Below, piece after piece: positions 1 to 64,000 of a stretch of 64,000 nucleotides of DNA (its first letter is position 1; every line of letters begins with the position of its first letter). This stretch comes from Aspidiotus rigidus (taxonomy: Eukaryota; Arthropoda; Insecta; Hemiptera; Diaspididae): NCBI GenBank assembly GCA_035079385.1, contig JAVHKY010000034.1, forward strand, positions 372,001 through 436,000, written 5' to 3'. Made by a program: the position numbers and the translations under genes. The notes beneath the pieces are model-generated. The model saw nothing but the letters and a program-made list of their open reading frames with translations. It was not told the DNA's origin and did not search any database.

Positions 1-1500
1 ATTCGTTCAAGTCATTTTGTAATATTATACAAATTACTATTTTCAAAGTCAATTTCATTGAGACTATGTCAGAATTTAGAAAAAAAATTACCGGACACAG
101 AGTAATTCATTGAAGTCGGCGGTTTTGTAGTTGCAAAAAATGGACTGCATCATCAGTCAAACAATATTCCATCTATAGCAAGTAGCGCTAGTGTCGTGCA
201 CAACAAATATAAGACAAAATTGAAGTGCGACGCGCCGGGACTTTTCAAAATTTTTGTAAACAATGATGATTTCACAAACAATTTTGCCTTCCTTGGTTGG
301 CAGAAGAATTTTCAGAATGTTATTCAGACAAGTTCTCACGTCTTTACAATTGAAAGTTGTTGAATATTATGGATTGCAATTCAATTTTCTAAAGATACGC
401 AAGTGAAAAAAATAATCTTACCTGATACTAGAACATCATCATCAGTTATCCTCCATATAATTCATATACTGCAGCACAACATACACCATTACAAAAAAAC
501 AAACACAATTACGAAGCAAATACGTTACGCTAAGTATGAAATAATTTCGAATAAAATTTATTTCACTGACACGATAAAAACGCACTTGTAAAACAAATTT
601 CTTGAAAAAAATTTACACACGAAACTTTGAAAACATTTTCTCTAAAAGTTTTTTTTGAAAACATTTATCAAAATTACAGATACTTTACGTTAAATATGAA
701 ATAAAGGCACGATCACTGTTGCAAACACGGATTACGAGCACTAAAATCTCGGATTTCAACGACACTCACGAACAGCCATCATTGATGATAGCAACGCACA
801 AACTGAGGTCCCTGATCGAATTTTCCTGCCTACCCAAGTTTGGCTCTTTTACGACGACAACAACAACAACGATAACTGATGAATCACTAGTCATCACAAT
901 GGTATCGGTAATGAACCATGAAAGATAAGCCCAAATTAGGAAATTCCAAAGGGATACGGTTCTGTTATCGCAACTCTCGACCAGTCACAAGTCTTAATCA
1001 TAAAGGCAGATGGGAAATGTCAGATGAATAGTGGGTCGCAATGCTGGAAAATTTCATCATGTTGAAAACTGCCGGTATGTCTTTTTTATTGCCCTCAATG
1101 CCGAGAATGATGGAAAAGAAAAAGTTATTTTTCGGAAACCCCGTCGACTGATATCTTGACAAGTTTTTTTTTAGTGTTTTGAACAAAGAAACATAGCCAT
1201 TTTTTGCTTCCGCCCGATATCGGGTCGCTAGTACACAACAGTGATTGTACTTGAACTACGACGATCTAAGAAACAAGATACAAAAAATAAAGAAAAATCG
1301 ATTTTTTGTAATTTTTTTTTTTTTTGATTTCACATTTCCACACGGACCGACGCAGGTCCAAATCTCATTACTCGTGTGATTCAATGAAACTGAACGAAAT
1401 GAAAATGAATTGGACGCATTTCACACGAAATATACTAGTAAAGAGTACAGTATACTAAGTTTAACTCAGAATTAAAAATTTTTCGAAATTCTTAAAGTAT
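1..1500. other. Non-coding, nothing recognised
   Basis: The short open frames here have no recognisable motif, no cysteine or hydrophobic pattern and no plausible partner exons. The sequence is AT-rich with homopolymer runs. I see no gene, RNA gene or mobile-element core. Confidence 0.5.
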
Positions 1501-2210
1501 CGTAAGTCAAGGCTACGCCTATCTTATGACGTCATCAAAGGGTTTAGAAACCGTCGTTTCTTTTCTTTGCAGTCGCTCGGCGATGTAGATGAAGCCGAGT
1601 TATCAGAAGATCCGCTCGTCCTCTGGACCGTCTGTCTATGATTCGTCGGTGTATATTTTAGTACCAATTTTAATGACCTGCCCTCCCCCATTCTTTCGAC
1701 GTATGCCAGCTAGTCCCTTCGAATGTTTCTAACAGGGAACCTGTTTCATCGGCGGGGGGGAGGGGTTCTTCGGAAAGAAAGTCAGCCGCCTGCCGTCCGT
1801 CCGGTCGGCAAAGCTCAAAGCTCAAAAATATTCTAAGTCCTCTTCCACCTCGAGAGTGGAAATTTTTCCACGCGTCCCTCCCATCATGTATAGCTTTGGG
1901 GGCGGGGCCTGTGACGTCACAATCTGATGACTTCATAGGTCAGCCTTGTGACGTCGTAACCTGAAGACGTCTTAGATCGGTTTTTAACAGGGAAACTGTT
2001 TTATCGGCGGTATTTCGAAAAAACAACGTCCGCCGTCCCACCGGCCGGCAAAAACCGAAGCTCGGAAATTTTCCAAGTCCTCCTCCTATCATATGTAGCT
2101 CAAGAGTGACAAAACATTTTCAAGTCCTCTCCTGTCATATATAGCTCGAGGATAGAACTTTTCCCAAGTCCACCTCCTATCATAATCTACATTTTTCAGA
2201 TCTTACGTGT
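1500..2210. repeat. GC-richer dispersed repeat with two related sub-units
   Basis: Two related blocks start at about 1716 and 1980, each with an AACAGGGAAnCTGTTT core followed by ATCGGCGG, a CCGTCC...CGGC(A)AA stretch and an AAGTCCTC(C)TCC tail. GACGTCA motifs recur (about 1530, 1910 and 1950). The pattern 'bulk GACGTCATC, then GGACTTGGAAAA, then CAAGCTATA...GATAGGAGG' on either strand returns at 35.9-36.1, 46.1-46.35 and 46.88-47.05 kb. This marks a dispersed, probably non-autonomous element family. No coding capacity is seen. Confidence 0.5.
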
Positions 2211-2439
2211 CCCAAAAACAGATTCCCTGCCACTTCTCGTGTAACTCCGTAAAAGAACCAGTGAGTTTTTGTGGTGCTCATCAATTCATACTTGCATAGT
2301 AATTTTCAGAATAAAATCAAGTTCCTAAAGCACCTTCTGGGCTTCACAAACTCAAAAAGCTCTAAGCTCTGGCCTAGTTAGCATGTTTGGAAATACGTTC
2401 TTGTTAGAGGGAATGCAAATATCAGCTCCCCAGGCAAAG

Positions 2440-4031
2440 TTGTAACATTTCAGTCTTTCGAACTGTCACTACATATGGTCGTGATACGAAAGAAGCTGAT
2501 TTTGGGTTTAATAGAGGAAGAAGAAGTGGTAATGTACCCGGCAATGGAAGGACGCTTGAGATGAACCCGGTTGCACTAAAACTCAAGGGGCTTGTAAAAC
2601 TCCACAAAGCGAACCGTCCGATGAGACCCCTGGTCAAGAGCATTCAATCACCATGCTACAAGATAGCAAAGATCGTAGCCACATTCCTGAAAGAAAACTA
2701 CCAGTTTGCACCCAGACGAAGTATCAGAAACAACGGAGAGCTGATTGAGCAACTGAACAAGTTGGAAATCAGGAGTAACGACAAGCTGATATCCTTTGAT
2801 GTGGCAAATATGTTTGGTACCATACCGAAGGAGGAACTTCTTACTCTGCTAAAAAACAACAGATACCATGGGAACCCCCAATGGGCCGAAGTACGCCAAC
2901 ATAGTGGAAGAGATCTTGAGCCAGAACTACTGCCGCTTCAATAACAGGTTCTACAGTCAGGAAAGGGGACTTGCGATTGGGATCACCGCTGTCACCAATA
3001 CTGGCGGAGATATTCATGAATGACATGGAAAACAAGATATTGAAGGGCAGCAAGTTCAGAAACTCGATCAAACACTGGGCCAGATATGTAGATGATATCC
3101 TAATTGTGTGGTCAGGAACTGATAGACAGGTGGATCTATTCCTTTCAGAAATGAATGCGATGAATGAGAGCATCAAATTCACAGTGGAAAAAGGCAATGA
3201 GACCATCGACTATTTGGACTTAACACTCACAATGGAGAACAATAGGATAGAATACAAAATCTACAGGAAACCGACGCATACTGACACCATCATCCCAAAA
3301 GACTCCTACCACCACCCCAGGCACAAGTTAGCGGCAATCCAGAACTACTGCTATCGGGCAATTTCTATCCTCAAGAACAACGAAGAAAAGAGGAAAGAGA
3401 TCGAGATAGTAAAGCAGATCGCAGAAGCCAATGGCTACCGCAGATGTGTGGTGGAGGGAGTCTTTGGGAAAATGGAAACAAAGAAAGGAACCCATGATAG
3501 CATAGTGAGAAAGTACTCCGGATCGATACCATATAAAGGAAAGTACACGACAAGGTGATAAAGGCGTTCAATGGCAACGATGTGACTGTGGGTATCCAGA
3601 ATAACCAACCCATGGTGAAGAGAATCATCAATGACCAGACGGAACAAGAAGACAAGGAAAGCTTGAGCGGAGTGTACAAGCTCAGTTGTGAACAGTACGA
3701 GGGGATCTATATCGGTGAGACTGGGAGAAAGTTTGAGATCTGGAGAAAGGAGCACAAAACGTCGAGGGAGAAAGAAGATGGCAAGTCACTGTTTGGGAAA
3801 CACTATAACGAAGAAAACCATGATGGAGAGGAAATATTTGAAGTCTTATGTAGAGAATCGCACAAAGAGAAGAAAACTCTGGGAACAAATGGAGATTGCA
3901 AAAGCCAAGAGGGAGAAAGCCTGCTTCTTGAACAATGTAATCACATTTGGCAGCGAAAAATTATTCGGCCTGGTGATTGGACGAGAGAAAAAGAACGGAA
4001 CCAACCAATGAGACGGCAGGAATCCAGGTAG
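2440..4031 (+). mobile_element. Penelope-like element PLE-1, decayed RT plus GIY-YIG endonuclease
   Basis: Three consecutive frames carry one polyprotein-like product. 2561-2944 has the RT thumb/finger text GLVKLHKANRPMRPLV and motif A SFDVANMFGTIPKE. 2971-3558 has LGSPLSPILAEIFM, the catalytic ARYVDDILIVW and the downstream YLDLTLT...YRKPTHTDT block. 3555-4031 has the GIY-YIG nuclease core (VYKLSCEQYEGIYIGETGRK). The order RT then GIY-YIG is diagnostic of Penelope-like retroelements. Frame changes near 2950 and 3555 and the missing N-terminus show a dead copy. A fragment of a close relative lies at 47.69-47.89 kb on the other strand and truncates gene copy G. Confidence 0.92.
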
Positions 4032-4330
4032 CCAATGGAAACGCAGCATTTAGGACAATACATTGAACCAATCACAAAGCAGTATGTTTTAGCCAATAAG
4101 AGCACAATGTCATATTATTGTAAGAATAAGTTTCTAAGAAGTGAACCAATCACAACACAGCATTGTTATAGCCAATAAGATCACAGTGTTATACTACAAA
4201 AACTCATGGTTAAGGCCTTGTTCTCCAGTTGCGACACAACTGATGATGGGATAACATTCGAAAGTACTCTTGTATAAGCAACTAATAAAGTAGATTTGTA
4301 CAATTGAAAAACCGTTTTTCAATATTAGTG
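4032..4330 (+). other. 3' non-coding end of PLE-1 with a degenerate hammerhead-like core
   Basis: Downstream of the endonuclease is a direct repeat of 'ccaatcac ... agccaataag' (about 4070-4110 and 4145-4180). At 4237-4260 there is CTGATGA, about 13 nt, then GAAA. This is the spacing of the conserved core of a hammerhead ribozyme, but stem II pairs weakly. PLE terminal repeats commonly carry such ribozymes, so this is read as a decayed one. Confidence 0.4.
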
Positions 4331-4559
4331 CTCTACTTACACCTCACTCACTCATTATGAGTTCCGATAACTGTATTTCATGTTAAAATCACGAAATTTG
4401 GAACTAACGTTTAAGATACTTGAACGAAAAATTTGTGCCATGGCACCACGGTCCAAACCCTATAGGGACTCCATAATGGCGGGTTGCCTAACTGGAAGGA
4501 GTTCTTGCATTATGAATGCACGAAATATTCCTTTTGGTTCGCAATTGATGTGGATTCTT

Positions 4560-5210
4560 ATGTAATTCGGACCGCCAAATTTAAAAAAAATTACCAAAAA
4601 ATTATTCCGATATTTTAGGGACGCCGAGGGGCTGATAACCCCTAAAATAGGGGTAAAATTGAAGTGACATATTTCAACATATTTGCACGAATATCCCTAT
4701 GAAATTTTCCGTAGAATTTGGGAAAAATACTAAAAAAACTCTCCGATCGTCCAAAGAGCCCAGGGGCCTCTCCTCTCGAACAAAAAAACAAATTGATGAA
4801 AAAATATTTTGTGTTTTTTGGAAGAATCTCAACGGGTTCCGAAGTAGAATTTAGCGCAAAATCCGTAAAAAATAGCGAAAAAGAGCTCTTGGAGGGGGTT
4901 GATGGGGCACAAACCCTGGAAGGTGATGAAAATTTCTTTTTTCCAAGTTCAACAAATTCTTAGTGTAAAATTTACTATAGAATTCGGAGAAATGGTAAAA
5001 AAGTTGCTGGAGGTCCCTGAGGAGGGGTAAGAGGACTTAAACCCCAAAACTCGAAGTAAAAAATTCAAGTTTTTGAGAACATTCAAACGGATTCTTGTGT
5101 AAAATTTACCGTAGAATTCAGAAAGAATCCTGAAAAAAATCTCATGACTCTTCGAGGGGGCCGAAAGGAATGTAAAGCCCCTATGGCTCAAATTTTTCGT
5201 TCAAGTGTCT
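4560..5210. repeat. Degenerate tandem repeat, about 150 bp unit, 4 copies
   Basis: A unit containing 'gtgtaaaatttaccgtagaatt...gaaaaat..tgaaaaaa.tctc' followed by 'gaggggcc...cccc' recurs at about 4690, 4840, 4970 and 5095. Copies have diverged by small indels. The open frames here run through the repeat and are not genes. Confidence 0.6.
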
Positions 5211-6150
5211 TAAACGTTTGTTCCAAATTTCATGATTCTAACATGGAATGCAAGATTGATCTCATAATTTGCACTAAGCCGCCGGACTGTTATTCTTCTC
5301 CTCTCACGGAGCTCGAGTTTGAAATTGTTCAAATCAAATCCAATATCGCTCTCCTTCTTGATATCAGTGATCCAAAGAAGAATCCAGAGATCGGAAAATT
5401 AAAAAGAATGACCGTAAATTGTGTGTCCTGATTAATTGTATTAAATCCAATTACTCTCGCTATTCTGAGAGAGCTTCGACAAAAAACACAGAGTCGAAAA
5501 GAAATTCAAATCTCTTACTTTTAGAAAACGAGTTTCAAGTTCGAGACAGCACAATGAGTAGGAGGTGGCATTTTTGCAAAAACTCGGCCATTTTCGAGGT
5601 ATTCTCATTGAAATTTAAGCTGACTGGAAAAGAAACGCGTCGTATATTAAAACAGTCCAGCATGTACAGCAAGAAAAAACCCTAACCTCTTTATTAGTCT
5701 ATGGTCGTTGTCGTAATTTACGTCTGGTCTCACAATTAGACGTTCTCGGGCACGTATGTGTGCTCGTACTAGATCTAATTCTCCGTAATATGAAGAACCA
5801 ATTCTCGTCACAACCTCTCTGCTGTCGCGAACAATTGATTTTTCTACCACAAGAGCTTTTTTTCATCAGCGAGGTCTTATACCGCTTCGAAGAATACGAG
5901 ATAATTTCGACAAATTTTGACTATTAAAAAAGAAAAATGTTTCACTGTCTTGGAAACTATATGTAGGTACGTAAGATCACCTAGGTATTTTAATCAAGGT
6001 GATAGATTGTAACAGCACCGATATTACCGCACATCTGCTCGAGTTTTATGTATTTTCATCAAGAAGTTGATAAAAAGTTGTACCTAGAGGAAAAATCTGA
6101 AATATACGACTACGTAACTTTAGGAAAATTAAACGTATAAATTTTCTTTT
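5210..6150. other. Non-coding, nothing recognised
   Basis: No recognisable coding region, RNA gene or inverted-repeat element. It may be the intron upstream of the transporter exon at 6157, but no further transporter exon was seen in it. Confidence 0.4.
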
Positions 6151-6156
6151 GCGTAG

Positions 6157-6604
6157 GTGTTCGAAGGGGCGGCAACGTGTTTTTACGCTTTCATCGGATT
6201 CGATATAATTGCTACGACCGGAGAAGAAGCGCATAATCCGAAAAAGTCCATTCCTATGGCCATTATTTTAAGTTTAGGTATAATTCTTATTGCGTATGTG
6301 ACTTCGTCCATGATGCTAACGCTTATCAGTAAGTACACGCAGAACCCTACTTCAGAATTGAGCTCAATCACGATTGAAAGATGTAATAAATTTAAAATTT
6401 ACGATTGATTTTTTTCGCAGTTCCGTATGACGAAATTTCTATTAACAGTGCATTAGTAACGATGTTCGGCGAGGTGGGAGCGCGCAAATGCCAAATTATC
6501 GTCGTTATCGGGGCCTTAGCAGGTCTTACAGTCAGCATGTTCGGCTCCATGTTCCCGATGCCGCGCATAATTTACGCCATGGCCAAAGACGGATTATTAT
6601 TTCG
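6157..6604 (+). CDS. Cationic amino acid transporter (SLC7A/CAT type), two internal exons
   Basis: Two exons of a multi-pass plasma-membrane transporter for arginine, lysine and ornithine. Exon a (6157-6328) follows a pyrimidine-rich TTTTGCGTAG acceptor. It carries [21 protein letters not shown] and a [11 protein letters not shown] membrane segment, the signature of the CAT family. It ends in phase 1 at a GTAAGT donor. Exon b (6421-6604), after a TTTTTCGCAG acceptor, reads [32 protein letters not shown] and [16 protein letters not shown] and ends at GTACGT. Both match the middle of CAT proteins (about TM6-TM8). No other exon is visible in the window. Introns may be long, or this may be a duplicated gene fragment. 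No stop or frameshift interrupts the two exons. Confidence 0.85.
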
Positions 6605-7690
6605 GTACGTCTACTTCTATACAGTACTTAATCTGTTTATTGAAGCATCGCACAAAAAATATTGCTTTTATCGCGAATAAACGAACGCGAACGACTCGAC
6701 ATAAATACATTCCGAAACTACTTCTTATTCACGTCTGGTATATATAAAAGCACTCAACCATACAAACAATTGTGAAAAATTTTTCTCGTATAAGTACGAA
6801 GGAAGATTAATGTACGAACATCTAGTCAAATTTTATGGTGAAAAATCGCGCTTTTTCGGCTGTAGGCAATGAAACAGCTTTCCTCAAGTCCATTGAAAAA
6901 TCCCATACTTGCTGGCGTCGAAAGTGGGGTTTATGTGGAAGCCTTGAGAGATAATTTTTGAGAGAATACACAACAAATAAATTCATTCCTCGATGAGAGA
7001 ATAAGATCTGGAATATTTTTGAAATTAAAGCTATATTATGAGACACAGAATCCAACTGAATCCATTTTTGAGGTTCTTTGAAATGATGATATATATAGTA
7101 GATATAATTACTGCCCCTCGATCTGAAATGGTAGGAAGTTCTATGTTCGTTTAACATTATTGAAAAGTACTCCTCCAAAAAAGTTGAGTGTGACTACCCG
7201 ATTAAAATACTACACTCACTCAAGGTTGACTGAGAGACTGACTCTGTACGCGGTGAACAACTCATGAATAGTGAATTTGTCTCTCATGGAAAATCCCTGA
7301 GGAAAAAAATTCATATAGTTGCTCGATACAGCTACCAGTTAAGAATAAGACTGAGTTGCCATGCGCCTCACGGACTGTTACGTAACAGAAATTCATATTT
7401 TCATTTTTTTTTTGTTTCAAAAAATAAGATCTGGAGCTCAGAAATCTAGATTTTCTCTATGTCAATATCTGGAAACCAAGAGAGCATCTTTATTTCACTC
7501 AGATCTGGAACTTGAGAAATTTATATCCTTTATGCTTGTCAACCAAAATGCGAAAATATACCTGCAAATAATATTATAATTGTTCCCAGCCAAAATAATG
7601 ATAGATAACTGAAGGAATTGAGATACATTTGATCAAAAAGTTCATCAGTCTTCACGGTTGTAGATTACATGCATCACCATTATTGAGGTA
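6605..7690. other. Non-coding; possible transporter intron
   Basis: The expected next CAT exon, a hydrophobic stretch with the conserved glycine-rich loop, is not seen. Short open frames are unremarkable. Confidence 0.4.
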
Positions 7691-8340
7691 TCGAGCTGTG
7701 GAGTGATAGGTTGCCATTCAAAGTACGCAGTAGGTCGTCGAAGTCAGAGTCAAACCCACACCATACGCACATAGGTAATATCGTTTTCATATCTGGCCCA
7801 AAATCTTATGCGGTTACGTTGTACAGTTCCCTCCAGGTGGTCAATTTTCAGACGGTTCATGAACACGTCGGCATCCAAGGCTCAGGGAGGACTTCCCATT
7901 GAGAGTCCATGGAGAAACTTGTAAGTTTCATACCCGAAGACATGAGGTTCTTGAATTCGGAGATGAAATCTGGATGGAGGTTCTTGTTTTCTAAGTGTTC
8001 AACTTTAAGTTCAATAAAACGTATCGTACAACTGGGGTTTTGGTGAACACATGCTAGCAACGCAACGTCGAAAGATATAAGTATAGACCCTGTTCAAAAA
8101 TGGATATTTTTCAGTTTGGTAGCGAGGTCCAAGTAATTTTTTACCAAGTATTTTGGATGAAAATCAGCTCCTGGGTGAAAGCAAATAGTGAGGTATTTGG
8201 CCAGTTTGAACGTGGGTTCGGAATAGAACGCGACGAGTGTTTTGTTTATGAATTTTGATCTATTTAGGTAAGGAGTAGATGGTCGCAGTAACCTTGTACA
8301 ACGAAGGAAGAGTTTTTGACATGTTTCATGTCTTTACTCT
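7690..8340 (-). mobile_element. Penelope-like element PLE-2, heavily decayed RT fragment
   Basis: Reading the minus strand across frames gives successive PLE RT blocks: LPK.IKIHKQNT, VAFYSEPTFKLAKYL, ISFDVA (motif A), a helical block ending in HPDFISEFKNLM, then MGSP and DADVFMNRLKI, and finally FWARYENDI where an active copy has YVDD. At least two stop codons and several frame changes occur, and the catalytic aspartates are lost. No GIY-YIG part is seen downstream. Confidence 0.7.
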
Positions 8341-8390
8341 GCCCTGATCCCTACTTTGAAATTTAGCGAGTGGCCCTCCCCTTCCCCGGA

Positions 8391-9525
8391 CCAGCGAGTG
8401 CCCCCTCCCGCGTTACCCTCGTTACTCTGTGCGTGATTCAAAAATCTGCGAGTTCATCCCCCAATTTCTACCGGCCAGTTTTTATAATGAATTTTCGTTT
8501 AATATTATTAAATGTAATTTATGTAAATTTTTTATTTCATATAATTTAAAATGTTGATTTGAATATTTAAATTTATTTTCAATATTTAATTTAATTAACA
8601 AAATATGATTATTTTATAAATTTTAATTTTATAAATTTCTATTTTATATTCCAGATAACTTTAATCAAATGATAATATTTAAAACTCCTAATCATACTGA
8701 ACCAGAATGATATTTTCAATTTTTTTATTCAATTTTACGTTCAATTAACAATAAGTTATTAGGTTTATTTGGAGAAAATTTAAGATTTATTAGTGAAATT
8801 TATTTATAATAATTTTTTTCATCAATAATATAAAATATTAATTATTTTAATTTATTTGTATTAAAATTTTTATTTTCCAGCATACTAGTCTTAAACTAGA
8901 CTTATAATAGACAAAGAAGTCCCCCCTTCATCCTCGTTATTCCGGGGGTGATTCAAAAATCTGCGAGTTCATTCCCCGAGTTCACACCGGCCAGTTTATA
9001 TAATGAATTTTTATTTAATATTATTAAATGTAATTTATGTGAATTTTTTAATTTATTAAAATTTAAAATTTTGATTTGAATATTTAAATTCAAGTTGAAT
9101 ATTCTGATTTAATTAACAAACATGATTATTTTATAAATTTTAATTTTATAAATTTCTATTTTACATTCCAAATAACTTTAATCAAATAATAATATTTAAA
9201 ACTCCTAATCATATTGAACCGGAATGATATTTTTAATTTTTTAAAATTCATCCAATTAACAATAAATTATTAGGTTTATCTATAACAAATTTGAGATTTA
9301 TTAGTAAAAATGATAATTTATTTTTTATTTCACAAATTAATACTTTATTTTTAAATTATATAATATTAATAAATTTATTGTTTTTAATAATATAAAATAT
9401 TAATATTATTTAAATTTTTTTTTGTATCAAGATTTTATTAAAATTTTTATTTACTAGCTTTATACTAGTCTTAAACTAGACCTATAATAGACAAAGAAGT
9501 GCCCCCTTCATCCTCGTTATATACA
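8391..9525. repeat. Two tandem AT-rich units, about 525 and 580 bp, plus a partial third
   Basis: Each unit opens with 'gcccc(c/t)tc..cgttac/attc', then GTGATTCAAAAATCTGCGAG and ACCGGCCAGTTT. A very AT-rich body contains 'aatatttaaaactcctaatcat'. Each unit closes with ACTAGTCTTAAACTAGAC...ATAATAGACAAAGAAGT. Starts are at about 8391 and 8917, with the third head at about 9496. The body resembles insect mitochondrial DNA in composition but I could not assign it. No gene is seen. Confidence 0.6.
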
Positions 9526-9597
9526 ACAAGTCGGTGGGATAAAATAAATAAATTTTCGCAAATTGAAAAGACGAAATTTGGTAAATACCAACATTTC

Positions 9598-10254
9598 TCA
9601 AGGCTTCATAAACATAAGCGAACAAATGTTGCGCGCATTCTGTGCCCACATCGCGCATGTATAGACTGCCGAAACTCCTTTCATTCGATTGGAATGAAGT
9701 TTCTGCATCTTTTTCTCTGAAATAAAATCTCCTTTCTCCACGTATACATCAACAATGCCAACATTCCAAGTTACACCGTTCAGATAAACTGCTTTTTTTG
9801 TTGTTGGACACTGGCAAAGCCGAACTTCTTCACGAAGGCGCAATCTTGATGATTTCACAGCGTACTTTTTCATCGGTTGGGCCAATGTACCTTCGGCGAA
9901 CGCAATTCCGTTGAATTCGAATACTTTCTCATAGACAAGACATATTCACAAGCACGTCGTAATTGTGGCTCAGTTTCCCAACCACAAAATTCCTCCACGG
10001 TTTCTCCATTCGGGTTCTGAGGTGGAACTGGAAGATGAAATGTGTATCAATTATATTGAGCTGCTTAGGGCATTCTTCTAAAGTAGGTAAAGATTTTTAG
10101 AGCAGTGAGAGTTGGAACAATCATAATTCTTCGTACCTTCAATAATTTCAAGGACGCCGTTGATATTGAACTTTTTCCATGGCTTTGACTCGGAATAAAT
10201 TCCATTCAGTTGAATAATAAATGAAACTAGCGGTATCAAGTTGAAGCACTTCAT
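9598..10254 (-). pseudogene. Cysteine-rich secreted family, copy A, broken
   Basis: Exon 1 is 10254-10137: a start codon, a hydrophobic signal (NLIPLVSFIIQL), then the family ESK/ESR cut region, ending in phase 1 at GAAG|GTA. Exon 2 is 10027-9598 after a CTTCCAG acceptor; the intron is 109 bp. Exon 2 keeps EEFCGWETEPQLRRAC, PMKKYAVK, LCQCPTT and DVYVEKGDFISEKKM. A one-base loss or two-base gain near 9935, just after the RRAC block, throws it out of frame. The C-terminus also lacks the paired-cysteine tail. It is most like copies B and C. An assembly error could mimic the frameshift but not the lost tail. Confidence 0.8.
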
Positions 10255-10386
10255 TATGGAATTAGATGGGTTTTCGAATGATGAAAAATCGGGATCGAAT
10301 GATTATCTGAGAAAAGTCAAATTTCAGACAAGAAAGCAATTTTTTTCGACGCCCTATAATTCTAGTTTTTCATTTTAACTGAGCCG

Positions 10387-10407
10387 TGTGATAGTACAAG
10401 TGATAAA
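10387..10407 (-). promoter_or_regulatory. Conserved upstream element of copy A
   Basis: On the minus strand this reads close to TNACCACTTGTATCATC. The same element lies 100-190 bp upstream of the ATG of eight family copies. Copy A has a slightly diverged form. Its role as a promoter element is inferred from conservation and position only. Confidence 0.45.
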
Positions 10408-10569
10408 CCTAAAATACATAATGATTTTCGCATCATGGCACTAAAACAAATATTTACACACACGCAACTTCAAGATACCAGATACGGCTACCCGAATTAG
10501 TTGAGAAGATTTTCAATTTTTCTTTAAATTTTATTTTCACGAGCTGTCAGCTAGACTACTGGGGTTATT

Positions 10570-11810
10570 CAGCTATTGAGTAATTATGTTATTACTTAGA
10601 AAGGCAGTAAGGAAGGTGAACTTTTTATAAATTAATGTTGAGTGGAATTGATGGAGACATTCAAGTGTTGGAGTGAAAGTTGGCCAGCTGTGGGGATGAA
10701 TACCAGGAGACGAGGATTTTTTTTGAGACGAAGGCGTTTGTTGATGGATTGATTCTTTCAAACTGTGTTCCATGATGAGTGAAAGGTGGTGATTTTTACA
10801 GTTCAGGGATGAACGGGGGAATTATTAGTCATCCGAGTGAAGGAGGTAGCTTGTTTGGTGGCTTGGTCAACAGCGTCATGTTCGGAGAGGTCGAGGATCC
10901 ATATATAAAAACTAATTTGGGTGGAATTAATTCGATCTGTCGCCGAAAGAGAAGGAGGCCTGGGGCTCGAGATTTACGTAGGTATAAGAAAGATACATCG
11001 ACCGATGTTTTAGTCCACGGATCGTCACTCTGTTTTGTCGCCCCCCAATATGCGGTCCGTAAGGAAGGTGAACTTATTATAAATTAATTTGAGTGGAATT
11101 AATGGAGACAATTAGGTTTCTTTAAATGTTGGCGTACCGGTTGTGGGGATGATGACAAGGAGACGAAGGAGTTTGTTGATGGATTGATTCTTCCAAAGTG
11201 TGCTCCATGATGAAAAAAAGGAAGTGATTTTTATAGTCTAGGGATGGGCGGGAGAATTATCAGTCGTTCGGGTGAAGGAGGTAGCTTGTTTGGCGGCTTG
11301 GTCAAGAGCGTCATGTTCGGAAATGTCGAGGATCCATATGAAAATTTATTTGGTTGTTAATTGAGTTAGTGCGAAGTAGGAGGAGAATGCTTTGTATGAT
11401 TGGGTTAGAATTGTATGGGTCTGTAAGGGAGGGGAGAGAGAGAGAGAGAGAGAAATTTGCCATTTGGGGGTAATTGGGAAAGGTGAGAGTGTGGTTAGGT
11501 GGTTAGCCGAGTAAATGTCAGCAAAAAGACGCTCGATGAGTGGAGTGTTAACATGTGTGGTGATATAATCGATACCTATTGAGAAAAGTAAAACACTAAA
11601 CACTTTGCTTTGAGAGACTCCGTTCTGGACCAAGAGAGGGCAGGAAGTTATTTCATGGATTCTTACTAAAAGGGTTCTTCATTAAGATAAGTTTTCAGAA
11701 TATTTAAGAGGTTGCATCGGAGACCAATTTCGTAGAGTCTAGCCAGACTCGAGGAAAAGCTTCCTGGGTCGAAAGAGGTGGAGTATAGGCAGGGTTTGTT
11801 GATCGAACAC
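10570..11810 (-). mobile_element. Decayed LINE with RT and RNase H remnants, locally duplicated
   Basis: In minus-strand order, about 11770-11640 reads RLYEIGLRCNLLNILKTYLNE and 11633-11346 reads NGVSQSKVFSVLLFSIGIDYITT followed by a FAD(D) block. This matches RT motifs of an I/Jockey-like non-LTR element. Downstream, SEHDAVDQATKQATS (about 10890-10850) resembles the C-terminal end of a LINE RNase H (GNExADxLAK). That end occurs twice, at 11350-11059 and 10912-10608. Between the two copies lies a short PLE scrap (10960-11040, plus strand, YKKDTSTDVLVHGSSLC). Stops are frequent. Confidence 0.6.
11430..11453. repeat. (GA)n microsatellite
   Basis: A GGGGAGAGAGAGAGAGAGAG run inside the decayed LINE RT. 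Confidence 0.8.
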
Positions 11811-12825
11811 TACAATCAGGTTCTTCCATAAAAACGCAGATTTGTTTAAAGTTTTTCTTTCAGCCAAAACGCAGCTCGTATTTCTCACATTAAAGAAAAA
11901 TAATGACTGGGATCGGACTTTTAATATGATATTGTGGTATAGAGAGGGTCAACTAAGATTTATGAGCGTGCTTTCGATATCCAGTTAGCATCCTTCAAGA
12001 TAAGCCGCCTCAACATTTGGCGAAGGTCTGTAGGCAGTTTTCGTCGAACACCAAACTTCTCTTCCCTTTTATGAAAAACTGTCAAAGTTGATGGATGATC
12101 TGCCTTTTTGGCTGGATTTGGCGGGACAGCAACGTTGCGTTTATTTTATGGTCACTATATGCTCGTTTCGACCCCAGTGACCGAGAGGTTTATTTAACAA
12201 TCAGAAGGACACAGATATATTTTTACTGCTCGCCGGTCGCCCCTGTATTTTGGAGGTCCATGTCATCATTCGCCTTTCCGATTCGGAGAAACGTAATTGG
12301 AGTAATTGTTTGTGCTCCGTTAATGGTACGTAGATTGTATTGACTTTAAATCGTTAGTAACCCACCCTACGAGATCGGCAAAATGGCTGGACATGTGCAC
12401 CTCTCTGGACATTCTTGGATTAATATTAAAGCAGCATTACGTCTGCAGTGGATCGTATAGATCACAGTTCTTTTGTACTCCCTCGAAGGTGGAAGGAATT
12501 CATGAACCGCTTTACTGCTAAAGTACTGTTGAAAGTGACACAATCGTTTGCACTACATTCATAATTCAAAAAACTGATCTCGACTTCTCTGTATTGAACT
12601 CAGACCACTTCCATTACGCCAGCCTTCGTAAAAAGCTCCGCCCATGGATACCCTATTTTGAGGAGGTAGGCTTGACTATGATTGTCTTAATGGAGGTTAT
12701 GAATGAGGTAACAGAAATGTCGATGCAAAATAAAGTTTCGTTTAATGAGTGCGGGCAAAGTCTAAGCGTTTTTTCTTAAAACTGGGTCGAATTCTTGCAC
12801 GAACAAAATTTTCATAATTTAAGTA
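11810..12825. other. Non-coding, nothing recognised
   Basis: Open frames at 12095-12343 and 12594-12779 show no family motif, signal peptide or splice context. No repeat boundaries were found. Confidence 0.4.
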
Positions 12826-13151
12826 CTACGAGAGTAGCCAATTGTATTGACAACAATTTGTTCGTGCTACTCCCTCATTCACGAATCAATTTTACTCGAC
12901 AACTCGATCCTTGTACGTGAAGTGACAGTTTCCTCAAATCGTATAAACTCCACCTCATAGTCTTCTTTGTACAAAAGCACCATTTCACGCATCGAAAAAA
13001 GAAAAATACATCATAATGTTTGATTATCATCATCACATTCTATGAATTTGCTGTCGGATTTGAAACATCTTTTTCAATAGCAACAATCGTGCTCTTAGAA
13101 CTAGAATAAAAATAATGGGTTTTAGTTTTCCTGTGTATGGAAAACGCAAAG

Positions 13152-14242
13152 CTAAAATGTATTGCAACAATTATTGCATGCACAACAGGTCAAACAATAC
13201 GCATGATAGCATAAACAGGTACCACATCGTTCGCAGCCTGTTTGTTCACCAGAATCTTTATTCCAAAAGTGGACTTTCTTCGATTTCAGTTTTTGCATCT
13301 TTTTCTCTGAAATAAAATCTCCTTGATTCACGTACAGATCGACAATGCCAACATCCGAAGTCACATCGCTCAAGTAAACCTCTATTCTTGTTGTAGGACA
13401 TTTACAGAGCCAAGCATTTTTACCATGCCATAATCTTGACTTTTTCACAGCATACTTTTTCATCGGTTGGGCCGATGTATCTTTAGCAAAATAAATTTTG
13501 TTGAATTTGAATACGTTTGCCTGTAAGATGTCCTGACACGCACGTCGTACTTCCAGCTCTGTTTCCCAGCCACAAAATTCGAATTCATTTTCTTCATCAT
13601 TCGGATTTTGAGGAGGAACTGAAAATAAAACATCGATTATGTACTTAAGTACAAGTTTCTTTTCTGAATTTGTTTCGACCAATATGATATTGTTGAGGCT
13701 TGCAAAGGTGCAGCCATTCACAACATATACTGCCGAGGTCAACAAAAGTAAACGTTTGTATCCATTTATACTGTGAGAGGAAATGTTAACCTTAAAAGCA
13801 ACGGTCAAAAGGAGTCAAAGAGAGAATCTACTCGATGGATGATTCTTTTGAAGGCGAAATATAATGATCTAACAGTAGGGCCTGATAGGGTAGTGGTTAT
13901 TTCACACGTCAGGGAGACAAGAGGTAGCAGGTTCGATTCCCACTCACGCCAGGCAATTTTTCCTCATATTTCCTCTTCCGTCCTTATCTAGAATCTACTT
14001 GAACGAATCAAGTCGAAGAGGAGATGAATAAATGCACAAGTGTAGCAAATCGACTCCAAGATGAAACGACAAAGATTTTCAACGTTATGTGTTAAGAAAA
14101 ATTACTTTTCCACTATGAGGTAGGTACCTTCAGAAATTCCATGGACCGTGTTGATTCTATAATTTTCCCATCCCCTCGACTCGGAATGAACTTCATTCAG
14201 ATACCTAACGAGTATAGCAAGGAACACTACTTTCAAGTTCAT
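13152..14242 (-). CDS. Cysteine-rich secreted family, copy B (193 aa, two exons)
   Basis: Exon 1 is 14242-14128 (115 bp). Its start MNLKVVFLAILV gives a signal peptide with likely cleavage near VHSES. Exon 2 is 13618-13152 (467 bp), acceptor TTTTCAG, donor GAAG|GTACC, phase 1. The 509 bp intron holds a tRNA-like SINE. Mature blocks: EFEFCGWETELEVRRAC, the QANVFKFNKIYF strand, AQPMKKYAVKKS, WLCKCPTT, DVTSDVGIVDLYV, GDFISEKKMQKL, and a tail with GCERCGTCLCYHAYCLTCCACNN. I do not recognise the family and assign no function. Disulphides or metal binding are possible from the many cysteines. The frame is open throughout, unlike its tandem twin C. Confidence 0.85.
13879..13951 (+). repeat. tRNA-like head of a SINE, inside the intron of copy B
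   Basis: GGCCTGA, TAGTGGTTA (A-box-like) and GGTTCGATTCCC (B-box-like) lie at tRNA spacing, but the T-stem and acceptor stem are degraded. The paralogous element at 20053 is better preserved. It lies antisense to the gene and was present before the 12.8-24.1 kb duplication. Confidence 0.55.
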
Positions 14243-14344
14243 AATTTTTAATGCAAAATCAAAGAGAAATTCACAAACAAAATTTTCTCGGCACAATTGT
14301 CTACGTTTTTCGGCATCCTGGTCTTTTCTTTAACTTACTCGCAT

Positions 14345-14361
14345 GGTAGCACATGTGATGA
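14345..14361 (-). promoter_or_regulatory. Conserved upstream element of copy B (diverged)
   Basis: About 100 bp upstream of the copy B start, this matches the family upstream element (minus-strand ...CACATGTGCTAC) with several changes. A second block shared by A, B and C lies slightly further upstream (14385-14470). Confidence 0.35.
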
Positions 14362-15952
14362 ATTTAGATTAATGTTGTTTTCACAAGATGGCATAAAAAA
14401 AACATATTGACGCAACCTCAAAATACCAAGCCGCGTCAAACTATCAAAGTTAGCTGAACCGCATGTTGGAAACTGAACAAAACGATAATCAGGATAGGCT
14501 AGCCTGTAACACACGAGTATAGGTGGTCAACTTTCAGAACTTCCCATTAGACAAAGACAACGACCTCGATCCTTCTTATAGTGCCAGAAGGCCGCTCTAG
14601 TAACCAACTATATTTCAGGATTGAATTTTCAGTGTGATATTTAAGTAGTAGACGTCAAATATATGACGTATCATATTTCAGGACCTTTCTAAACCCTAGC
14701 TCCGTGTTTCTGGATTTTATGAATTCACATCTTTCAATTTAAGAATAGCTCTGCTAGTCTAGTTCGTTAGCAGGACTAGTCCGGAAGAGGAAGAGGCGTA
14801 GCCGCCCTCAACTCACGTTCGTGACCTTAACTTACACAAAAACTAAACTCCAATAATACCATGGGCTGAGTGAGCATTAGTTTACGCCCCTTTAAAGGAT
14901 CTAGGATGGACATTATTGAGTGGAGGACGCCATTGGTTCTCGACTCCTAGATGTAGAATGGATTGAAGAAAGAAATTTGGAACCAGATTTTAATTATTGA
15001 CCGGGAGCGGGAACCTGCTCCATGGGTGGTTATTTCAAGAAAGATTTCGCTATCACTCTAGAAATATCGATTTGCGGATTTGTGCCACTGCGATGGACCT
15101 CGAGTTGAATATCTTATTGAGCAAGTACTAATTTTATTCTTCTCTCCTAATTTATTTCTAGTAAAGTAAATGCAGTAAAGTTTCTTTTAATTTATCTGAT
15201 ATTTCTGTTGCAATTCTATTAATTGGTAATGATTTAATGTAGGTACGTATTTAATTTGAGGTAATTGACATATCAATTATATTAATTATTTGATTTTCTC
15301 AGTTCATTTTATTTCAGCAGTATCAATAATATTATTGTTTTCTATTAAGTATTCATTTACCGGTAATTCAAATGTTCATGAAATCCTTCAAATTTAAATG
15401 ATAATATTGAACAAATTAATTTGAATCTTTCTTTTATTTTCGATGATATATAATATACATATTATTATTTTTTAAATAAATAATTCCATCATTGAAACTG
15501 AATAATCCTGATAATTTCAATTGGCTATGTGTAATATTTAAAACTCCAAGAAAGGAAATTATTATCTATCAATAAAATTAATATTATTTATTTAGAATAC
15601 CATAATTTTATAAATTCGATTTTTGTAGCCTCAATACAATATGTATAAATAAAAATTTAAATAACAATTATTGATGTTATACAATTAGGTAAAAAACAAA
15701 TTATCCAACCCAAATTCAATTACCTATAACATTTTATACCTACAAAAGTTAAAGAATGTATCAGTTGAATAAGAAAAAAATTTTAATTGCTATTTTTTTA
15801 GATAATTCAATTAAAAATATTATTCTAACACCTATTAATTTTATTATTAGTTTCAATTTTATATTGAGCATAACTTTTGATATTGGAATTAATTTGAATA
15901 ATATAAGGTGAATAAGACAAACTCCTTGTATGTGGACAATTGATGATGAAGG

Positions 15953-15999
15953 TGGCAGAAAACACTCATCACTTGTTATGTGAGTGTTTTGTGCTACCC
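15953..15999. repeat. Hairpin in AT-rich tract, unit 1
   Basis: GGCAGAAAACACTCA and its reverse complement (TGAGTGTTTTGTGCTACC, one or two mismatches) flank a short loop. The same hairpin is kept in unit 2 at 22393-22446 although the flanks have diverged. Confidence 0.6.
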
Positions 16000-16176
16000 T
16001 CATCATCCTTAGAAAATATCATCTATCAAAATATTCTAAGTAATCATGTAAAATTATTTTTACATTCAAATTTCAATCTATAAATGAATTTTCTTTAATA
16101 TTTCAATAGAATGAATACCCAAGCCAATTTTTCTTCTACTTATATTGAGTGACTGATATTATGAACATAAATAATA

Positions 16177-16330
16177 TGAGTCGCGCTCAGCGAAACCATG
16201 TACTAAGTCGGAAAAAAAAATTCTGATTTTTTTTTATTTGAAAGCAGAAGACCTCTTCTGAAAATTTCACCAAAAATCGGAATTTTTTTTCCCCGACTTA
16301 GTACATGGTTTCGCTGAGCACGACTCATAT
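16177..16330. mobile_element. MITE of about 154 bp, present only in unit 1
   Basis: Terminal inverted repeats of about 45 bp, starting GAGTCGCGCTCAGCGAAACC and ending in its reverse complement with one or two differences. The paralogous position in unit 2 (about 22740) lacks it, so it is a genuine insertion after duplication. No coding capacity. Confidence 0.8.
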
Positions 16331-16732
16331 AATCAATAATTTTTTTTTGGAATTAGTCATATTTTTAGTAATGATCAACAAAATTATTTTTAATGAAAAG
16401 TTTATATTTTTATAACATGTTTTTCCTATTATAATGATTTTATTAACTGGAATTGAGTTGATAATTAATCTAAATTTGTTTATATTTAATTTTTTCCATT
16501 CAAGTAGGTTATTTCATTTTGATAATTTTAATTTATTGGAATTTGGATCATTTATTTTAATATTTTTATTTGAGTAAAATTCATATTATTTCTATTTAAT
16601 TGTATTTTTTGTTTGTATAGATTCAAATTTAGTAATAACAGTTTTTGATGAGATTCAACTTATTAGGATTCATATCTTTTTTATTGCTCATTTATTATAA
16701 TAGTTATATTATTTTTAACATAAGAATTTGAG

Positions 16733-18012
16733 AACGACAAATACCACAATGGGTACATGAACGAAAACCGACAAATACTACAAAGAGTAAATGTACGTAG
16801 GGAAATTGCAAAAAGCCGCAGAAATAAAACAAACAGAGTACCGCAAGCACTTTCGGCTAAGAAGCCATCAACGGGCGGAGAATAAAAAGCGACTGACAGA
16901 GGAACAGTCGACGACAGAAAACAACGGTGAGGTCATGATTGAACTAACGACTCCTCGCGATGTGAGTCATACTCGTAAATTAGTTCAACCAATCCCTCGT
17001 CCGGAATATACCTGTTAAGTACGGTTACGTTATCGCTGTTCAGGTGACGAATGATTTCGATATTTTCCAACGCCATTCTTTTTAAATACGATCTTTCTCC
17101 ATGGAAGAGGGTCTCTGACCCCTCTCTGAAACTGTGGCCACAGGTGATCAAATGGTCCGCGAAGGCCGATTCCCCCAATTTGCCCTTTTTCCAGGCCTTT
17201 AAGTGCTCAGCCACTCTTATTTGGAGCTGGCGACCGGTCTCACCTATGTAAATTCCGTCACAGTCGTTGCACCTTATACTATAAATCCCACTCCTCTGTA
17301 AAGGTGGTGTAGGGTCTTTCAATCTAACGAACAGGCCCGTTGGGTTCCCTCGTTTCGGAGGTCTTTATGTCGAGATTCGAGGCTGACCTCTCTTCCTCGG
17401 GCCAGTCTTTCTTAAATCATGTTCACTATTGGCACAGATATGTAGATGACGTGCTATGTGCGTGGACAGGTCCCCAAGAACTCCTTGGTGAGTTTCTCAA
17501 GTATCTAAATGCTCAGTTCCCCTCCAAAAAGTTTACTTTGGAGGTAGGTAATTCTACTATAAACTTCCTGGACCTTACCATCTCCGAAAGAGATGGGGCC
17601 CATGAGTTCGCAATATACAGAAAAGATACTTCGACCGATATTGTTGTCCACGGCGCGTCATTCTGCCCTGAAAATATCGAAATCATTCGTCACCTGAACA
17701 GCGATAACGTAACCGTACTTAACAGGTATATTCTGGACGAGGGATTGGTTGAACTAATTTACGAGTATGACTCACATCGCGAGGAGTCGTTAGTTCAATC
17801 ATGACCTCACCGTTGTTTTCTGTCGTCGACTGTTCCTCTGTCAGTCGCTTTTTATTCTCCGCCCGTTGATGGCTTCTTAGCCGAAAGTGCTTGCGGTACT
17901 CTGTTTGTTTTATTTCTGCGGCTTTTTGCAATTTCCCTACGTACATTTACTCATTGTGGTATTTGTCGTTCTCAATATGTCGGGCCGTAACTTGCAGGAA
18001 CGAATCGATTCA
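16733..18012. mobile_element. Fold-back Penelope-like insertion (PLE-3) with 13 bp target-site duplication
   Basis: Two 5'-truncated PLE copies sit tail-outward. The minus strand 17322-16933 encodes a GIY-YIG domain (GIYSIRCNDCDGIYIGETGR). The plus strand 17340-17670 encodes an RT end (HRYVDDVLCAWTGP, INFLDLTI), which then jumps to the PLE C-terminal tail. Arms 16785-17067 and 17670-17952 are inverted repeats about 283 bp long and nearly identical. The insertion is bounded by ATAAGAATTTGAG (16720-16732 and 18013-18025). The paralogous site at 23195-23210 is empty. It belongs with PLE-5 and PLE-8. Confidence 0.88.
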
Positions 18013-19045
18013 ATAAGAATTTGAGTTATATTATTCAAGGAGGCTAAAGGTTCATTCCAATGCACAATAGGCTCCCGTGATATCACAGACGATGGGTCCT
18101 TAGAACTTTAATTTATTCTCAAGGCGGAATAATCAAATCACCTGCTTGCTGCTCCTATTCTTCAATTGTAGGGAGTGCTACGTTGAGGGTTTGTTGATAG
18201 ACTTCTAGTCTCTTCACCTGCATCCGTCCACCTTAAAATAACATTGTTAACGAACCCTGAGAGCACTCAGAACAATACACCTAGTTCTAGTTGAAAAGAC
18301 AGTTTTACTGAACTCTTCCGAGTTCATCTAACCCTAACTACCCAGTGTCAGAAGAGGCTTAGTTCACCCGAGGTTAGCAATAAATTCACACTGGTACAAT
18401 AGCTTTAGGTATTTTTTGAACATCGCTGAGTCTAACTGTCACTCAATCAATAAGAAGTTCATATCTACAGAATTTGTAGAGAAAAGACATAGAATACACG
18501 CACACATGACATCTGTTTCGTCTCAATAGGCATCATCAAATGATCCTAAAGTCTTGCTAGATTTACCGAGACAACTATCAAATGAATTTGTTGTTTATCT
18601 TCCTTCTGGCAGGTGAAATAGAAATTATATTGAAGATACATTCTACCCATCCTCTGAGGACGATGAAATAATTTCCAAATTTTGGGTCTTACTCATAATA
18701 TTAAAGATTTAGGGAAAATATTTTTTTGGCAATTAATCAGCTGTTTTCGACAGGTAAACTAGCTGTTTTAGTCACGGGTAGCCATCTTCGGTAGATAAAC
18801 TGGCTGGTTTAGCCACAGGTTCAAGTTACGGGTTGTACCTTGCGTACGTAATTTGCACGTAATTTGAACGTATAAAAAAAAGTTTTCTATCAGACGCGGT
18901 CCACCAGCTCGTGATAAGTCACTCGCTTTAAGACCTTGTATAATAAATGACTATTTATTTACAAATTCGTAATGTTTTATTGCACTAGCGAGTGACAGCA
19001 GTTACGCCTAAACAGGCAATTCTGAATAAATTGAAGCAGTGACTA
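18013..19045. other. Non-coding remainder of duplication unit 1
   Basis: Aligns with 23211-24080 in unit 2. No ORF, RNA gene or separate mobile element recognised. Confidence 0.5.
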
Positions 19046-19366
19046 CCAATGGCAACTGTATTGACAACAATATTTTTGTGCTACTCCCTCATTCTCGAAT
19101 CAAAATTCCTCGACAACTCCACGGTTTCCTCAAATCGTATAACGTCCACCTCAAAGTCTTTGTTTGTAAGCATCATTTCACGCATCAAAAAAAAAAAAAA
19201 TACTATCATAACGTTTAATTGTCTTCATCACATTCTATGAATTTGCTGTCGGATTGAAAATATATTTTTCAACAGCATCAATCGTACTCTTGGAAATAGA
19301 ATAAAAATAATGGAGAGAGGTCCTAGTTTTTCTGAGTAAGAAAAACGCAAAGCTAAACTGTAATAG

Positions 19367-20400
19367 CTAATGTAATAAACCGCAACAATTATTGCAACAA
19401 CCACAGGTACACAAAAACGCATGATAGTATAAACAGGTACCAAATTTTTCGCAGCCTGTTTGTTCACCAGATCCTTTATTCCAAAAGCGGACTTTATTCG
19501 ATTTCAGTTTTTGCATCTTTTTCTCTGAAATAAAATCTCCTTGATTCACGTACAGATCGACAATGCCAACATCCGAAGTCACATCGCTCAAGTAAACCTC
19601 TCCATTGGTTGTGGGACATTTACAGAGCCAAGCTTTTCTACTATACCAAAATCTTGACTTTTTCACCGCATACATTTTCATCGGTTGGCCAAGGTATCTT
19701 TTGCAAAAAAAATTCTGTTGAATTTAAATACATTTACCTCTAAGACACCCTGACAAGCACGTCGCACGTCCAGCTCTGTTTCCCAACCACAAAATTCGAG
19801 TACATCTCCTTCATCATTCTGATTTTCACGAGGAACTGAAAATAGAACATCGATTATGTACTTAAATACAACCATTCACAACCTATAAGCCTTTAAAACT
19901 TGGCAACGTTGCTAAGATCAACAAAAATAAACGTTTGTATTAATTTGTACCATGAGAGGAAATTTCAACCAGAAACTGTCAAAAGGAATCAAAGAGAGAA
20001 TCTATTCGATGGCTGATCCACCTGAGGGTGAAATACGATGATCTAATCTTAGGGCCTGAGAGGGTAGTGCTTATCACATTTGTCATGGAGACGAGAAGTC
20101 GCGGGTTCGATTCCCGCTTGGGCCAGGCAATTTTTCCTCATGTTTCCCTAGAATCTACTCAAACAAATCGAGTCGAAGACGATATGAATAAGTACAAAGT
20201 ACATGACTTTTCTCTTCAAGCGCTCCAAGATGAAACGATGATAAAAGATTTTCAACGTTATGTGTTAAGAAAAATTACTTTTCCACTATGAGGTACCTTC
20301 AGAAATTTTATGTACTGCGTTGATTCTATAATTTTCCCATCCCCTCGACTTGGAATGAACTTCAATCAGATATGTGATGAATATAGCAATGAATACTACT
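19367..20400 (-). pseudogene. Cysteine-rich secreted family, copy C, broken twin of B
   Basis: Exon 2 is 19835-19367 and is close to copy B (VLEFCGWETELDVRRAC, MKMYAVKKSRFW, WLCKCPTT, DVTSDVGIVDLYV, tail CGCCNNCCG). It has a one-base deletion in the run of G before PMK (about 19680; B has GGG, C has GG). Exon 1 ends at 20297 with an intact GAAG|GTACC donor. Homology is lost at about 20401, and the segment holding the start codon and the beginning of the signal peptide is deleted. Two independent lesions make this a pseudogene. Confidence 0.85.
20053..20125 (+). repeat. Well-preserved tRNA-like SINE head in the intron of copy C
   Basis: The dimensions match a tRNA exactly. The acceptor strands GGCCTGA and TTGGGCC pair over 7 bp with two wobbles. 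The T-arm is perfect (GCGGG, TTCGATT, CCCGC). A 5-bp anticodon stem closes a 7-nt loop. The loop lacks U33 (it has A) and the D-stem is poor, so a working tRNA is unlikely. Its conserved flank (about 20000-20170, shared with unit 1) suggests a tRNA-derived SINE. Confidence 0.6.
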
Positions 20401-20481
20401 AAAAATTCGCGAAAATAATTTTCTCGGCACAACTCTCTACGTGTTTCCGTAACCTGGTCTTCCCTTCAACTTAGTCGCGTG

Positions 20482-20503
20482 GTAGTACCTACAGGTGATA
20501 AAC
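20482..20503 (-). promoter_or_regulatory. Conserved upstream element of copy C
   Basis: Diverged family upstream element (plus strand GTAGTACCTACAGGTGATAAAC) at the expected distance from exon 1. The following block 20525-20600 is shared with copies A and B. Confidence 0.35.
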
Positions 20504-20762
20504 TTAGATTAATATTGTTTTCGCAAGATGGCATAAAAGAAATATTTACCAACTTCAAAATTCCACGCCACGTCAAACTATCAAATTTAGCTGAACCGCG
20601 TATTATTAAAAACTGAACGAAACGATAATCCAGGCAGGCTCATCTATATTTCAGGATTGGACTTTCAGTGTGTGATATTCAAGTGGTGGAAGTGAAATAT
20701 ATGACATATCAGCGCGTGAACATATTTCAGGACCTTTCCAAACCCTACCTCTTCACTGAATA

Positions 20763-20936
20763 ATCTTGGCGACTAGAAAAAATGTGCATTCAACTCAAGA
20801 CATGCCACCTATTATTTTTATTCACTATGACTACATTTTACAGTTAAAATAACAGGAAAAACTGATCAAATTGACAAAAAAAAGAAAAGGCGGCTGTCTC
20901 AAGTTAACACTTTTTTTTCTAGTCACCGAGACTATT
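20763..20936. mobile_element. MITE of about 174 bp, present only in unit 2
   Basis: Inverted ends CTTGGCGACTAGAAAAAA... and ...TTTTTTTCTAGTCACCGAG extend over about 42 bp with mismatches. Unit 1 at about 14700 has no counterpart. Confidence 0.75.
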
Positions 20937-20972
20937 CTCTTCTCTCAGTTTTGACGAATTCACACCTTTCAA

Positions 20973-21274
20973 CAGTTCCATGTGCAAATTCACGTTCGCC
21001 GCACGCGTGTTCCTTGTTACCATGTAACTTTTAACTGTAACATACAGTGTGTTTTTCCCTAGCTATACAGTTTTGTTCCTGCATATTATTGCAACCAACT
21101 TGAATTTACCGGTCTTGGGAGGGCTGTGACGCACACATTTAAAATAAGATTTACTTTTCCCTTTTTCATTTTTCGTTCATCTTACCATATTCACATAAGT
21201 TGTCTAATTAACTGATAATGTTATACATCAAGCAAATAGCCCATTAGTGTTGCTTCAATGCTTGTTAAATAAAG

Positions 21275-21303
<29 letters not shown>
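20973..21303 (+). mobile_element. Retroposed 331 bp insert with poly(A) tail and 11 bp target-site duplication
   Basis: ACACCTTTCAA flanks it at 20962-20972 and 21304-21314. The insert ends in GTTAAATAAAG plus about 30 A. The paralogous site in unit 1 (about 14728) is empty. This is the hallmark of LINE-driven retroposition: a 5'-truncated LINE tail, SINE or processed transcript. The body has no recognisable ORF. Confidence 0.85.
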
Positions 21304-21305
<2 letters not shown>

Positions 21306-21689
21306 ACCTTTCAAGACTAGCTCTGCTAGTCTAACTTGTTGACAAGACTGTAGTGCGGAAGAGCGAGAGGCGTGCCTCCTCCCCTAACTCACGTTCATGA
21401 CCTTGACTTCCACAAAAACTACACTCTAACAACATTGTGGGCTGAGCGAGCATTAGTGTATGCCCCTTCAAAGGATCCAGAGTGGACATTGTTGGGTGGG
21501 GGACGCCATTGTTTCTCGACTCCTAGATGTGGAACGGATTAAAGAGAGAAATTTGGAACCAGATTTCAGTTATTGACCGGGAATCTGTTTCGTGGAAGGT
21601 TATTTCAAGAAAAATGTTGTCATCACTCTGAAAATATGTATTTGCGGATTTATGCTACTGTGATGGACCGCATGTCAAATACCTTATTA

Positions 21690-23210
21690 AGCGAGAATAG
21701 TTATTACTAAATTTTATTCTTCTCTCTTATTTTGTTTCAATGCAGTAAAGTTTCCTTTGATTTAACTAATTTTACTGTCGTAATTCCCTTTATTGATAAT
21801 GATTTAATGTAGGTATTTTGTTTGAGGTGATTGATATAATTATCAATAATATTAATTTAACTATTTGATTTTTTTAGTTATTTTATGTCAGCACTATCAA
21901 ATTATTTTTTTTTCTATTATTCATTTAATTTGAATATTAATGAAATTTGAATAATCGAATCCTTTAAATTTAAATAATGGTATTGAATAAACTAACTTAA
22001 ATCTTTGTTTTATTTTCAAAGATATTAAATATATGTATTATCATGTTTTTTTATAATTGATATAATTCCATCATTGAAACTTAATAATCCTGATAATTCC
22101 AATTCAATAATAATATTTAAAACTCCAAGAGAAGAAATTATTATCAATAAAGTTCATAATCTATATTTTTATAAATTTAATTTTTGTAGCCTCAATAAAT
22201 ATAATATGAATGAAAATTTAAACTACCATTATTGATGTTATACAACTAGGTAAAAAACAAATTATCCAACCCTAATTTTACGTAATAACCTATAATATAT
22301 TATACAAAAGTTGATGAATGTATTAGTTGAACAAAAAAAATAATTTCATGTGTTCACTTGGAATATTTTTATAGATTGTATTTTTTAAGGCTGATGAGGG
22401 AAGCAGAAAACACTCATATAACAAGTTATGAGTGTTTTCTGCCACCTTCATAATCAATTCTGTCCATGTACCCACAAAGAGTCGTCTTATTCATCTTATA
22501 TTATTTAAATCAATTCCAACATTAAAAATTATTGTCAATTATTATTAATAAAATTAACGTTGAAATTATAATATTTAATTTGATTAATTTAAAAAAAATA
22601 ATATCAATATTAAAGATCTTTCACATTCAAATTTTAATCAATAAATTAATTTTAATTAATATTCCAATAAAATGAGTACCTATTTCATTTCTTCTTCTAC
22701 TCATTTTGAGTGACTAATAAATCATAATGGTAAATAATATAATTAGTAAATTTATTTTCAAACTAATCATATTTTTATTAATAATCAACAAAGTTATTTT
22801 TTATCACAATTTTATACTTTTATAGCATTTTTTCCTATTATAATAATTTTATTAATTAGAATTGAATTATTGTCTAAATTTGTTTATAATCAATTTTTTC
22901 TTATCAAATAGATTATATCATTTTAATCATTTCAAGTCATTATTTAGGCCCACGTATAATTACGATACTAATATTTAGAATTCGGATTATTTATTTTAAT
23001 TATCATTTATTTAAGTAAAATTTATATTATTTCTATTCAATTGTATTTTTTGTTTGTATAGATTTTTTTTTTTCAATTTTATTTTTACGAGCATTGAAGC
23101 AATTAAATTAAGTAACAACAGTTTTTGATGAGATTTATTAGGATTCTTATCTTTTTAAATACTGATTCATTATAATAGTTATATTATTTTTAACATAGGA
23201 ATTTTAGTTA
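21690..23210. repeat. AT-rich tract, unit 2 copy
   Basis: Matches 15120-16720 without the MITE and PLE. It holds the conserved hairpin at 22393-22446 (GCAGAAAACACTCAT and its complement around AACAAGTT). Confidence 0.5.
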
Positions 23211-24141
23211 AGGTATATTATTCAAGGTAGGCATACCCTCGTAAGGTTCATTCCAATGCACAATAGGCTCCCGTACCATCACAGACGATTGGTCTTCAGA
23301 ACTTTAATATACTCTAAAGGTGATATAAATTATAAAAAACTATTCAGTCCTTTTCTGCACCCTCCTTAATTTTCTTTAGAAGTTTGTACGACTAATTTAT
23401 GTTGAGTGTTCGACTAATTTATGTTGAGTGTTCGTTGATAGAAACTCCTAGTCTCTTCACCTGCATCCGTCCACCTTAAAAAAACATTATTAACCACCGT
23501 GAGAGCACTCGATTGTTCTCTCTTCAGGTTAATACACCTAGTTCTAGCTGTAAAGTCAGTTTTACTGAACACTTAATTTAGCTGCTAAGCTCGAGTTCAT
23601 GTACAAGTAACCCTAACTATCCAGGTTCATAAGAGGCTTAGTTCACCCGAGGTTAGCAATACTTTCACACTGGTAGAATAGCTTTAGGTGTTTCAGAACA
23701 TCTCTGAGTTTAACGGTCATTCTATTAATAAGAAGTTCATAGCTACAGAATTTGTAGATAAAAGACATAGAATACACGCATACATGACAGTTATTTTGTC
23801 TCAATAGGTATCATCAAACGGGCCTAAACTCTTGCTAGACCGAAACAACTATCCAATGAAGTTGTTGTCTCGGGAAGAAAAATATCTTTACAACATTCTC
23901 CCCATCCTGCGAGGACGATGAAATAATTTCCAAATATTGGGTTATACTTGTAGTACGTATTAAAGAATTAGGAAAAATATTTTTATTTACAAATTCGTAT
24001 GATTTCATTGCACTACCGAGTGACAGCAGTTTCGCCTAAACAGGCATCTGTGAGATAAATCGAAGCCGATGACTACCGATGCAGAGAAGACAAAGGCGCA
24101 AACAATTTCCATTACTTTGAAACACGCACATGTAATATTTT

Positions 24142-24967
24142 TCACAAATTTAGTGTACCGCAGCAACCGCAGCAAAAACAACACGTAAAAGGATACGCCA
24201 CAATTAAACAAGTGGTCGCGGCTCTCTCAAAGCCATTTTGGTCTTTGAAATTTTTGCCCAAATCGAAACATTTTTCGTAATTTTGCTTGGATAAAATTTT
24301 TTTCATTTTCTTATCCGAAATAAAATCTGCTTTCTCCACGTACACATCCAAGAGGCCAACAGATGAAGTCACATCTCTTAGATAAACTGGATAGTTGGTA
24401 GCCGGGCATTTGCATAGCCAAACTGCTTTGCCAAACCAGAATCTTGATTTTTTAACCGCGTACTTTTTCAAGGGTTGCACCCCACCATGTTCCTCAAACC
24501 CAATACCATTGAACTCAAACACTTTGGCCCGCAAGATATCTCGACAAGTACGCCATACATGTGAACGAGTTTGCCAACCACAAAATTCTTCAAAGATTTC
24601 TTCAGTACGGTTTTCATAAGAAACTGGAAAAATAATATTTTATTTATTCGCCGTCGCGTGTTCTGCTCATAAATTTTCTGTGGAAACAAGTTGGAGGTAT
24701 GTGCAAACAAGAATGCAGTCGTTTGATAAATTTACTTACGAGAAGCTTTATTAATATCATCAAGGAAAAAACAGATTCATTGTTTTAGCATAAGCAACCT
24801 TGTATTCTTCTTAGAAAGGAGAGAAATTTTAGAGAACGATTCTTTATACCTTCAGAAATTCTATAAGCTGCATTTATACGAACTTCATTGTACTCTCGGG
24901 ATGCTAAATGAACTCCTTCAAGATTGATGACGAGTAGAGCAAGAAGTAGGGCGCCGAAGTGTACCAT
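24142..24967 (-). CDS. Cysteine-rich secreted family, copy D (199 aa, two exons)
   Basis: Exon 1 is 24967-24850 (118 bp), beginning MVHFGALLLALLVINLEGVH, a strong signal peptide. The donor is GAAG|GTATAAAG. Exon 2 is 24623-24142 (482 bp) after TTTTTCCAG; the intron is 226 bp and the junction codon is Val. Blocks: EEFCGWQTRSHVWRTC, the AKVFEFNGIGF strand, QPLKKYAVKKSRFWFGK, LCKCPAT, LLDVYVEKADFISDKKM, and a hydrophobic tail YPFTCCFCCGCCG. The total is 600 bp including the stop and is open throughout. Compared with B it has a charged KCFDLGKNFKDQNG linker before the tail. Secretion is well supported; function is unknown. Confidence 0.87.
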
Positions 24968-25094
24968 TTTCGATTCGATATTATATCAGAAAGCTGTTGA
25001 GTTGAAAATTTCAGAAATTTTTTCAAAAAAGTTAGAGCTTAGGAACGTGATATTTTGTACAACTCTGAATTCGTGTTTACAATAACTTGCTCTA

Positions 25095-25113
25095 GATGAT
25101 ACAGGTGTTAAAC
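25095..25113 (-). promoter_or_regulatory. Conserved upstream element of copy D
   Basis: Plus-strand GATGATACAGGTGTTAAAC, about 130 bp upstream of the copy D start, matches the family upstream element. Confidence 0.45.
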
Positions 25114-25119
25114 TCAAAG

Positions 25120-26530
25120 TGACAATTCATAACCTTCCGAAGATTGAAAAAAAAAAAAAAAAAAAACTAGTATTGAAGGTATCTGAAAACGAGTAGGGAG
25201 AAACATAATGAAATTATTTACCTGATTCCGTGGATTGGAGGAGGACGTTAACTTGCCGAACATTAATTGTAGGCAATTTTGGTGTAGATTGAATTCAAAT
25301 CATTTCATAAAAATATAGGTTATAATTTTTTCGTTTTAAATTGATGACCAAACCATAATTATTTAAAAAGAAATTTGAATGGTTTTTCAGAATAAAAATA
25401 CGGATTTAGTGATAATAATTTTTTTGTTTTTCAATAATATCATTGAAAAATTGTACAAACTTGTATAACACAATTTACAATTTTTCAATAAAATTTTAAT
25501 CAGAGCCCGTATTTTCAACGCTAGAAATGAAGAGTTTTAGCAATTTAATGTTACATTTTTGGCATTATTTGGCATTTAAAAAAAAAAAAAAAAAAAAATG
25601 AAAAACACGCGTTTTTAGTGCTTTTACAAACTTACAACTAGAATTATTCAATTTTTATTAAAATTACGTGTTTTTTCACCAAAATAAACAAATTTTGGGA
25701 ATCAAACTCATCAATACAAAACCATAGCAATTTTTTTTATCAAAATTTTTAATTTTTCAATTTTGGACTAAAAATTAATACTTATAAAAAAATACTATCC
25801 AATTTTTACCAAAATTGCTGAATTTTGCTTATTTTCAGCAAAATTTAGCGAAGTTTGTTCAAGATTTTATAATTTTGGACGAGATATTATAAGAAACTGG
25901 TCATTTTCGACCTCATTCTGCTTCAAGCCCCAATTTTGGCAAAATAAAATTTTTTTAGAGGATTTGTCAAATTTTCCGCGTAAATACAAAATATACTTTT
26001 ATCTGTAATGTTTGATATAAGTTTGAATTGGCTCTGTACATGGTAGGCAACTCGAAAAAAATTCTAAGATCCGAAGAATCTGTAGAACTTTTTGAAAAGA
26101 AAGACTGAACTTCTATCTGATTTCCAAGCTTCCTACCCTTAGAAAAAGGTTTTGACAATTTCCGAGAAACCCTGACTCTAATTATAATAATAAGCATAGC
26201 TCTCAAACTAGATAATCAAACTCTTATGAATTTAGGGATTTCAAACTTTAATAAATTTCGAAGTATAAGGCAACCAATAAATTATCTAAAATGAGTTGAT
26301 GGATGAAAAAATGTCCAGAAAAATTTTCCAAGTTTTTCTTGAAGGCCCAAAATGCATGTACATATTTTAAACTAGGGTATGAGAAGAATTAATTAATTTT
26401 GAATGAAAAAGTGAAAACAATTTTGATTCTCAATATTCCTGAAGTTTTCTTCTTTTCTTTTTTTCTTCCTTTTTCTTTCTTTCTTTTCTTCTGTTTTTTC
26501 TTCAACGAGCTATTTTACTATACACCGGTG
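25120..26530. other. Non-coding, simple-sequence-rich
   Basis: Poly(A) runs at 25148-25166 and 25578-25599 and a long polypyrimidine tract at 26445-26505. No gene recognised. Confidence 0.5.
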
Positions 26531-26534
26531 GTCG

Positions 26535-26800
26535 TTAGCTTTTACTTTGGGAAAAAATATTGGAGTTGAATGAATTTGTAACAGTATAAGGACCGGAGAA
26601 AGTCAAGAGCGTCAGTAATGGATTCTGGTTTTTGAAGAGAACAAAGGAGACTTGAGAGGGGACAGAGAATGGTTTCTTGAGGTTTATGAGGTACGGAAAA
26701 GTGAAGAAACGGGAGACATACAACTCCTCAGCTTGGCAGTATTGGCATGAGGGTGGAGTGGACGGTCCTGGGAAAAGGAAGAAGTGAGTTAGGGTGTGCT
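26535..26800 (-). mobile_element. Possible 3' end of a decayed LINE
   Basis: On the minus strand a CQYCQAEE motif is followed by FFTFPYLINL. This resembles the C-terminal zinc-finger-like end of I/R1-type LINEs. It is short and weak, and could be chance. Confidence 0.3.
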
Positions 26801-27264
26801 AAATTCTTAGTCGTTCTATGACTATTTAATTCTTTATGGCGCGCGGCATGAGGAACAAATTGAAGAGGACTAAAAATCAGGAATTTTTAACTAAACAAAG
26901 TTCATTATGGGGTTGAGAGGACCGCAAGAAAGTTGACGGTAAGCGATAATGAGCGTCTTGAATTTTCTGTGAAACTTGAAAATTATAAAGAATTGGAATC
27001 AGGAAGTTTAACTTCTGTTGAATGTGATCATAACATTTTTAGAAGAGACTCTAAACGCTTTGGAGAAAAAGAGTTAACTTACCTACGCACAAGATGCCAT
27101 TAAACTAAGTTTACCTTACAGCTGAGCTGAGAGAGAGGAATACGAAAAAAAATTTTAGGCTGCAAACCAGAAGCGAAAAAGGGAAATGATGAGCAGGTTC
27201 TAGGCTAGCTCGGTTAATATTGAACTGGACTCATTTTTAGGTAAGAAACTTAATAGGCTAAATA
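26800..27264. other. Non-coding, nothing recognised
   Basis: No coding signal or repeat structure noticed. Confidence 0.4.
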
Positions 27265-27790
27265 TTCTTGTAGCTCCTCTGTCACAATTTTGAAGACAAA
27301 ATTCTCACAATATTTTAACGCAATTTGAGAGATATTTTGACAAGAATATTGCAGATTGGCAGCATTCTTTTAGCTTTCTGTCACAATCTTGATGAAATGA
27401 TTCTCACAATATTCTAACGCAATTTGCGAGATATTTCGACAGAAATATTGCAGATTGGCAGCATTCTTTTAGCCTTCTGTTACAATCTTGTTGACAAAAT
27501 TCTCACAATATTCTAATGCAATTTGAGAGATATTTTGACAGGAATATTACAGATTGGCAGCATTCTATCACATTTTCTGTCATAATCTCAACAGCAGAAT
27601 CCTCACAGTATTTTAAACACATAATAACAGTATTCTTACAAAATGATACCTGAAATGACACAATTTTAACAGAATTGTAACAGAACTGACAGAATCCTCA
27701 CATTCTGACAGATGGCAGAATAGGTCCCACATTCAGACAGAATTATTGCAGATTGGTGGCATTCTGTCACTTTCCGTCAACCGGGTTTTA
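27265..27790. repeat. Tandem repeat, about 99-100 bp unit, four to five copies
   Basis: The unit contains GTCACAATCTTG...TTCTCACAATATTC, AACGCAATTTGAGAGATATTT and ATATTGCAGATTGGCAGCAT. Starts at 27281, 27380, 27480 and 27579 show the regular period; the last copies degrade towards 27790. No ORF spans it. Confidence 0.8.
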
Positions 27791-29480
27791 TTAGGTACCG
27801 ACCATTTCTATTTTATTTATTTTATTTTATTTTTTGTTTTTTATTTCTTGACTTTGATTATACACTGGTTGTGCCTCTGTGTTATCCTTTATTTTATATT
27901 TTATACGTAATTACGTCGCTGTACCTCCTCCATCGTGACATGGAAGCCTGAGATCCCATGAAGAGCTAAAATAGGTACTTCCTCCTCAAAGATATTTTCG
28001 TGCATTCAGAATTTGTTTAAGACTACGAGAAAAAACCTCTAGGTATCTAAAATATTCTTCGACTTCAGAACAACAGCAGTCATTATTTGTTTTAATAATA
28101 CTTATTCATCAGTCGCTTTATTGACATTATTTCTATTTTCACAATTTTACCGACTTTTTACTTGTAAAAAGTGAGGTATTACACCCGACGCAAAGTATTC
28201 AGGGGGAGGGGGCAATGAATTTTCTCGACGTTTTGGAGGTCCTAGATCACTTCTACACTTCTACCCTAATAAGAAAATTTCAGGTTTCCTTATATATATA
28301 TATATATAAGATTTTTTTGTCCACGCAACTCCTCAAAAACTACTGGTTGGATTCTCATGAAATTTGGCCAAGTTGTAGTGGATTATCTGAAGTTGGGAAT
28401 GTGAATTTTTTTCTTAGATTTCTCGAGTAGTTGAGTAACTCTCAATTTTCCTCGAATTTCTTAGTGTTGTTTCTCAAAAAATATCAATCTTATTATCTTC
28501 ATATCACTACATTACCTCATAGTTTATTCAATCTTATTGCTCTGTAATTTTTGTATCGGTTGGACTAGTGGTTCTTGAGTAAATCTCAAAATATACGTGG
28601 TCCACGTATAGAGCCTTAAGAGCTAAATCTCGCTTATTCAATTTATTTGAGTTCGTTTGCCACGTGATTAAAGCATCATACACCTATTGGCTGCAAAAAC
28701 TTCTCATTACCAGTCATATATGATTGAAAAAATTCGACGTTTATTGGATACGTTAAACAAACGTTGCACGTAAGCGATGGATTGAATATTGGCCGTGTAT
28801 TTTATAATTACTGCGTTATGCAGGTATACATATGATTTTTTTTTTTTTTTTTTTTTCTTCTACATTATCGCAATAGGCTCGTAGCCTGAACACTGGGGAG
28901 TAATGTTGAAATTCAGGTAAAGACAAAGTGGAAGTTTCATTGCCCATTTCAATTTTCCTCATCTATGTTTTGATTTTTGTCATTATCGACTTTATAATAT
29001 CTTACTGTACCTATTTTTGGAAATGGACAGTCAGGTTAATACTTTAAGATTCTTCTAAATCACCTAAGTTTTATATTTTAATTTTAATAGAACCCATTAA
29101 AAAGATTAGAAATGAATTGAACAATAGAAGAGAAAGTGGAATACCTTAAATCATTATTATCACAATCAGCTTATAAGTGAGAAACAATGAAGTTTAGGTA
29201 TGGGGAGCATGTGTAAATGATTTTATAGCAAATTATTGAAAAGTCGGTGATGCTTACGCTTCTGCGTGAGCTTTTTTGTTATTGGAACAACCATAATTAT
29301 TTCTTCGAACTCTCGCCCCATAAGGACGACTTACAGACTATCAAACAGAACGAAAAATCTCAGTACAATAAAGAATATTACAGTATTTCACTATCGTCGA
29401 TTATACTGAAAAAAGAAGAAAAATTGAAAATTGAAAAATGCTTGAACAAAATTGTACGGTTCTAGAAGTATTTTCGACAG
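27791..29480. other. Non-coding with simple repeats
   Basis: A (TTTTA)n tract near 27810-27845, (TA)n at 28292-28310 and poly(T) at 28838-28857. The phrase 'caggtttccttatatatata' (28283) recurs at 51255. The sequence after 28310 (GCAACTCCTCAAAAACTACTGG...) looks like a fragment of a common arthropod repeat. No gene recognised. Confidence 0.45.
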
Positions 29481-29504
29481 TGATCCTAATGCCTTTGACC
29501 GTTC

Positions 29505-29693
29505 TTCGAAATTGGGTCTCATTATCGAGAAATGATCATATCAAGTTCTCGCTTATCGTAGCGACGCGCAGTCTATGTTCTCGCGTACTCGCGAAATTTG
29601 ATAGCTGGGTAACATACCCTACACGTCGCAACGAATTGCGGGAACTTGACATGATCATTCTCGGTGACCGGAGCTAATTCGAAAAACGGTCAA
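29505..29693. mobile_element. Fold-back MITE, copy E flank
   Basis: Arms TTCGAAATTGGGTCTCATTA...CATATCAAGTTCTCGC and the imperfect complement GCGGGAACTTGACATGATCA...CTAATTCGAA flank a CGACGCGCAG-type loop. The paralogue at 44278-44403 has a shorter loop, so the element predates the E/F duplication. Confidence 0.65.
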
Positions 29694-30054
29694 CGGCATC
29701 GTGGTCAGCATCGAAAATAGGTACCTCTAGAATCGTTCAATTTCGTTCATCCATTTCTCATTTCTCATTTTTTTTTTTTTTTTTCTTTGTTGTGTAGTGT
29801 CAACAAAATAATTAATTTCAAGTGAGAAAACAATTCAAAATCTAAGAGAAATGAATCGTTTCCAGACTCATTCCTGAGCTTGGCTGCGACTTATACATTT
29901 GATATCTAATTAAAAGTGAATGTACGTCAATCGTAAGTTACGAGTAACATCTCATACGAGTAATTACGAATAAAGAAATGAAATTATTGACACAGTGAAA
30001 GTGCAAATTCTAAATATTTTATAATTATACCTTGCCCCGTGCGAATCATAGAGT

Positions 30055-30815
30055 CTAATGTAATTTACCACAGCAATGGCAACAATAGCAACAAGTAAAT
30101 GGATACATTATAACGCCACACACTGTCACGGTGCACTCACTGCAATTTTGGTCCACAAAATCTTTACCTGGGTCGAATCCTCGGCTTCTAGTTTGCTTGG
30201 ATAAAAGTTTTAGCCTCTTTTCCTCCGGAATGAAATCCGCCCTTTCAATGTACAGGTCTAGGGCATCAGCGTTTGAAGTCACACCGCTAATGTAAACTGG
30301 GAATGGAGTGGCTGGACATTTGCAGAGCGGAACTTCTTTAGTACCGAACCACATTCTTGATTTTTTTACCGTATACTTCTTCATCGGTTGAGCTTCTTTA
30401 TCGTCCTCATACCTAATGCCGTTAAATCCGAAAACTTCAAATCTTAAGATATCCCAACACGCGCGACGTACTTCAACCTCAGTTTCCCAACCACAGTATT
30501 CTTGGACGGTTTCTTCATTAGGGTTTGGACTTGGAACTAGAAAATAGTATACGTTTTAGGTATTAGTGAGATGTAGCCTAGGCCCAGTCTTTTTAATTGA
30601 GAAACAAATATCTTGAAGCAATGTTCCTTTAAGATAACGGCTACTACATTTCCTTACTAATAAAATTTAATAGAGTGATTTTTTTAACATAAAATACCTT
30701 CAGTAATTTGATAAGCTGGGTTTACGTAAAATATTTCGTATTTCCGTGATTCGCAGTGAACTCGCTTCAAACTGGTTATCAGTAAAACGAGAAATACCAC
30801 CTTGAAAGGTGTCAT
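30055..30815 (-). CDS. Cysteine-rich secreted family, copy E (199 aa, two exons)
   Basis: Exon 1 is 30815-30698 (118 bp), MTPFKVVFLVLLITSL signal then VHCESRKYEIFYVNPAY. Exon 2 is 30536-30055 (482 bp); the intron is 161 bp with a TATTTTCTAG acceptor. Blocks: QEYCGWETEVEVRRAC, DILRFEVFGFNGIRYED, QPMKKYTVKKSRMWFG, PLCKCPAT, LDLYIERADFIPEEKRLKLL, RGFDPGKDF and tail YPFTCCYCCHCCGKLH. An upstream ATG at 30953 would add 46 residues with no signal character. The start at 30815 is chosen because it aligns with every other copy. It is nearly identical to copy F. Function is unknown. Confidence 0.87.
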
Positions 30816-31004
30816 TTTCGATGCACCAAATAGAATAAATGTACCAGAAACTATTTGCAATGCAGTACTTGGAAATAGCAATATTTTCAATGAATTCAGA
30901 TCTCGAACGAGAACGCAATACGTTTCTATGCCTAAGGTTTTATTGAATGCCATTTTTTTTCTCTACTCATAAACTTACATAAGTACAAATACATATAATA
31001 TTGT

Positions 31005-31020
31005 GATGATACAAATGGTA
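31005..31020 (-). promoter_or_regulatory. Conserved upstream element of copy E
   Basis: GATGATACAAATGGTA on the plus strand, 190 bp upstream of the copy E start; family upstream element. Confidence 0.45.
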
Positions 31021-32414
31021 ACATCGAAATGACGATCGATAGAAAAATATTGACTCATCTGTGAGGTTGTCTGAAAGTAAGTAGATAAGAATGAAGGAAA
31101 AAAATTATCATTCTCGCTGGTTCTGTGATTATAGAATGACAATGATGAACACGAATTTTTTTCTATCTTTCATATTCGAAGATATCCGAACAAAACCCGA
31201 CCACCAGATAGCGAACTGGCATTAAGTAACAGCGGGGAGTAAGGGGTTCTCGGAGTTCAAGATTTCTCCCAGGAGGTGACTCAATTTCGACGTCGATGAC
31301 GAGTCGATGGTAAGAATGAGCGCTCAATTTTCAGTGGACTTCCAGTTATTTAGAATCGATTTGCGGTAGACAATGACCTTTCCTAAATCGACCTTGAAAA
31401 TATCTCAAATATAATATTCTTTGAGTACTTCCTCAACCGTTCCTCTATAGTACGGGCCGTTAATCCAAAATTCTAGAGAATTGTGCATTTTGTCATAAAA
31501 GTATGACATTTGGTGTTGTGGTGTATGAAGGTGTAACAAATGATATTAACAAGAGTGCCACGCAGAAAGTCCATTTTTCTGCCCCCCGGAGTCCACTTTT
31601 TGGGGGGAGGGTTCATTTTGAAGATTATTGTTGCAGAAATTGGAAAGAAAATATGAAAAATATATTAATCATGTGATTTATAGAAAAAATGCATTGAAAA
31701 ATTTTTTTCCTACACGCACCCTTCCATTGGGGGCCTTGGGCCCAAAATTTCACAAAATTGTAAATGTAATAAAAAAAACTTGAAATTCGGTATACAGGTG
31801 AAGGAAGAGGTAATGAATAATATTACCAAGAGTGCCACCCAGTAAGTTCATTTTTGTGGGCCCAGGGGCCCATTTTGGGGGAAGAGATGCTTATTTTGAA
31901 CACTATTGTTGCAAAAATTAGAAAAAAATTGTATAAAATATATGCATTGGGTGAGTTGTTTGAAGAAATGCAGGGAGGATTTTTTTTCTACACATAGACC
32001 CTTTCAATGGGGGCCTTTGTGAATGTAATAAAAAAACCTTGAAATTTGGTATACAGGTGAAGGAAGCTGTAATGAATAATATTAACAAGAATATGCCACA
32101 GAATAAATTTATTTTTGTGCCCTATGGGCCCATTTTTAGGGGGGGGCGACAAAGGCTTCATTATTTCAAGACCTATTGTTGCAAAACTTGGAAAAAAAAT
32201 ATTCATAATAATTATATTCATTGGGTGATTTGTATGAAAAAAATGGTGCTAGGATTATTTTTTTATGTATAAACTGTGCCATTGGGGGCTGATGGGCTCC
32301 AAATTTCACAAAATTCTAAATTTCATCAGATGCGTATGTAAATTTTTAGCCTCCATTACACTAGGCCTAATTGATACAAATTATGAGACAGAAGAAAACG
32401 CACTTTGTAAAGAT

Positions 32415-32870
32415 TTATTGAATGAAATTATTATCATGTGCCGTAAATTCTGGATTCCTTTTTTTTTGAACATGATTTGCCAAACTTGAGTCTATAAAAT
32501 AAAGTTGTGAATATTTAACTTTTTGAGCATCTTGTTCTCTCAAATTACTACTCAAATGTGAAAAAATACCCTGTATCTTGAAACAGTGAGGCCCAAATCT
32601 TGACACATTTTATACATTACCTATTGAAAGTGAGGTACCAAGAGACGCAAAAGCTAGCGCCGAATTATGTCTAATATTTTCTCGGAATTGCTTACTTTCA
32701 ATTTGAATGCTACACAACAATTCCTCGATTAACGGAGGCACTTCAAAATCAAGATCAAAAATATGTTTTCCTCTCATGCAACACTTGGTGAATATTTTCT
32801 GCTTTTCAGTTACATTATTTTTGAAATGAAAAACTTCACAAAATTTACAATTTAGGTTCATGGTACCCAA
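32415..32870 (-). pseudogene. Helitron-like replication protein, N-terminal domain fragment
   Basis: The minus strand 32870-32610 reads MGTMNLNCKFCEVFHF, an FTKCC.RGK motif, PPLIEELL, FRENIRHNSALAFASLG. After a frame change at about 32606 it continues GPHCFKIQGIFSHLS and KYSQLYFID. This order (C-x2-C zinc motif, CC, FRxNIRxYNSAxAxASxG, GPxxFxIxGQ.YH, YSQLYxxD) is the Helitron helicase-like N-terminal domain. The Rep and helicase cores are missing. It lies at the centre of the 4.4 kb inverted-repeat element, either as cargo or as a nested remnant. Confidence 0.75.
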
Positions 32871-33164
32871 GTAATTTGGCGCAATATTGATTTCACAATA
32901 TTTTCTTCTGCCAATAAATATTTAACTAGAATTCGGAGTGATTGAGCCTGGATATAATTTTCAAAAGTAAATGTACGTATTGTCTGATAGGTCTGAAATA
33001 TTTTGTGATTCATTATTATCAACCGAAAACTACTTACCGTTTATGTATAACAGACGTATTGTACAAAAGTGCTTTTTATATCAGTCAACATACTCTAATA
33101 CTGGAAAACGAAATTTCTTCGTATATAATGACGTCAGCTTTATAGATTATAGATAAATCTCAAT

Positions 33165-33300
33165 TTATGTAGCATCTTGATTCGATTGATAAAGATCTCG
33201 TACTCTTTTATCAAAATCATCTAAATTTGGATTGTCAGGGTATAACGATAACCATTCTCTATCATTCTGTTCATATTCACGACAATTAATTCGTAATCCC
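33165..33300 (-). pseudogene. Unrecognised charged ORF remnant in the 4.4 kb element
   Basis: The minus frame reads RINCREYEQNDREWLSLYP, then a DDFDKRV segment, then a stop. It is strongly hydrophilic and unlike the surrounding repeat. It may be an exon remnant of the element's own gene or of the Helitron; I could not assign it. Confidence 0.25.
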
Positions 33301-33506
33301 TGAGAAAAAGAAGTATCACCTACTACATACAGTTTTTCCCCCCAAATTTTGCAACAATAGGTCTTGAAATAATGAAGCCTTTGTCGCCCCCCCCAAAATG
33401 GGCCCATAGGGGCACAAAAATAAATTTATCCTGTGGCATATTCTTGTTAAAATAAATTTTTTATTTTTAAAGGCACTGACGTCAACAAAAACAAAAACAC
33501 ACAAAT

Positions 33507-33548
33507 TAAACCCGACGTTTCGACGACTCTGTCGTCTTCATCAGGGGC
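33507..33548 (-). ncRNA. Hammerhead ribozyme, left inverted terminus of PLE-4
   Basis: Mirror copy of the right-hand ribozyme: on the minus strand CCC, CTGATGA, GACGAC-AGA-GTCGTC, GAAA, CGTC, GGG. All core nucleotides are intact. Confidence 0.85.
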
Positions 33549-34829
33549 AATACTACAATGAGTAAAAACTATAAAAAATAGAAGAAAAGTGGGATGAGAT
33601 TAAAAATTATACCTCCATTAAAAAAGAGATGTTTCTTGAAGCTCTTGGGTTTTGTTTAAATAATGGATATTGTAACTTCAACAACTTTTCTTATGAACAA
33701 GTAGAAGGCCTAGCTATGGGAAGTCCGCTCTCGCCCATAGTAGCCGAAATTGTATTAGATAAACTTTTTACGACAATTAAGCATAACTTTAATGTGAAAT
33801 TATTTGTGAAATATGTGGATGACAGTCTATGTATTGTGAATCGTGACCATGTAGAACAAATTTTAAAATTTTTGAATAGTTACCACCACAGATTAAGTTT
33901 TACTTGTGAATTAGAAGAAGATAACAAGATAAATTTTCTAGATATTACTATTATTAAGAATGAAAATTTGACTCTTAGTTATAAGCATTATAAAAAATCC
34001 ACGTACACAGGTCGTATCATAAACTATAGATCTAATCAACCCAATATTTTTAAAATAAATACCGCCAAGGGTATTCTTAAAAATTGGCTCTCATTATCTG
34101 ATACCTCCTTTCATGAAGAGCTAAAAAAAGATTTTTCTGATCTTCTAAAATGTAATGATTATCCTAAGAACTTTATAAATTCTATTTTGCGATATGATAA
34201 TGATAAAAGAAATTCGTCCATTAACGTAATTAATAACAAAGATTGATTTTCGTATTTTTCTATTCCTTTTATAGGAATTCCTATAGTATTATTTTTCAAA
34301 AATACCTCAGTAAATTAAATCCCAACGTTCGCATCGCTTTCAGTAGTTCTAACCTCAATAAAAGATTCTTTAGTAACGTAAAAGACCCCCTCCCCCCTAA
34401 AAAATGTTCTGGCCTCGTGTACAAAAATAAGTGTAACAATTGTGAGGGTTGCTATATTGGTGAAACCAAACAGCTTTTAGAAAAAAGGATAAATCAGCAC
34501 GAAAATGATGTGAAAAATAAGTGTAAAAAAACTGCTTTACGTGAACACTCCTTAGAAACAGGTCACAGTTTTAATTTTGATTCTCCTTCCATCCTTTGTT
34601 TTGAGGAGACCGATCGGAAAAGAAGAATAAGGGAGGCCATTGAAATTATAAAATTCAAAAAATCTATCAACTATAAAAGAGACGCGCAAGAAATATACGA
34701 TAATTTTTCTCCCGTTATAACACGGATACGTAATCAGAAATAAGTTAGCCTAGTTTTTTCATGTCATCGCTTAGGTATTTACTCTGTACCATACTGTATT
34801 TTTCGATAGTTTTTACTCATTGTAGTATT

Positions 34830-34868
34830 GCCCCTGATGAAGACGACAGAGTCGTCGAAACGTCGGGT
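34830..34868 (+). ncRNA. Hammerhead ribozyme, right terminus of PLE-4
   Basis: The core CTGATGA is at 34834-34840. Stem II GACGAC/GTCGTC closes an AGA loop (34842-34856). GAAA is at 34857-34860, followed by a minimal helix III (A-C/G-U) with the GUC cleavage triplet ending at 34864. Stem I is CCC (34831-34833) with GGG (34865-34867). This is the type I hammerhead with ultra-short helix III known from Penelope-like elements. Confidence 0.88.
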
Positions 34869-35909
34869 TTAATTTGTGTGTTTTTGTTTTTGTTGACGTC
34901 AGTGCCTTTAAAAATAAAAAATTTATTATAATTTAAAAAGCGTCAATTTAAATTTTAATTATTTTATATTCTTGTTAATATTATTCATTACAGCTTCCTC
35001 CACCTGTGTGTCTACTAAATTTCAAATTTTTCTGATGGAATTTATAATTTTGTGAAATTTTGGGCCCCAAGGCCCCCGATGAAAGGGTCTATGAGAAGAA
35101 AAAAATCCTCGCAACATTTTTTCAAACAACTCACCCAATGCATATATTGTATATAATTTTTTTCCAATTTTTGCAACAATAGTGTTCAAAATACGCGTCT
35201 CCCTCCCCCCCCCAAAAAATGGGCCCCCGGGGGCACAAAAATGAACTTACTGGGTGGCATTCTTGTTAATATTATTCATTACCTCTTCCTTCACCTGTAT
35301 ACCGAATTTCAAGTTTTTTTTATTACATTTACAATTTTGTGAAATTTTGGCCCCAAGGCCCCCAATGAAAGGGTCTATATGTAGAAAAAATCCTCGCAGC
35401 ATTTTTTCAAACAACTCACCTCATGTATATATTTTATATAATTTTATCCCAATTTTTGCAACAATAGTGTTCAAAATAAGCACCTCCCCCCAAAAGTGGA
35501 CCCCTGGGGGCACAAAAATGAACTTACTGGGTGGCACTCTTGTTAATATTATTCATTACCTCTTCCTTCACCTGTATACCAAATTTCAAGCGTTTCTGAT
35601 TACATTTACAATTTTGTGAAATTTGGGGCCCAAGGCCCAATGGAAGGGTGCGTGTAGGAAAAAAATTTCTTAATACATTTTTTCTACAAACGACATGACT
35701 AATATATTTTTCTTAATTTCTTTCCAATTTCTGCAACAATAATCTCCAAAATGAACCGTCTCCCCCAAAAGTGGACCCCGGGGGGCAGAAAAATGGACTT
35801 TCTGCGTGGCACTCTTGTTAATATCATTTGTTACACCTTCATACACCTCACCACCAAATTTCATGCTTTTATGACAAAATGCACAATTCTTGCCTTACTG
35901 CTTGTACTA

Positions 35910-36240
35910 CTAGAGTCCCCGTTGGCTGCTACAATCTGCTTCACTATCTGAATTTTTTTAGCGGGGAACCCGCTATGTACGTGTATTGTTGGGGGAAGGT
36001 ATCAAGCATGACGTCATCATTTTCAAAAAAATGTCCTTGATGATGATAATAGAGAGGGACTTGGAAATATTTCGACCTGCAAGCTATACATGATAGGAGG
36101 CGGACAGGAGAATTTTGGCCTTCAAGTTAAATAATTATAGCCAAAAAAAAATTGTTCAAAAGGGAGAGTAAAGGATACAAGAACCGCAGAAAAATTAAAA
36201 CGTCGGTTAATAAACCATCCTCGGGACTGAAATGAAAGCA
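35910..36240. repeat. Dispersed repeat / resumption of copy E flank
   Basis: GCTACAATCTGCTTCACTATCTG, GACGTCATCATTTT, TGTCCTTGATGATGATAATAG and GACTTGGAAATATTTCGACC match 46100-46320. Related phrases occur at 1.84-2.18 and 46.88-47.0 kb. No gene. Confidence 0.55.
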
Positions 36241-37894
36241 ACTGATAAAACGGAGGAGAGAAACATGATATTAAGATTGGCCAAACGAGAAGTCGCGGCG
36301 TGAATCATAAACAAGTTCGATCAGGCCATCTTCCAGAATGGACGAGTTAAGTACAGTAATACCATCAGTGTTGAGGTGACGCACTATCTCTAAGTGCTCG
36401 AGGACGATACATTTACGGTGGGAATTCTCCTTAGAGGGGAGCTTTTCCAAACCCTCACGGAAACTGTGGCCACTGTTTATTGAATGATCAGCAAAAGCTG
36501 ACTCCCCCAAGTGTCCCTTATTCCAAGACTTCAAATGCTCAGCTACATTCACCGTCATCTGGCGGCTGGTCTCACCTATACAGAAGCCTCTACAATTCCT
36601 GCATTCCATTTTATTAGCAACACTCCTCTCATCAACGGTTGTGGGGTCTTTCAGTCTCACAAACTAAAAAGCTAGTCTGAAACCAAACGGGTGGAGGACC
36701 CGACCCAATTGGAGGGAAAACTTTCCCAGGAAAGGGAAACTGGTCCAACGCATACGACGATCAATGATCGTGTCTCGGGGGAGGGAGCTGGTGGAATCGA
36801 GAATGCTCCTAGTAAGTTTCAGTAAGTTTCCTCCAAACCATCACGTCAGTATCAACATGGACCCCATTCACTCTGGCCAGGTGTTTAATTGTGAGTAATT
36901 ACAGACTGACTCAAAGGAGTATGAGTCAGTCTGTGAATTAGGCTATTGAAAGCAGCCATCTTATGAGCAACAGGACAGAATGCCACTCCGTGGACTAAAA
37001 CATCGGTCGTGGTACCTTTCGTGTATATTCTAAACTCATGGGTATATCGATATCCCCCTATTTCCAAAGTAAATTTTATCGAAGAGTACCAGGAATTAAG
37101 ATACCTCAGAAACTCACCAAGGAGATCTAGAGGACCAGTCCACGTGCATAGAATGTCATCAGATACCTGTGTCAATAGTAAATATGATTAAGTAACACCT
37201 GGTTCGAGGAAAAGAGGTCAAGTTCAAACTTGGACACGAAAATTTCGGAGATGAGAGAGTTTAAAGGTGATCCAATAGGGATCCCCACTTCATCAGGGAA
37301 CTCGAAAAATTTCCCTTCGTATTTACAGTAGTTAGGGGACCAACAAGTAGTTAAGAGATCGAAAAATTTCTGAAGTTCATTGTGAGGAATATTGACTTTG
37401 AAGAGTAGCTCACCCATGCGCTGGATAGTAGCAGCCTTAGGAATATTCGGGAACAGACCAATAACATCGAACGAGCAGATGATCGTGCCCGGGGGAAGTC
37501 TCACAACCTTCAAGACGTCAGTTAAAGAAGCCGAGTTCAAGACCGAATGAGGAGATTCAAAATCAATACGATGTTTGAACCATAGGTCCAGGAATTTAGC
37601 AAGGAGGTAAGTAGGAGAGGAAATGAATAAGATCACGCGTCGCATCGGGGTATTATTCTTATGCAGTATAGGCAACCCAAAAAGGAGGGCGGTGTGGGGT
37701 TAGAAACAAGGAGGCCTTTTTTCATAACTGGAGTTTTGACAATAGCCTCACACTTGTTGATGACACTCCCAACTCCTTTAACATGCTTAGGGAAACCGAA
37801 GTTCTCCCTCTCTTTAGCACACAGTGCTGGGGCACTTCGTGGACCTCAGAAGCATAGGCGGATTTCTTCATCACCTGTTACGAACGGATATTTT

Positions 37895-38035
37895 CGGATC
37901 TTCTTCAACGATATTCTTTAGGTCTTCTTCAATGATATTCTTTAGATCTTCTTCAACAGATATTCTTTAGGTCTTCTTCAATGATATTCTTTAGATCTTC
38001 TTCAACAGATATTCTTTAGATCTTCTTCAATGCGT
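37895..38035. repeat. Minisatellite, about 24-27 bp unit, about six copies
   Basis: GATATTCTTTAGGTCTTCTTCAA repeats with CAGATATT/TGATATT alternation. Confidence 0.85.
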
Positions 38036-38756
38036 GGCGCTATTGACTACGCCAAGGAGCGGAGTTCAAGTAACCCCTGAAAGTCCCACCAACCACCACC
38101 TTTCTCCTCCTTAAGTTTGTCGTGACGGATTAAACGAGAGCCGATATTACACTCAATATCACACTCGGCTATTCTGACGCACACCACAAGTACTGGCGAC
38201 CAAATACTTGTGATGATCTTCTCTGGAACAAGAATCTGCCGGATCGTTAATTTGCAGAACGACCATCAACAACCGTCACTAGACGATACTATATGCGATA
38301 TAGGCAATAGATACACCGTGAGAGCTGGCGACCAAACACTCACGATGATCCTCGCTGGTACAGGAAACTACTGTATAAACGATATACGTTCAACACTCTA
38401 GTCGGCGACCGAACTAGAGAACTGCTGGCGACCAAACAGTTACCACTGGTACCCAAAACTCGTTCTTCTTATATGATACGGAGTCGTGCCGTATTGTGTA
38501 CATCTCGGTGTATTTCGAATAGGTATTGCGATATACTAAAATAACGCGTCGTTCTGATTGGCTAGATACTTCGCAATTTCACTTTTCGTTCTAAATCTCA
38601 TAGCGATATACGTAAACAGCGTTTTCCGTTAATGTTTGCCAATCAGTATCGTCCATATTTTCCATCTAATTCCGTACTCTCATTGGTTCCTTAAAACACC
38701 GTTCTTTCGGTATAATAATAAATCATATGTTCTGGCGATCAGTTAGTGACTTAACG
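37925..38756. mobile_element. Unidentified insert in PLE-5 with repeated CTGGCGACCAAAC motif
   Basis: (A/G)CTGGCGACCAAA(C/T)AC-like phrases occur at about 38186, 38320 and 38420, each followed by a similar segment (ACGATGATC(T/C)TCnCTGGnACA). TGGCGACC resembles LTR-element primer sites, but no LTR pair or gag/pol is seen. It may be a solo LTR or a non-autonomous element. Confidence 0.35.
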
Positions 38757-38989
38757 CGCATTGTATTACACAAACAAATGTACTTCACTACTTCTATGTA
38801 CGACGTAATTTTATGATCATAATACACCAAAACAGTATTGCCCTTGTCAGCCTTAGTGACAATTAAATCCCCCTTCTTAATTTTCCTCTTTAAAACTTGG
38901 ACGACTCCTCCCAATTCGTTTTTCATGCGAGGAAGGGGATTATTGCGGACTATTTCGGCACAGACTTTTTAGGTATTAAAACTAGGACC

Positions 38990-39334
38990 AATTTTCACAG
39001 CCAGAACCGCAAGATTTTTGATTATTTTTTTTTCGCTATTCGGATAATTTCTTTAAAAGTTTCTTTTTGATTTTTCAATTTATTTTTTTTTGTTCCATTT
39101 GATCTTTCTGATAATTTTGGATTTTTTCCGGTTATTCGTTTATTTTCTTTTGCTAAATTCTTTTTCCTTTTATTCGTCCCGTTACTGAATTTTTCAACAA
39201 CTTTTCAATGAACAAAATTTTCGTGTGTATCCCTTGAGTTACAACGTTATGTGTCTTGTGTCTCTTACAATTTCTACTTAATTATGGCTCGTACCCAGGA
39301 AGATAATGTAAAATTCATCTCTAGTTCTCTACAG
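38990..39334. other. Non-coding, nothing recognised
   Basis: T-rich stretch without coding signal. Confidence 0.4.
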
Positions 39335-39442
39335 CAGTGGTTCCACGACCCACTTCAAATTGAAAATACTCTCGCGATCCACCGACAGTAGAATATTGCA
39401 TACAAATTTGATCGCCTCGCGACCAACAATTTGAGAACTACT
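39335..39442. mobile_element. hAT-type MITE, about 108 bp
   Basis: Starts CAGTGGTTCCACGACCC and ends CAATTTGAGAACTACTA, the inverted TIR pattern (CAGnGGTTCTCAA) of small hAT elements, with GCGACC in the middle. The TSD was not determined. Confidence 0.45.
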
Positions 39443-40467
39443 AGTGTAGGCAAATGGTCCATATTGAAAAAAGAAAAACATTTTGCTCTTTGCTGAAAAT
39501 GGTTCAAGATGTGGTCCTGAACCACATACTAAAAATCCCGCATTATCCCCCTGGAGCTTCTTTTTTTATGGCGGTTCGAACTCCCAAAAATTAGTTTTTC
39601 GCCTACATCGCGTGAAATTGAAATTTTACTAAAAAATGTTTTAAACAAAAGTTGTTCTTCGTTAAATTTCCTATGAAATATCGTATTCAAATTTCAGCCT
39701 ATGCCAATTAGTGCCTTTGCAAAGGGCGTTCAAAAGAGTCCCAAAATCAGTTTTCCCATAAAAGTTGTATCTCGTTAAATTTGCTATAAAATAGGCGTTT
39801 CAACCCCCCAAGATTTAGTCTTTTGTTTATATCTTATATAATTGTAATTTTATTAAAAAATGTTTCAAATAAAAATTGTTCCTCGTTAAATTTCCAACCA
39901 TAAATAAAATTCAAAAAATTACACGCACGCACAAATTTTTTTTATGAATAGATAAAAAAAAAAAAAAATTTGTGCGTGTTTGTAATTTTTTGAATTTTAT
40001 TCTATTGGCTCGCAACGTAGAAAAACACACCCTCTCATTAAAAATATTCTACCAGACAACGTATTCAATATTCAGCCTAGGTCAATTAGTGCCCCGTCAG
40101 AGCCTTGAAAGGCCGTTCAAAAGGGGACCAAAATTAGTTTTTTCATATATCTCCCAAAATTGAAATTTTATGAAAAAATGTTTCAAATAAAAGTTGTTCC
40201 TCGTTGAATTTCCTATCAAATGAGCTATTTGTCTATGAAAAAATTGTGTTAGGTAGATTTTCCTGTAGGTTCCTCAACCGAATCTTACACCATGGGGCTA
40301 GTATATTTCAGGTAATATATACACATAAAATTTATAACGTAGCCTAAGGAGGGAGGTCGTTTCTCGCACATGACTTGAGCTCCTCCATCCGTCCTATGCC
40401 CTGCCTACCAGTTTTCTACGCTTTCTAATAGGAGCAGTGTAAGTTAGCCTACCGACTTACAGTAGTC

Positions 40468-41234
40468 TTATATTCGGGATGGGGGTATTTGATATTGTTC
40501 GCTCTCGTCGTACTCTTCGCCTGTGATAACTGAGGAATCGTCATCAGTACTGGACTCATGATCAGCTTCTTCGTCCTGATCCTGCAAGTTGTCCTCATGG
40601 TCGTCTACTACCTTTAATACTCCACCAGCATTGAGGCGAAGCTGCCCAAGACGCATTGAGAAAAATTTTAATCCTAGGAAGAAAAAAAGCAACTATTTTC
40701 AACAAAAATTCAAACAAAAGGCTACTTATGGTTGAGGCATGATACTATGTTATTTGAGAAGTATAGTGTAGACGCCTGTTCATCATCGAGGTTGGAATGA
40801 CTAAAATATACATTTTTCCTTCGATGAAAGTGCCAAATTACCCTCTTTTATCCATGGAATATTGTTCATCAGCTTTTTTCTACATCCTTTGGCGAGCCCA
40901 CTAAAAATAAGTTGTAGGAGATGGTCTGGCCCGGCGCTGGGGCTTTGTTCATAGTTATAGGCTCCAATATTCCATCGATTCGCTTCCATCTCCATTCAAA
41001 TGGATCTTCTTTATGACCAAGCCACAAATGTAGTTGGTGGCACACTCTGTATAAATGAAACTGTGCAACGTCTTCAGTGGGAGGTAGAGAGGTCAAGTAC
41101 TTTCGGACAGACTTTTTTCGCGGAAGCTTGAAACCGACATTTGTTCAATGGCTTGTCTCTTGTGCTACCGTAGATCAGAAGAGTACTGCAGCTGCCTTAG
41201 AGTCTTTAATACAACGCGACTTAAATTGCTTTTA
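40468..41234 (-). pseudogene. Decayed transposon-associated CXC-type gene remnant
   Basis: The minus strand reads TSLPPTEDVAQFHLYRVCHQ, WLGHKEDPFEWRW, DGILEPI and APGQTI (about 41096-40900). A frame change leads to LLQLIFSGLAKGCRKK. An acidic tail follows near 40692-40468. The pattern (LPPT-x-A-x-H-x-RVYxQ, PxEWxWxxxDGxLxPI, LLxxIxCxCxxGC) recalls a family I have met beside insect transposons, ending in a cysteine-rich CXC motif; here the cysteines are eroded. Upstream sequence to about 41234 has two stops. PLE-6 interrupts its 5' side. Confidence 0.45.
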
Positions 41235-43207
41235 CGAAGGAAAAGAGTACGGTTTTACGTAGACACGCAGTAAAAATATACTAAGTCTTCGTAGCAAAAT
41301 TAAGAACTCTGAGATCACTCTCGCCAAGGCCGACAAAGGGAAGTCCATTGTCCTCCTCCGTGATAATGATTACGTTAATAAGGTTGAAACCTTCCTAAAA
41401 GAAAATGGTGCTGTACTAAAGCCGAAATTCTCGTTCGATTCTTACAATCGTCGTATACGAAAAGAAATTTCCAATTCTAAATTCATCATCCCAGAGGAAA
41501 AGAAAAAGTACCTCTAAGTCAGTAATCCTAGTGTACCTAAATTATACGGTCAAATTAAAGTTCATAAGCCAAACGCTTTAATACGGCCTGTTGTCGCCTT
41601 CTACACAAGCCCCACATTCCTATTATGCAAATTCCTTAATTCTTGGTTCCATGAAACATCTGGCTTCACTTCTCGTTTTGTCGTCAAGAACTCCACTGAA
41701 TTAATTACCAGTCTTAGCGACATCCAACACCTTCCTCCTACGGCAACTTTAATCTCTTTCGACGTTACCAGCTTGTACACCAAGGTACCTCTGGAATTCA
41801 CCATTAACTGTATACGTGCTCTTCTACAACAGTCCAACATCTCTGAAGCTGCCGCCGATGAATTCGTTCTCGTATTGAGATTGTGCCTCCAACCCAACAT
41901 CTGTCGATTCAACAATGCTGTTTACCAATTTGATAACGGTGTCCCTATGGGCTCGCCTATCGCTGCTACGGTCTCTGAGATCTTCCTCTACCACTTGGAA
42001 ATCTACCTGCACAACAATTCACCGTACATGTTGTTTAACGTCCTATTTTGGAAACGTTACGTAGACGACGTCTTTTGTATCTTCCAAGGATTGGATTCTT
42101 CTCTATCTTCGTTCCTCCGTCACCTCAACTCTTTTCATCCCGATATTAACTTCACCATCGAAGTTGGAGGTAAATCTTTAAATTTTCTCGACCTAACCAT
42201 CACCCTCAACCCTCACGCCGACTCTTCATCTCCCATCTTCGACTTCAATATTTATCGAAAACCAACGGCCACCGATACAACGATTAATGGGCACTCGTTC
42301 CACTATGCCCCTCACAAAAACTCAGCCTACCTCTTCATGATCAACAGGTTATTAAATGTTCCTCTCAGCGCTACCAACTTCTCTCGTGAGATCGATACGA
42401 TTAAAACCATCGCGCAAAACAACAACATACACCTTCCCATTGATAAGATCGTCGGTAGGAAGATACACGCGCGAACGATGTCTCAAATTTCAACTTTATC
42501 CTGCGAAGAACCGCCCACTGGGAATTATGTTCGTCTTCCTTTTCTTGGTGGCGCCTCATACAAAATTGCTTCTATCATAGGTAAAGCTAACCTCCGAGCT
42601 GCTTTCTACTCTCCCTCCACTCTACGTGCTCTCTCCAACGTCAAAGGTCCACCTCCCTCCATTTGGGAGAAGAGTGGAGTTTATAAACTCGAATGTGCTA
42701 ATTGTGAGGTCAAATACATTGGTCAAACATCCAGATCTTTATCAACTCGTGTCGACGAACATATTTCCTCCTGGAAAGGACACAACACCACCAGATTTTC
42801 TCATTTTGCTGACCATCTGCTGAAACTTAACCACTCCTTCTCCTTTAACAACGTTACTCTTCTTCACCAGGCCTATCGCCCTTCGCTCCTGCGGAAGTTG
42901 GAAAATATCGAAATACGCAAGCACATTAATAAGAAAGAAAAACTAGCTAATGATATCATTCTAATGAGTAATACTGACATAGTGGCACGTGTTTACAAGT
43001 AGCATTTTTCTTATCTTTAGAATATTGTATACTTTTTCGATCTTCGCTTTTGTTCTCAGTACTGTTCAACTGATGATGCGATGACGACCTATTCACCGCG
43101 AAACTGCAGTCTCACAATAATATATTTTTACTGCGTGTCTACGTAAAACCGTACTCTTTTCCTTCGTATAATGACGCGCAACGACGGCCATATAACCGTT
43201 GATTTTA
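41235..43207 (+). mobile_element. Penelope-like element PLE-6, almost open, 14 bp target-site duplication
   Basis: It is flanked by TTAAATTGCTTTTA (41221-41234 and 43208-43221), with inverted ends of about 48 bp (41233-41280 and 43121-43168). One frame runs 41281-43002: KADKGKSIVLL, KLYGQIKVHKPNALIRPVV, SFDVTSLYTKVP, VPMGSPIAATVSEIF, KRYVDDVFCIFQG, LNFLDLTI, YRKPTATDTT, then a GIY-YIG domain (GVYKLECANCEVKYIGQTSRS). A single in-frame stop (TAA, 41515-41517) is the only lesion. This is the youngest-looking RT of the window by frame integrity. It is inserted in the gene remnant of the 4.7 kb element. Confidence 0.93.
43066..43112 (+). ncRNA. Hammerhead-like motif at the 3' end of PLE-6
   Basis: CTGATGA, TGCG...CGC (short stem II with a long loop), GAAA, then the self-complementary ACTGCAGT and C. 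The core and a helix III candidate are present; stem I pairing is poor. Probably a degenerate PLE ribozyme. Confidence 0.5.
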
Positions 43208-44277
43208 TTAAATTGCTTTTATTTCAATACACGTGTACCATGTGAGTCATGAATATGAGAAAAATATTTATTTAATTTTCATCTTTTAAAAAAATTGTCT
43301 TTACAATCTATAATGATGCAAGAATTCCATAAATCAGCACCAAAACTATCTGAATAATTATTAAAAAAATATAGCACTTCCTTCTATCTTTAATATCGAA
43401 AACCCTTTTTTACAGACTAGTTGCTGGATAGCTCATTTAATAGGAAATTCAACGAAGAACAACTTTTATTTGAAGCATTTTTTCATAAAATTTCAATTTT
43501 GGGAGATATATGAAAAAGCTGATTTTGGTCCTCTTTTGAACACCCTTTGCAGGCTCTGCCGGGGTACTAATTGACGTAGGCTAAACATTGAATACGTTGT
43601 TTGGTAGGAAAATTAACGAGGAACAATTTTTATTTGAAACATTTTCTAATAAAATTACAATTAGACAAGATATAAACAAAAGACTAAATCTTGGGGGGTT
43701 GAAACCCCTATTAAAACAGAACGTCCTGAAGGATGAATAGCTTATTTTATAGCAAATTTAACGAGATACATCTTTTGTTTGAAATATTTTTTAAAATAAA
43801 ATCCCAATTTCAGCATATAAATATATGGAAAAACTGATTTTGGGACCCTTTTGAACGCCCTTTGCAAAGGCATTAATTGGCATAGGCTGAAATTTGAATA
43901 CAATATTTGGTAGGAAATTTAACGAAGAACAACTTTTGTCTAAAACATTCTTTAGTAAAATTTCAATTTTACGCGATATAGGCGAAAAACTAATTTTTGG
44001 GAGTTCGAACCGCCATAAAAAAAAGAAGCTCTAGGGGGAAACCGCGGGATTTTAGTAAGTGGTTCAGGACTACATTTTGAACCATTTTCAGCAAAAAAAC
44101 GTTTGCTCCAGCAAAATGTTTTTCTTTTTTCTTATTTGCCTACACTACTGCAGAATAAGACGACTTTTGCTAGGCCGTTTTCTAGGATGACAGGTCGAGG
44201 TCCTGTTAAATATGATTACCATACCGGGAAGTTTTTAAATTAAACAAAGAAAATCAAAGGACAGATTGGGATATTTT

Positions 44278-44403
44278 TCGAAATTGGCTCTGGTTATTCA
44301 GAAATAATCATATCAAGTTCCCGCGAATCATAGCGACGCGCAATGTGAATCTCGGGAACTTGATATGATCATTTCTCGGTAACCAGAAGCAATTCGAAAA
44401 ATG
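44278..44403. mobile_element. Fold-back MITE, copy F flank
   Basis: Arms TTCGAAATTGGCTCTGGTTA...CATATCAAGTTCCCGCG and GGGAACTTGATATGATCATT...GCAATTCGAA; paralogue of 29505-29693. Confidence 0.65.
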
Positions 44404-44750
44404 GTCAACAGCGCCATCGTGGTCAGCGTCGAAAATACTTCTAAAATCATACAATTTCGTTCATGCATTTAATTTTTTTGTTGTTGTGTAGTGTAATCAA
44501 ATTATTAATTTCAAGTGAGAAAAAAATTTAAAGATCTAAGAGAAATGAATTGTTTTCAGACTCATTTCTGAGGTTGGTCGCGATAATGTATTTGATAGCT
44601 ATAATTAAAAGTGAACAATATGTATACGTCAATCGTAAGTTAACATCTCGTACGAGTAATTACGAATAAAGAAATGAAATTTTTGACAAAGTGAAAGTGC
44701 AAATTCTAGATATTTTAAAATTATACCTTGCCCCGTGCGAATCGTAGAGT

Positions 44751-45510
44751 CTAACGGAATCTACCGCAGCAATGGAAACAATAACAACAAGTAAACGGAT
44801 ACATTATAATGCCACATACTGTCGCGGTGCATTCGCAGCAATTTTGTTCCGAAAAATCTTTACTTGGGTCGAATCCTCGGCTTCTAGTTTGCTTGGATAA
44901 AAGTTTTAGCCTCTTTTCCTCCGGAATGAAATCCGCCCTTTCAACGTACAGGTCTAGGGCATCAGCGTTTGAAGTCACATCGCTAATGTAAACTGGGAAT
45001 GGAGTGGCTGGACATTTGCAGAGCGGAACTTCTTTAGTACCAAACCACATTCTTGATTTTTTTACCGTATACTTCTTCATCGGTTGAGCTTCTTTATCGT
45101 CCTCATACCTAATGCCGTTAAATCCGAAAACTTCAAATCTTAAAATATCCCAACAAGCGCGACGTACTTCTACCTCACTTTCCCAACCACAATATTCTTG
45201 GACGGTTTCTTCATTAGGGTTTGGACTTGGAACTAGAAAATAGCATACGAAGTTTTATTACTGAGATGAAGCCTAGGCCCTGTTTTTTTAATTGAGAAAC
45301 AAAATCTCTTGAAGCAACGTTCCTTTAAGATAACGGCCACTACATTTCTTTACTAATAAAAATTGATGAGATGATTTTTTAACATAAAATACCTTCGGTA
45401 ATTTTGTAAGCTGGGTTTACGTAAAATATTTCGTATTTCCGTGATTCAGAGAGAACTTGGTTCAAATTGATGATCAGTAAAACAAGAAATAGCACCTTAA
45501 AGGGTGTCAT
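44751..45510 (-). CDS. Cysteine-rich secreted family, copy F (199 aa, two exons)
   Basis: Exon 1 is 45510-45393 (118 bp): MTPFKVLFLVLLIINLNQV signal, then SESRKYEIFYVNPAYKITEG. Exon 2 is 45232-44751 (482 bp); the intron is 160 bp. Blocks match copy E closely (QEYCGWESEVEVRRAC, QPMKKYTVKKSRMWFG, PLCKCPAT, ADALDLYVERADFIPEEK). Differences are concentrated in the C-terminal region (SEQNCCECTATVCG; tail YPFTCCYCFHCCGRFR, where one tail cysteine is replaced by Phe). Both E and F stay open, consistent with both being retained. Function is unknown. Confidence 0.87.
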
Positions 45511-45665
45511 TTTTGATGCACCAAAGAAAATAAATGTACCACAAAATACGTATTTGGAATGCAGTATTTGGAAAGATCTCGAACGAGAACGCAACACGCC
45601 TCTATGCCTTAGGTTCTATTGAATGTCATTTTTTTTCTCTAATCACACATAAGTACTTATAACGT

Positions 45666-45682
45666 GATGATACAAGTGGTAA
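45666..45682 (-). promoter_or_regulatory. Conserved upstream element of copy F
   Basis: GATGATACAAGTGGTAA, 156 bp upstream of the start; the best match to the family element along with H and I. Confidence 0.5.
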
Positions 45683-46094
45683 GAACGAAATGACGACCGC
45701 AAAAAAAATATTTACTGATTTGTAGGGTTGTCTGAAAATAAGTAGATGAGAATGAAATGTGAACAAAATTTTACCATTCTTGCTGGTTTTGTGATTTTAC
45801 AATGACGATAACGAACACGAATTTTTTTCTTTCTTTCACATTCAATACTACCCTAACAAAACTCGACCACCAGATAGCAAACTGGCACTAAGCAGCTGCG
45901 GGGAGGAGGGTTTGTCGAAGTTCGAAATTTCTCCAAGTAGTAGTCTCAATTTCGACGTCGATGGTGAAAAGGAGCGCTCAATTTTGAGTGAACTTCCAGT
46001 CATTTTGGATCGATTTGCGGTCGTCAATGAGCTTCCCTAAATTGACCTTGAAAAGGTCTTGAGTATACTATTCTACTTCCTCAACCACTCCTCT

Positions 46095-47147
46095 AGAGTA
46101 GCCCTTGGCTACCGCAATCTGCTTCTTCATCTGAATTTTTTTATAGAGGAATCCGCTATCTGTTTTGTTGAGAGCAGGCATCCTCACAAAATGGGTGCGT
46201 ACGCAAATGTGTCCGCGGCCGACTTTTGTGACGTCATCATTTTTGAAGAAATGTCCACGATGATGATGATGATGATGATAGGGAAGGACTTGGAAAAATT
46301 CCGACCTGCAAGCTTTATTAAACTTAACTTAGGGGGTTGAACTCAGACCATTTTAGCCAATTTGGATTTTTTGTTGGACACCATACGACACACGGCAAAT
46401 TTTTCGAAATCCCCACCCCCATAGAATAGGGGTCTTGTTAAAATTTTGACTTCCGAGCTAGGGAGTGTTCTATGACTTCATTGAATCGTGACGTTAGAGG
46501 GACTGATCTGCAACGTCATCACATCGTAACGTCACAGAGACTTCTGTACGACGTCATCAGATTGAAATGTGGAAAATATTAAGGCATTTTTCCGAAATGA
46601 GCGTTAAATTTGACTTTCAAACCAAAATAAATATACGAAAGTTTAAACGATTTTTTTTGAGAATTTTGGCAAAGTTTTTGGCACATTTGGTCCTCTATGT
46701 CGGCTCAGCAAAGTCGTAAAATGTTGGGTAGAGGCGCAAATGAAAATAAAATGGAGATACATATTTCGTAGATTTGAAGTATTCATCTAACGATTCGTGT
46801 TTTTACGCTAGAATAGATTTAGTGCAAACTCTCATTCAACCAGTAACATCGTTTTGGTCCAACCCGATGTATGATGATAGGGAGCTATATCTATCTGATA
46901 GGAGAGGGACTTGAAAAAATTTCAACGGTCAAGCTACAGTAAATGATTAGGGGGAGCCATATATGTGTATGATACGAGAGGGAATTGAAAATTTTCAATT
47001 CCCGATTCGATCGAATGCATCTACTTCGTGGGTTCCCCGCTACCATTGCAGAGTTTCCAATGGCATCTAAATTTCTTCCTCTTCTATTCATTCTTCTTCA
47101 ACAGAAATTGCTCGGTAGCAGTAGTTTTATATCTGCAGTGGTAGTAA
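46095..47147. repeat. Dispersed GACGTCATC/GGACTTGG repeat sequences, no gene
   Basis: 46100-46345 parallels 35910-36110 and includes (GATGAT)n at 46258-46279. 46880-47050 is another copy with 'gagagggacttgaaaaaatttcaacg' and GGGTTCCCCGCTACC. Open frames across these repeats show no protein motif. Confidence 0.5.
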
Positions 47148-47656
47148 GACGTCGTGGGATCGGAAAAAACCTCCTATGTGGCAAAAATAAAATTTTACAG
47201 GAGAAGCAAAAAACTGATTATTTTGTGAAAAGAAGGCCAAACTACTTCGGAAACGTCTCATTAACTGTGGAAAAGCTTCTTTGGTACAGTAGTAACAAAA
47301 AATTTTCAAAATTCTCTAAAATACGGCGGTATTGGGCAATAAATGCACATAGGAGGAATTCCTGGTCCTAAATATTGCACGTCATGAAGAGCTTTGCTCT
47401 GCACACACGAGGAATTCCTGGCCCTAAATATTGCACATAAGAGGTTTGCTTCGCACATAGAAGGTATTCGAGACCACATTTTCTGGATGGTGCACATAGG
47501 AGGTATTCAAAACCGCTCCTACCGGCGTAATTTTGAACTTAGCACATAGGGGATTTTCCCAGTCGATGCGCCTTGAAATTCCGCGTCCAACCATATAAAG
47601 AAGTGCATTAATTTCTCAAAAAATGGCACATAGGAGGTTTTTTCCGATCCAACGAC
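47148..47656. mobile_element. Non-autonomous TIR element with repeated CCTCCTATGTGC motif, copy 1
   Basis: The ends GGATCGGAAAAAACCTCCTATGTG and its reverse complement form TIRs of about 30 bp (CGTCGT(T)GGATCGG...). Inside, CACATAGGAGG-like motifs recur at about 47348, 47455, 47490 and 47545. A second copy lies inverted at 50793-51243. The open frames in it are not genes. Confidence 0.75.
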
Positions 47657-47689
47657 GAAGAGTCATTTGGGATGATGGATTCTGTGTGC

Positions 47690-47893
47690 CTTGGCTTCTT
47701 GTAGATCTTTTATTCTATCCTGTTCATCTCCAATGTGACCGATAGGTTCAAATGGTTAATGGTTTCATAGCCTTTTTCTACCGGGAATTTGAGACCAGTG
47801 TTTGATCGGGTTTCTGAACTTGCTGCCTTTCAGTATCTTGTTTTCCATACCAGTCTTAAATATCTCTGCCAGTATCAGTGATAGCGGTGATCC
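47690..47893 (-). mobile_element. Penelope-like fragment (PLE-1 subfamily) fused to copy G
   Basis: The minus strand continues from GATGGGATCACCGCTATCAC through MENKILKGSKF-like coding and a KGYETINHLNL-like stretch, matching 2980-3240 of PLE-1 with indels. It replaces the 3' half of gene copy G. Confidence 0.8.
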
Positions 47894-48509
47894 CATCGCT
47901 AATCCTTTTTAACACGTCCAGGGAATTAGCGTCCGAAGTCGCAGCATCGCCTATGCAAACTGAATACAAAGTAGTTGGACATTTGCAGAGCGAAACTTTT
48001 TTACCAAACTTAAATTTTGATATTTTTACCGTATACTTCTTCATCGGTTGGACTTCTTTACCTTCCTCGAACCACCTCAAAATATCCCAGCAAGCTGAAC
48101 GTACTTCTGCCTCAATTTCCCAACCACAAAATTCTCCGACTGCATCATCTTTAGTCGGCTAAAGACCTGGAACTGGAAAATGATGCTCTGATAAGTCACT
48201 TTTTCTATTTACTGAAATATCAGATATATAATCGGGTGTACATCAATGCCAGGGCCAGTCTTAAGCATAATTGAGGTAAACAAGTATAATTATACCATCG
48301 AGCCACATCGCTAAGATTTTAACAACAACCTGCCTTCAGTCACCGCCTCACAGAAAAAAAATATATATATTATTTTTTATCATGAAATACCTTCAGAAAT
48401 TTTATAAGCTGGGGACGTATAGAATATTGTCGTATTTCCTTGATTCAGAGTGAACTCCGCTCAGATCGATCATCAATAAAACAAGAAGTGCTATCTGGAA
48501 GTGTACCAT
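47893..48509 (-). pseudogene. Cysteine-rich secreted family, copy G, truncated by a PLE
   Basis: Exon 1 is 48509-48391 (119 bp, one base too long, so its end is out of frame) with MVHFQIALLVLLMIDLSGVH signal. Exon 2 starts at 48172. It has an early stop (PGL then TAA/TAG), EFCGWEIEAEVRSAC, a deletion of the FEVWxFNDIxF strand, PMKKYTVKISKF, LCKCPTT and DANSLDV. It then runs into Penelope sequence at about 47893, losing the DVYV and cysteine-tail regions. Three or more lesions: clearly a pseudogene, nearest to copy H. Confidence 0.88.
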
Positions 48510-48811
48510 TTCCGATACCAAATAATATGAAAAAGTACAAAAATATTCGAACTGAAGAAAGATTACCTGTTATCGATCATAGAATGAGAAAAAATTTAGC
48601 AATTTTGAGGCAACGGCAAATCGAAATTGTATTTTAAAAATACATTCGCTAATTCTAAGGAAAATGAATCGTCCATGGCCGTAATGATGTATTTCACATC
48701 CGAAATGAAATATGTATAAGTTTATCATAAATTATCAGCAAATATACGTAACGGGCAAAGTGTCCATACAGTATTTTATATCCTTTGCCCCGTACAAATT
48801 GAAAGTCCATT

Positions 48812-49615
48812 TCAGATTTTATCGCAGCAAAAGCAGCAATAACAGCAAGTAGAAGGATACACTAAAACACAACACGATGTTGCAATGCGCTCGCAGCAGT
48901 CTTGGTCTTTATAATCTTGAGTTATATCGAATCCACCTCCTCGACTTTTATTTTCCTTCGATAAAATTTTTAACCTCTTTTCCCATGTAATGAAATCGGC
49001 TTTGTCAACGTACACGTCCAAGGAATTAGCTTTCGAAGTCGCAGCATCGCCTATGTAAACTGAGTACGAAGTAGTTGGACATTTGCAGAGCGAAACTTCT
49101 TTACCAAACCAAAATTTTGATATTTTCACCGTATACTTCTTCATCGGTTGGACTTCTTTACCCTCCTCGAACTTAATATCGTTAAATTCCCAAACTTCAA
49201 ATCTCAAAATATCCCGGCAAGCTGAACGTACTTCTGCCTCAGTTTCCCAACCACAAAATTCTTCGACTGCATCATCTTTAGTCGACACAGGACCTGGAAC
49301 TAGAAAATGATGATCTGTTAAGTCACACTTTCTATTGAAGAAGTGTCTAGTACTAGCATCGTAAATACCGTCGGGTGTACATCAATCCCAGCGCCATACC
49401 TTCATGCCTCGATGCTAAGATTTTAACAACTACATACCTTCAGTCACCATCTCCCAGAAAGAAAAAAATAGGTAAATAATTTTTTACCACAAAATACCTT
49501 CGAAAATTTTATAAGCTGCGGTCACGTAGAATACGTTATATTTCCTTGACTCAGAGTGAACTCCATTCAGATCGATCACCAGTAAAACAAGAAATGCTAT
49601 CTCGAAGCTTACCAT
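48812..49615 (-). CDS. Cysteine-rich secreted family, copy H (201 aa, two exons)
   Basis: Exon 1 is 49615-49498 (118 bp): MVSFEIAFLVLLVIDLNGVH signal, SESRKYNVFYVTAAYKIFEG. Exon 2 is 49299-48812 (488 bp); the intron is 198 bp. Blocks: VEEFCGWETEAEVRSAC, FEVWEFNDIKFEEG, QPMKKYTVKISKFWFGKE, LCKCPTT, ANSLDVYVDKADFITWEKRL, RGGGFDITQDY, DCCERIATSCC and tail YPSTCCYCCFCCDKI. The GGG insertion before FD sets the G/H/I subfamily apart. Open throughout. The upstream in-frame ATG at 49708 is ignored because only the 49615 start aligns with the family. Function is unknown. Confidence 0.87.
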
Positions 49616-49771
49616 TTCTGATACCAAATAATATGAAAAGTACAAAAATATTCGAACTGAGGAAGTTGGAAATAATGTGCTGATATGCTCAAAGAGGTCC
49701 GGGTGCAAAAGAGAAAGTAACGTTTCTCAATCTTCAATTTTCACTGAAATGTATTTTTGTTCTACTCCTGT

Positions 49772-49789
49772 GATGATACAAGTGGTGAT
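49772..49789 (-). promoter_or_regulatory. Conserved upstream element of copy H
   Basis: GATGATACAAGTGGTGAT, 157 bp upstream of the start. Confidence 0.5.
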
Positions 49790-50039
49790 AGCGAATTGGC
49801 AGAATGAAACGTTATTTCAACATATTTCTAAAAACAAACTTTATATCGTCTCTTTCTCCGTACATAGTTCCAACGTCGAAAATTTATATTTCAGGTTTTC
49901 ACTGATCTCTCCTCGTCCATTTGTGAGTCTTAACCTTCTTGTATTAATATGTCTTCGCTATTACATCCGATCTCCTATTCCTGGTTATCAACAATGTGAT
50001 TTTCATAGGGCTCTTAGAGGGTGTTCCAACAAACCATAA

Positions 50040-50400
50040 ATCATGTGGGGTACCGGGGGGGCGGTGTCACGAGGTACGGAAACTGTCACCAGCCTCCCCA
50101 TGATATTTTACAACTATCTTCAGAATGAGGGAAGCACAAAACATAAAATTTGCGGCACATTTCAGCACAAATCGAACGCAATTCATTTTCCCACAAAAAA
50201 AAATTTCCAAAAGGCGGGGCTATCGTTTCATGAGCCTCCCTGGAGACCTTTTTGTATATCTTCGGAAGGAGGCAAGCACAAAACATAATTTTCGCAGCAC
50301 AATTCAGCACAAATTGAGCACAATTCCTTGAGGCAAGAGCGAACTCAAGATTCTGAAAAGAAGGGGGGGCGTGAAATGGACCTTGTTTACAGGAGAGTCA
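50040..50400. repeat. Two imperfect direct repeats, about 130 bp apart
   Basis: 'AGCCTCCC...TTTTACAACTATCTTC.GAA.GAGG.AAGCACAAAACATAA' (50090-50150) returns as 'AGCCTCCCTGGAGACC...TATCTTCGGAAGGAGGCAAGCACAAAACATAA' (50232-50290). Both continue with a GCAGCACA-TTCAGCACAAAT-type run. No gene. Confidence 0.6.
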
Positions 50401-50792
50401 TAAATTCCTCAATTGACGTAAGCGGATCCTTGTCTCACTTTCGATTTAGTTTAGTGTTCGTCTGTAGATGACTTGGTCAGTCAAAACTATCAATATTTTA
50501 CAACGTTGTCGTTCGTTAAATTTTTGTATTTTTCGAATTTGTAGGAATTTTACATTTTTTGAAAAGTTATTTAAATACGACCCCATCGTTTCTTCGATTT
50601 TGTATAAATTTTAATCCTGTACGGTAGTAAAAGAGTATTTGATTGACTTTGATGTTTCTCTCTTCATTCGACATGAGCCGTACAGTTGCTGTCTGTATCC
50701 TACAAAAATATTTCCTGTAGGTTAGGATTTTATTCGTGCAGAAAACGATTAATATTCGATAAAAATTGAGGCTCTGCTCAAACAGTAAACAA
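50400..50792. other. Non-coding, nothing recognised
   Basis: No motif or repeat boundary seen. Confidence 0.4.
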
Positions 50793-51243
50793 AACAAAGA
50801 TGAACTTCCTCCTATGTGCCATTTTTTAAGAAATGCACTTTTTTATATGGTTGGACGCGGAATTTCAAGGCGCATCGACTGGAAAAATCCCCTATGTGCT
50901 AAGTTCAAAATTACGCCGGTAGGAGCGGTTTTGAATACCTCCTATGTGCACCATCCAGAAAATGTGGTCTCGAGTACCTCCTATGTGCAGAGCAAACCTC
51001 TTATGATTGTGCAATATTTAGGGCCAGGAATTCCTCCTATGTGCATTTATTGCCCAATACCGCCGTATTTTAGAGAATTTTGAAAATTTTTTGTTACTAC
51101 TGTATCAAAGAAGCTTTTCCACATTTAATGAGACGTTTCCAAAGTATTTTGGCCTTCTTTTCACAAAATAATCAGTTTTTTGCTTCTCCTGTAAAATTTT
51201 ATTTTTGCCACATAGAAGGTTTTTTCCGATCCAACGACGATAA
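50793..51243. mobile_element. CCTCCTATGTGC element, copy 2, inverted and end-truncated
   Basis: Reverse complement of 47148-47656 over nearly its whole length. CCTCCTATGTGC occurs at about 50808, 50938, 50970 and 51033. The left TIR is shortened. Confidence 0.75.
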
Positions 51244-51618
51244 AAGAAAATTACAGGTTTCCTTATACATATATATATGTTACCGTTAATGTCTTAAATC
51301 AGGTATTGTCTACAATAACTAGTAGTTCTTTACATTAACTGAAGTGAGGAGGTAATGTAGACAACTGAAGAGAATAATGTACTTTATCTAGTTATTGTAA
51401 ATGGTAACTGGCGGCAAACCGTTAATGTAGAAACTTCACAAAATTCACAGTTGTACGTTATGGAGATAGAGAAAACTCTCATCAGGTTCCAGCATGAAAC
51501 TTCCTCATGATAACGACTTGATTTCTTTCACGGCGGTTTCAACAGTATTCTGTAATATCTTATCTGTTGATGTTCTTCTTGTTGGTGTTCTTCATCTGAA
51601 ACGGAGAAAAAAAGTGAA

Positions 51619-54010
51619 ATGAAATTGAAATTTGACGAGGCTGTGAAAAGCCTAATTAAGAATCATAATTGTGCGTTATTAACAGCAGAGAAATATGCTG
51701 AGTACGTTCGGAAAGTTAAAATTTTGAAAGTGGTGCTAAGAAAAGAGCAAATGACTATCATATGCTTCAACACTACGATGTAATCGAAGTCGACGGAGTT
51801 GACAAATTAACCTTTCCACTTACGGTAGGTAGTTCACTCAAGTACAGTAAAACCTCTAATTAGCGGACACTCGCGGTCGCCTGAAATTTGTCCGTTATTT
51901 AGAGGTGTCCGGTATTCACAGGATGGGGGGGGGGGGAAGTACTGTTACAGGAAGTCATAGCAAACACGATGCGAAAGATAAAATACGTCTACAGTTCAAA
52001 TTCAGAGGAAAAGAATTTTATCGGTGAACCCCCGAACACAACTCGTTGGAAAGGAAGAATGATTGAACACCTGAACACTGTTTGAAGATCAGTGGCGTAT
52101 TACCCTAGACGCGTGCTTCCAGCGGCAAATTTTTGGGGGCGGCAAATCGAATGAAAAATAAAAAATACGATGAATTATGCGTGTGAAGAATAAAAAAATT
52201 GAAAAATTCACTTTACGGAGCGGCACATTGGAAAGTGCTTCGAAGCGGCAGAAGGCTTAATCCGGCACTGTTGAAGATAAGCTAGCAGGACCTCGCAAAA
52301 TCGTGCAAAAAATTGCACGATTATCATTGTCAGAAGCATCTTTCTTCTGCTAACATAGCCTAATGTTATACACAGAGACTAAGAAATCATTGTAGGTACA
52401 AAAAAAGATGCATGTAAGGTAGAAAATTGAATAATAAAATGGAAAAAGTTCAAAAAAAGTGTCCGGTATTTAGAGTGTCCGGTATTTAGAGGATTCTCTA
52501 TAGAAAACAAGGTGAAATGTTCCCGTTCCCGAAAAAGTGTCCGTTATTTAGAGGTGTCCGCTATTTAGAGGTGTCCACTAAGGGAGGTTTTACTGTATTA
52601 TGTGACTACGGATGAATTGTTCGCTGTCCTACACAGCACGCATATCGCCCTTGGTCATGGTGGAAGAGACCGTATGTGTCACGAACTTAATCAGCGGTAC
52701 AAAAATATAGGTAACTCAGGCCCACGTGAAAACTTTCTTGCAGCTTTGTGAAGCTTGCGAACAAAAGAAAATCGGTTGCAAGAAAGGGGTTGTAATGAAA
52801 CCCATGGTGTTCAATGATTTTAACAGCCAAGGCCAACTCGATTTAATCGACTTACAGACGCAGCCTGATGGACCGCACAAATTTATTATGGTGTACCAAG
52901 ATCACTTAACGAAGTTTGTGACACTACGCCCCCTGCAGTCAAAGAGAGCGGAGGAAGTAGCACACGCACTTTTAGATGTCTTCCTCACTTTCTCAGCGCC
53001 CTGTGTCCTGCAATCGGATAATGGGCGGGAATTTGTCAATAAAGTCACTGGCAGCTTGGTGGAGATGTGGCCTACTCTACGCATAGTGCATGGAAAGCCA
53101 CGCCATAGTCAGTCTCAAGGGAGCGTAGAACGGGCAAACCAAGATATTGAGAACATGCTCTTTACGTGGATGAGCGATCATAATTCGACCAAGTGGAGTG
53201 AGGGGCTTCGCTTCGTACAGTTTATGAAAAATAGGAGTTATCATAGCGGAATAAAGAGGCGTCCGTACGAGGCCTTATTCGGACACCATCCAAAAGTTGG
53301 TTTAGAAGCCACTTCTCTGCCGGATGCAATTTTAGTTACTATAAATACTGAAGAGGAGTTAGAAGAAGTGCTTGCAAACGCGGCCTCAAACGAATCAGCC
53401 TCCCCTTCTTCTGATTTGTGTACACAGGATACCGTCGTACCTTACTCCGCTGAAAACACCGAGCAGCATAGATCCTCTGCAGCGCCCCCTTCTTCTGACT
53501 CATGTACTCAGGATACCGTCGTACCTTACTCCGCTGGAAACACCGAGCAGCATACAAGCTCTTCCAAAAAGTCTGAATGCTCTTTGTGCGGCTGTGACAT
53601 TCAATCCCATCTGTCTGTGTGTGCTTTATGTGAACGCAAATCGTCTATCTGCGCAAAAAGAAAAGCATCAAAAGACTGTCTTACCGTTCAGGCTAAGCGT
53701 ATGAAAATGCAATCCGATCGGAACTTTAATCCTGAAGTTGGTGATACCGTACGCGTGGCAATTCCGCAGGTCGATCGTGGCAAGACAGAGGCTAAAAATG
53801 TGCTTGCTTGTGTTCTCGAGGTGACAGAAGATAACTTTTTCAAGTTGGGTACTAGACACGGCGTACTGAAGCAGTTATATACTAGAGGTCAATTTCAGTT
53901 GTGCCATGAACGTTTTCTCACCGTTGATGACGTCCCTACTCATGCTCCCGAAACTTCCGTTCGTTCAGTAGCCTCAGCTCAGGCCGTTGGCAACGGTCAG
54001 GGATTTGTGC
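51619..54010 (+). pseudogene. Retroviral-type integrase gene (KRBA2/Ginger-like transposon ORF), disrupted
   Basis: Start ATG at 51619 (KLKFDEAVKSLIKN). A frameshift at about 51724 precedes the NDYHMLQHYDVIEVDG segment. A 751 bp MITE then splits the frame. Coding resumes at 52598 (TTDELFAVLHSTHIALGHGG, the His pair of an HHCC zinc finger). An extra base at about 52708 precedes TQAHVKTFLQLCEAC (the Cys pair). The integrase core follows from 52726 with LDLIDLQ (Asp), LQSDNGREF (Asp98 of the open frame) and QGSVERANQDIE (Glu135), so the DDE triad is intact. A 27-aa tandem repeat (53401-53560) and a C-terminal CHCTTKCNTKRYLC remnant follow. The tail is cut off by the LINE at about 54040. No gag or RT neighbours, so this is not a retrovirus. 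Confidence 0.85.
51845..52595. mobile_element. pogo/Tigger-like MITE, 751 bp, TA target-site duplication
   Basis: Begins CAGTAAAACCTCTAATTAGC and ends in the matching inverted GGAGGTTTTACTG, bordered by TA at 51843-51844 and 52596-52597. Internal GTGTCCG(G/C)TATTTAGAGG motifs repeat at both ends. Removing one TA plus the element restores continuity of the integrase protein, so it inserted into coding sequence. Confidence 0.88.
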
Positions 54011-54818
54011 GATGTCACTGCACAACGAAGTGCAATACAAAAAGATACCTGTGCGTGAAACGTCGAAGATCCTTCATCCACGAATTCTGTCGTCGGCCTA
54101 TCGATCTTTTTCCTTCAATTTTACCTTCCATAACTATCCGCAGGATCTCGTATTTTTCTCCTCTTATAACATGGCCAAGGCATCTCGGCTTTCTCTCTTT
54201 GACCGCGTTCAGCAGCTCCGGGGATTTCTTTACTCTATCGAGAACTTCCTTGTTCGTTACTTTCTTAACCCATGATATTCTGAGCATCCTTCGGTACAGA
54301 TAAAGTTCAAAGCTCTCGATTCGTTTACCCAGGGCCGGATCCATTGTCCAGGACTCGCATCCGTATAACAAGACGGAGTAGACATAGCACTTTAGGAGTC
54401 TAAGTCGTATTCCCAAATTTAGTTCTCTTCTGGTAAATAAGTTTGTCATCTTTATAAAAGCTGCTCTCGCCTGTTCGATACGCGATCTTATTTCTTTCTT
54501 CGAAGTGCAACTTTCATCAAGAATTGTACCAAGATATTTGATCGATGTTACTTGCTCTATCTCTTCTCCCTCGATTTTTATGGCACAGATGGCTTCTTTC
54601 TTCGTGAATGCTACAACTTTTGTTTTAGAGCTGTTAATTGTGAGTCCCAGTTCTTCGCTACAATTGACGATATTGTCCATCATTCTCTGCAGCTCAGCTT
54701 GACTATTTGCCAAAATCAGGCTGTCGTCCGCGTAACGGATGTTATTAATGGTAGTACCGTTTATCTGAATTTTTCCGTCCCTTTCCTCCAAGGCTTTGTT
54801 GAATATTTCCTCTGCGTA

Positions 54819-56359
54819 AGGTTTAAATTATCCGCTAAGGTACGAATCATATCTGAAGGTGAGAAATAAAAGTGCAGAAACGCAAAAAGAAAAAATTTCT
54901 AATTAATTTTTAAAAATTAATACACGAATTACATTGCGACCGGTTTCGGAATAGCAAGTATACCATCAACGGGCAGAATACAACAGAACAATGACAAAGA
55001 CAATAGATATTTTGAAAAACAGTTACTCATCATTGAAAAACAGTTACTCATTCATTGAACATGTATGAAATAAACGGATTAGAAAGGACATTAGATAAGT
55101 CGTTTAGTAGTTTCTCTGGTGAGTTGTGAAGCGCTTTCGTGCATTCAATATCTTCGAGACTGTTAAGGAGTCTACCTTTCGTAGCAGGATGCAGTATCGA
55201 TATAGCTGTAGAATTTATGTCGTGACCAGAGTTGATGCAATGAGAAGCTAAGGCAGAATTTGAGCCATCATCCCTTTTGTGCTCTTTGTAACGATCAGAA
55301 AACGATCTCCCTGTTTGACCAATGTAGAACGAATCACAAGAACAAGTTATTTTATAAACGCCACATCTTTCCATGAGCGGGACAGGATCTTTCAAGTTAG
55401 TCAAGTGAGAGAGAGTGCAAATAGGATAAAAGCCGACTTGAAACCCATGCTTCTTGAGGGTCTGGGCAATCCTGTAAGATACATGACCGATGAAAGGAAG
55501 CCTAGCCCATTTCTTACGACGAAGAGAGGAATTCGCCTGAACAGGAGAACTATGAACCTGAGCACACTCTAAAAGCTTTTTGTTAATTTTCTTTGAGATA
55601 ATTTTATCAATATCCAATCTGAGCCCGTTGAAGAAGGATAGGAATTTTATAGCGTCAAGTTCAGAGTTGAACGCACTACTAGATAGAGGGATAGAAATTA
55701 AACGATGTATTAGCGCCATAATACCTGCACGTTGGTGAGTGTGAGGATGCAGGGAGCCGCCATCTATCAGCACGCCTGTGAAGGTAGGCTTCCGAAAAAT
55801 AGAAAAAGAGATGGAGAGAGATTTGCTATCGTGGGCCAATGACACATTAGGAGTTAGGGAGAGCTGTAGGTCGAGGAAAGATAGGGTCAAGGGGCCCACC
55901 TCGAGAGTGAATTTTATAGATAGGAATCCGGTGTTTAAGTAAGAGAAAAATTCTTGAAGAGCTGTTGAAGAACCAGACCAGACACAAAAAATATCGTCCA
56001 CATAACGCTTCCACTCCAGGATGTTGGAATGGAAAGGATTCGCGGGAGACATGATCTTACTTTCGAAATGATCCATAAAGACGTTCGCAACAAGGGCTGA
56101 CAGAGGACCTCCCATAGGGAGACCATCCTTAAATAAATAAATCGAACCTCGAAAAGCGCAGAAGTTCTTTTTTACAGCGAGCGTGATTAGCTTTTTGAAT
56201 TCACAAACAACCCTGTAATCAACTCCTTTCTTAGACAAAATGTCACACATTATATTGACAGCGCACATGACAGGAATATTAGAATACATGCTAATCATAT
56301 CAAATGAAGCCAGAGCGGCAGAGTCTTTTTACGTGTCTGCACTTTTATTTCTCACCTTC
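54819..56359 (-). mobile_element. Penelope-like element PLE-7, nested in the LINE, 14 bp target-site duplication
   Basis: It is flanked by ATTTCCTCTGCGTA (54805-54818 and 56360-56373), with inverted ends sharing GAAGGTGAGAAATAAAAGTGC. One frame, 56298-55048 (416 codons), has no stop: SFDMISMYSNIPV (motif A), GLPMGGPLSALVANVFMDHF, KRYVDDIFCVWSG, LSFLDLQL, FRKPTFTG, KWARLPFIGHVSYR, then GIY-YIG (GVYKITCSCDSFYIGQTGRSF). It is truncated on the 5' side just before motif A. Its degenerate hammerhead (54937-54978) supports membership of the ribozyme-bearing PLE group. Confidence 0.93.
54937..54978 (-). ncRNA. Degenerate hammerhead-like motif in PLE-7
   Basis: The minus strand reads GTTGATGG, a 6-bp stem II with one mismatch (GGTATA/TATTCC) and loop CTTGC, then GAAA and self-complementary ACCGGT plus C. 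One core change (CTGATGA to GTTGATG) probably weakens cleavage. Confidence 0.5.
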
Positions 56360-57470
56360 ATTTCCTCTGCGTATAAATTAAATAGAAGGGGGGGGCAAAA
56401 CACATCCCTGTCTGACTCCTTTCATGATGGTGGTTTCCTCCGAGCTTGCTCGTTCCATTATCACCTCAGCAGTCTGATTCCAATACAGTTGGCTAATAAC
56501 GCCCTGATCTCTTCGGTCCACAATAGTTCTCTTCAGTATTTCTAGCATTTTTTCATGCCTGACACAGTCAAATGCTTTTCGATAATCGATGGCACAGGCA
56601 TATACTGGAACATTCATATCGCGGCATCGCTGTATAAGTGTGCGAACTGCAAATATGGCCTCCCGACATCCCATTCCTCCTCGAAAACCAAACTGTGTGT
56701 TTCCAATGTGGTCCTCACACCTTTTGTATATTCTCGCATGTATTATTTTGAGGAATACTTTCAGCGCGTGCGACATGAGACTGATCAGCCGATAATCATC
56801 CCATTTTGTGGGGTTCATTTTCTTTGGAAGGGCTATGAAGGTTGATTTTAGCCATGTGCAGTAAATGTTATCAAATATCCGTGTTAGTTCTTTCAAAGTG
56901 ATTCCATCTTGGTCTGCTATGACTCTGAGTACTTCTGCGTGAACACCATCGGGTCCAGTTGCTTTTCCATTTTTCTGTCGCCTGATTGCGCATATCACTT
57001 CCTCCTTTGTTATTGAAGGTCCGTCTTCACTGTACTCCTGGTATTTTTCTGGTGGATTGGGAGCTCTGTTGTCGCCAAAAAGCTGGCTAATGTACAGTTT
57101 CCATGTCTGTAGCTTCTCGTTCAGCCGCTTACAATATCTCCATTTCTGTCGAGAAGTAAGCTCCCATTGGATCTTCTGTAATTACCAATCACTTCTCTCA
57201 CTTTTTTGTGGAGATTAAACAGGTCGTGTTTCTCCTGCAGTTCTTCAATTTCATCGCATCTTTTATTCCAATATTCCTCCTTCGCTTCTCTGCACATTCT
57301 TCGGATATTTTTATTTATTTGTCTGTATTCATTTTTATTATCTTTGACTAGTCTCCTATCCTCCATTAATTCTAGTATTTCGTCCGTCATCCATTTCTGT
57401 TTTTCACTATGGTTGACTGTACCGACGCTCTTCTCTTGTACTTCGCTGATTATATCTTGGATGTAAAACG

Positions 57471-57885
57471 GGAAGCTTTAATTTGTCGCGAGAGAGTAAA
57501 AAACCTATTTATCAAGTTGATTTGGAGAAAAATTAATTTTCTAATGATATTAGAATAAAATGTAGGACGTATGTTTTCATAAAACACTCTTTAATTCTTG
57601 TAAAAAACGTTTACATTTTGCTGTCTCCTTATGGTTGCCGCAACGCGATCACTCAAATTTTTCGCAGGGCTACCAACTTATGAAACTCTAAGTTTAAATC
57701 CCAATCGTATTTTAAAAATGCATTCGCTAAACCTAAGAAAAATGAATCGACTCTGGCCGCAATAATGTATTTGACATCCGAAATGAAATATATGTACACG
57801 TTTATCATAAATTATCAGCAAATTCGTAAAGGGCAAAATGTACACATTTTATATCCTTTGCTCCAAACAAATTGCAAAGTTTATT
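57471..57885. other. Non-coding; 3' flank of copy I
   Basis: 57708-57870 matches the 3' flank of copy H (48630-48800: ATTCGCTAA...AAAATGAATCG, CATCCGAAATGAAATAT, TTTATCATAAATTATCAGC). This shows H and I derive from one unit. No gene. Confidence 0.5.
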
Positions 57886-58628
57886 TTACATTTTACCGCA
57901 GCAATCGCAGCAATAACAACAAGTGAGAGGATAAGCCACAACGCAACACGATGTCATGATGCGCTCGCAGCAACCTTGTTTTTCAAAATCTTTACTTATA
58001 TCAAATCCACCTCCTCGACTTTTATTTTGCTTTGATAAAATTTTTAACCTCTTTTCCCACGTAATAAAATCTCCTTTCTCAACGTACACGTCCAGAGAAT
58101 TAGCGTCTGAAGTCGCAACATCGCCTATGTAAACTGAGTACAAAGTAGTTGGACATTTGCAGAGCGAAACTTCTTTACCAAACCAAAATTTTGACATTTT
58201 CACCGTAAACTTCTTCATCGGTTTCACTTCTTTACCGTCCTCAAACCTAATGTTGTTGTATCCCCAAACTTCAAATCTCAAAACATCCCAGCAAGCTGAA
58301 CGTACTTCCGCCTCTGTTTCCCAACCACAAAATTCTTTGATTGCATCATCTTTAGTCGGCTCAGGACCTGGAACTAGAAAATAATACGCCGTTAAGTCAC
58401 ACTTTCCATTACAGAAGTGTCTAACACTGGCATCGGGCAGCTACTAAACGCCTTCACTCACCGCCTCCCAGAAAGAAAAAATAGATAAATGATTTTTCAT
58501 CATTAAATACCTTCAGAAATTTTATAACATGGGGTCGTGTAGAATATGTCGTATTTCCTTGATTCAGAGTGAACTCCATTTAGATCAATGATCAGTAAAA
58601 CAAGAAGTGCTATCTTAAAGCGTTCCAT
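57886..58628 (-). CDS. Cysteine-rich secreted family, copy I (201 aa, two exons)
   Basis: Exon 1 is 58628-58511 (118 bp): MERFKIALLVLLIIDLNGVH signal, SESRKYDIFYTTPCYKISEG (an additional cysteine). Exon 2 is 58373-57886 (488 bp); the intron is 137 bp. Blocks: IKEFCGWETEAEVRSAC, FEVWGYNNIRFEDG, KPMKKFTVKMSKFWFGKE, LCKCPTT, ANSLDVYVEKGDFITWEKRL, RGGGFDISKDF, GCCERIMTSCC and tail YPLTCCYCCDCCGKM. Open throughout and closest to H. Function is unknown. Confidence 0.87.
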
Positions 58629-58782
58629 TTCCAACACCAAATACATGAGAAGTACAAAAAATATTCGGACGTAGAATGTGGAAATAATGATAACACTCGA
58701 AGAGGTCCAAATTTATATGAGAACGCAACGTTTCTTATGGTCTCCAGTTGTCATTAGAATGTCATTTTTCTGCTACTCGTTT

Positions 58783-58799
58783 GATGATACAAGTGGTGA
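58783..58799 (-). promoter_or_regulatory. Conserved upstream element of copy I
   Basis: GATGATACAAGTGGTGA, 155 bp upstream of the start. Confidence 0.5.
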
Positions 58800-59063
58800 C
58801 ATCGAATTGACGCGAGATGAAGAGAAATACTTGTATTTACATATTATTTTCAGAATTATTTTTCTAAAAACAAACTTCATTTGACCTCTTTTTCCGTACG
58901 CAGTTCCAACGTCAAAATTTTGTATTCCATGTTTCTTACTAATGCTCTGCCTCTAATTTCTGGATTTTCTTTCGGTCACATGTCTTTACTGATGCTTCTT
59001 CCCTCCCCAACTCGTAATATTCATTTATGACTTGGTTATGAAAGGAGAAAAGGAAATCTCGAT

Positions 59064-59540
59064 GTGTGTCCATATAATTATATATTTTACTGTGATCCAG
59101 AAATGGAACATCTCGTGAAAGAGAAAGGCTCAGCTCTCAGAAAGTGGATGAGTTCAATGAAACCAGAGGACAGAATGAATTACCAGAGAAAATCTGAATT
59201 ACTCAAACGAAAATCCAGTCAGATCAAAGAGAAAGCTAGGATCAGTTTACCACTTTTCTTGAGCAAGAAACATACAAGTTGCGACCCAAAGATCAACTGA
59301 GGGATCGAGGTCGACTCAAATTTTAATGAACGAGTACAACTACCAAAGCTCAAACTTGAAGAAGCATAAGAATTCTACCTTGATTTATAGACAACATACT
59401 GCAAAACAGGAAAAAGAAGAAGAAACCGATCGGAAGGAGCGTGGATTCGAAATAGAAAATACTGAAATTACAATGAAGGAATTAAAGGATGCTCTAAAGA
59501 AATCTAAGAACGCAAGAGCTCCAGAGGAGTAACATCAGTT
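59064..59540 (+). mobile_element. Possible LINE fragment (linker and start of RT)
   Basis: 59064-59300 reads LVKEKGSALRKWMSSMKPED, MNYQRKSELLKRKS, like the region between endonuclease and RT of LINEs. 59326-59532 ends ITMKELKDALKKSKNARAP, the usual lead into the first RT motif, followed by a frame break. Short but consistent in order and strand. Confidence 0.45.
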
Positions 59541-60390
59541 ATCAAAAGAATAAAGAAATATCAGAGGAATCGAAGAGATCATATGTCGAAAGATCACCCA
59601 GAAAATTCCTGTAATACACACCAGCGGGGAGAAGACTGACAGGATGTCCGAAAAGAAGAATGCTGTATACATCAGGATCTTCAGAGGGAACAGACCATGC
59701 ATCACCTGTGCAGACAGGCCACTAGGCCTACCGCTATTTGGAAACGAAAACGACGACGACACAAATACAGCATAATACGAATCAATTTTTTCGTCTTCGT
59801 CAACTTTCGAGCTTGGAAACACGCGTACGACGCGAATATACAAACCATCACCCTAATTAGAAGTCTAGCCCTACTTCCTGTGAAAGCCCAGCAGCGCGAT
59901 CCATCTTGAAAATACTCTACGTACAAAACAGATTTGGTGAGAGCCTTTTCTTCACTCTTCTTAGCTCTCGCAGTTGAGTTTCGACTCGTGGTCAGCGCTG
60001 AAACAATGAGACTATTATTGGCTTCTCCAATGGTGTCTTTTCGCGTTACTAATTTTATTTTCCATTCGTTTTACCGTTCGCTTATCCGTAGCGGGAGACA
60101 TTTCTTAGTCTTCCTTCTCGATCTGCGCGCCGAATCAGTAGGAGACGCTCCTGCTCCTATCCGCATTTCTTCAACTTCTTCTGGCTCATCCGATCTGTCC
60201 GCTGAATCAGCGAAAGACGCTCCCTTCGACTTCTAGCCCTATCCAGCTTCTTCCTTTCTTACTCCTTCCCGTCTATCTTTTACTCGTTCTCACTGAAACC
60301 GCGGGACAGTGCTTTTCAGATCGTCTTATAAGTTTTCTGTTTTCTCCCCCTTCCCTCGACTAGGTTCAAGTTCGAGACACTCGAGTTGGT
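59540..60390. other. Non-coding, nothing recognised
   Basis: The open frame at 59934-60236 has no recognisable motif. A short internal repeat (GAATCAG..(A/G)AGACGCTCC) occurs at 60134 and 60205. Confidence 0.35.
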
Positions 60391-60394
60391 GTAT

Positions 60395-60740
60395 CTAGAA
60401 TTAATAATTTATTTAATCAAGACTTCCATACCAGTTACGATCCCAACTTTGATGGAGTCACGTCGTAGGGTATCCAAACGTTTTTCGCAGTCTTCTGGTA
60501 GGTGAGTGCCATTGCTCTATCCGCAGCGCACTCATCAACAATTTTCACCCGAGTCACCGTCAAGAAGTTGGAAAAATGTTGACCTTGAGACATGACCTAT
60601 ATCCATGGACCTACAAGTTCTCCTTCGGAATTTATCTTCGTGTAATAAAAGCTTTTATACTAATCACGATCTTAACATTGATGGAGTCGCGTCCAAGGCA
60701 TCCTAACCTCTTCCGTAGTCCTCGAAGTAGGCAAAAGACA
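60395..60740. repeat. Two imperfect direct repeats, about 245 bp apart
   Basis: 'CTTCCATACCAGTTACGATCCCAACTTTGATGGAGTCACGTC' (60422-60463, quoted with changes) recurs as 'CTTTTATACTAATCACGATC', then TAACATTGATGGAGTCGCGTC (60650-60692). Both are followed by an 'a.ccaa.cgt/ct..tcgcagtc' phrase. Possibly tied to the PLE-8 terminus. Confidence 0.5.
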
Positions 60741-60863
60741 AATTAATACGTTCTTGTATGTTATTATTATGGTTGATCATTTCGATAAAAAGAGGTGTAC
60801 TCCCGAAGGAGTAACGAATTATATTATAAACCACACTGAATAGAGTCGCTAAGTACTTTCAGT

Positions 60864-62499
60864 TTAAGAATCATCTTCGGAGCATGAATGAAAGCGACTA
60901 ATCCAACAACAACGAAGATAGAGAAACGAACTTGAGGACCATGATTGAACCAGCGAGTCATCGAAGTGTGAATCATCCTCATAGACTAGCTCAACCAGAT
61001 CCTCATCAGGAATATACCTGTTTAAGACGGTGAAGTTTTCATTATTCCGGTGACGTAAGATTTCGATATTTCCCAAAGTCATATGTTTCAAGATGAGTTT
61101 TCCCTATGGAGGAGGGTACCAGACCCCTCTTTGACCCTGTGGCCACTTTCGATAAGGTGATCGGGAAAGGCCGACTCAACCAAGTTACCCTTCTCCCATG
61201 CTTTTTTATGCTCATCAATTCTTATTTAGAGCTGACGGCCGGTCATTCCTATATAAACTACAGGGCAATCGTTGCAGACTATGCTGTAAACACCAATCCT
61301 CTCGGCTATAGAGGAATGGGGTCCTTTAATTATACAAATAAACTTTTTACGGTGTTAGTATTATAAAATGCCGGCCGGAACCCGAAAGGACTGAGCGCAC
61401 GGTCCAACTTCAACGAAAATCTACCCAGGTAAGGAAGTCTAATCCAACGATTCCTCCTATCTAGGTGTGAATCCCTGGGGAGGAAGGTGGTAGAACCGAG
61501 GCTTTTTCTGGTAAGCCTCTTACGGACCATTAAGTCGATAAGTACACTCACTTGATTCACTCTAGCCAGCCCAGTTCCTTTTGGAAAGCGTCCTCACTCA
61601 AAGGAATATGAGTCAGACGATGGATCAAACTACTGAAGGTAGCGATCTTATGTGCAACTGGACATCGGTCGACGTTTCTTTTCTATAGATTCTAAATTCA
61701 TGGACGCCACCTCTAACGAAAATGGACAATTCCAAAAAATTTATTAATGAGCCACCAACTTCCAGGATGAATTTTATGGAAGGGTATTGGCTATTCAAGT
61801 AAGTGAGAAACTTACAAAGGAGTTCTACTGGACCGGTCCACGCACAAAGTATGTCGTCCACATATCCATGCCGGTAAAAGACATGTTTTAACATCACCTG
61901 GCCTGAGGAAAACGAATCGATCTCAATTTGGACATGAATATCTCAGATATCAGAGAGCCCAAGGGAGAACCAATGGGGATCCCCACCTCATCCGGGAACG
62001 CGAAAAATTTCCCTTCAAATTTGCAGAAGTTTGGGGACCAACAAACCCTCAGAAGACCCAAGAATTCCGCCAACTCCTCATGAGGGACACCAGATTTTAC
62101 AAGCAAGTCGCCCGTATGTTGGATACTAACAGCCTTAGGGATGTGAGGAAATAATCCTAAAATATCAAAGGAGCATAAGGTTATTTCCGAGGGAAGGTTT
62201 ACGTCCTTCAACATGTCCGCCAAAGAGCCCTAGTTCTTTACTGAGTAAGGGGAGGTACAATCTACTCGTGATTCAAACCATCGATCTATAAATTTAGCTA
62301 ATAAGTAAGTTGGTGACGAGACAAACGACATTGGAAAATCTTTTTTATGTACTTTGTACCGGGTTAGGCTCCAAAATGGCTTTCTTTGTGAGAAGACTCT
62401 TGATAATAAATTCACTTTTGTTGATGATTTGCCCCACCTCTTTAACAAACTGAGGGAAACAGAAAAGGCTATATGACGGTGGAATTTTAGTGTGTTCAA
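60864..62499 (-). mobile_element. Penelope-like element PLE-8, decayed
   Basis: In minus order: 62499-62230 N-terminal part ending VSSPTYLLAKFIDRWFES; 62223-61894 SFDILGLFPHIPKAV, WSPNFCKFEGKFFAF, GIPIGSPLGSLISEIFMSK; 61897-61625 GYVDDILCAWTGP, SLINFLEL and YRKETSTDV; 61560-61330 WIRLPYLGRFS; about 61325-61110 GIY-YIG domain (NDCPVVYIGMTGRQL with a stop); 61091-60864 tail IEILRHRNNENFTVLNRYIP. At least four frame changes. It matches PLE-3 and PLE-5 most closely. Confidence 0.88.
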
Positions 62500-62916
62500 T
62501 ACGACGTCAGTCCGAAGAAATTTGTGATGGAATTATGTCCACCTCGATGTCTAGATATTGAGGCAAGAAGAATAAAACAGTGAAAGTCGACCGGCCTTTG
62601 CTGCAGTAAATATTGATATCTTTCTCATGCATGAATCAAACAGGCTGAAAAGACGCTGGGCCTTTGAGACCATCATCGAGATCTTCCAATAAGGAAATGT
62701 AATATTGTGAACAACTATAATATACAATAAATCAAATCGCCTGAGAACAAATTTTCCATCATCCTTCCGTGCGATTCTAATCTTTCCAGCAACAGCGAAC
62801 GTGCCACCAAAATCTCTCAATAGCCTTACTGTCGTAGAATATTTTATTAAGATCATCTGATGATTTAGCGAAGTAAGATTAAATAAGTCAGCAATCAATT
62901 TTCACTCTGTAACGCT
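62500..62916. other. Non-coding, nothing recognised
   Basis: The minus-strand frame 62898-62551 has no signal peptide or family motif. Confidence 0.35.
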
Positions 62917-63650
62917 TCAAGTCAGGCAATAGATAGCGCCACAGAAGCCTCCCGATAAAACACAACTTAAACAAAGTGCGTACGAGCCACATGTTGGTGG
63001 ATCTGTGTATTTAATTTCCTGCAGCCCGTTTTTTTCGACTTTGTTGTGCTTTCCTTTAATTTTTCGCATTTTCCTTTGCGAGACGAAGTCGGCCTTCGAC
63101 ACGTACACGTCGACAAGACCAATACTGGAAGTCGAATTTTTCAGAAAAACTTCGTGTCCCGTTGTTGGGCATTGGCACAGTGAAATCGCTTTCTCAAAAC
63201 CGAATTTTGACTTTTTAACGATGTACTTTCTCATCTCTTGAGATCGTTCTTCGAATTTGAACCATATACGGTTGTATTTGAATACTTCAAAATCTACAAT
63301 ATCCCGACAAATGGACCGTAGTTCCCACTCAAATTGCCAGCCACAAAAACTTTGTTCGGCTTTTTCATTGGAATTTTTCTCTGAAAAGGCGAAATAAGAC
63401 GAAAGTGTAGGAGGTCATCTTAAATCGATGGGGACTAGCAAAATCTAGCCTGCATGGAGCATGGCAAGGAAACCCAATCCCTCCATAAATGACACACGAA
63501 AGTATTGACTTTGACTTCATTGAATGAATTACCTTCAACCATTTTATAAACTGGAGATATCCTAAAGCTTGACATGATTCTCGATTCGCAATGTACTTCA
63601 TTCCGATGAGAAATGAAAGTTAGAAAAATGATTACGTTCAAAAATATCAT
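62917..63650 (-). CDS. Cysteine-rich secreted family, copy J (193 aa, divergent)
   Basis: Exon 1 is 63650-63533 (118 bp): MIFLNVIIFLTFISHRNEVH signal, CESRIMSSFRISPVYKMVEG. Exon 2 is 63380-62917 (464 bp) after CCTTTTCAG; the intron is 152 bp, phase 1. Conserved blocks remain (QSFCGWQFEWELRSIC, DFEVFKYNRIWF, EMRKYIVKKSKFGFEK, SLCQCPTT, LVDVYVSKADFVSQRKM). The C-terminus differs: TCGSYALCLSCVLSGGFCG replaces the paired-cysteine tail. It is open throughout despite strong divergence, so the core, rather than the tail, defines the family. Function is unknown. Confidence 0.85.
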
Positions 63651-64000
63651 TTTCGAAATCACATCAATTGACGAGTTGAAAGTATAGAAGAATCTTTGTT
63701 TACATCAACGCAGCGAACAGTAATAATAAATATTTTTCTAAGTAAAGCGTTTACACACGAACACAAACACAAAGACTTACTTTACCCACGACAGGGGATT
63801 TTCAGAGTACCGAAAAAAGCAGACGAAAATTTCTAAATTTAGATGATGGTTGAACTCAGTAGTAACAAACTCGACCCATTTTCAAGCCACATACTCGATG
63901 AATCTCTCGACTAACGGTGGAACATGAGCGATCTCTAGCCAGGCCAGGGTCAGGATGGATTCTCTCAGCAAATTGTACACTCTCACGCACAACTTCAGAC
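63651..64000. other. Upstream region of copy J to the window end
   Basis: No gene recognised. The family upstream element found near other copies was not evident here. Confidence 0.4.

Follow-up and report, generated by a model that had tools for sequence, protein, structure and literature searches.

A ten-copy tandem family of putatively secreted cysteine-rich proteins in Aspidiotus rigidus

Organization of the array

The window analysed here, i.e., the whole stretch of 64,000 bases of Aspidiotus rigidus DNA (contig JAVHKY010000034.1, positions 372,001 to 436,000), carries ten related loci, all on the minus strand, between positions 9,598 and 63,650. They were recovered by tblastn with nine of the copies as queries against the 64-kb sequence, and the copy-to-copy matches range in E value from ca. 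1e-8 (copy C with the remnant G) to 1e-103 (E with F), values at which the similarity within the array is not due to chance. A six-frame scan with a profile built from the seven open proteins returned the same ten loci together with one first exon per locus; the next entries had E values of 0.69 (the second half of exon 1 of G) and then of at least 5.5. A full gene model, comprising an ATG, exon 1, a GT-AG phase-1 intron, and exon 2, was obtained for seven of the ten copies, in agreement with the preliminary description of this DNA, which had reported ten same-strand copies of a phase-1 two-exon plan, seven of them open. The loci are as follows:

9598..10254, minus strand: copy A, broken; exon 1 10254-10137 (118 bp, GT donor), exon 2 ~10034-9598
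13152..14242, minus strand: copy B, open; exon 1 14242-14128 (115 bp), intron 509 bp, exon 2 13618-13152, 193 aa
19367..20411, minus strand: copy C, broken; signal-peptide-like exon ending at 20297, exon 2 ~19851-19367; upper limit (20411) placed by analogy with B
24142..24967, minus strand: copy D, open; exon 1 24967-24850, intron 226 bp, exon 2 24623-24142, 199 aa
30055..30815, minus strand: copy E, open; exon 1 30815-30698, intron 161 bp, exon 2 30536-30055, 199 aa
44751..45510, minus strand: copy F, open; exon 1 45510-45393, intron 160 bp, exon 2 45232-44751, 199 aa
47903..48509, minus strand: copy G, broken; exon 1 48509-48391 (119 bp, frame change), 3' end lost at ~47,902
48812..49615, minus strand: copy H, open; exon 1 49615-49498, intron 198 bp, exon 2 49299-48812, 201 aa
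57886..58628, minus strand: copy I, open; exon 1 58628-58511, intron 137 bp, exon 2 58373-57886, 201 aa
62917..63650, minus strand: copy J, open, the most diverged copy; exon 1 63650-63533, intron 152 bp, exon 2 63380-62917, 193 aa

The architecture is the same in all seven open copies (B, D, E, F, H, I, and J), with exon 1 of 115 bp in B and 118 bp in the other six, an intron between 137 and 509 bp long, a second exon of 464-488 bp, and a product of 193-201 amino acids, while a first exon is recognizable in all ten copies. Copy J lies only 350 bases from the edge of the window, and the array may therefore extend past position 64,000.

The three remaining copies are broken in different ways. 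Copy A has an intact exon 1 and loses the exon 2 frame after ca. 33 codons, copy C has no in-line ATG and loses the exon 2 frame near 19,705-19,690, and copy G combines a frame change in exon 1 with a second exon that carries a stop codon and an internal deletion, the 3' end of the copy being replaced by a Penelope-like sequence. A Penelope-like protein is also encoded at 41,518-43,002; among its best 120 of 404 matches, all 17 that carry an organism name are from insects (33-38% identity).

No clear TATA box or initiator common to all eight copies aligned was seen by eye in the 194-200 bp upstream. Eight poly(A)-like hexamers occur in the seven 300-bp stretches 3' of the stop codons, against a strand-wide rate of 1.2 per 300 bp, and are not enriched there.

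Relationships among the copies

In an unrooted tree of exon 2, the groups E-F and G-H-I each have a UFBoot support of 100 and the longest branch is that of J, as expected from the preliminary subdivision of the family. The fourth proposed subgroup, A-D, was not recovered: A, B, and C separate from the rest at UFBoot 79, but D groups, weakly, with E-I (UFBoot 71). The youngest open pairs are E/F, the closest (dS 0.16), and H/I (dS 0.27). The earlier notion of a fast-growing family holds for these two pairs but not for the array as a whole, in which dS exceeds 1 in 15 of the 21 open-copy pairs and three of ten copies are broken.

Selective constraint

Pairwise dN/dS lies between 0.22 and 0.48 in all 21 pairs of open copies, i.e., not near 1, although the ratios of the 15 pairs with dS above 1 are rough; the Fisher p value is 3e-4 for E/F and 1e-3 for H/I. 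The genes of the array are thus under purifying selection on average, and the seven intact ones appear functional. Exon 2 is the most conserved portion of the gene in the young pairs, with an identity of 0.948 in E/F and 0.875 in H/I, and in E/F five of six 60-bp windows of the core are 97-100% identical, the upstream windows being mostly at 0.80-0.90. The contrast between coding and non-coding conservation is nevertheless modest. Exon 1 of E/F (0.873) is less alike than the intron (0.923) and the 3' flank (0.892), that of H/I (0.831) is about level with the intron (0.825), and in B/D exon 2 stands at 0.682 against 0.739 for the half of the intron that was aligned, with 283 gap columns. Moreover, dS in E/F is lower in the core (0.089) than in exon 1 (0.316) and the tail (0.512), so gene conversion could explain part of the core conservation.

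These values bear on the possibility that the array encodes arms-race effectors or venom components delivered into a host or prey and diversified by positive selection, like the small secreted salivary gland proteins (SSSGP) of the Hessian fly. In that system, the SSSGP-1 cluster is reported to comprise seven genes in 15 kb, with a signal-peptide region and an intron, and the region coding for the mature protein to be highly diversified under positive selection while the rest of the gene is conserved (PMC2955719). The gross plan of the SSSGP and SSGP genes, as described (PMC2955719, PMC2990301), is like that of the array: both are insect tandem clusters of genes for small secreted proteins, with a signal-peptide region, an intron, and an orphan sequence. 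Some local features of the array point the same way, namely the purely nonsynonymous change in the E/F spacer and the H/I linker (4 to 0 in each, at very few sites) and the E/F intron being almost as conserved as exon 2. However, the part that is diversified in the SSSGP genes, as presented there, is here the most conserved one of E/F and H/I (the gappy B/D alignment being an exception), no hypervariable mature region is present, and all the pairwise dN/dS ratios are below 0.5. There is no sign of arms-race diversification in these ratios, which are pairwise averages that may hide selection at single sites and would be compatible with a conserved effector. The arms-race explanation is regarded as a serious alternative, but an unlikely one.

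Features of the proteins

Each first exon of the open copies encodes a hydrophobic N-terminal segment resembling a signal peptide, as judged by its hydropathy and position. The post-signal portion, ca. 173-180 amino acids long, consists of a core with four invariant cysteines (in CGW, a single C, and CxC) and a charge-poor C-terminal tail packed with cysteines; in the seven exon 2 sequences 30 columns are invariant, including the four core and two tail cysteines. Of the shared motifs listed in the preliminary description, LC[KQ]CP[TA]T and [VL]D[VL]Y[VI]xxxDF[IV] occur in all seven open copies, [PE][ML][KR]KYxVKxS in six (KF replaces KY in I), and FCGW[EQ] in five, with YCGW in its place in E and F. 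The exact tail motif YPxTCCYCCxCCGK, however, said to be present in most copies, is limited to two of the seven (E and I), the looser YPxTCCxCxxCC being found in five and absent from B and J. Cysteines are clustered in the last 30 residues, where the observed count was reached in none of 2000 shuffles for five open copies, in 5 of 2000 for D, and in 17 of 2000 for J.

Such a tail could alternatively serve as a membrane or lipid anchor, either in a single-pass protein with acylated cysteines or as a GPI signal. All seven tails have only 0-3 charged residues per 23 positions, the KD19 hydropathy reaches 1.77 in D and 1.91 in J, and a K or R follows shortly past the last CC in four tails (E, F, H, and I). 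These hydropathies are nonetheless unexceptional, being equalled or exceeded by 49 to 809 of 2000 same-composition shuffles; they stay under the calibration value of glycophorin A (2.67), B being as low as 0.96, and there is little probability that the proteins are membrane-associated. The cysteine-rich transmembrane module CYSTM resembles the array proteins in its cysteine-rich C-terminal tail. CYSTM proteins are not known to have a signal peptide. The array proteins differ in their signal-peptide-like segment and in the lack of a match to Pfam, CYSTM included, for six exon 2 frames at E<=1 and three spliced proteins at E<=10.

Searches for relatives and structure prediction

Beyond Pfam, no family match was found in NCBIfam, and PHROGs gave no convincing relative, ten families being matched by one member each, with a best E value of 0.0024 (a phage family of unknown function), which was taken as chance. 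A search of 5.8 billion proteins, including the insect entries of NCBI and UniRef, yielded no relative of copy F at E<=1 (10 candidates scored) and none of the family alignment at E<=10 (926 candidates scored); this search is word-based, and distant relatives may escape it. Pattern matches in prokaryotic contigs numbered 100, of which none was confirmed. The sequence-profile search of the PDB gave nothing significant, and none of the profile searches against Pfam, NCBIfam, PHROGs, and PDB connects the array to a described family. The initial picture, in which tandem genes for cysteine-rich proteins have a first exon resembling a signal peptide and match no recognized domain, is borne out by the gene models and the family searches. 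In the literature text, six short peptide motifs were looked for, and among the matches listed only TCCYCC appeared, which is also readable as degenerate DNA. Among the open-access journal papers listed, no description of such a family was recognized by title or opening of the abstract, and one may be published elsewhere. The array is best read as encoding a protein family without a convincing known relative in the collections searched, which would be lineage-restricted.

A viral origin of the family, from a polydnavirus or another endogenous viral element in an insect genome, was also considered. Among polydnaviruses there can be tandem families of two-exon genes for cysteine-rich proteins, and the best PDB profile match was to the flavivirus protein NS2B. 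This weak local resemblance (E 0.26-0.88) covers 38 profile positions, is not significant, and hardly rose, from 13.5 to 14.1 bits, on passing from a single sequence to a profile. In addition, none of 22 pattern matches in IMG/VR viral contigs was confirmed, and no fold match at E <= 0.001 was obtained in BFVD with a poor model; a viral derivation is considered very improbable.

Both AlphaFold2 predictions, one from the exon 2 alignment and the other from the core in ten rows, were poor, with a mean pLDDT of 49.1 and 41.8, respectively. The weak model has three short helices, four strands, and a last helix. Foldseek with the better model returned 320 matches in BFVD and 99 in PDB at E <= 10, of which none was at E <= 0.001 or even under 0.29. 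The family might still belong to a known group of secreted proteins, e.g., one with a cystatin-like or RNase-like small alpha/beta fold, and have diverged so far that no sequence signal is left. The helix-strand order of the model is in line with this, and among the PDB fold matches a cystatin scaffold ranks second, with a score (E 0.79, TM 0.25) that is meaningless. The absence of a sequence match in Pfam, NCBIfam, and the PDB profile search, and of a fold match below E 0.29, speaks against such an ancestry, the model being too weak at pLDDT 49 to decide; we consider it doubtful. The cystatin-like and RNase-like folds themselves, considered on helix-strand order, gained no real support from any search.

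Possible role of the family

The reading preferred here, which is judged fairly probable, is that of a lineage-restricted exported protein with a disulfide-stabilized core and a cysteine-cluster tail, maintained by purifying selection. The proteins would enter the secretory pathway and be exported, the four core cysteines forming two disulfides that would stabilize a small alpha/beta core (both fold and disulfides are guesses from poor models), and those of the tail forming extra disulfides, possibly intermolecular or with another secreted protein. The conserved core might interact with a partner that is itself stable, with faster drift in the other parts, and tandem duplication could have provided a higher dose and a modest divergence of an exocrine product such as saliva, venom, or a secretion of the gut or a gland. 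Delivery in saliva, venom, or the gut would be plausible. The effector, venom, or immune role proposed in the preliminary description has no direct support. A fuller version, in which a new family with a new small alpha/beta fold and an unusual extracellular CCxCCxCC tail is delivered by the insect into another organism, its core engaging a conserved host target and its tail cross-linking afterwards, seems rather improbable.

Orphan secreted families are numerous in insect genomes, and a small number prove to act on hosts, prey, mates, or microbes. By its sequence, the array would best fit this general kind, i.e., a lineage-restricted tandem family of secreted insect proteins. The SSSGP proteins are set apart from the array by their diversified mature region (PMC2955719). 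No relative of the array was found in the database that includes insect proteins. The unannotated secreted gene products of gall wasps, for which expression data from early-stage larvae are reported, share with the array proteins a secretory signal, putative in the array, and the lack of informative annotation; no tandem array or cysteine family is described in the passages cited (PMC6855507).

The family is compact, with seven constrained intact paralogues and a clear four-cysteine core, which makes it tractable for structural work and for a survey of its expression. Should it turn out to be a product of saliva or venom, the family would represent a class undescribed in the collections searched, with a core that is conserved rather than hypervariable.

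Organization of the array

The A–J family is real. Comparison of the copies with one another by tblastn detects ten paralogous loci in the window (64,000 bases, 37% GC, zero N), every one on the minus strand, and a profile built from the seven open proteins and searched against all six frames recovers the same ten, each with its exon 1; the entries after the family loci have E values of 0.69 (part of the exon 1 of copy G) and then at least 5.5. The count in the preliminary description, seven of ten copies open end to end, is borne out, A, C, and G being broken.

Copies of the family (approximate position, all on the minus strand)
9.6 kb, copy A, broken; exon 1 intact, exon 2 frame lost
13.2 kb, copy B, open; intron 509 bp
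19.4 kb, copy C, broken; exon 1 recognisable but lacking an in-line start codon, exon 2 with a frame change
24.1 kb, copy D, open; intron 226 bp
30.1 kb, copy E, open; intron 161 bp
44.8 kb, copy F, open; intron 160 bp
47.9 kb, copy G, broken; frame change in exon 1, stop and internal deletion in exon 2
48.8 kb, copy H, open; intron 198 bp
57.9 kb, copy I, open; intron 137 bp
62.9 kb, copy J, open, 350 bases from the window edge; intron 152 bp

In the open copies exon 1 (115 bp in B and 118 bp in D, E, F, H, I, and J) is followed by a phase-1 intron with GT...AG boundaries and an exon 2 of 464–488 bp. They code for proteins of 193–201 amino acids with 10–15 cysteines each, which begin with a hydrophobic N-terminal stretch, a putative signal peptide.

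The 3′ end of copy G is replaced by Penelope-like sequence from ca. 47,902; adjoining this piece, a short word around CCTCCTATGTGC recurs at 47360–47660 in several near-copies, seen by eye. Between the two exons of copy C lies a tRNA-like match (20053–20125, plus strand; Rfam RF00005, 32.9 bits), which may be a SINE head, since ARAGORN finds no tRNA there.

Protein anatomy and subgroups

The proteins comprise, in order, the signal segment, a variable linker, a core, a spacer, and a cysteine-packed tail. The core contains CGW, a cysteine 12 residues past the first one, (P/E)(M/L)(K/R)K(Y/F)xVKxS, LCxCP, and finally DVY/DLY...DF. The motifs proposed initially required some correction: E and F have YCGW in place of FCGW, I has KF in place of KY, and the tail motif YPxTCCYCCxCCGK, ascribed to most copies, occurs exactly in two of the seven open ones (E and I) and in a looser form in five. 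Across the seven sequences exon 2 has 30 invariant columns, including four core and two tail cysteines. The final 30 residues hold five to ten cysteines, a count reached by none of 2000 shuffles in five copies, by 5/2000 in D, and by 17/2000 in J. The tail has few charged residues. Its hydropathy is within the expectation from composition (equalled or exceeded by 49 to 809 of 2000 shuffles), which leaves a membrane anchor as one possible reading.

In an unrooted tree of exon-2 DNA from the ten copies, the proposed subgroups E–F and G–H–I are each recovered with a UFBoot support of 100, and J has the longest branch. The fourth, A–D, does not appear, as A, B, and C separate from the others (79) and D groups with E–I (71); these values are weak evidence against it.

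Selection and divergence

The family is constrained. Pairwise dN/dS (NG86) among the seven open copies is 0.22–0.48 in all 21 pairs, the values being rough for the 15 with dS above 1. The closest pairs, E/F (dN 0.048, dS 0.163) and H/I (dN 0.117, dS 0.273), both show a synonymous excess (Fisher p = 3e-4 and 1e-3, respectively), and in both identity is highest in exon 2.

Nucleotide identity in the closest pairs
E/F: 5′ flank 0.842, exon 1 0.873, intron 0.923, exon 2 0.948, 3′ flank 0.892
H/I: 5′ flank 0.728, exon 1 0.831, intron 0.825, exon 2 0.875, 3′ flank 0.739

However, a reading by constraint alone is countered by the E/F intron and 3′ flank, which are closer than exon 1, and by the aligned half of the B/D intron, more similar (0.739, with 283 gap columns) than exon 2 (0.682). 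The E/F core is 97–100% identical in five of six windows of 60 bp, and since dS between these copies (30055–30815 and 44751–45510) is lower in the core (0.089) than in exon 1 (0.316) or the tail (0.512), partial gene conversion of the core may add to its conservation. The homologous stretches measure about 1.9 kb for E/F and 1.3 kb for H/I, suggesting that the array grew by local duplication of units of these sizes.

In the small secreted salivary gland protein (SSSGP) genes of the Hessian fly, the mature region is highly diversified and the remainder of the gene conserved (PMC2955719). Judged on pairwise averages, the A–J array does not show that pattern.

Mobile elements

Between the gene copies twelve Penelope-like pieces were mapped, 9.3 kb in total, along with other elements.

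Other elements and arrangements
16936–17364 (minus) and 17328–17804 (plus), overlapping Penelope-like pieces with almost identical C-terminal protein ends
52.7–54.3 kb, integrase-bearing element
54.0–57.2 kb, LINE interrupted by a Penelope-like element (reverse transcriptase 54018–57181, minus, split by a nested same-orientation insert, 55051–56340)

The window contains 42 long ORFs, nine of the family and 33 others. Ten of these 33 were queried against Pfam: seven match a reverse transcriptase or integrase (two below the curated cut-off, E 0.032 and 7e-4), three have no domain, and no further host gene was recognised among them. The 41.5-kb ORF has a GIY-YIG match just below its Pfam cut-off.

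Search for relatives

Pfam, queried with six exon-2 frames at E ≤ 1 and three spliced proteins at E ≤ 10, nine in all, gave nothing near cut-off, nor did NCBIfam for seven members; in PHROGs the seven matched ten families, each by one member (best 0.0024). The sole PDB match is flavivirus NS2B (E 0.43–0.76 with H alone, 0.26–0.88 with the profile). This resemblance, covering 25 residues of the H core (48956–49030) at E 0.43 and, at the best value of 0.26, 38 profile positions, is not significant and is taken as chance.

A search of 5.8 billion proteins, whose candidates must share exact five-residue words, yielded no match for copy F at E ≤ 1 (10 candidates) or for the alignment at E ≤ 10 (926 candidates). 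Insect entries (NCBI/UniRef) are present there, as found with the Penelope-like protein at 41,518–43,002: among 120 listed of its 404 matches, 17 carry organism names, all insects. The genera among the matches listed include Schistocerca, Onthophagus, Parnassius, Harmonia, Coccinella, Diabrotica, Bemisia, Aedes, Pyrocoelia, Bicyclus, Malaya, and Episyrphus, with 33–38% identity to the named elements. The mobile elements thus point most naturally to an insect host, although identity at this level is low. Because the database contains insect proteins, the absence of a match to the family is informative within the five-residue-word limit. No relative was confirmed among viral or prokaryotic contigs.

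AlphaFold2 returned a mean pLDDT of 49.1 for the seven exon-2 rows and 41.8 for an alignment of ten, made up of seven cores plus three fragments of A and C; a Foldseek search with the former model found no match in BFVD or PDB at E ≤ 0.001.

Interpretation

Judging from their sequences, the A–J proteins are cysteine-rich and probably secreted. The favoured reading is a disulfide-stabilised exocrine protein whose tail would serve in cross-linking, any mechanism past export being inferred. As a sequence family it is without a convincing relative in the collections searched and is apparently lineage-restricted; its kind is familiar, that of the insect orphan secreted families.
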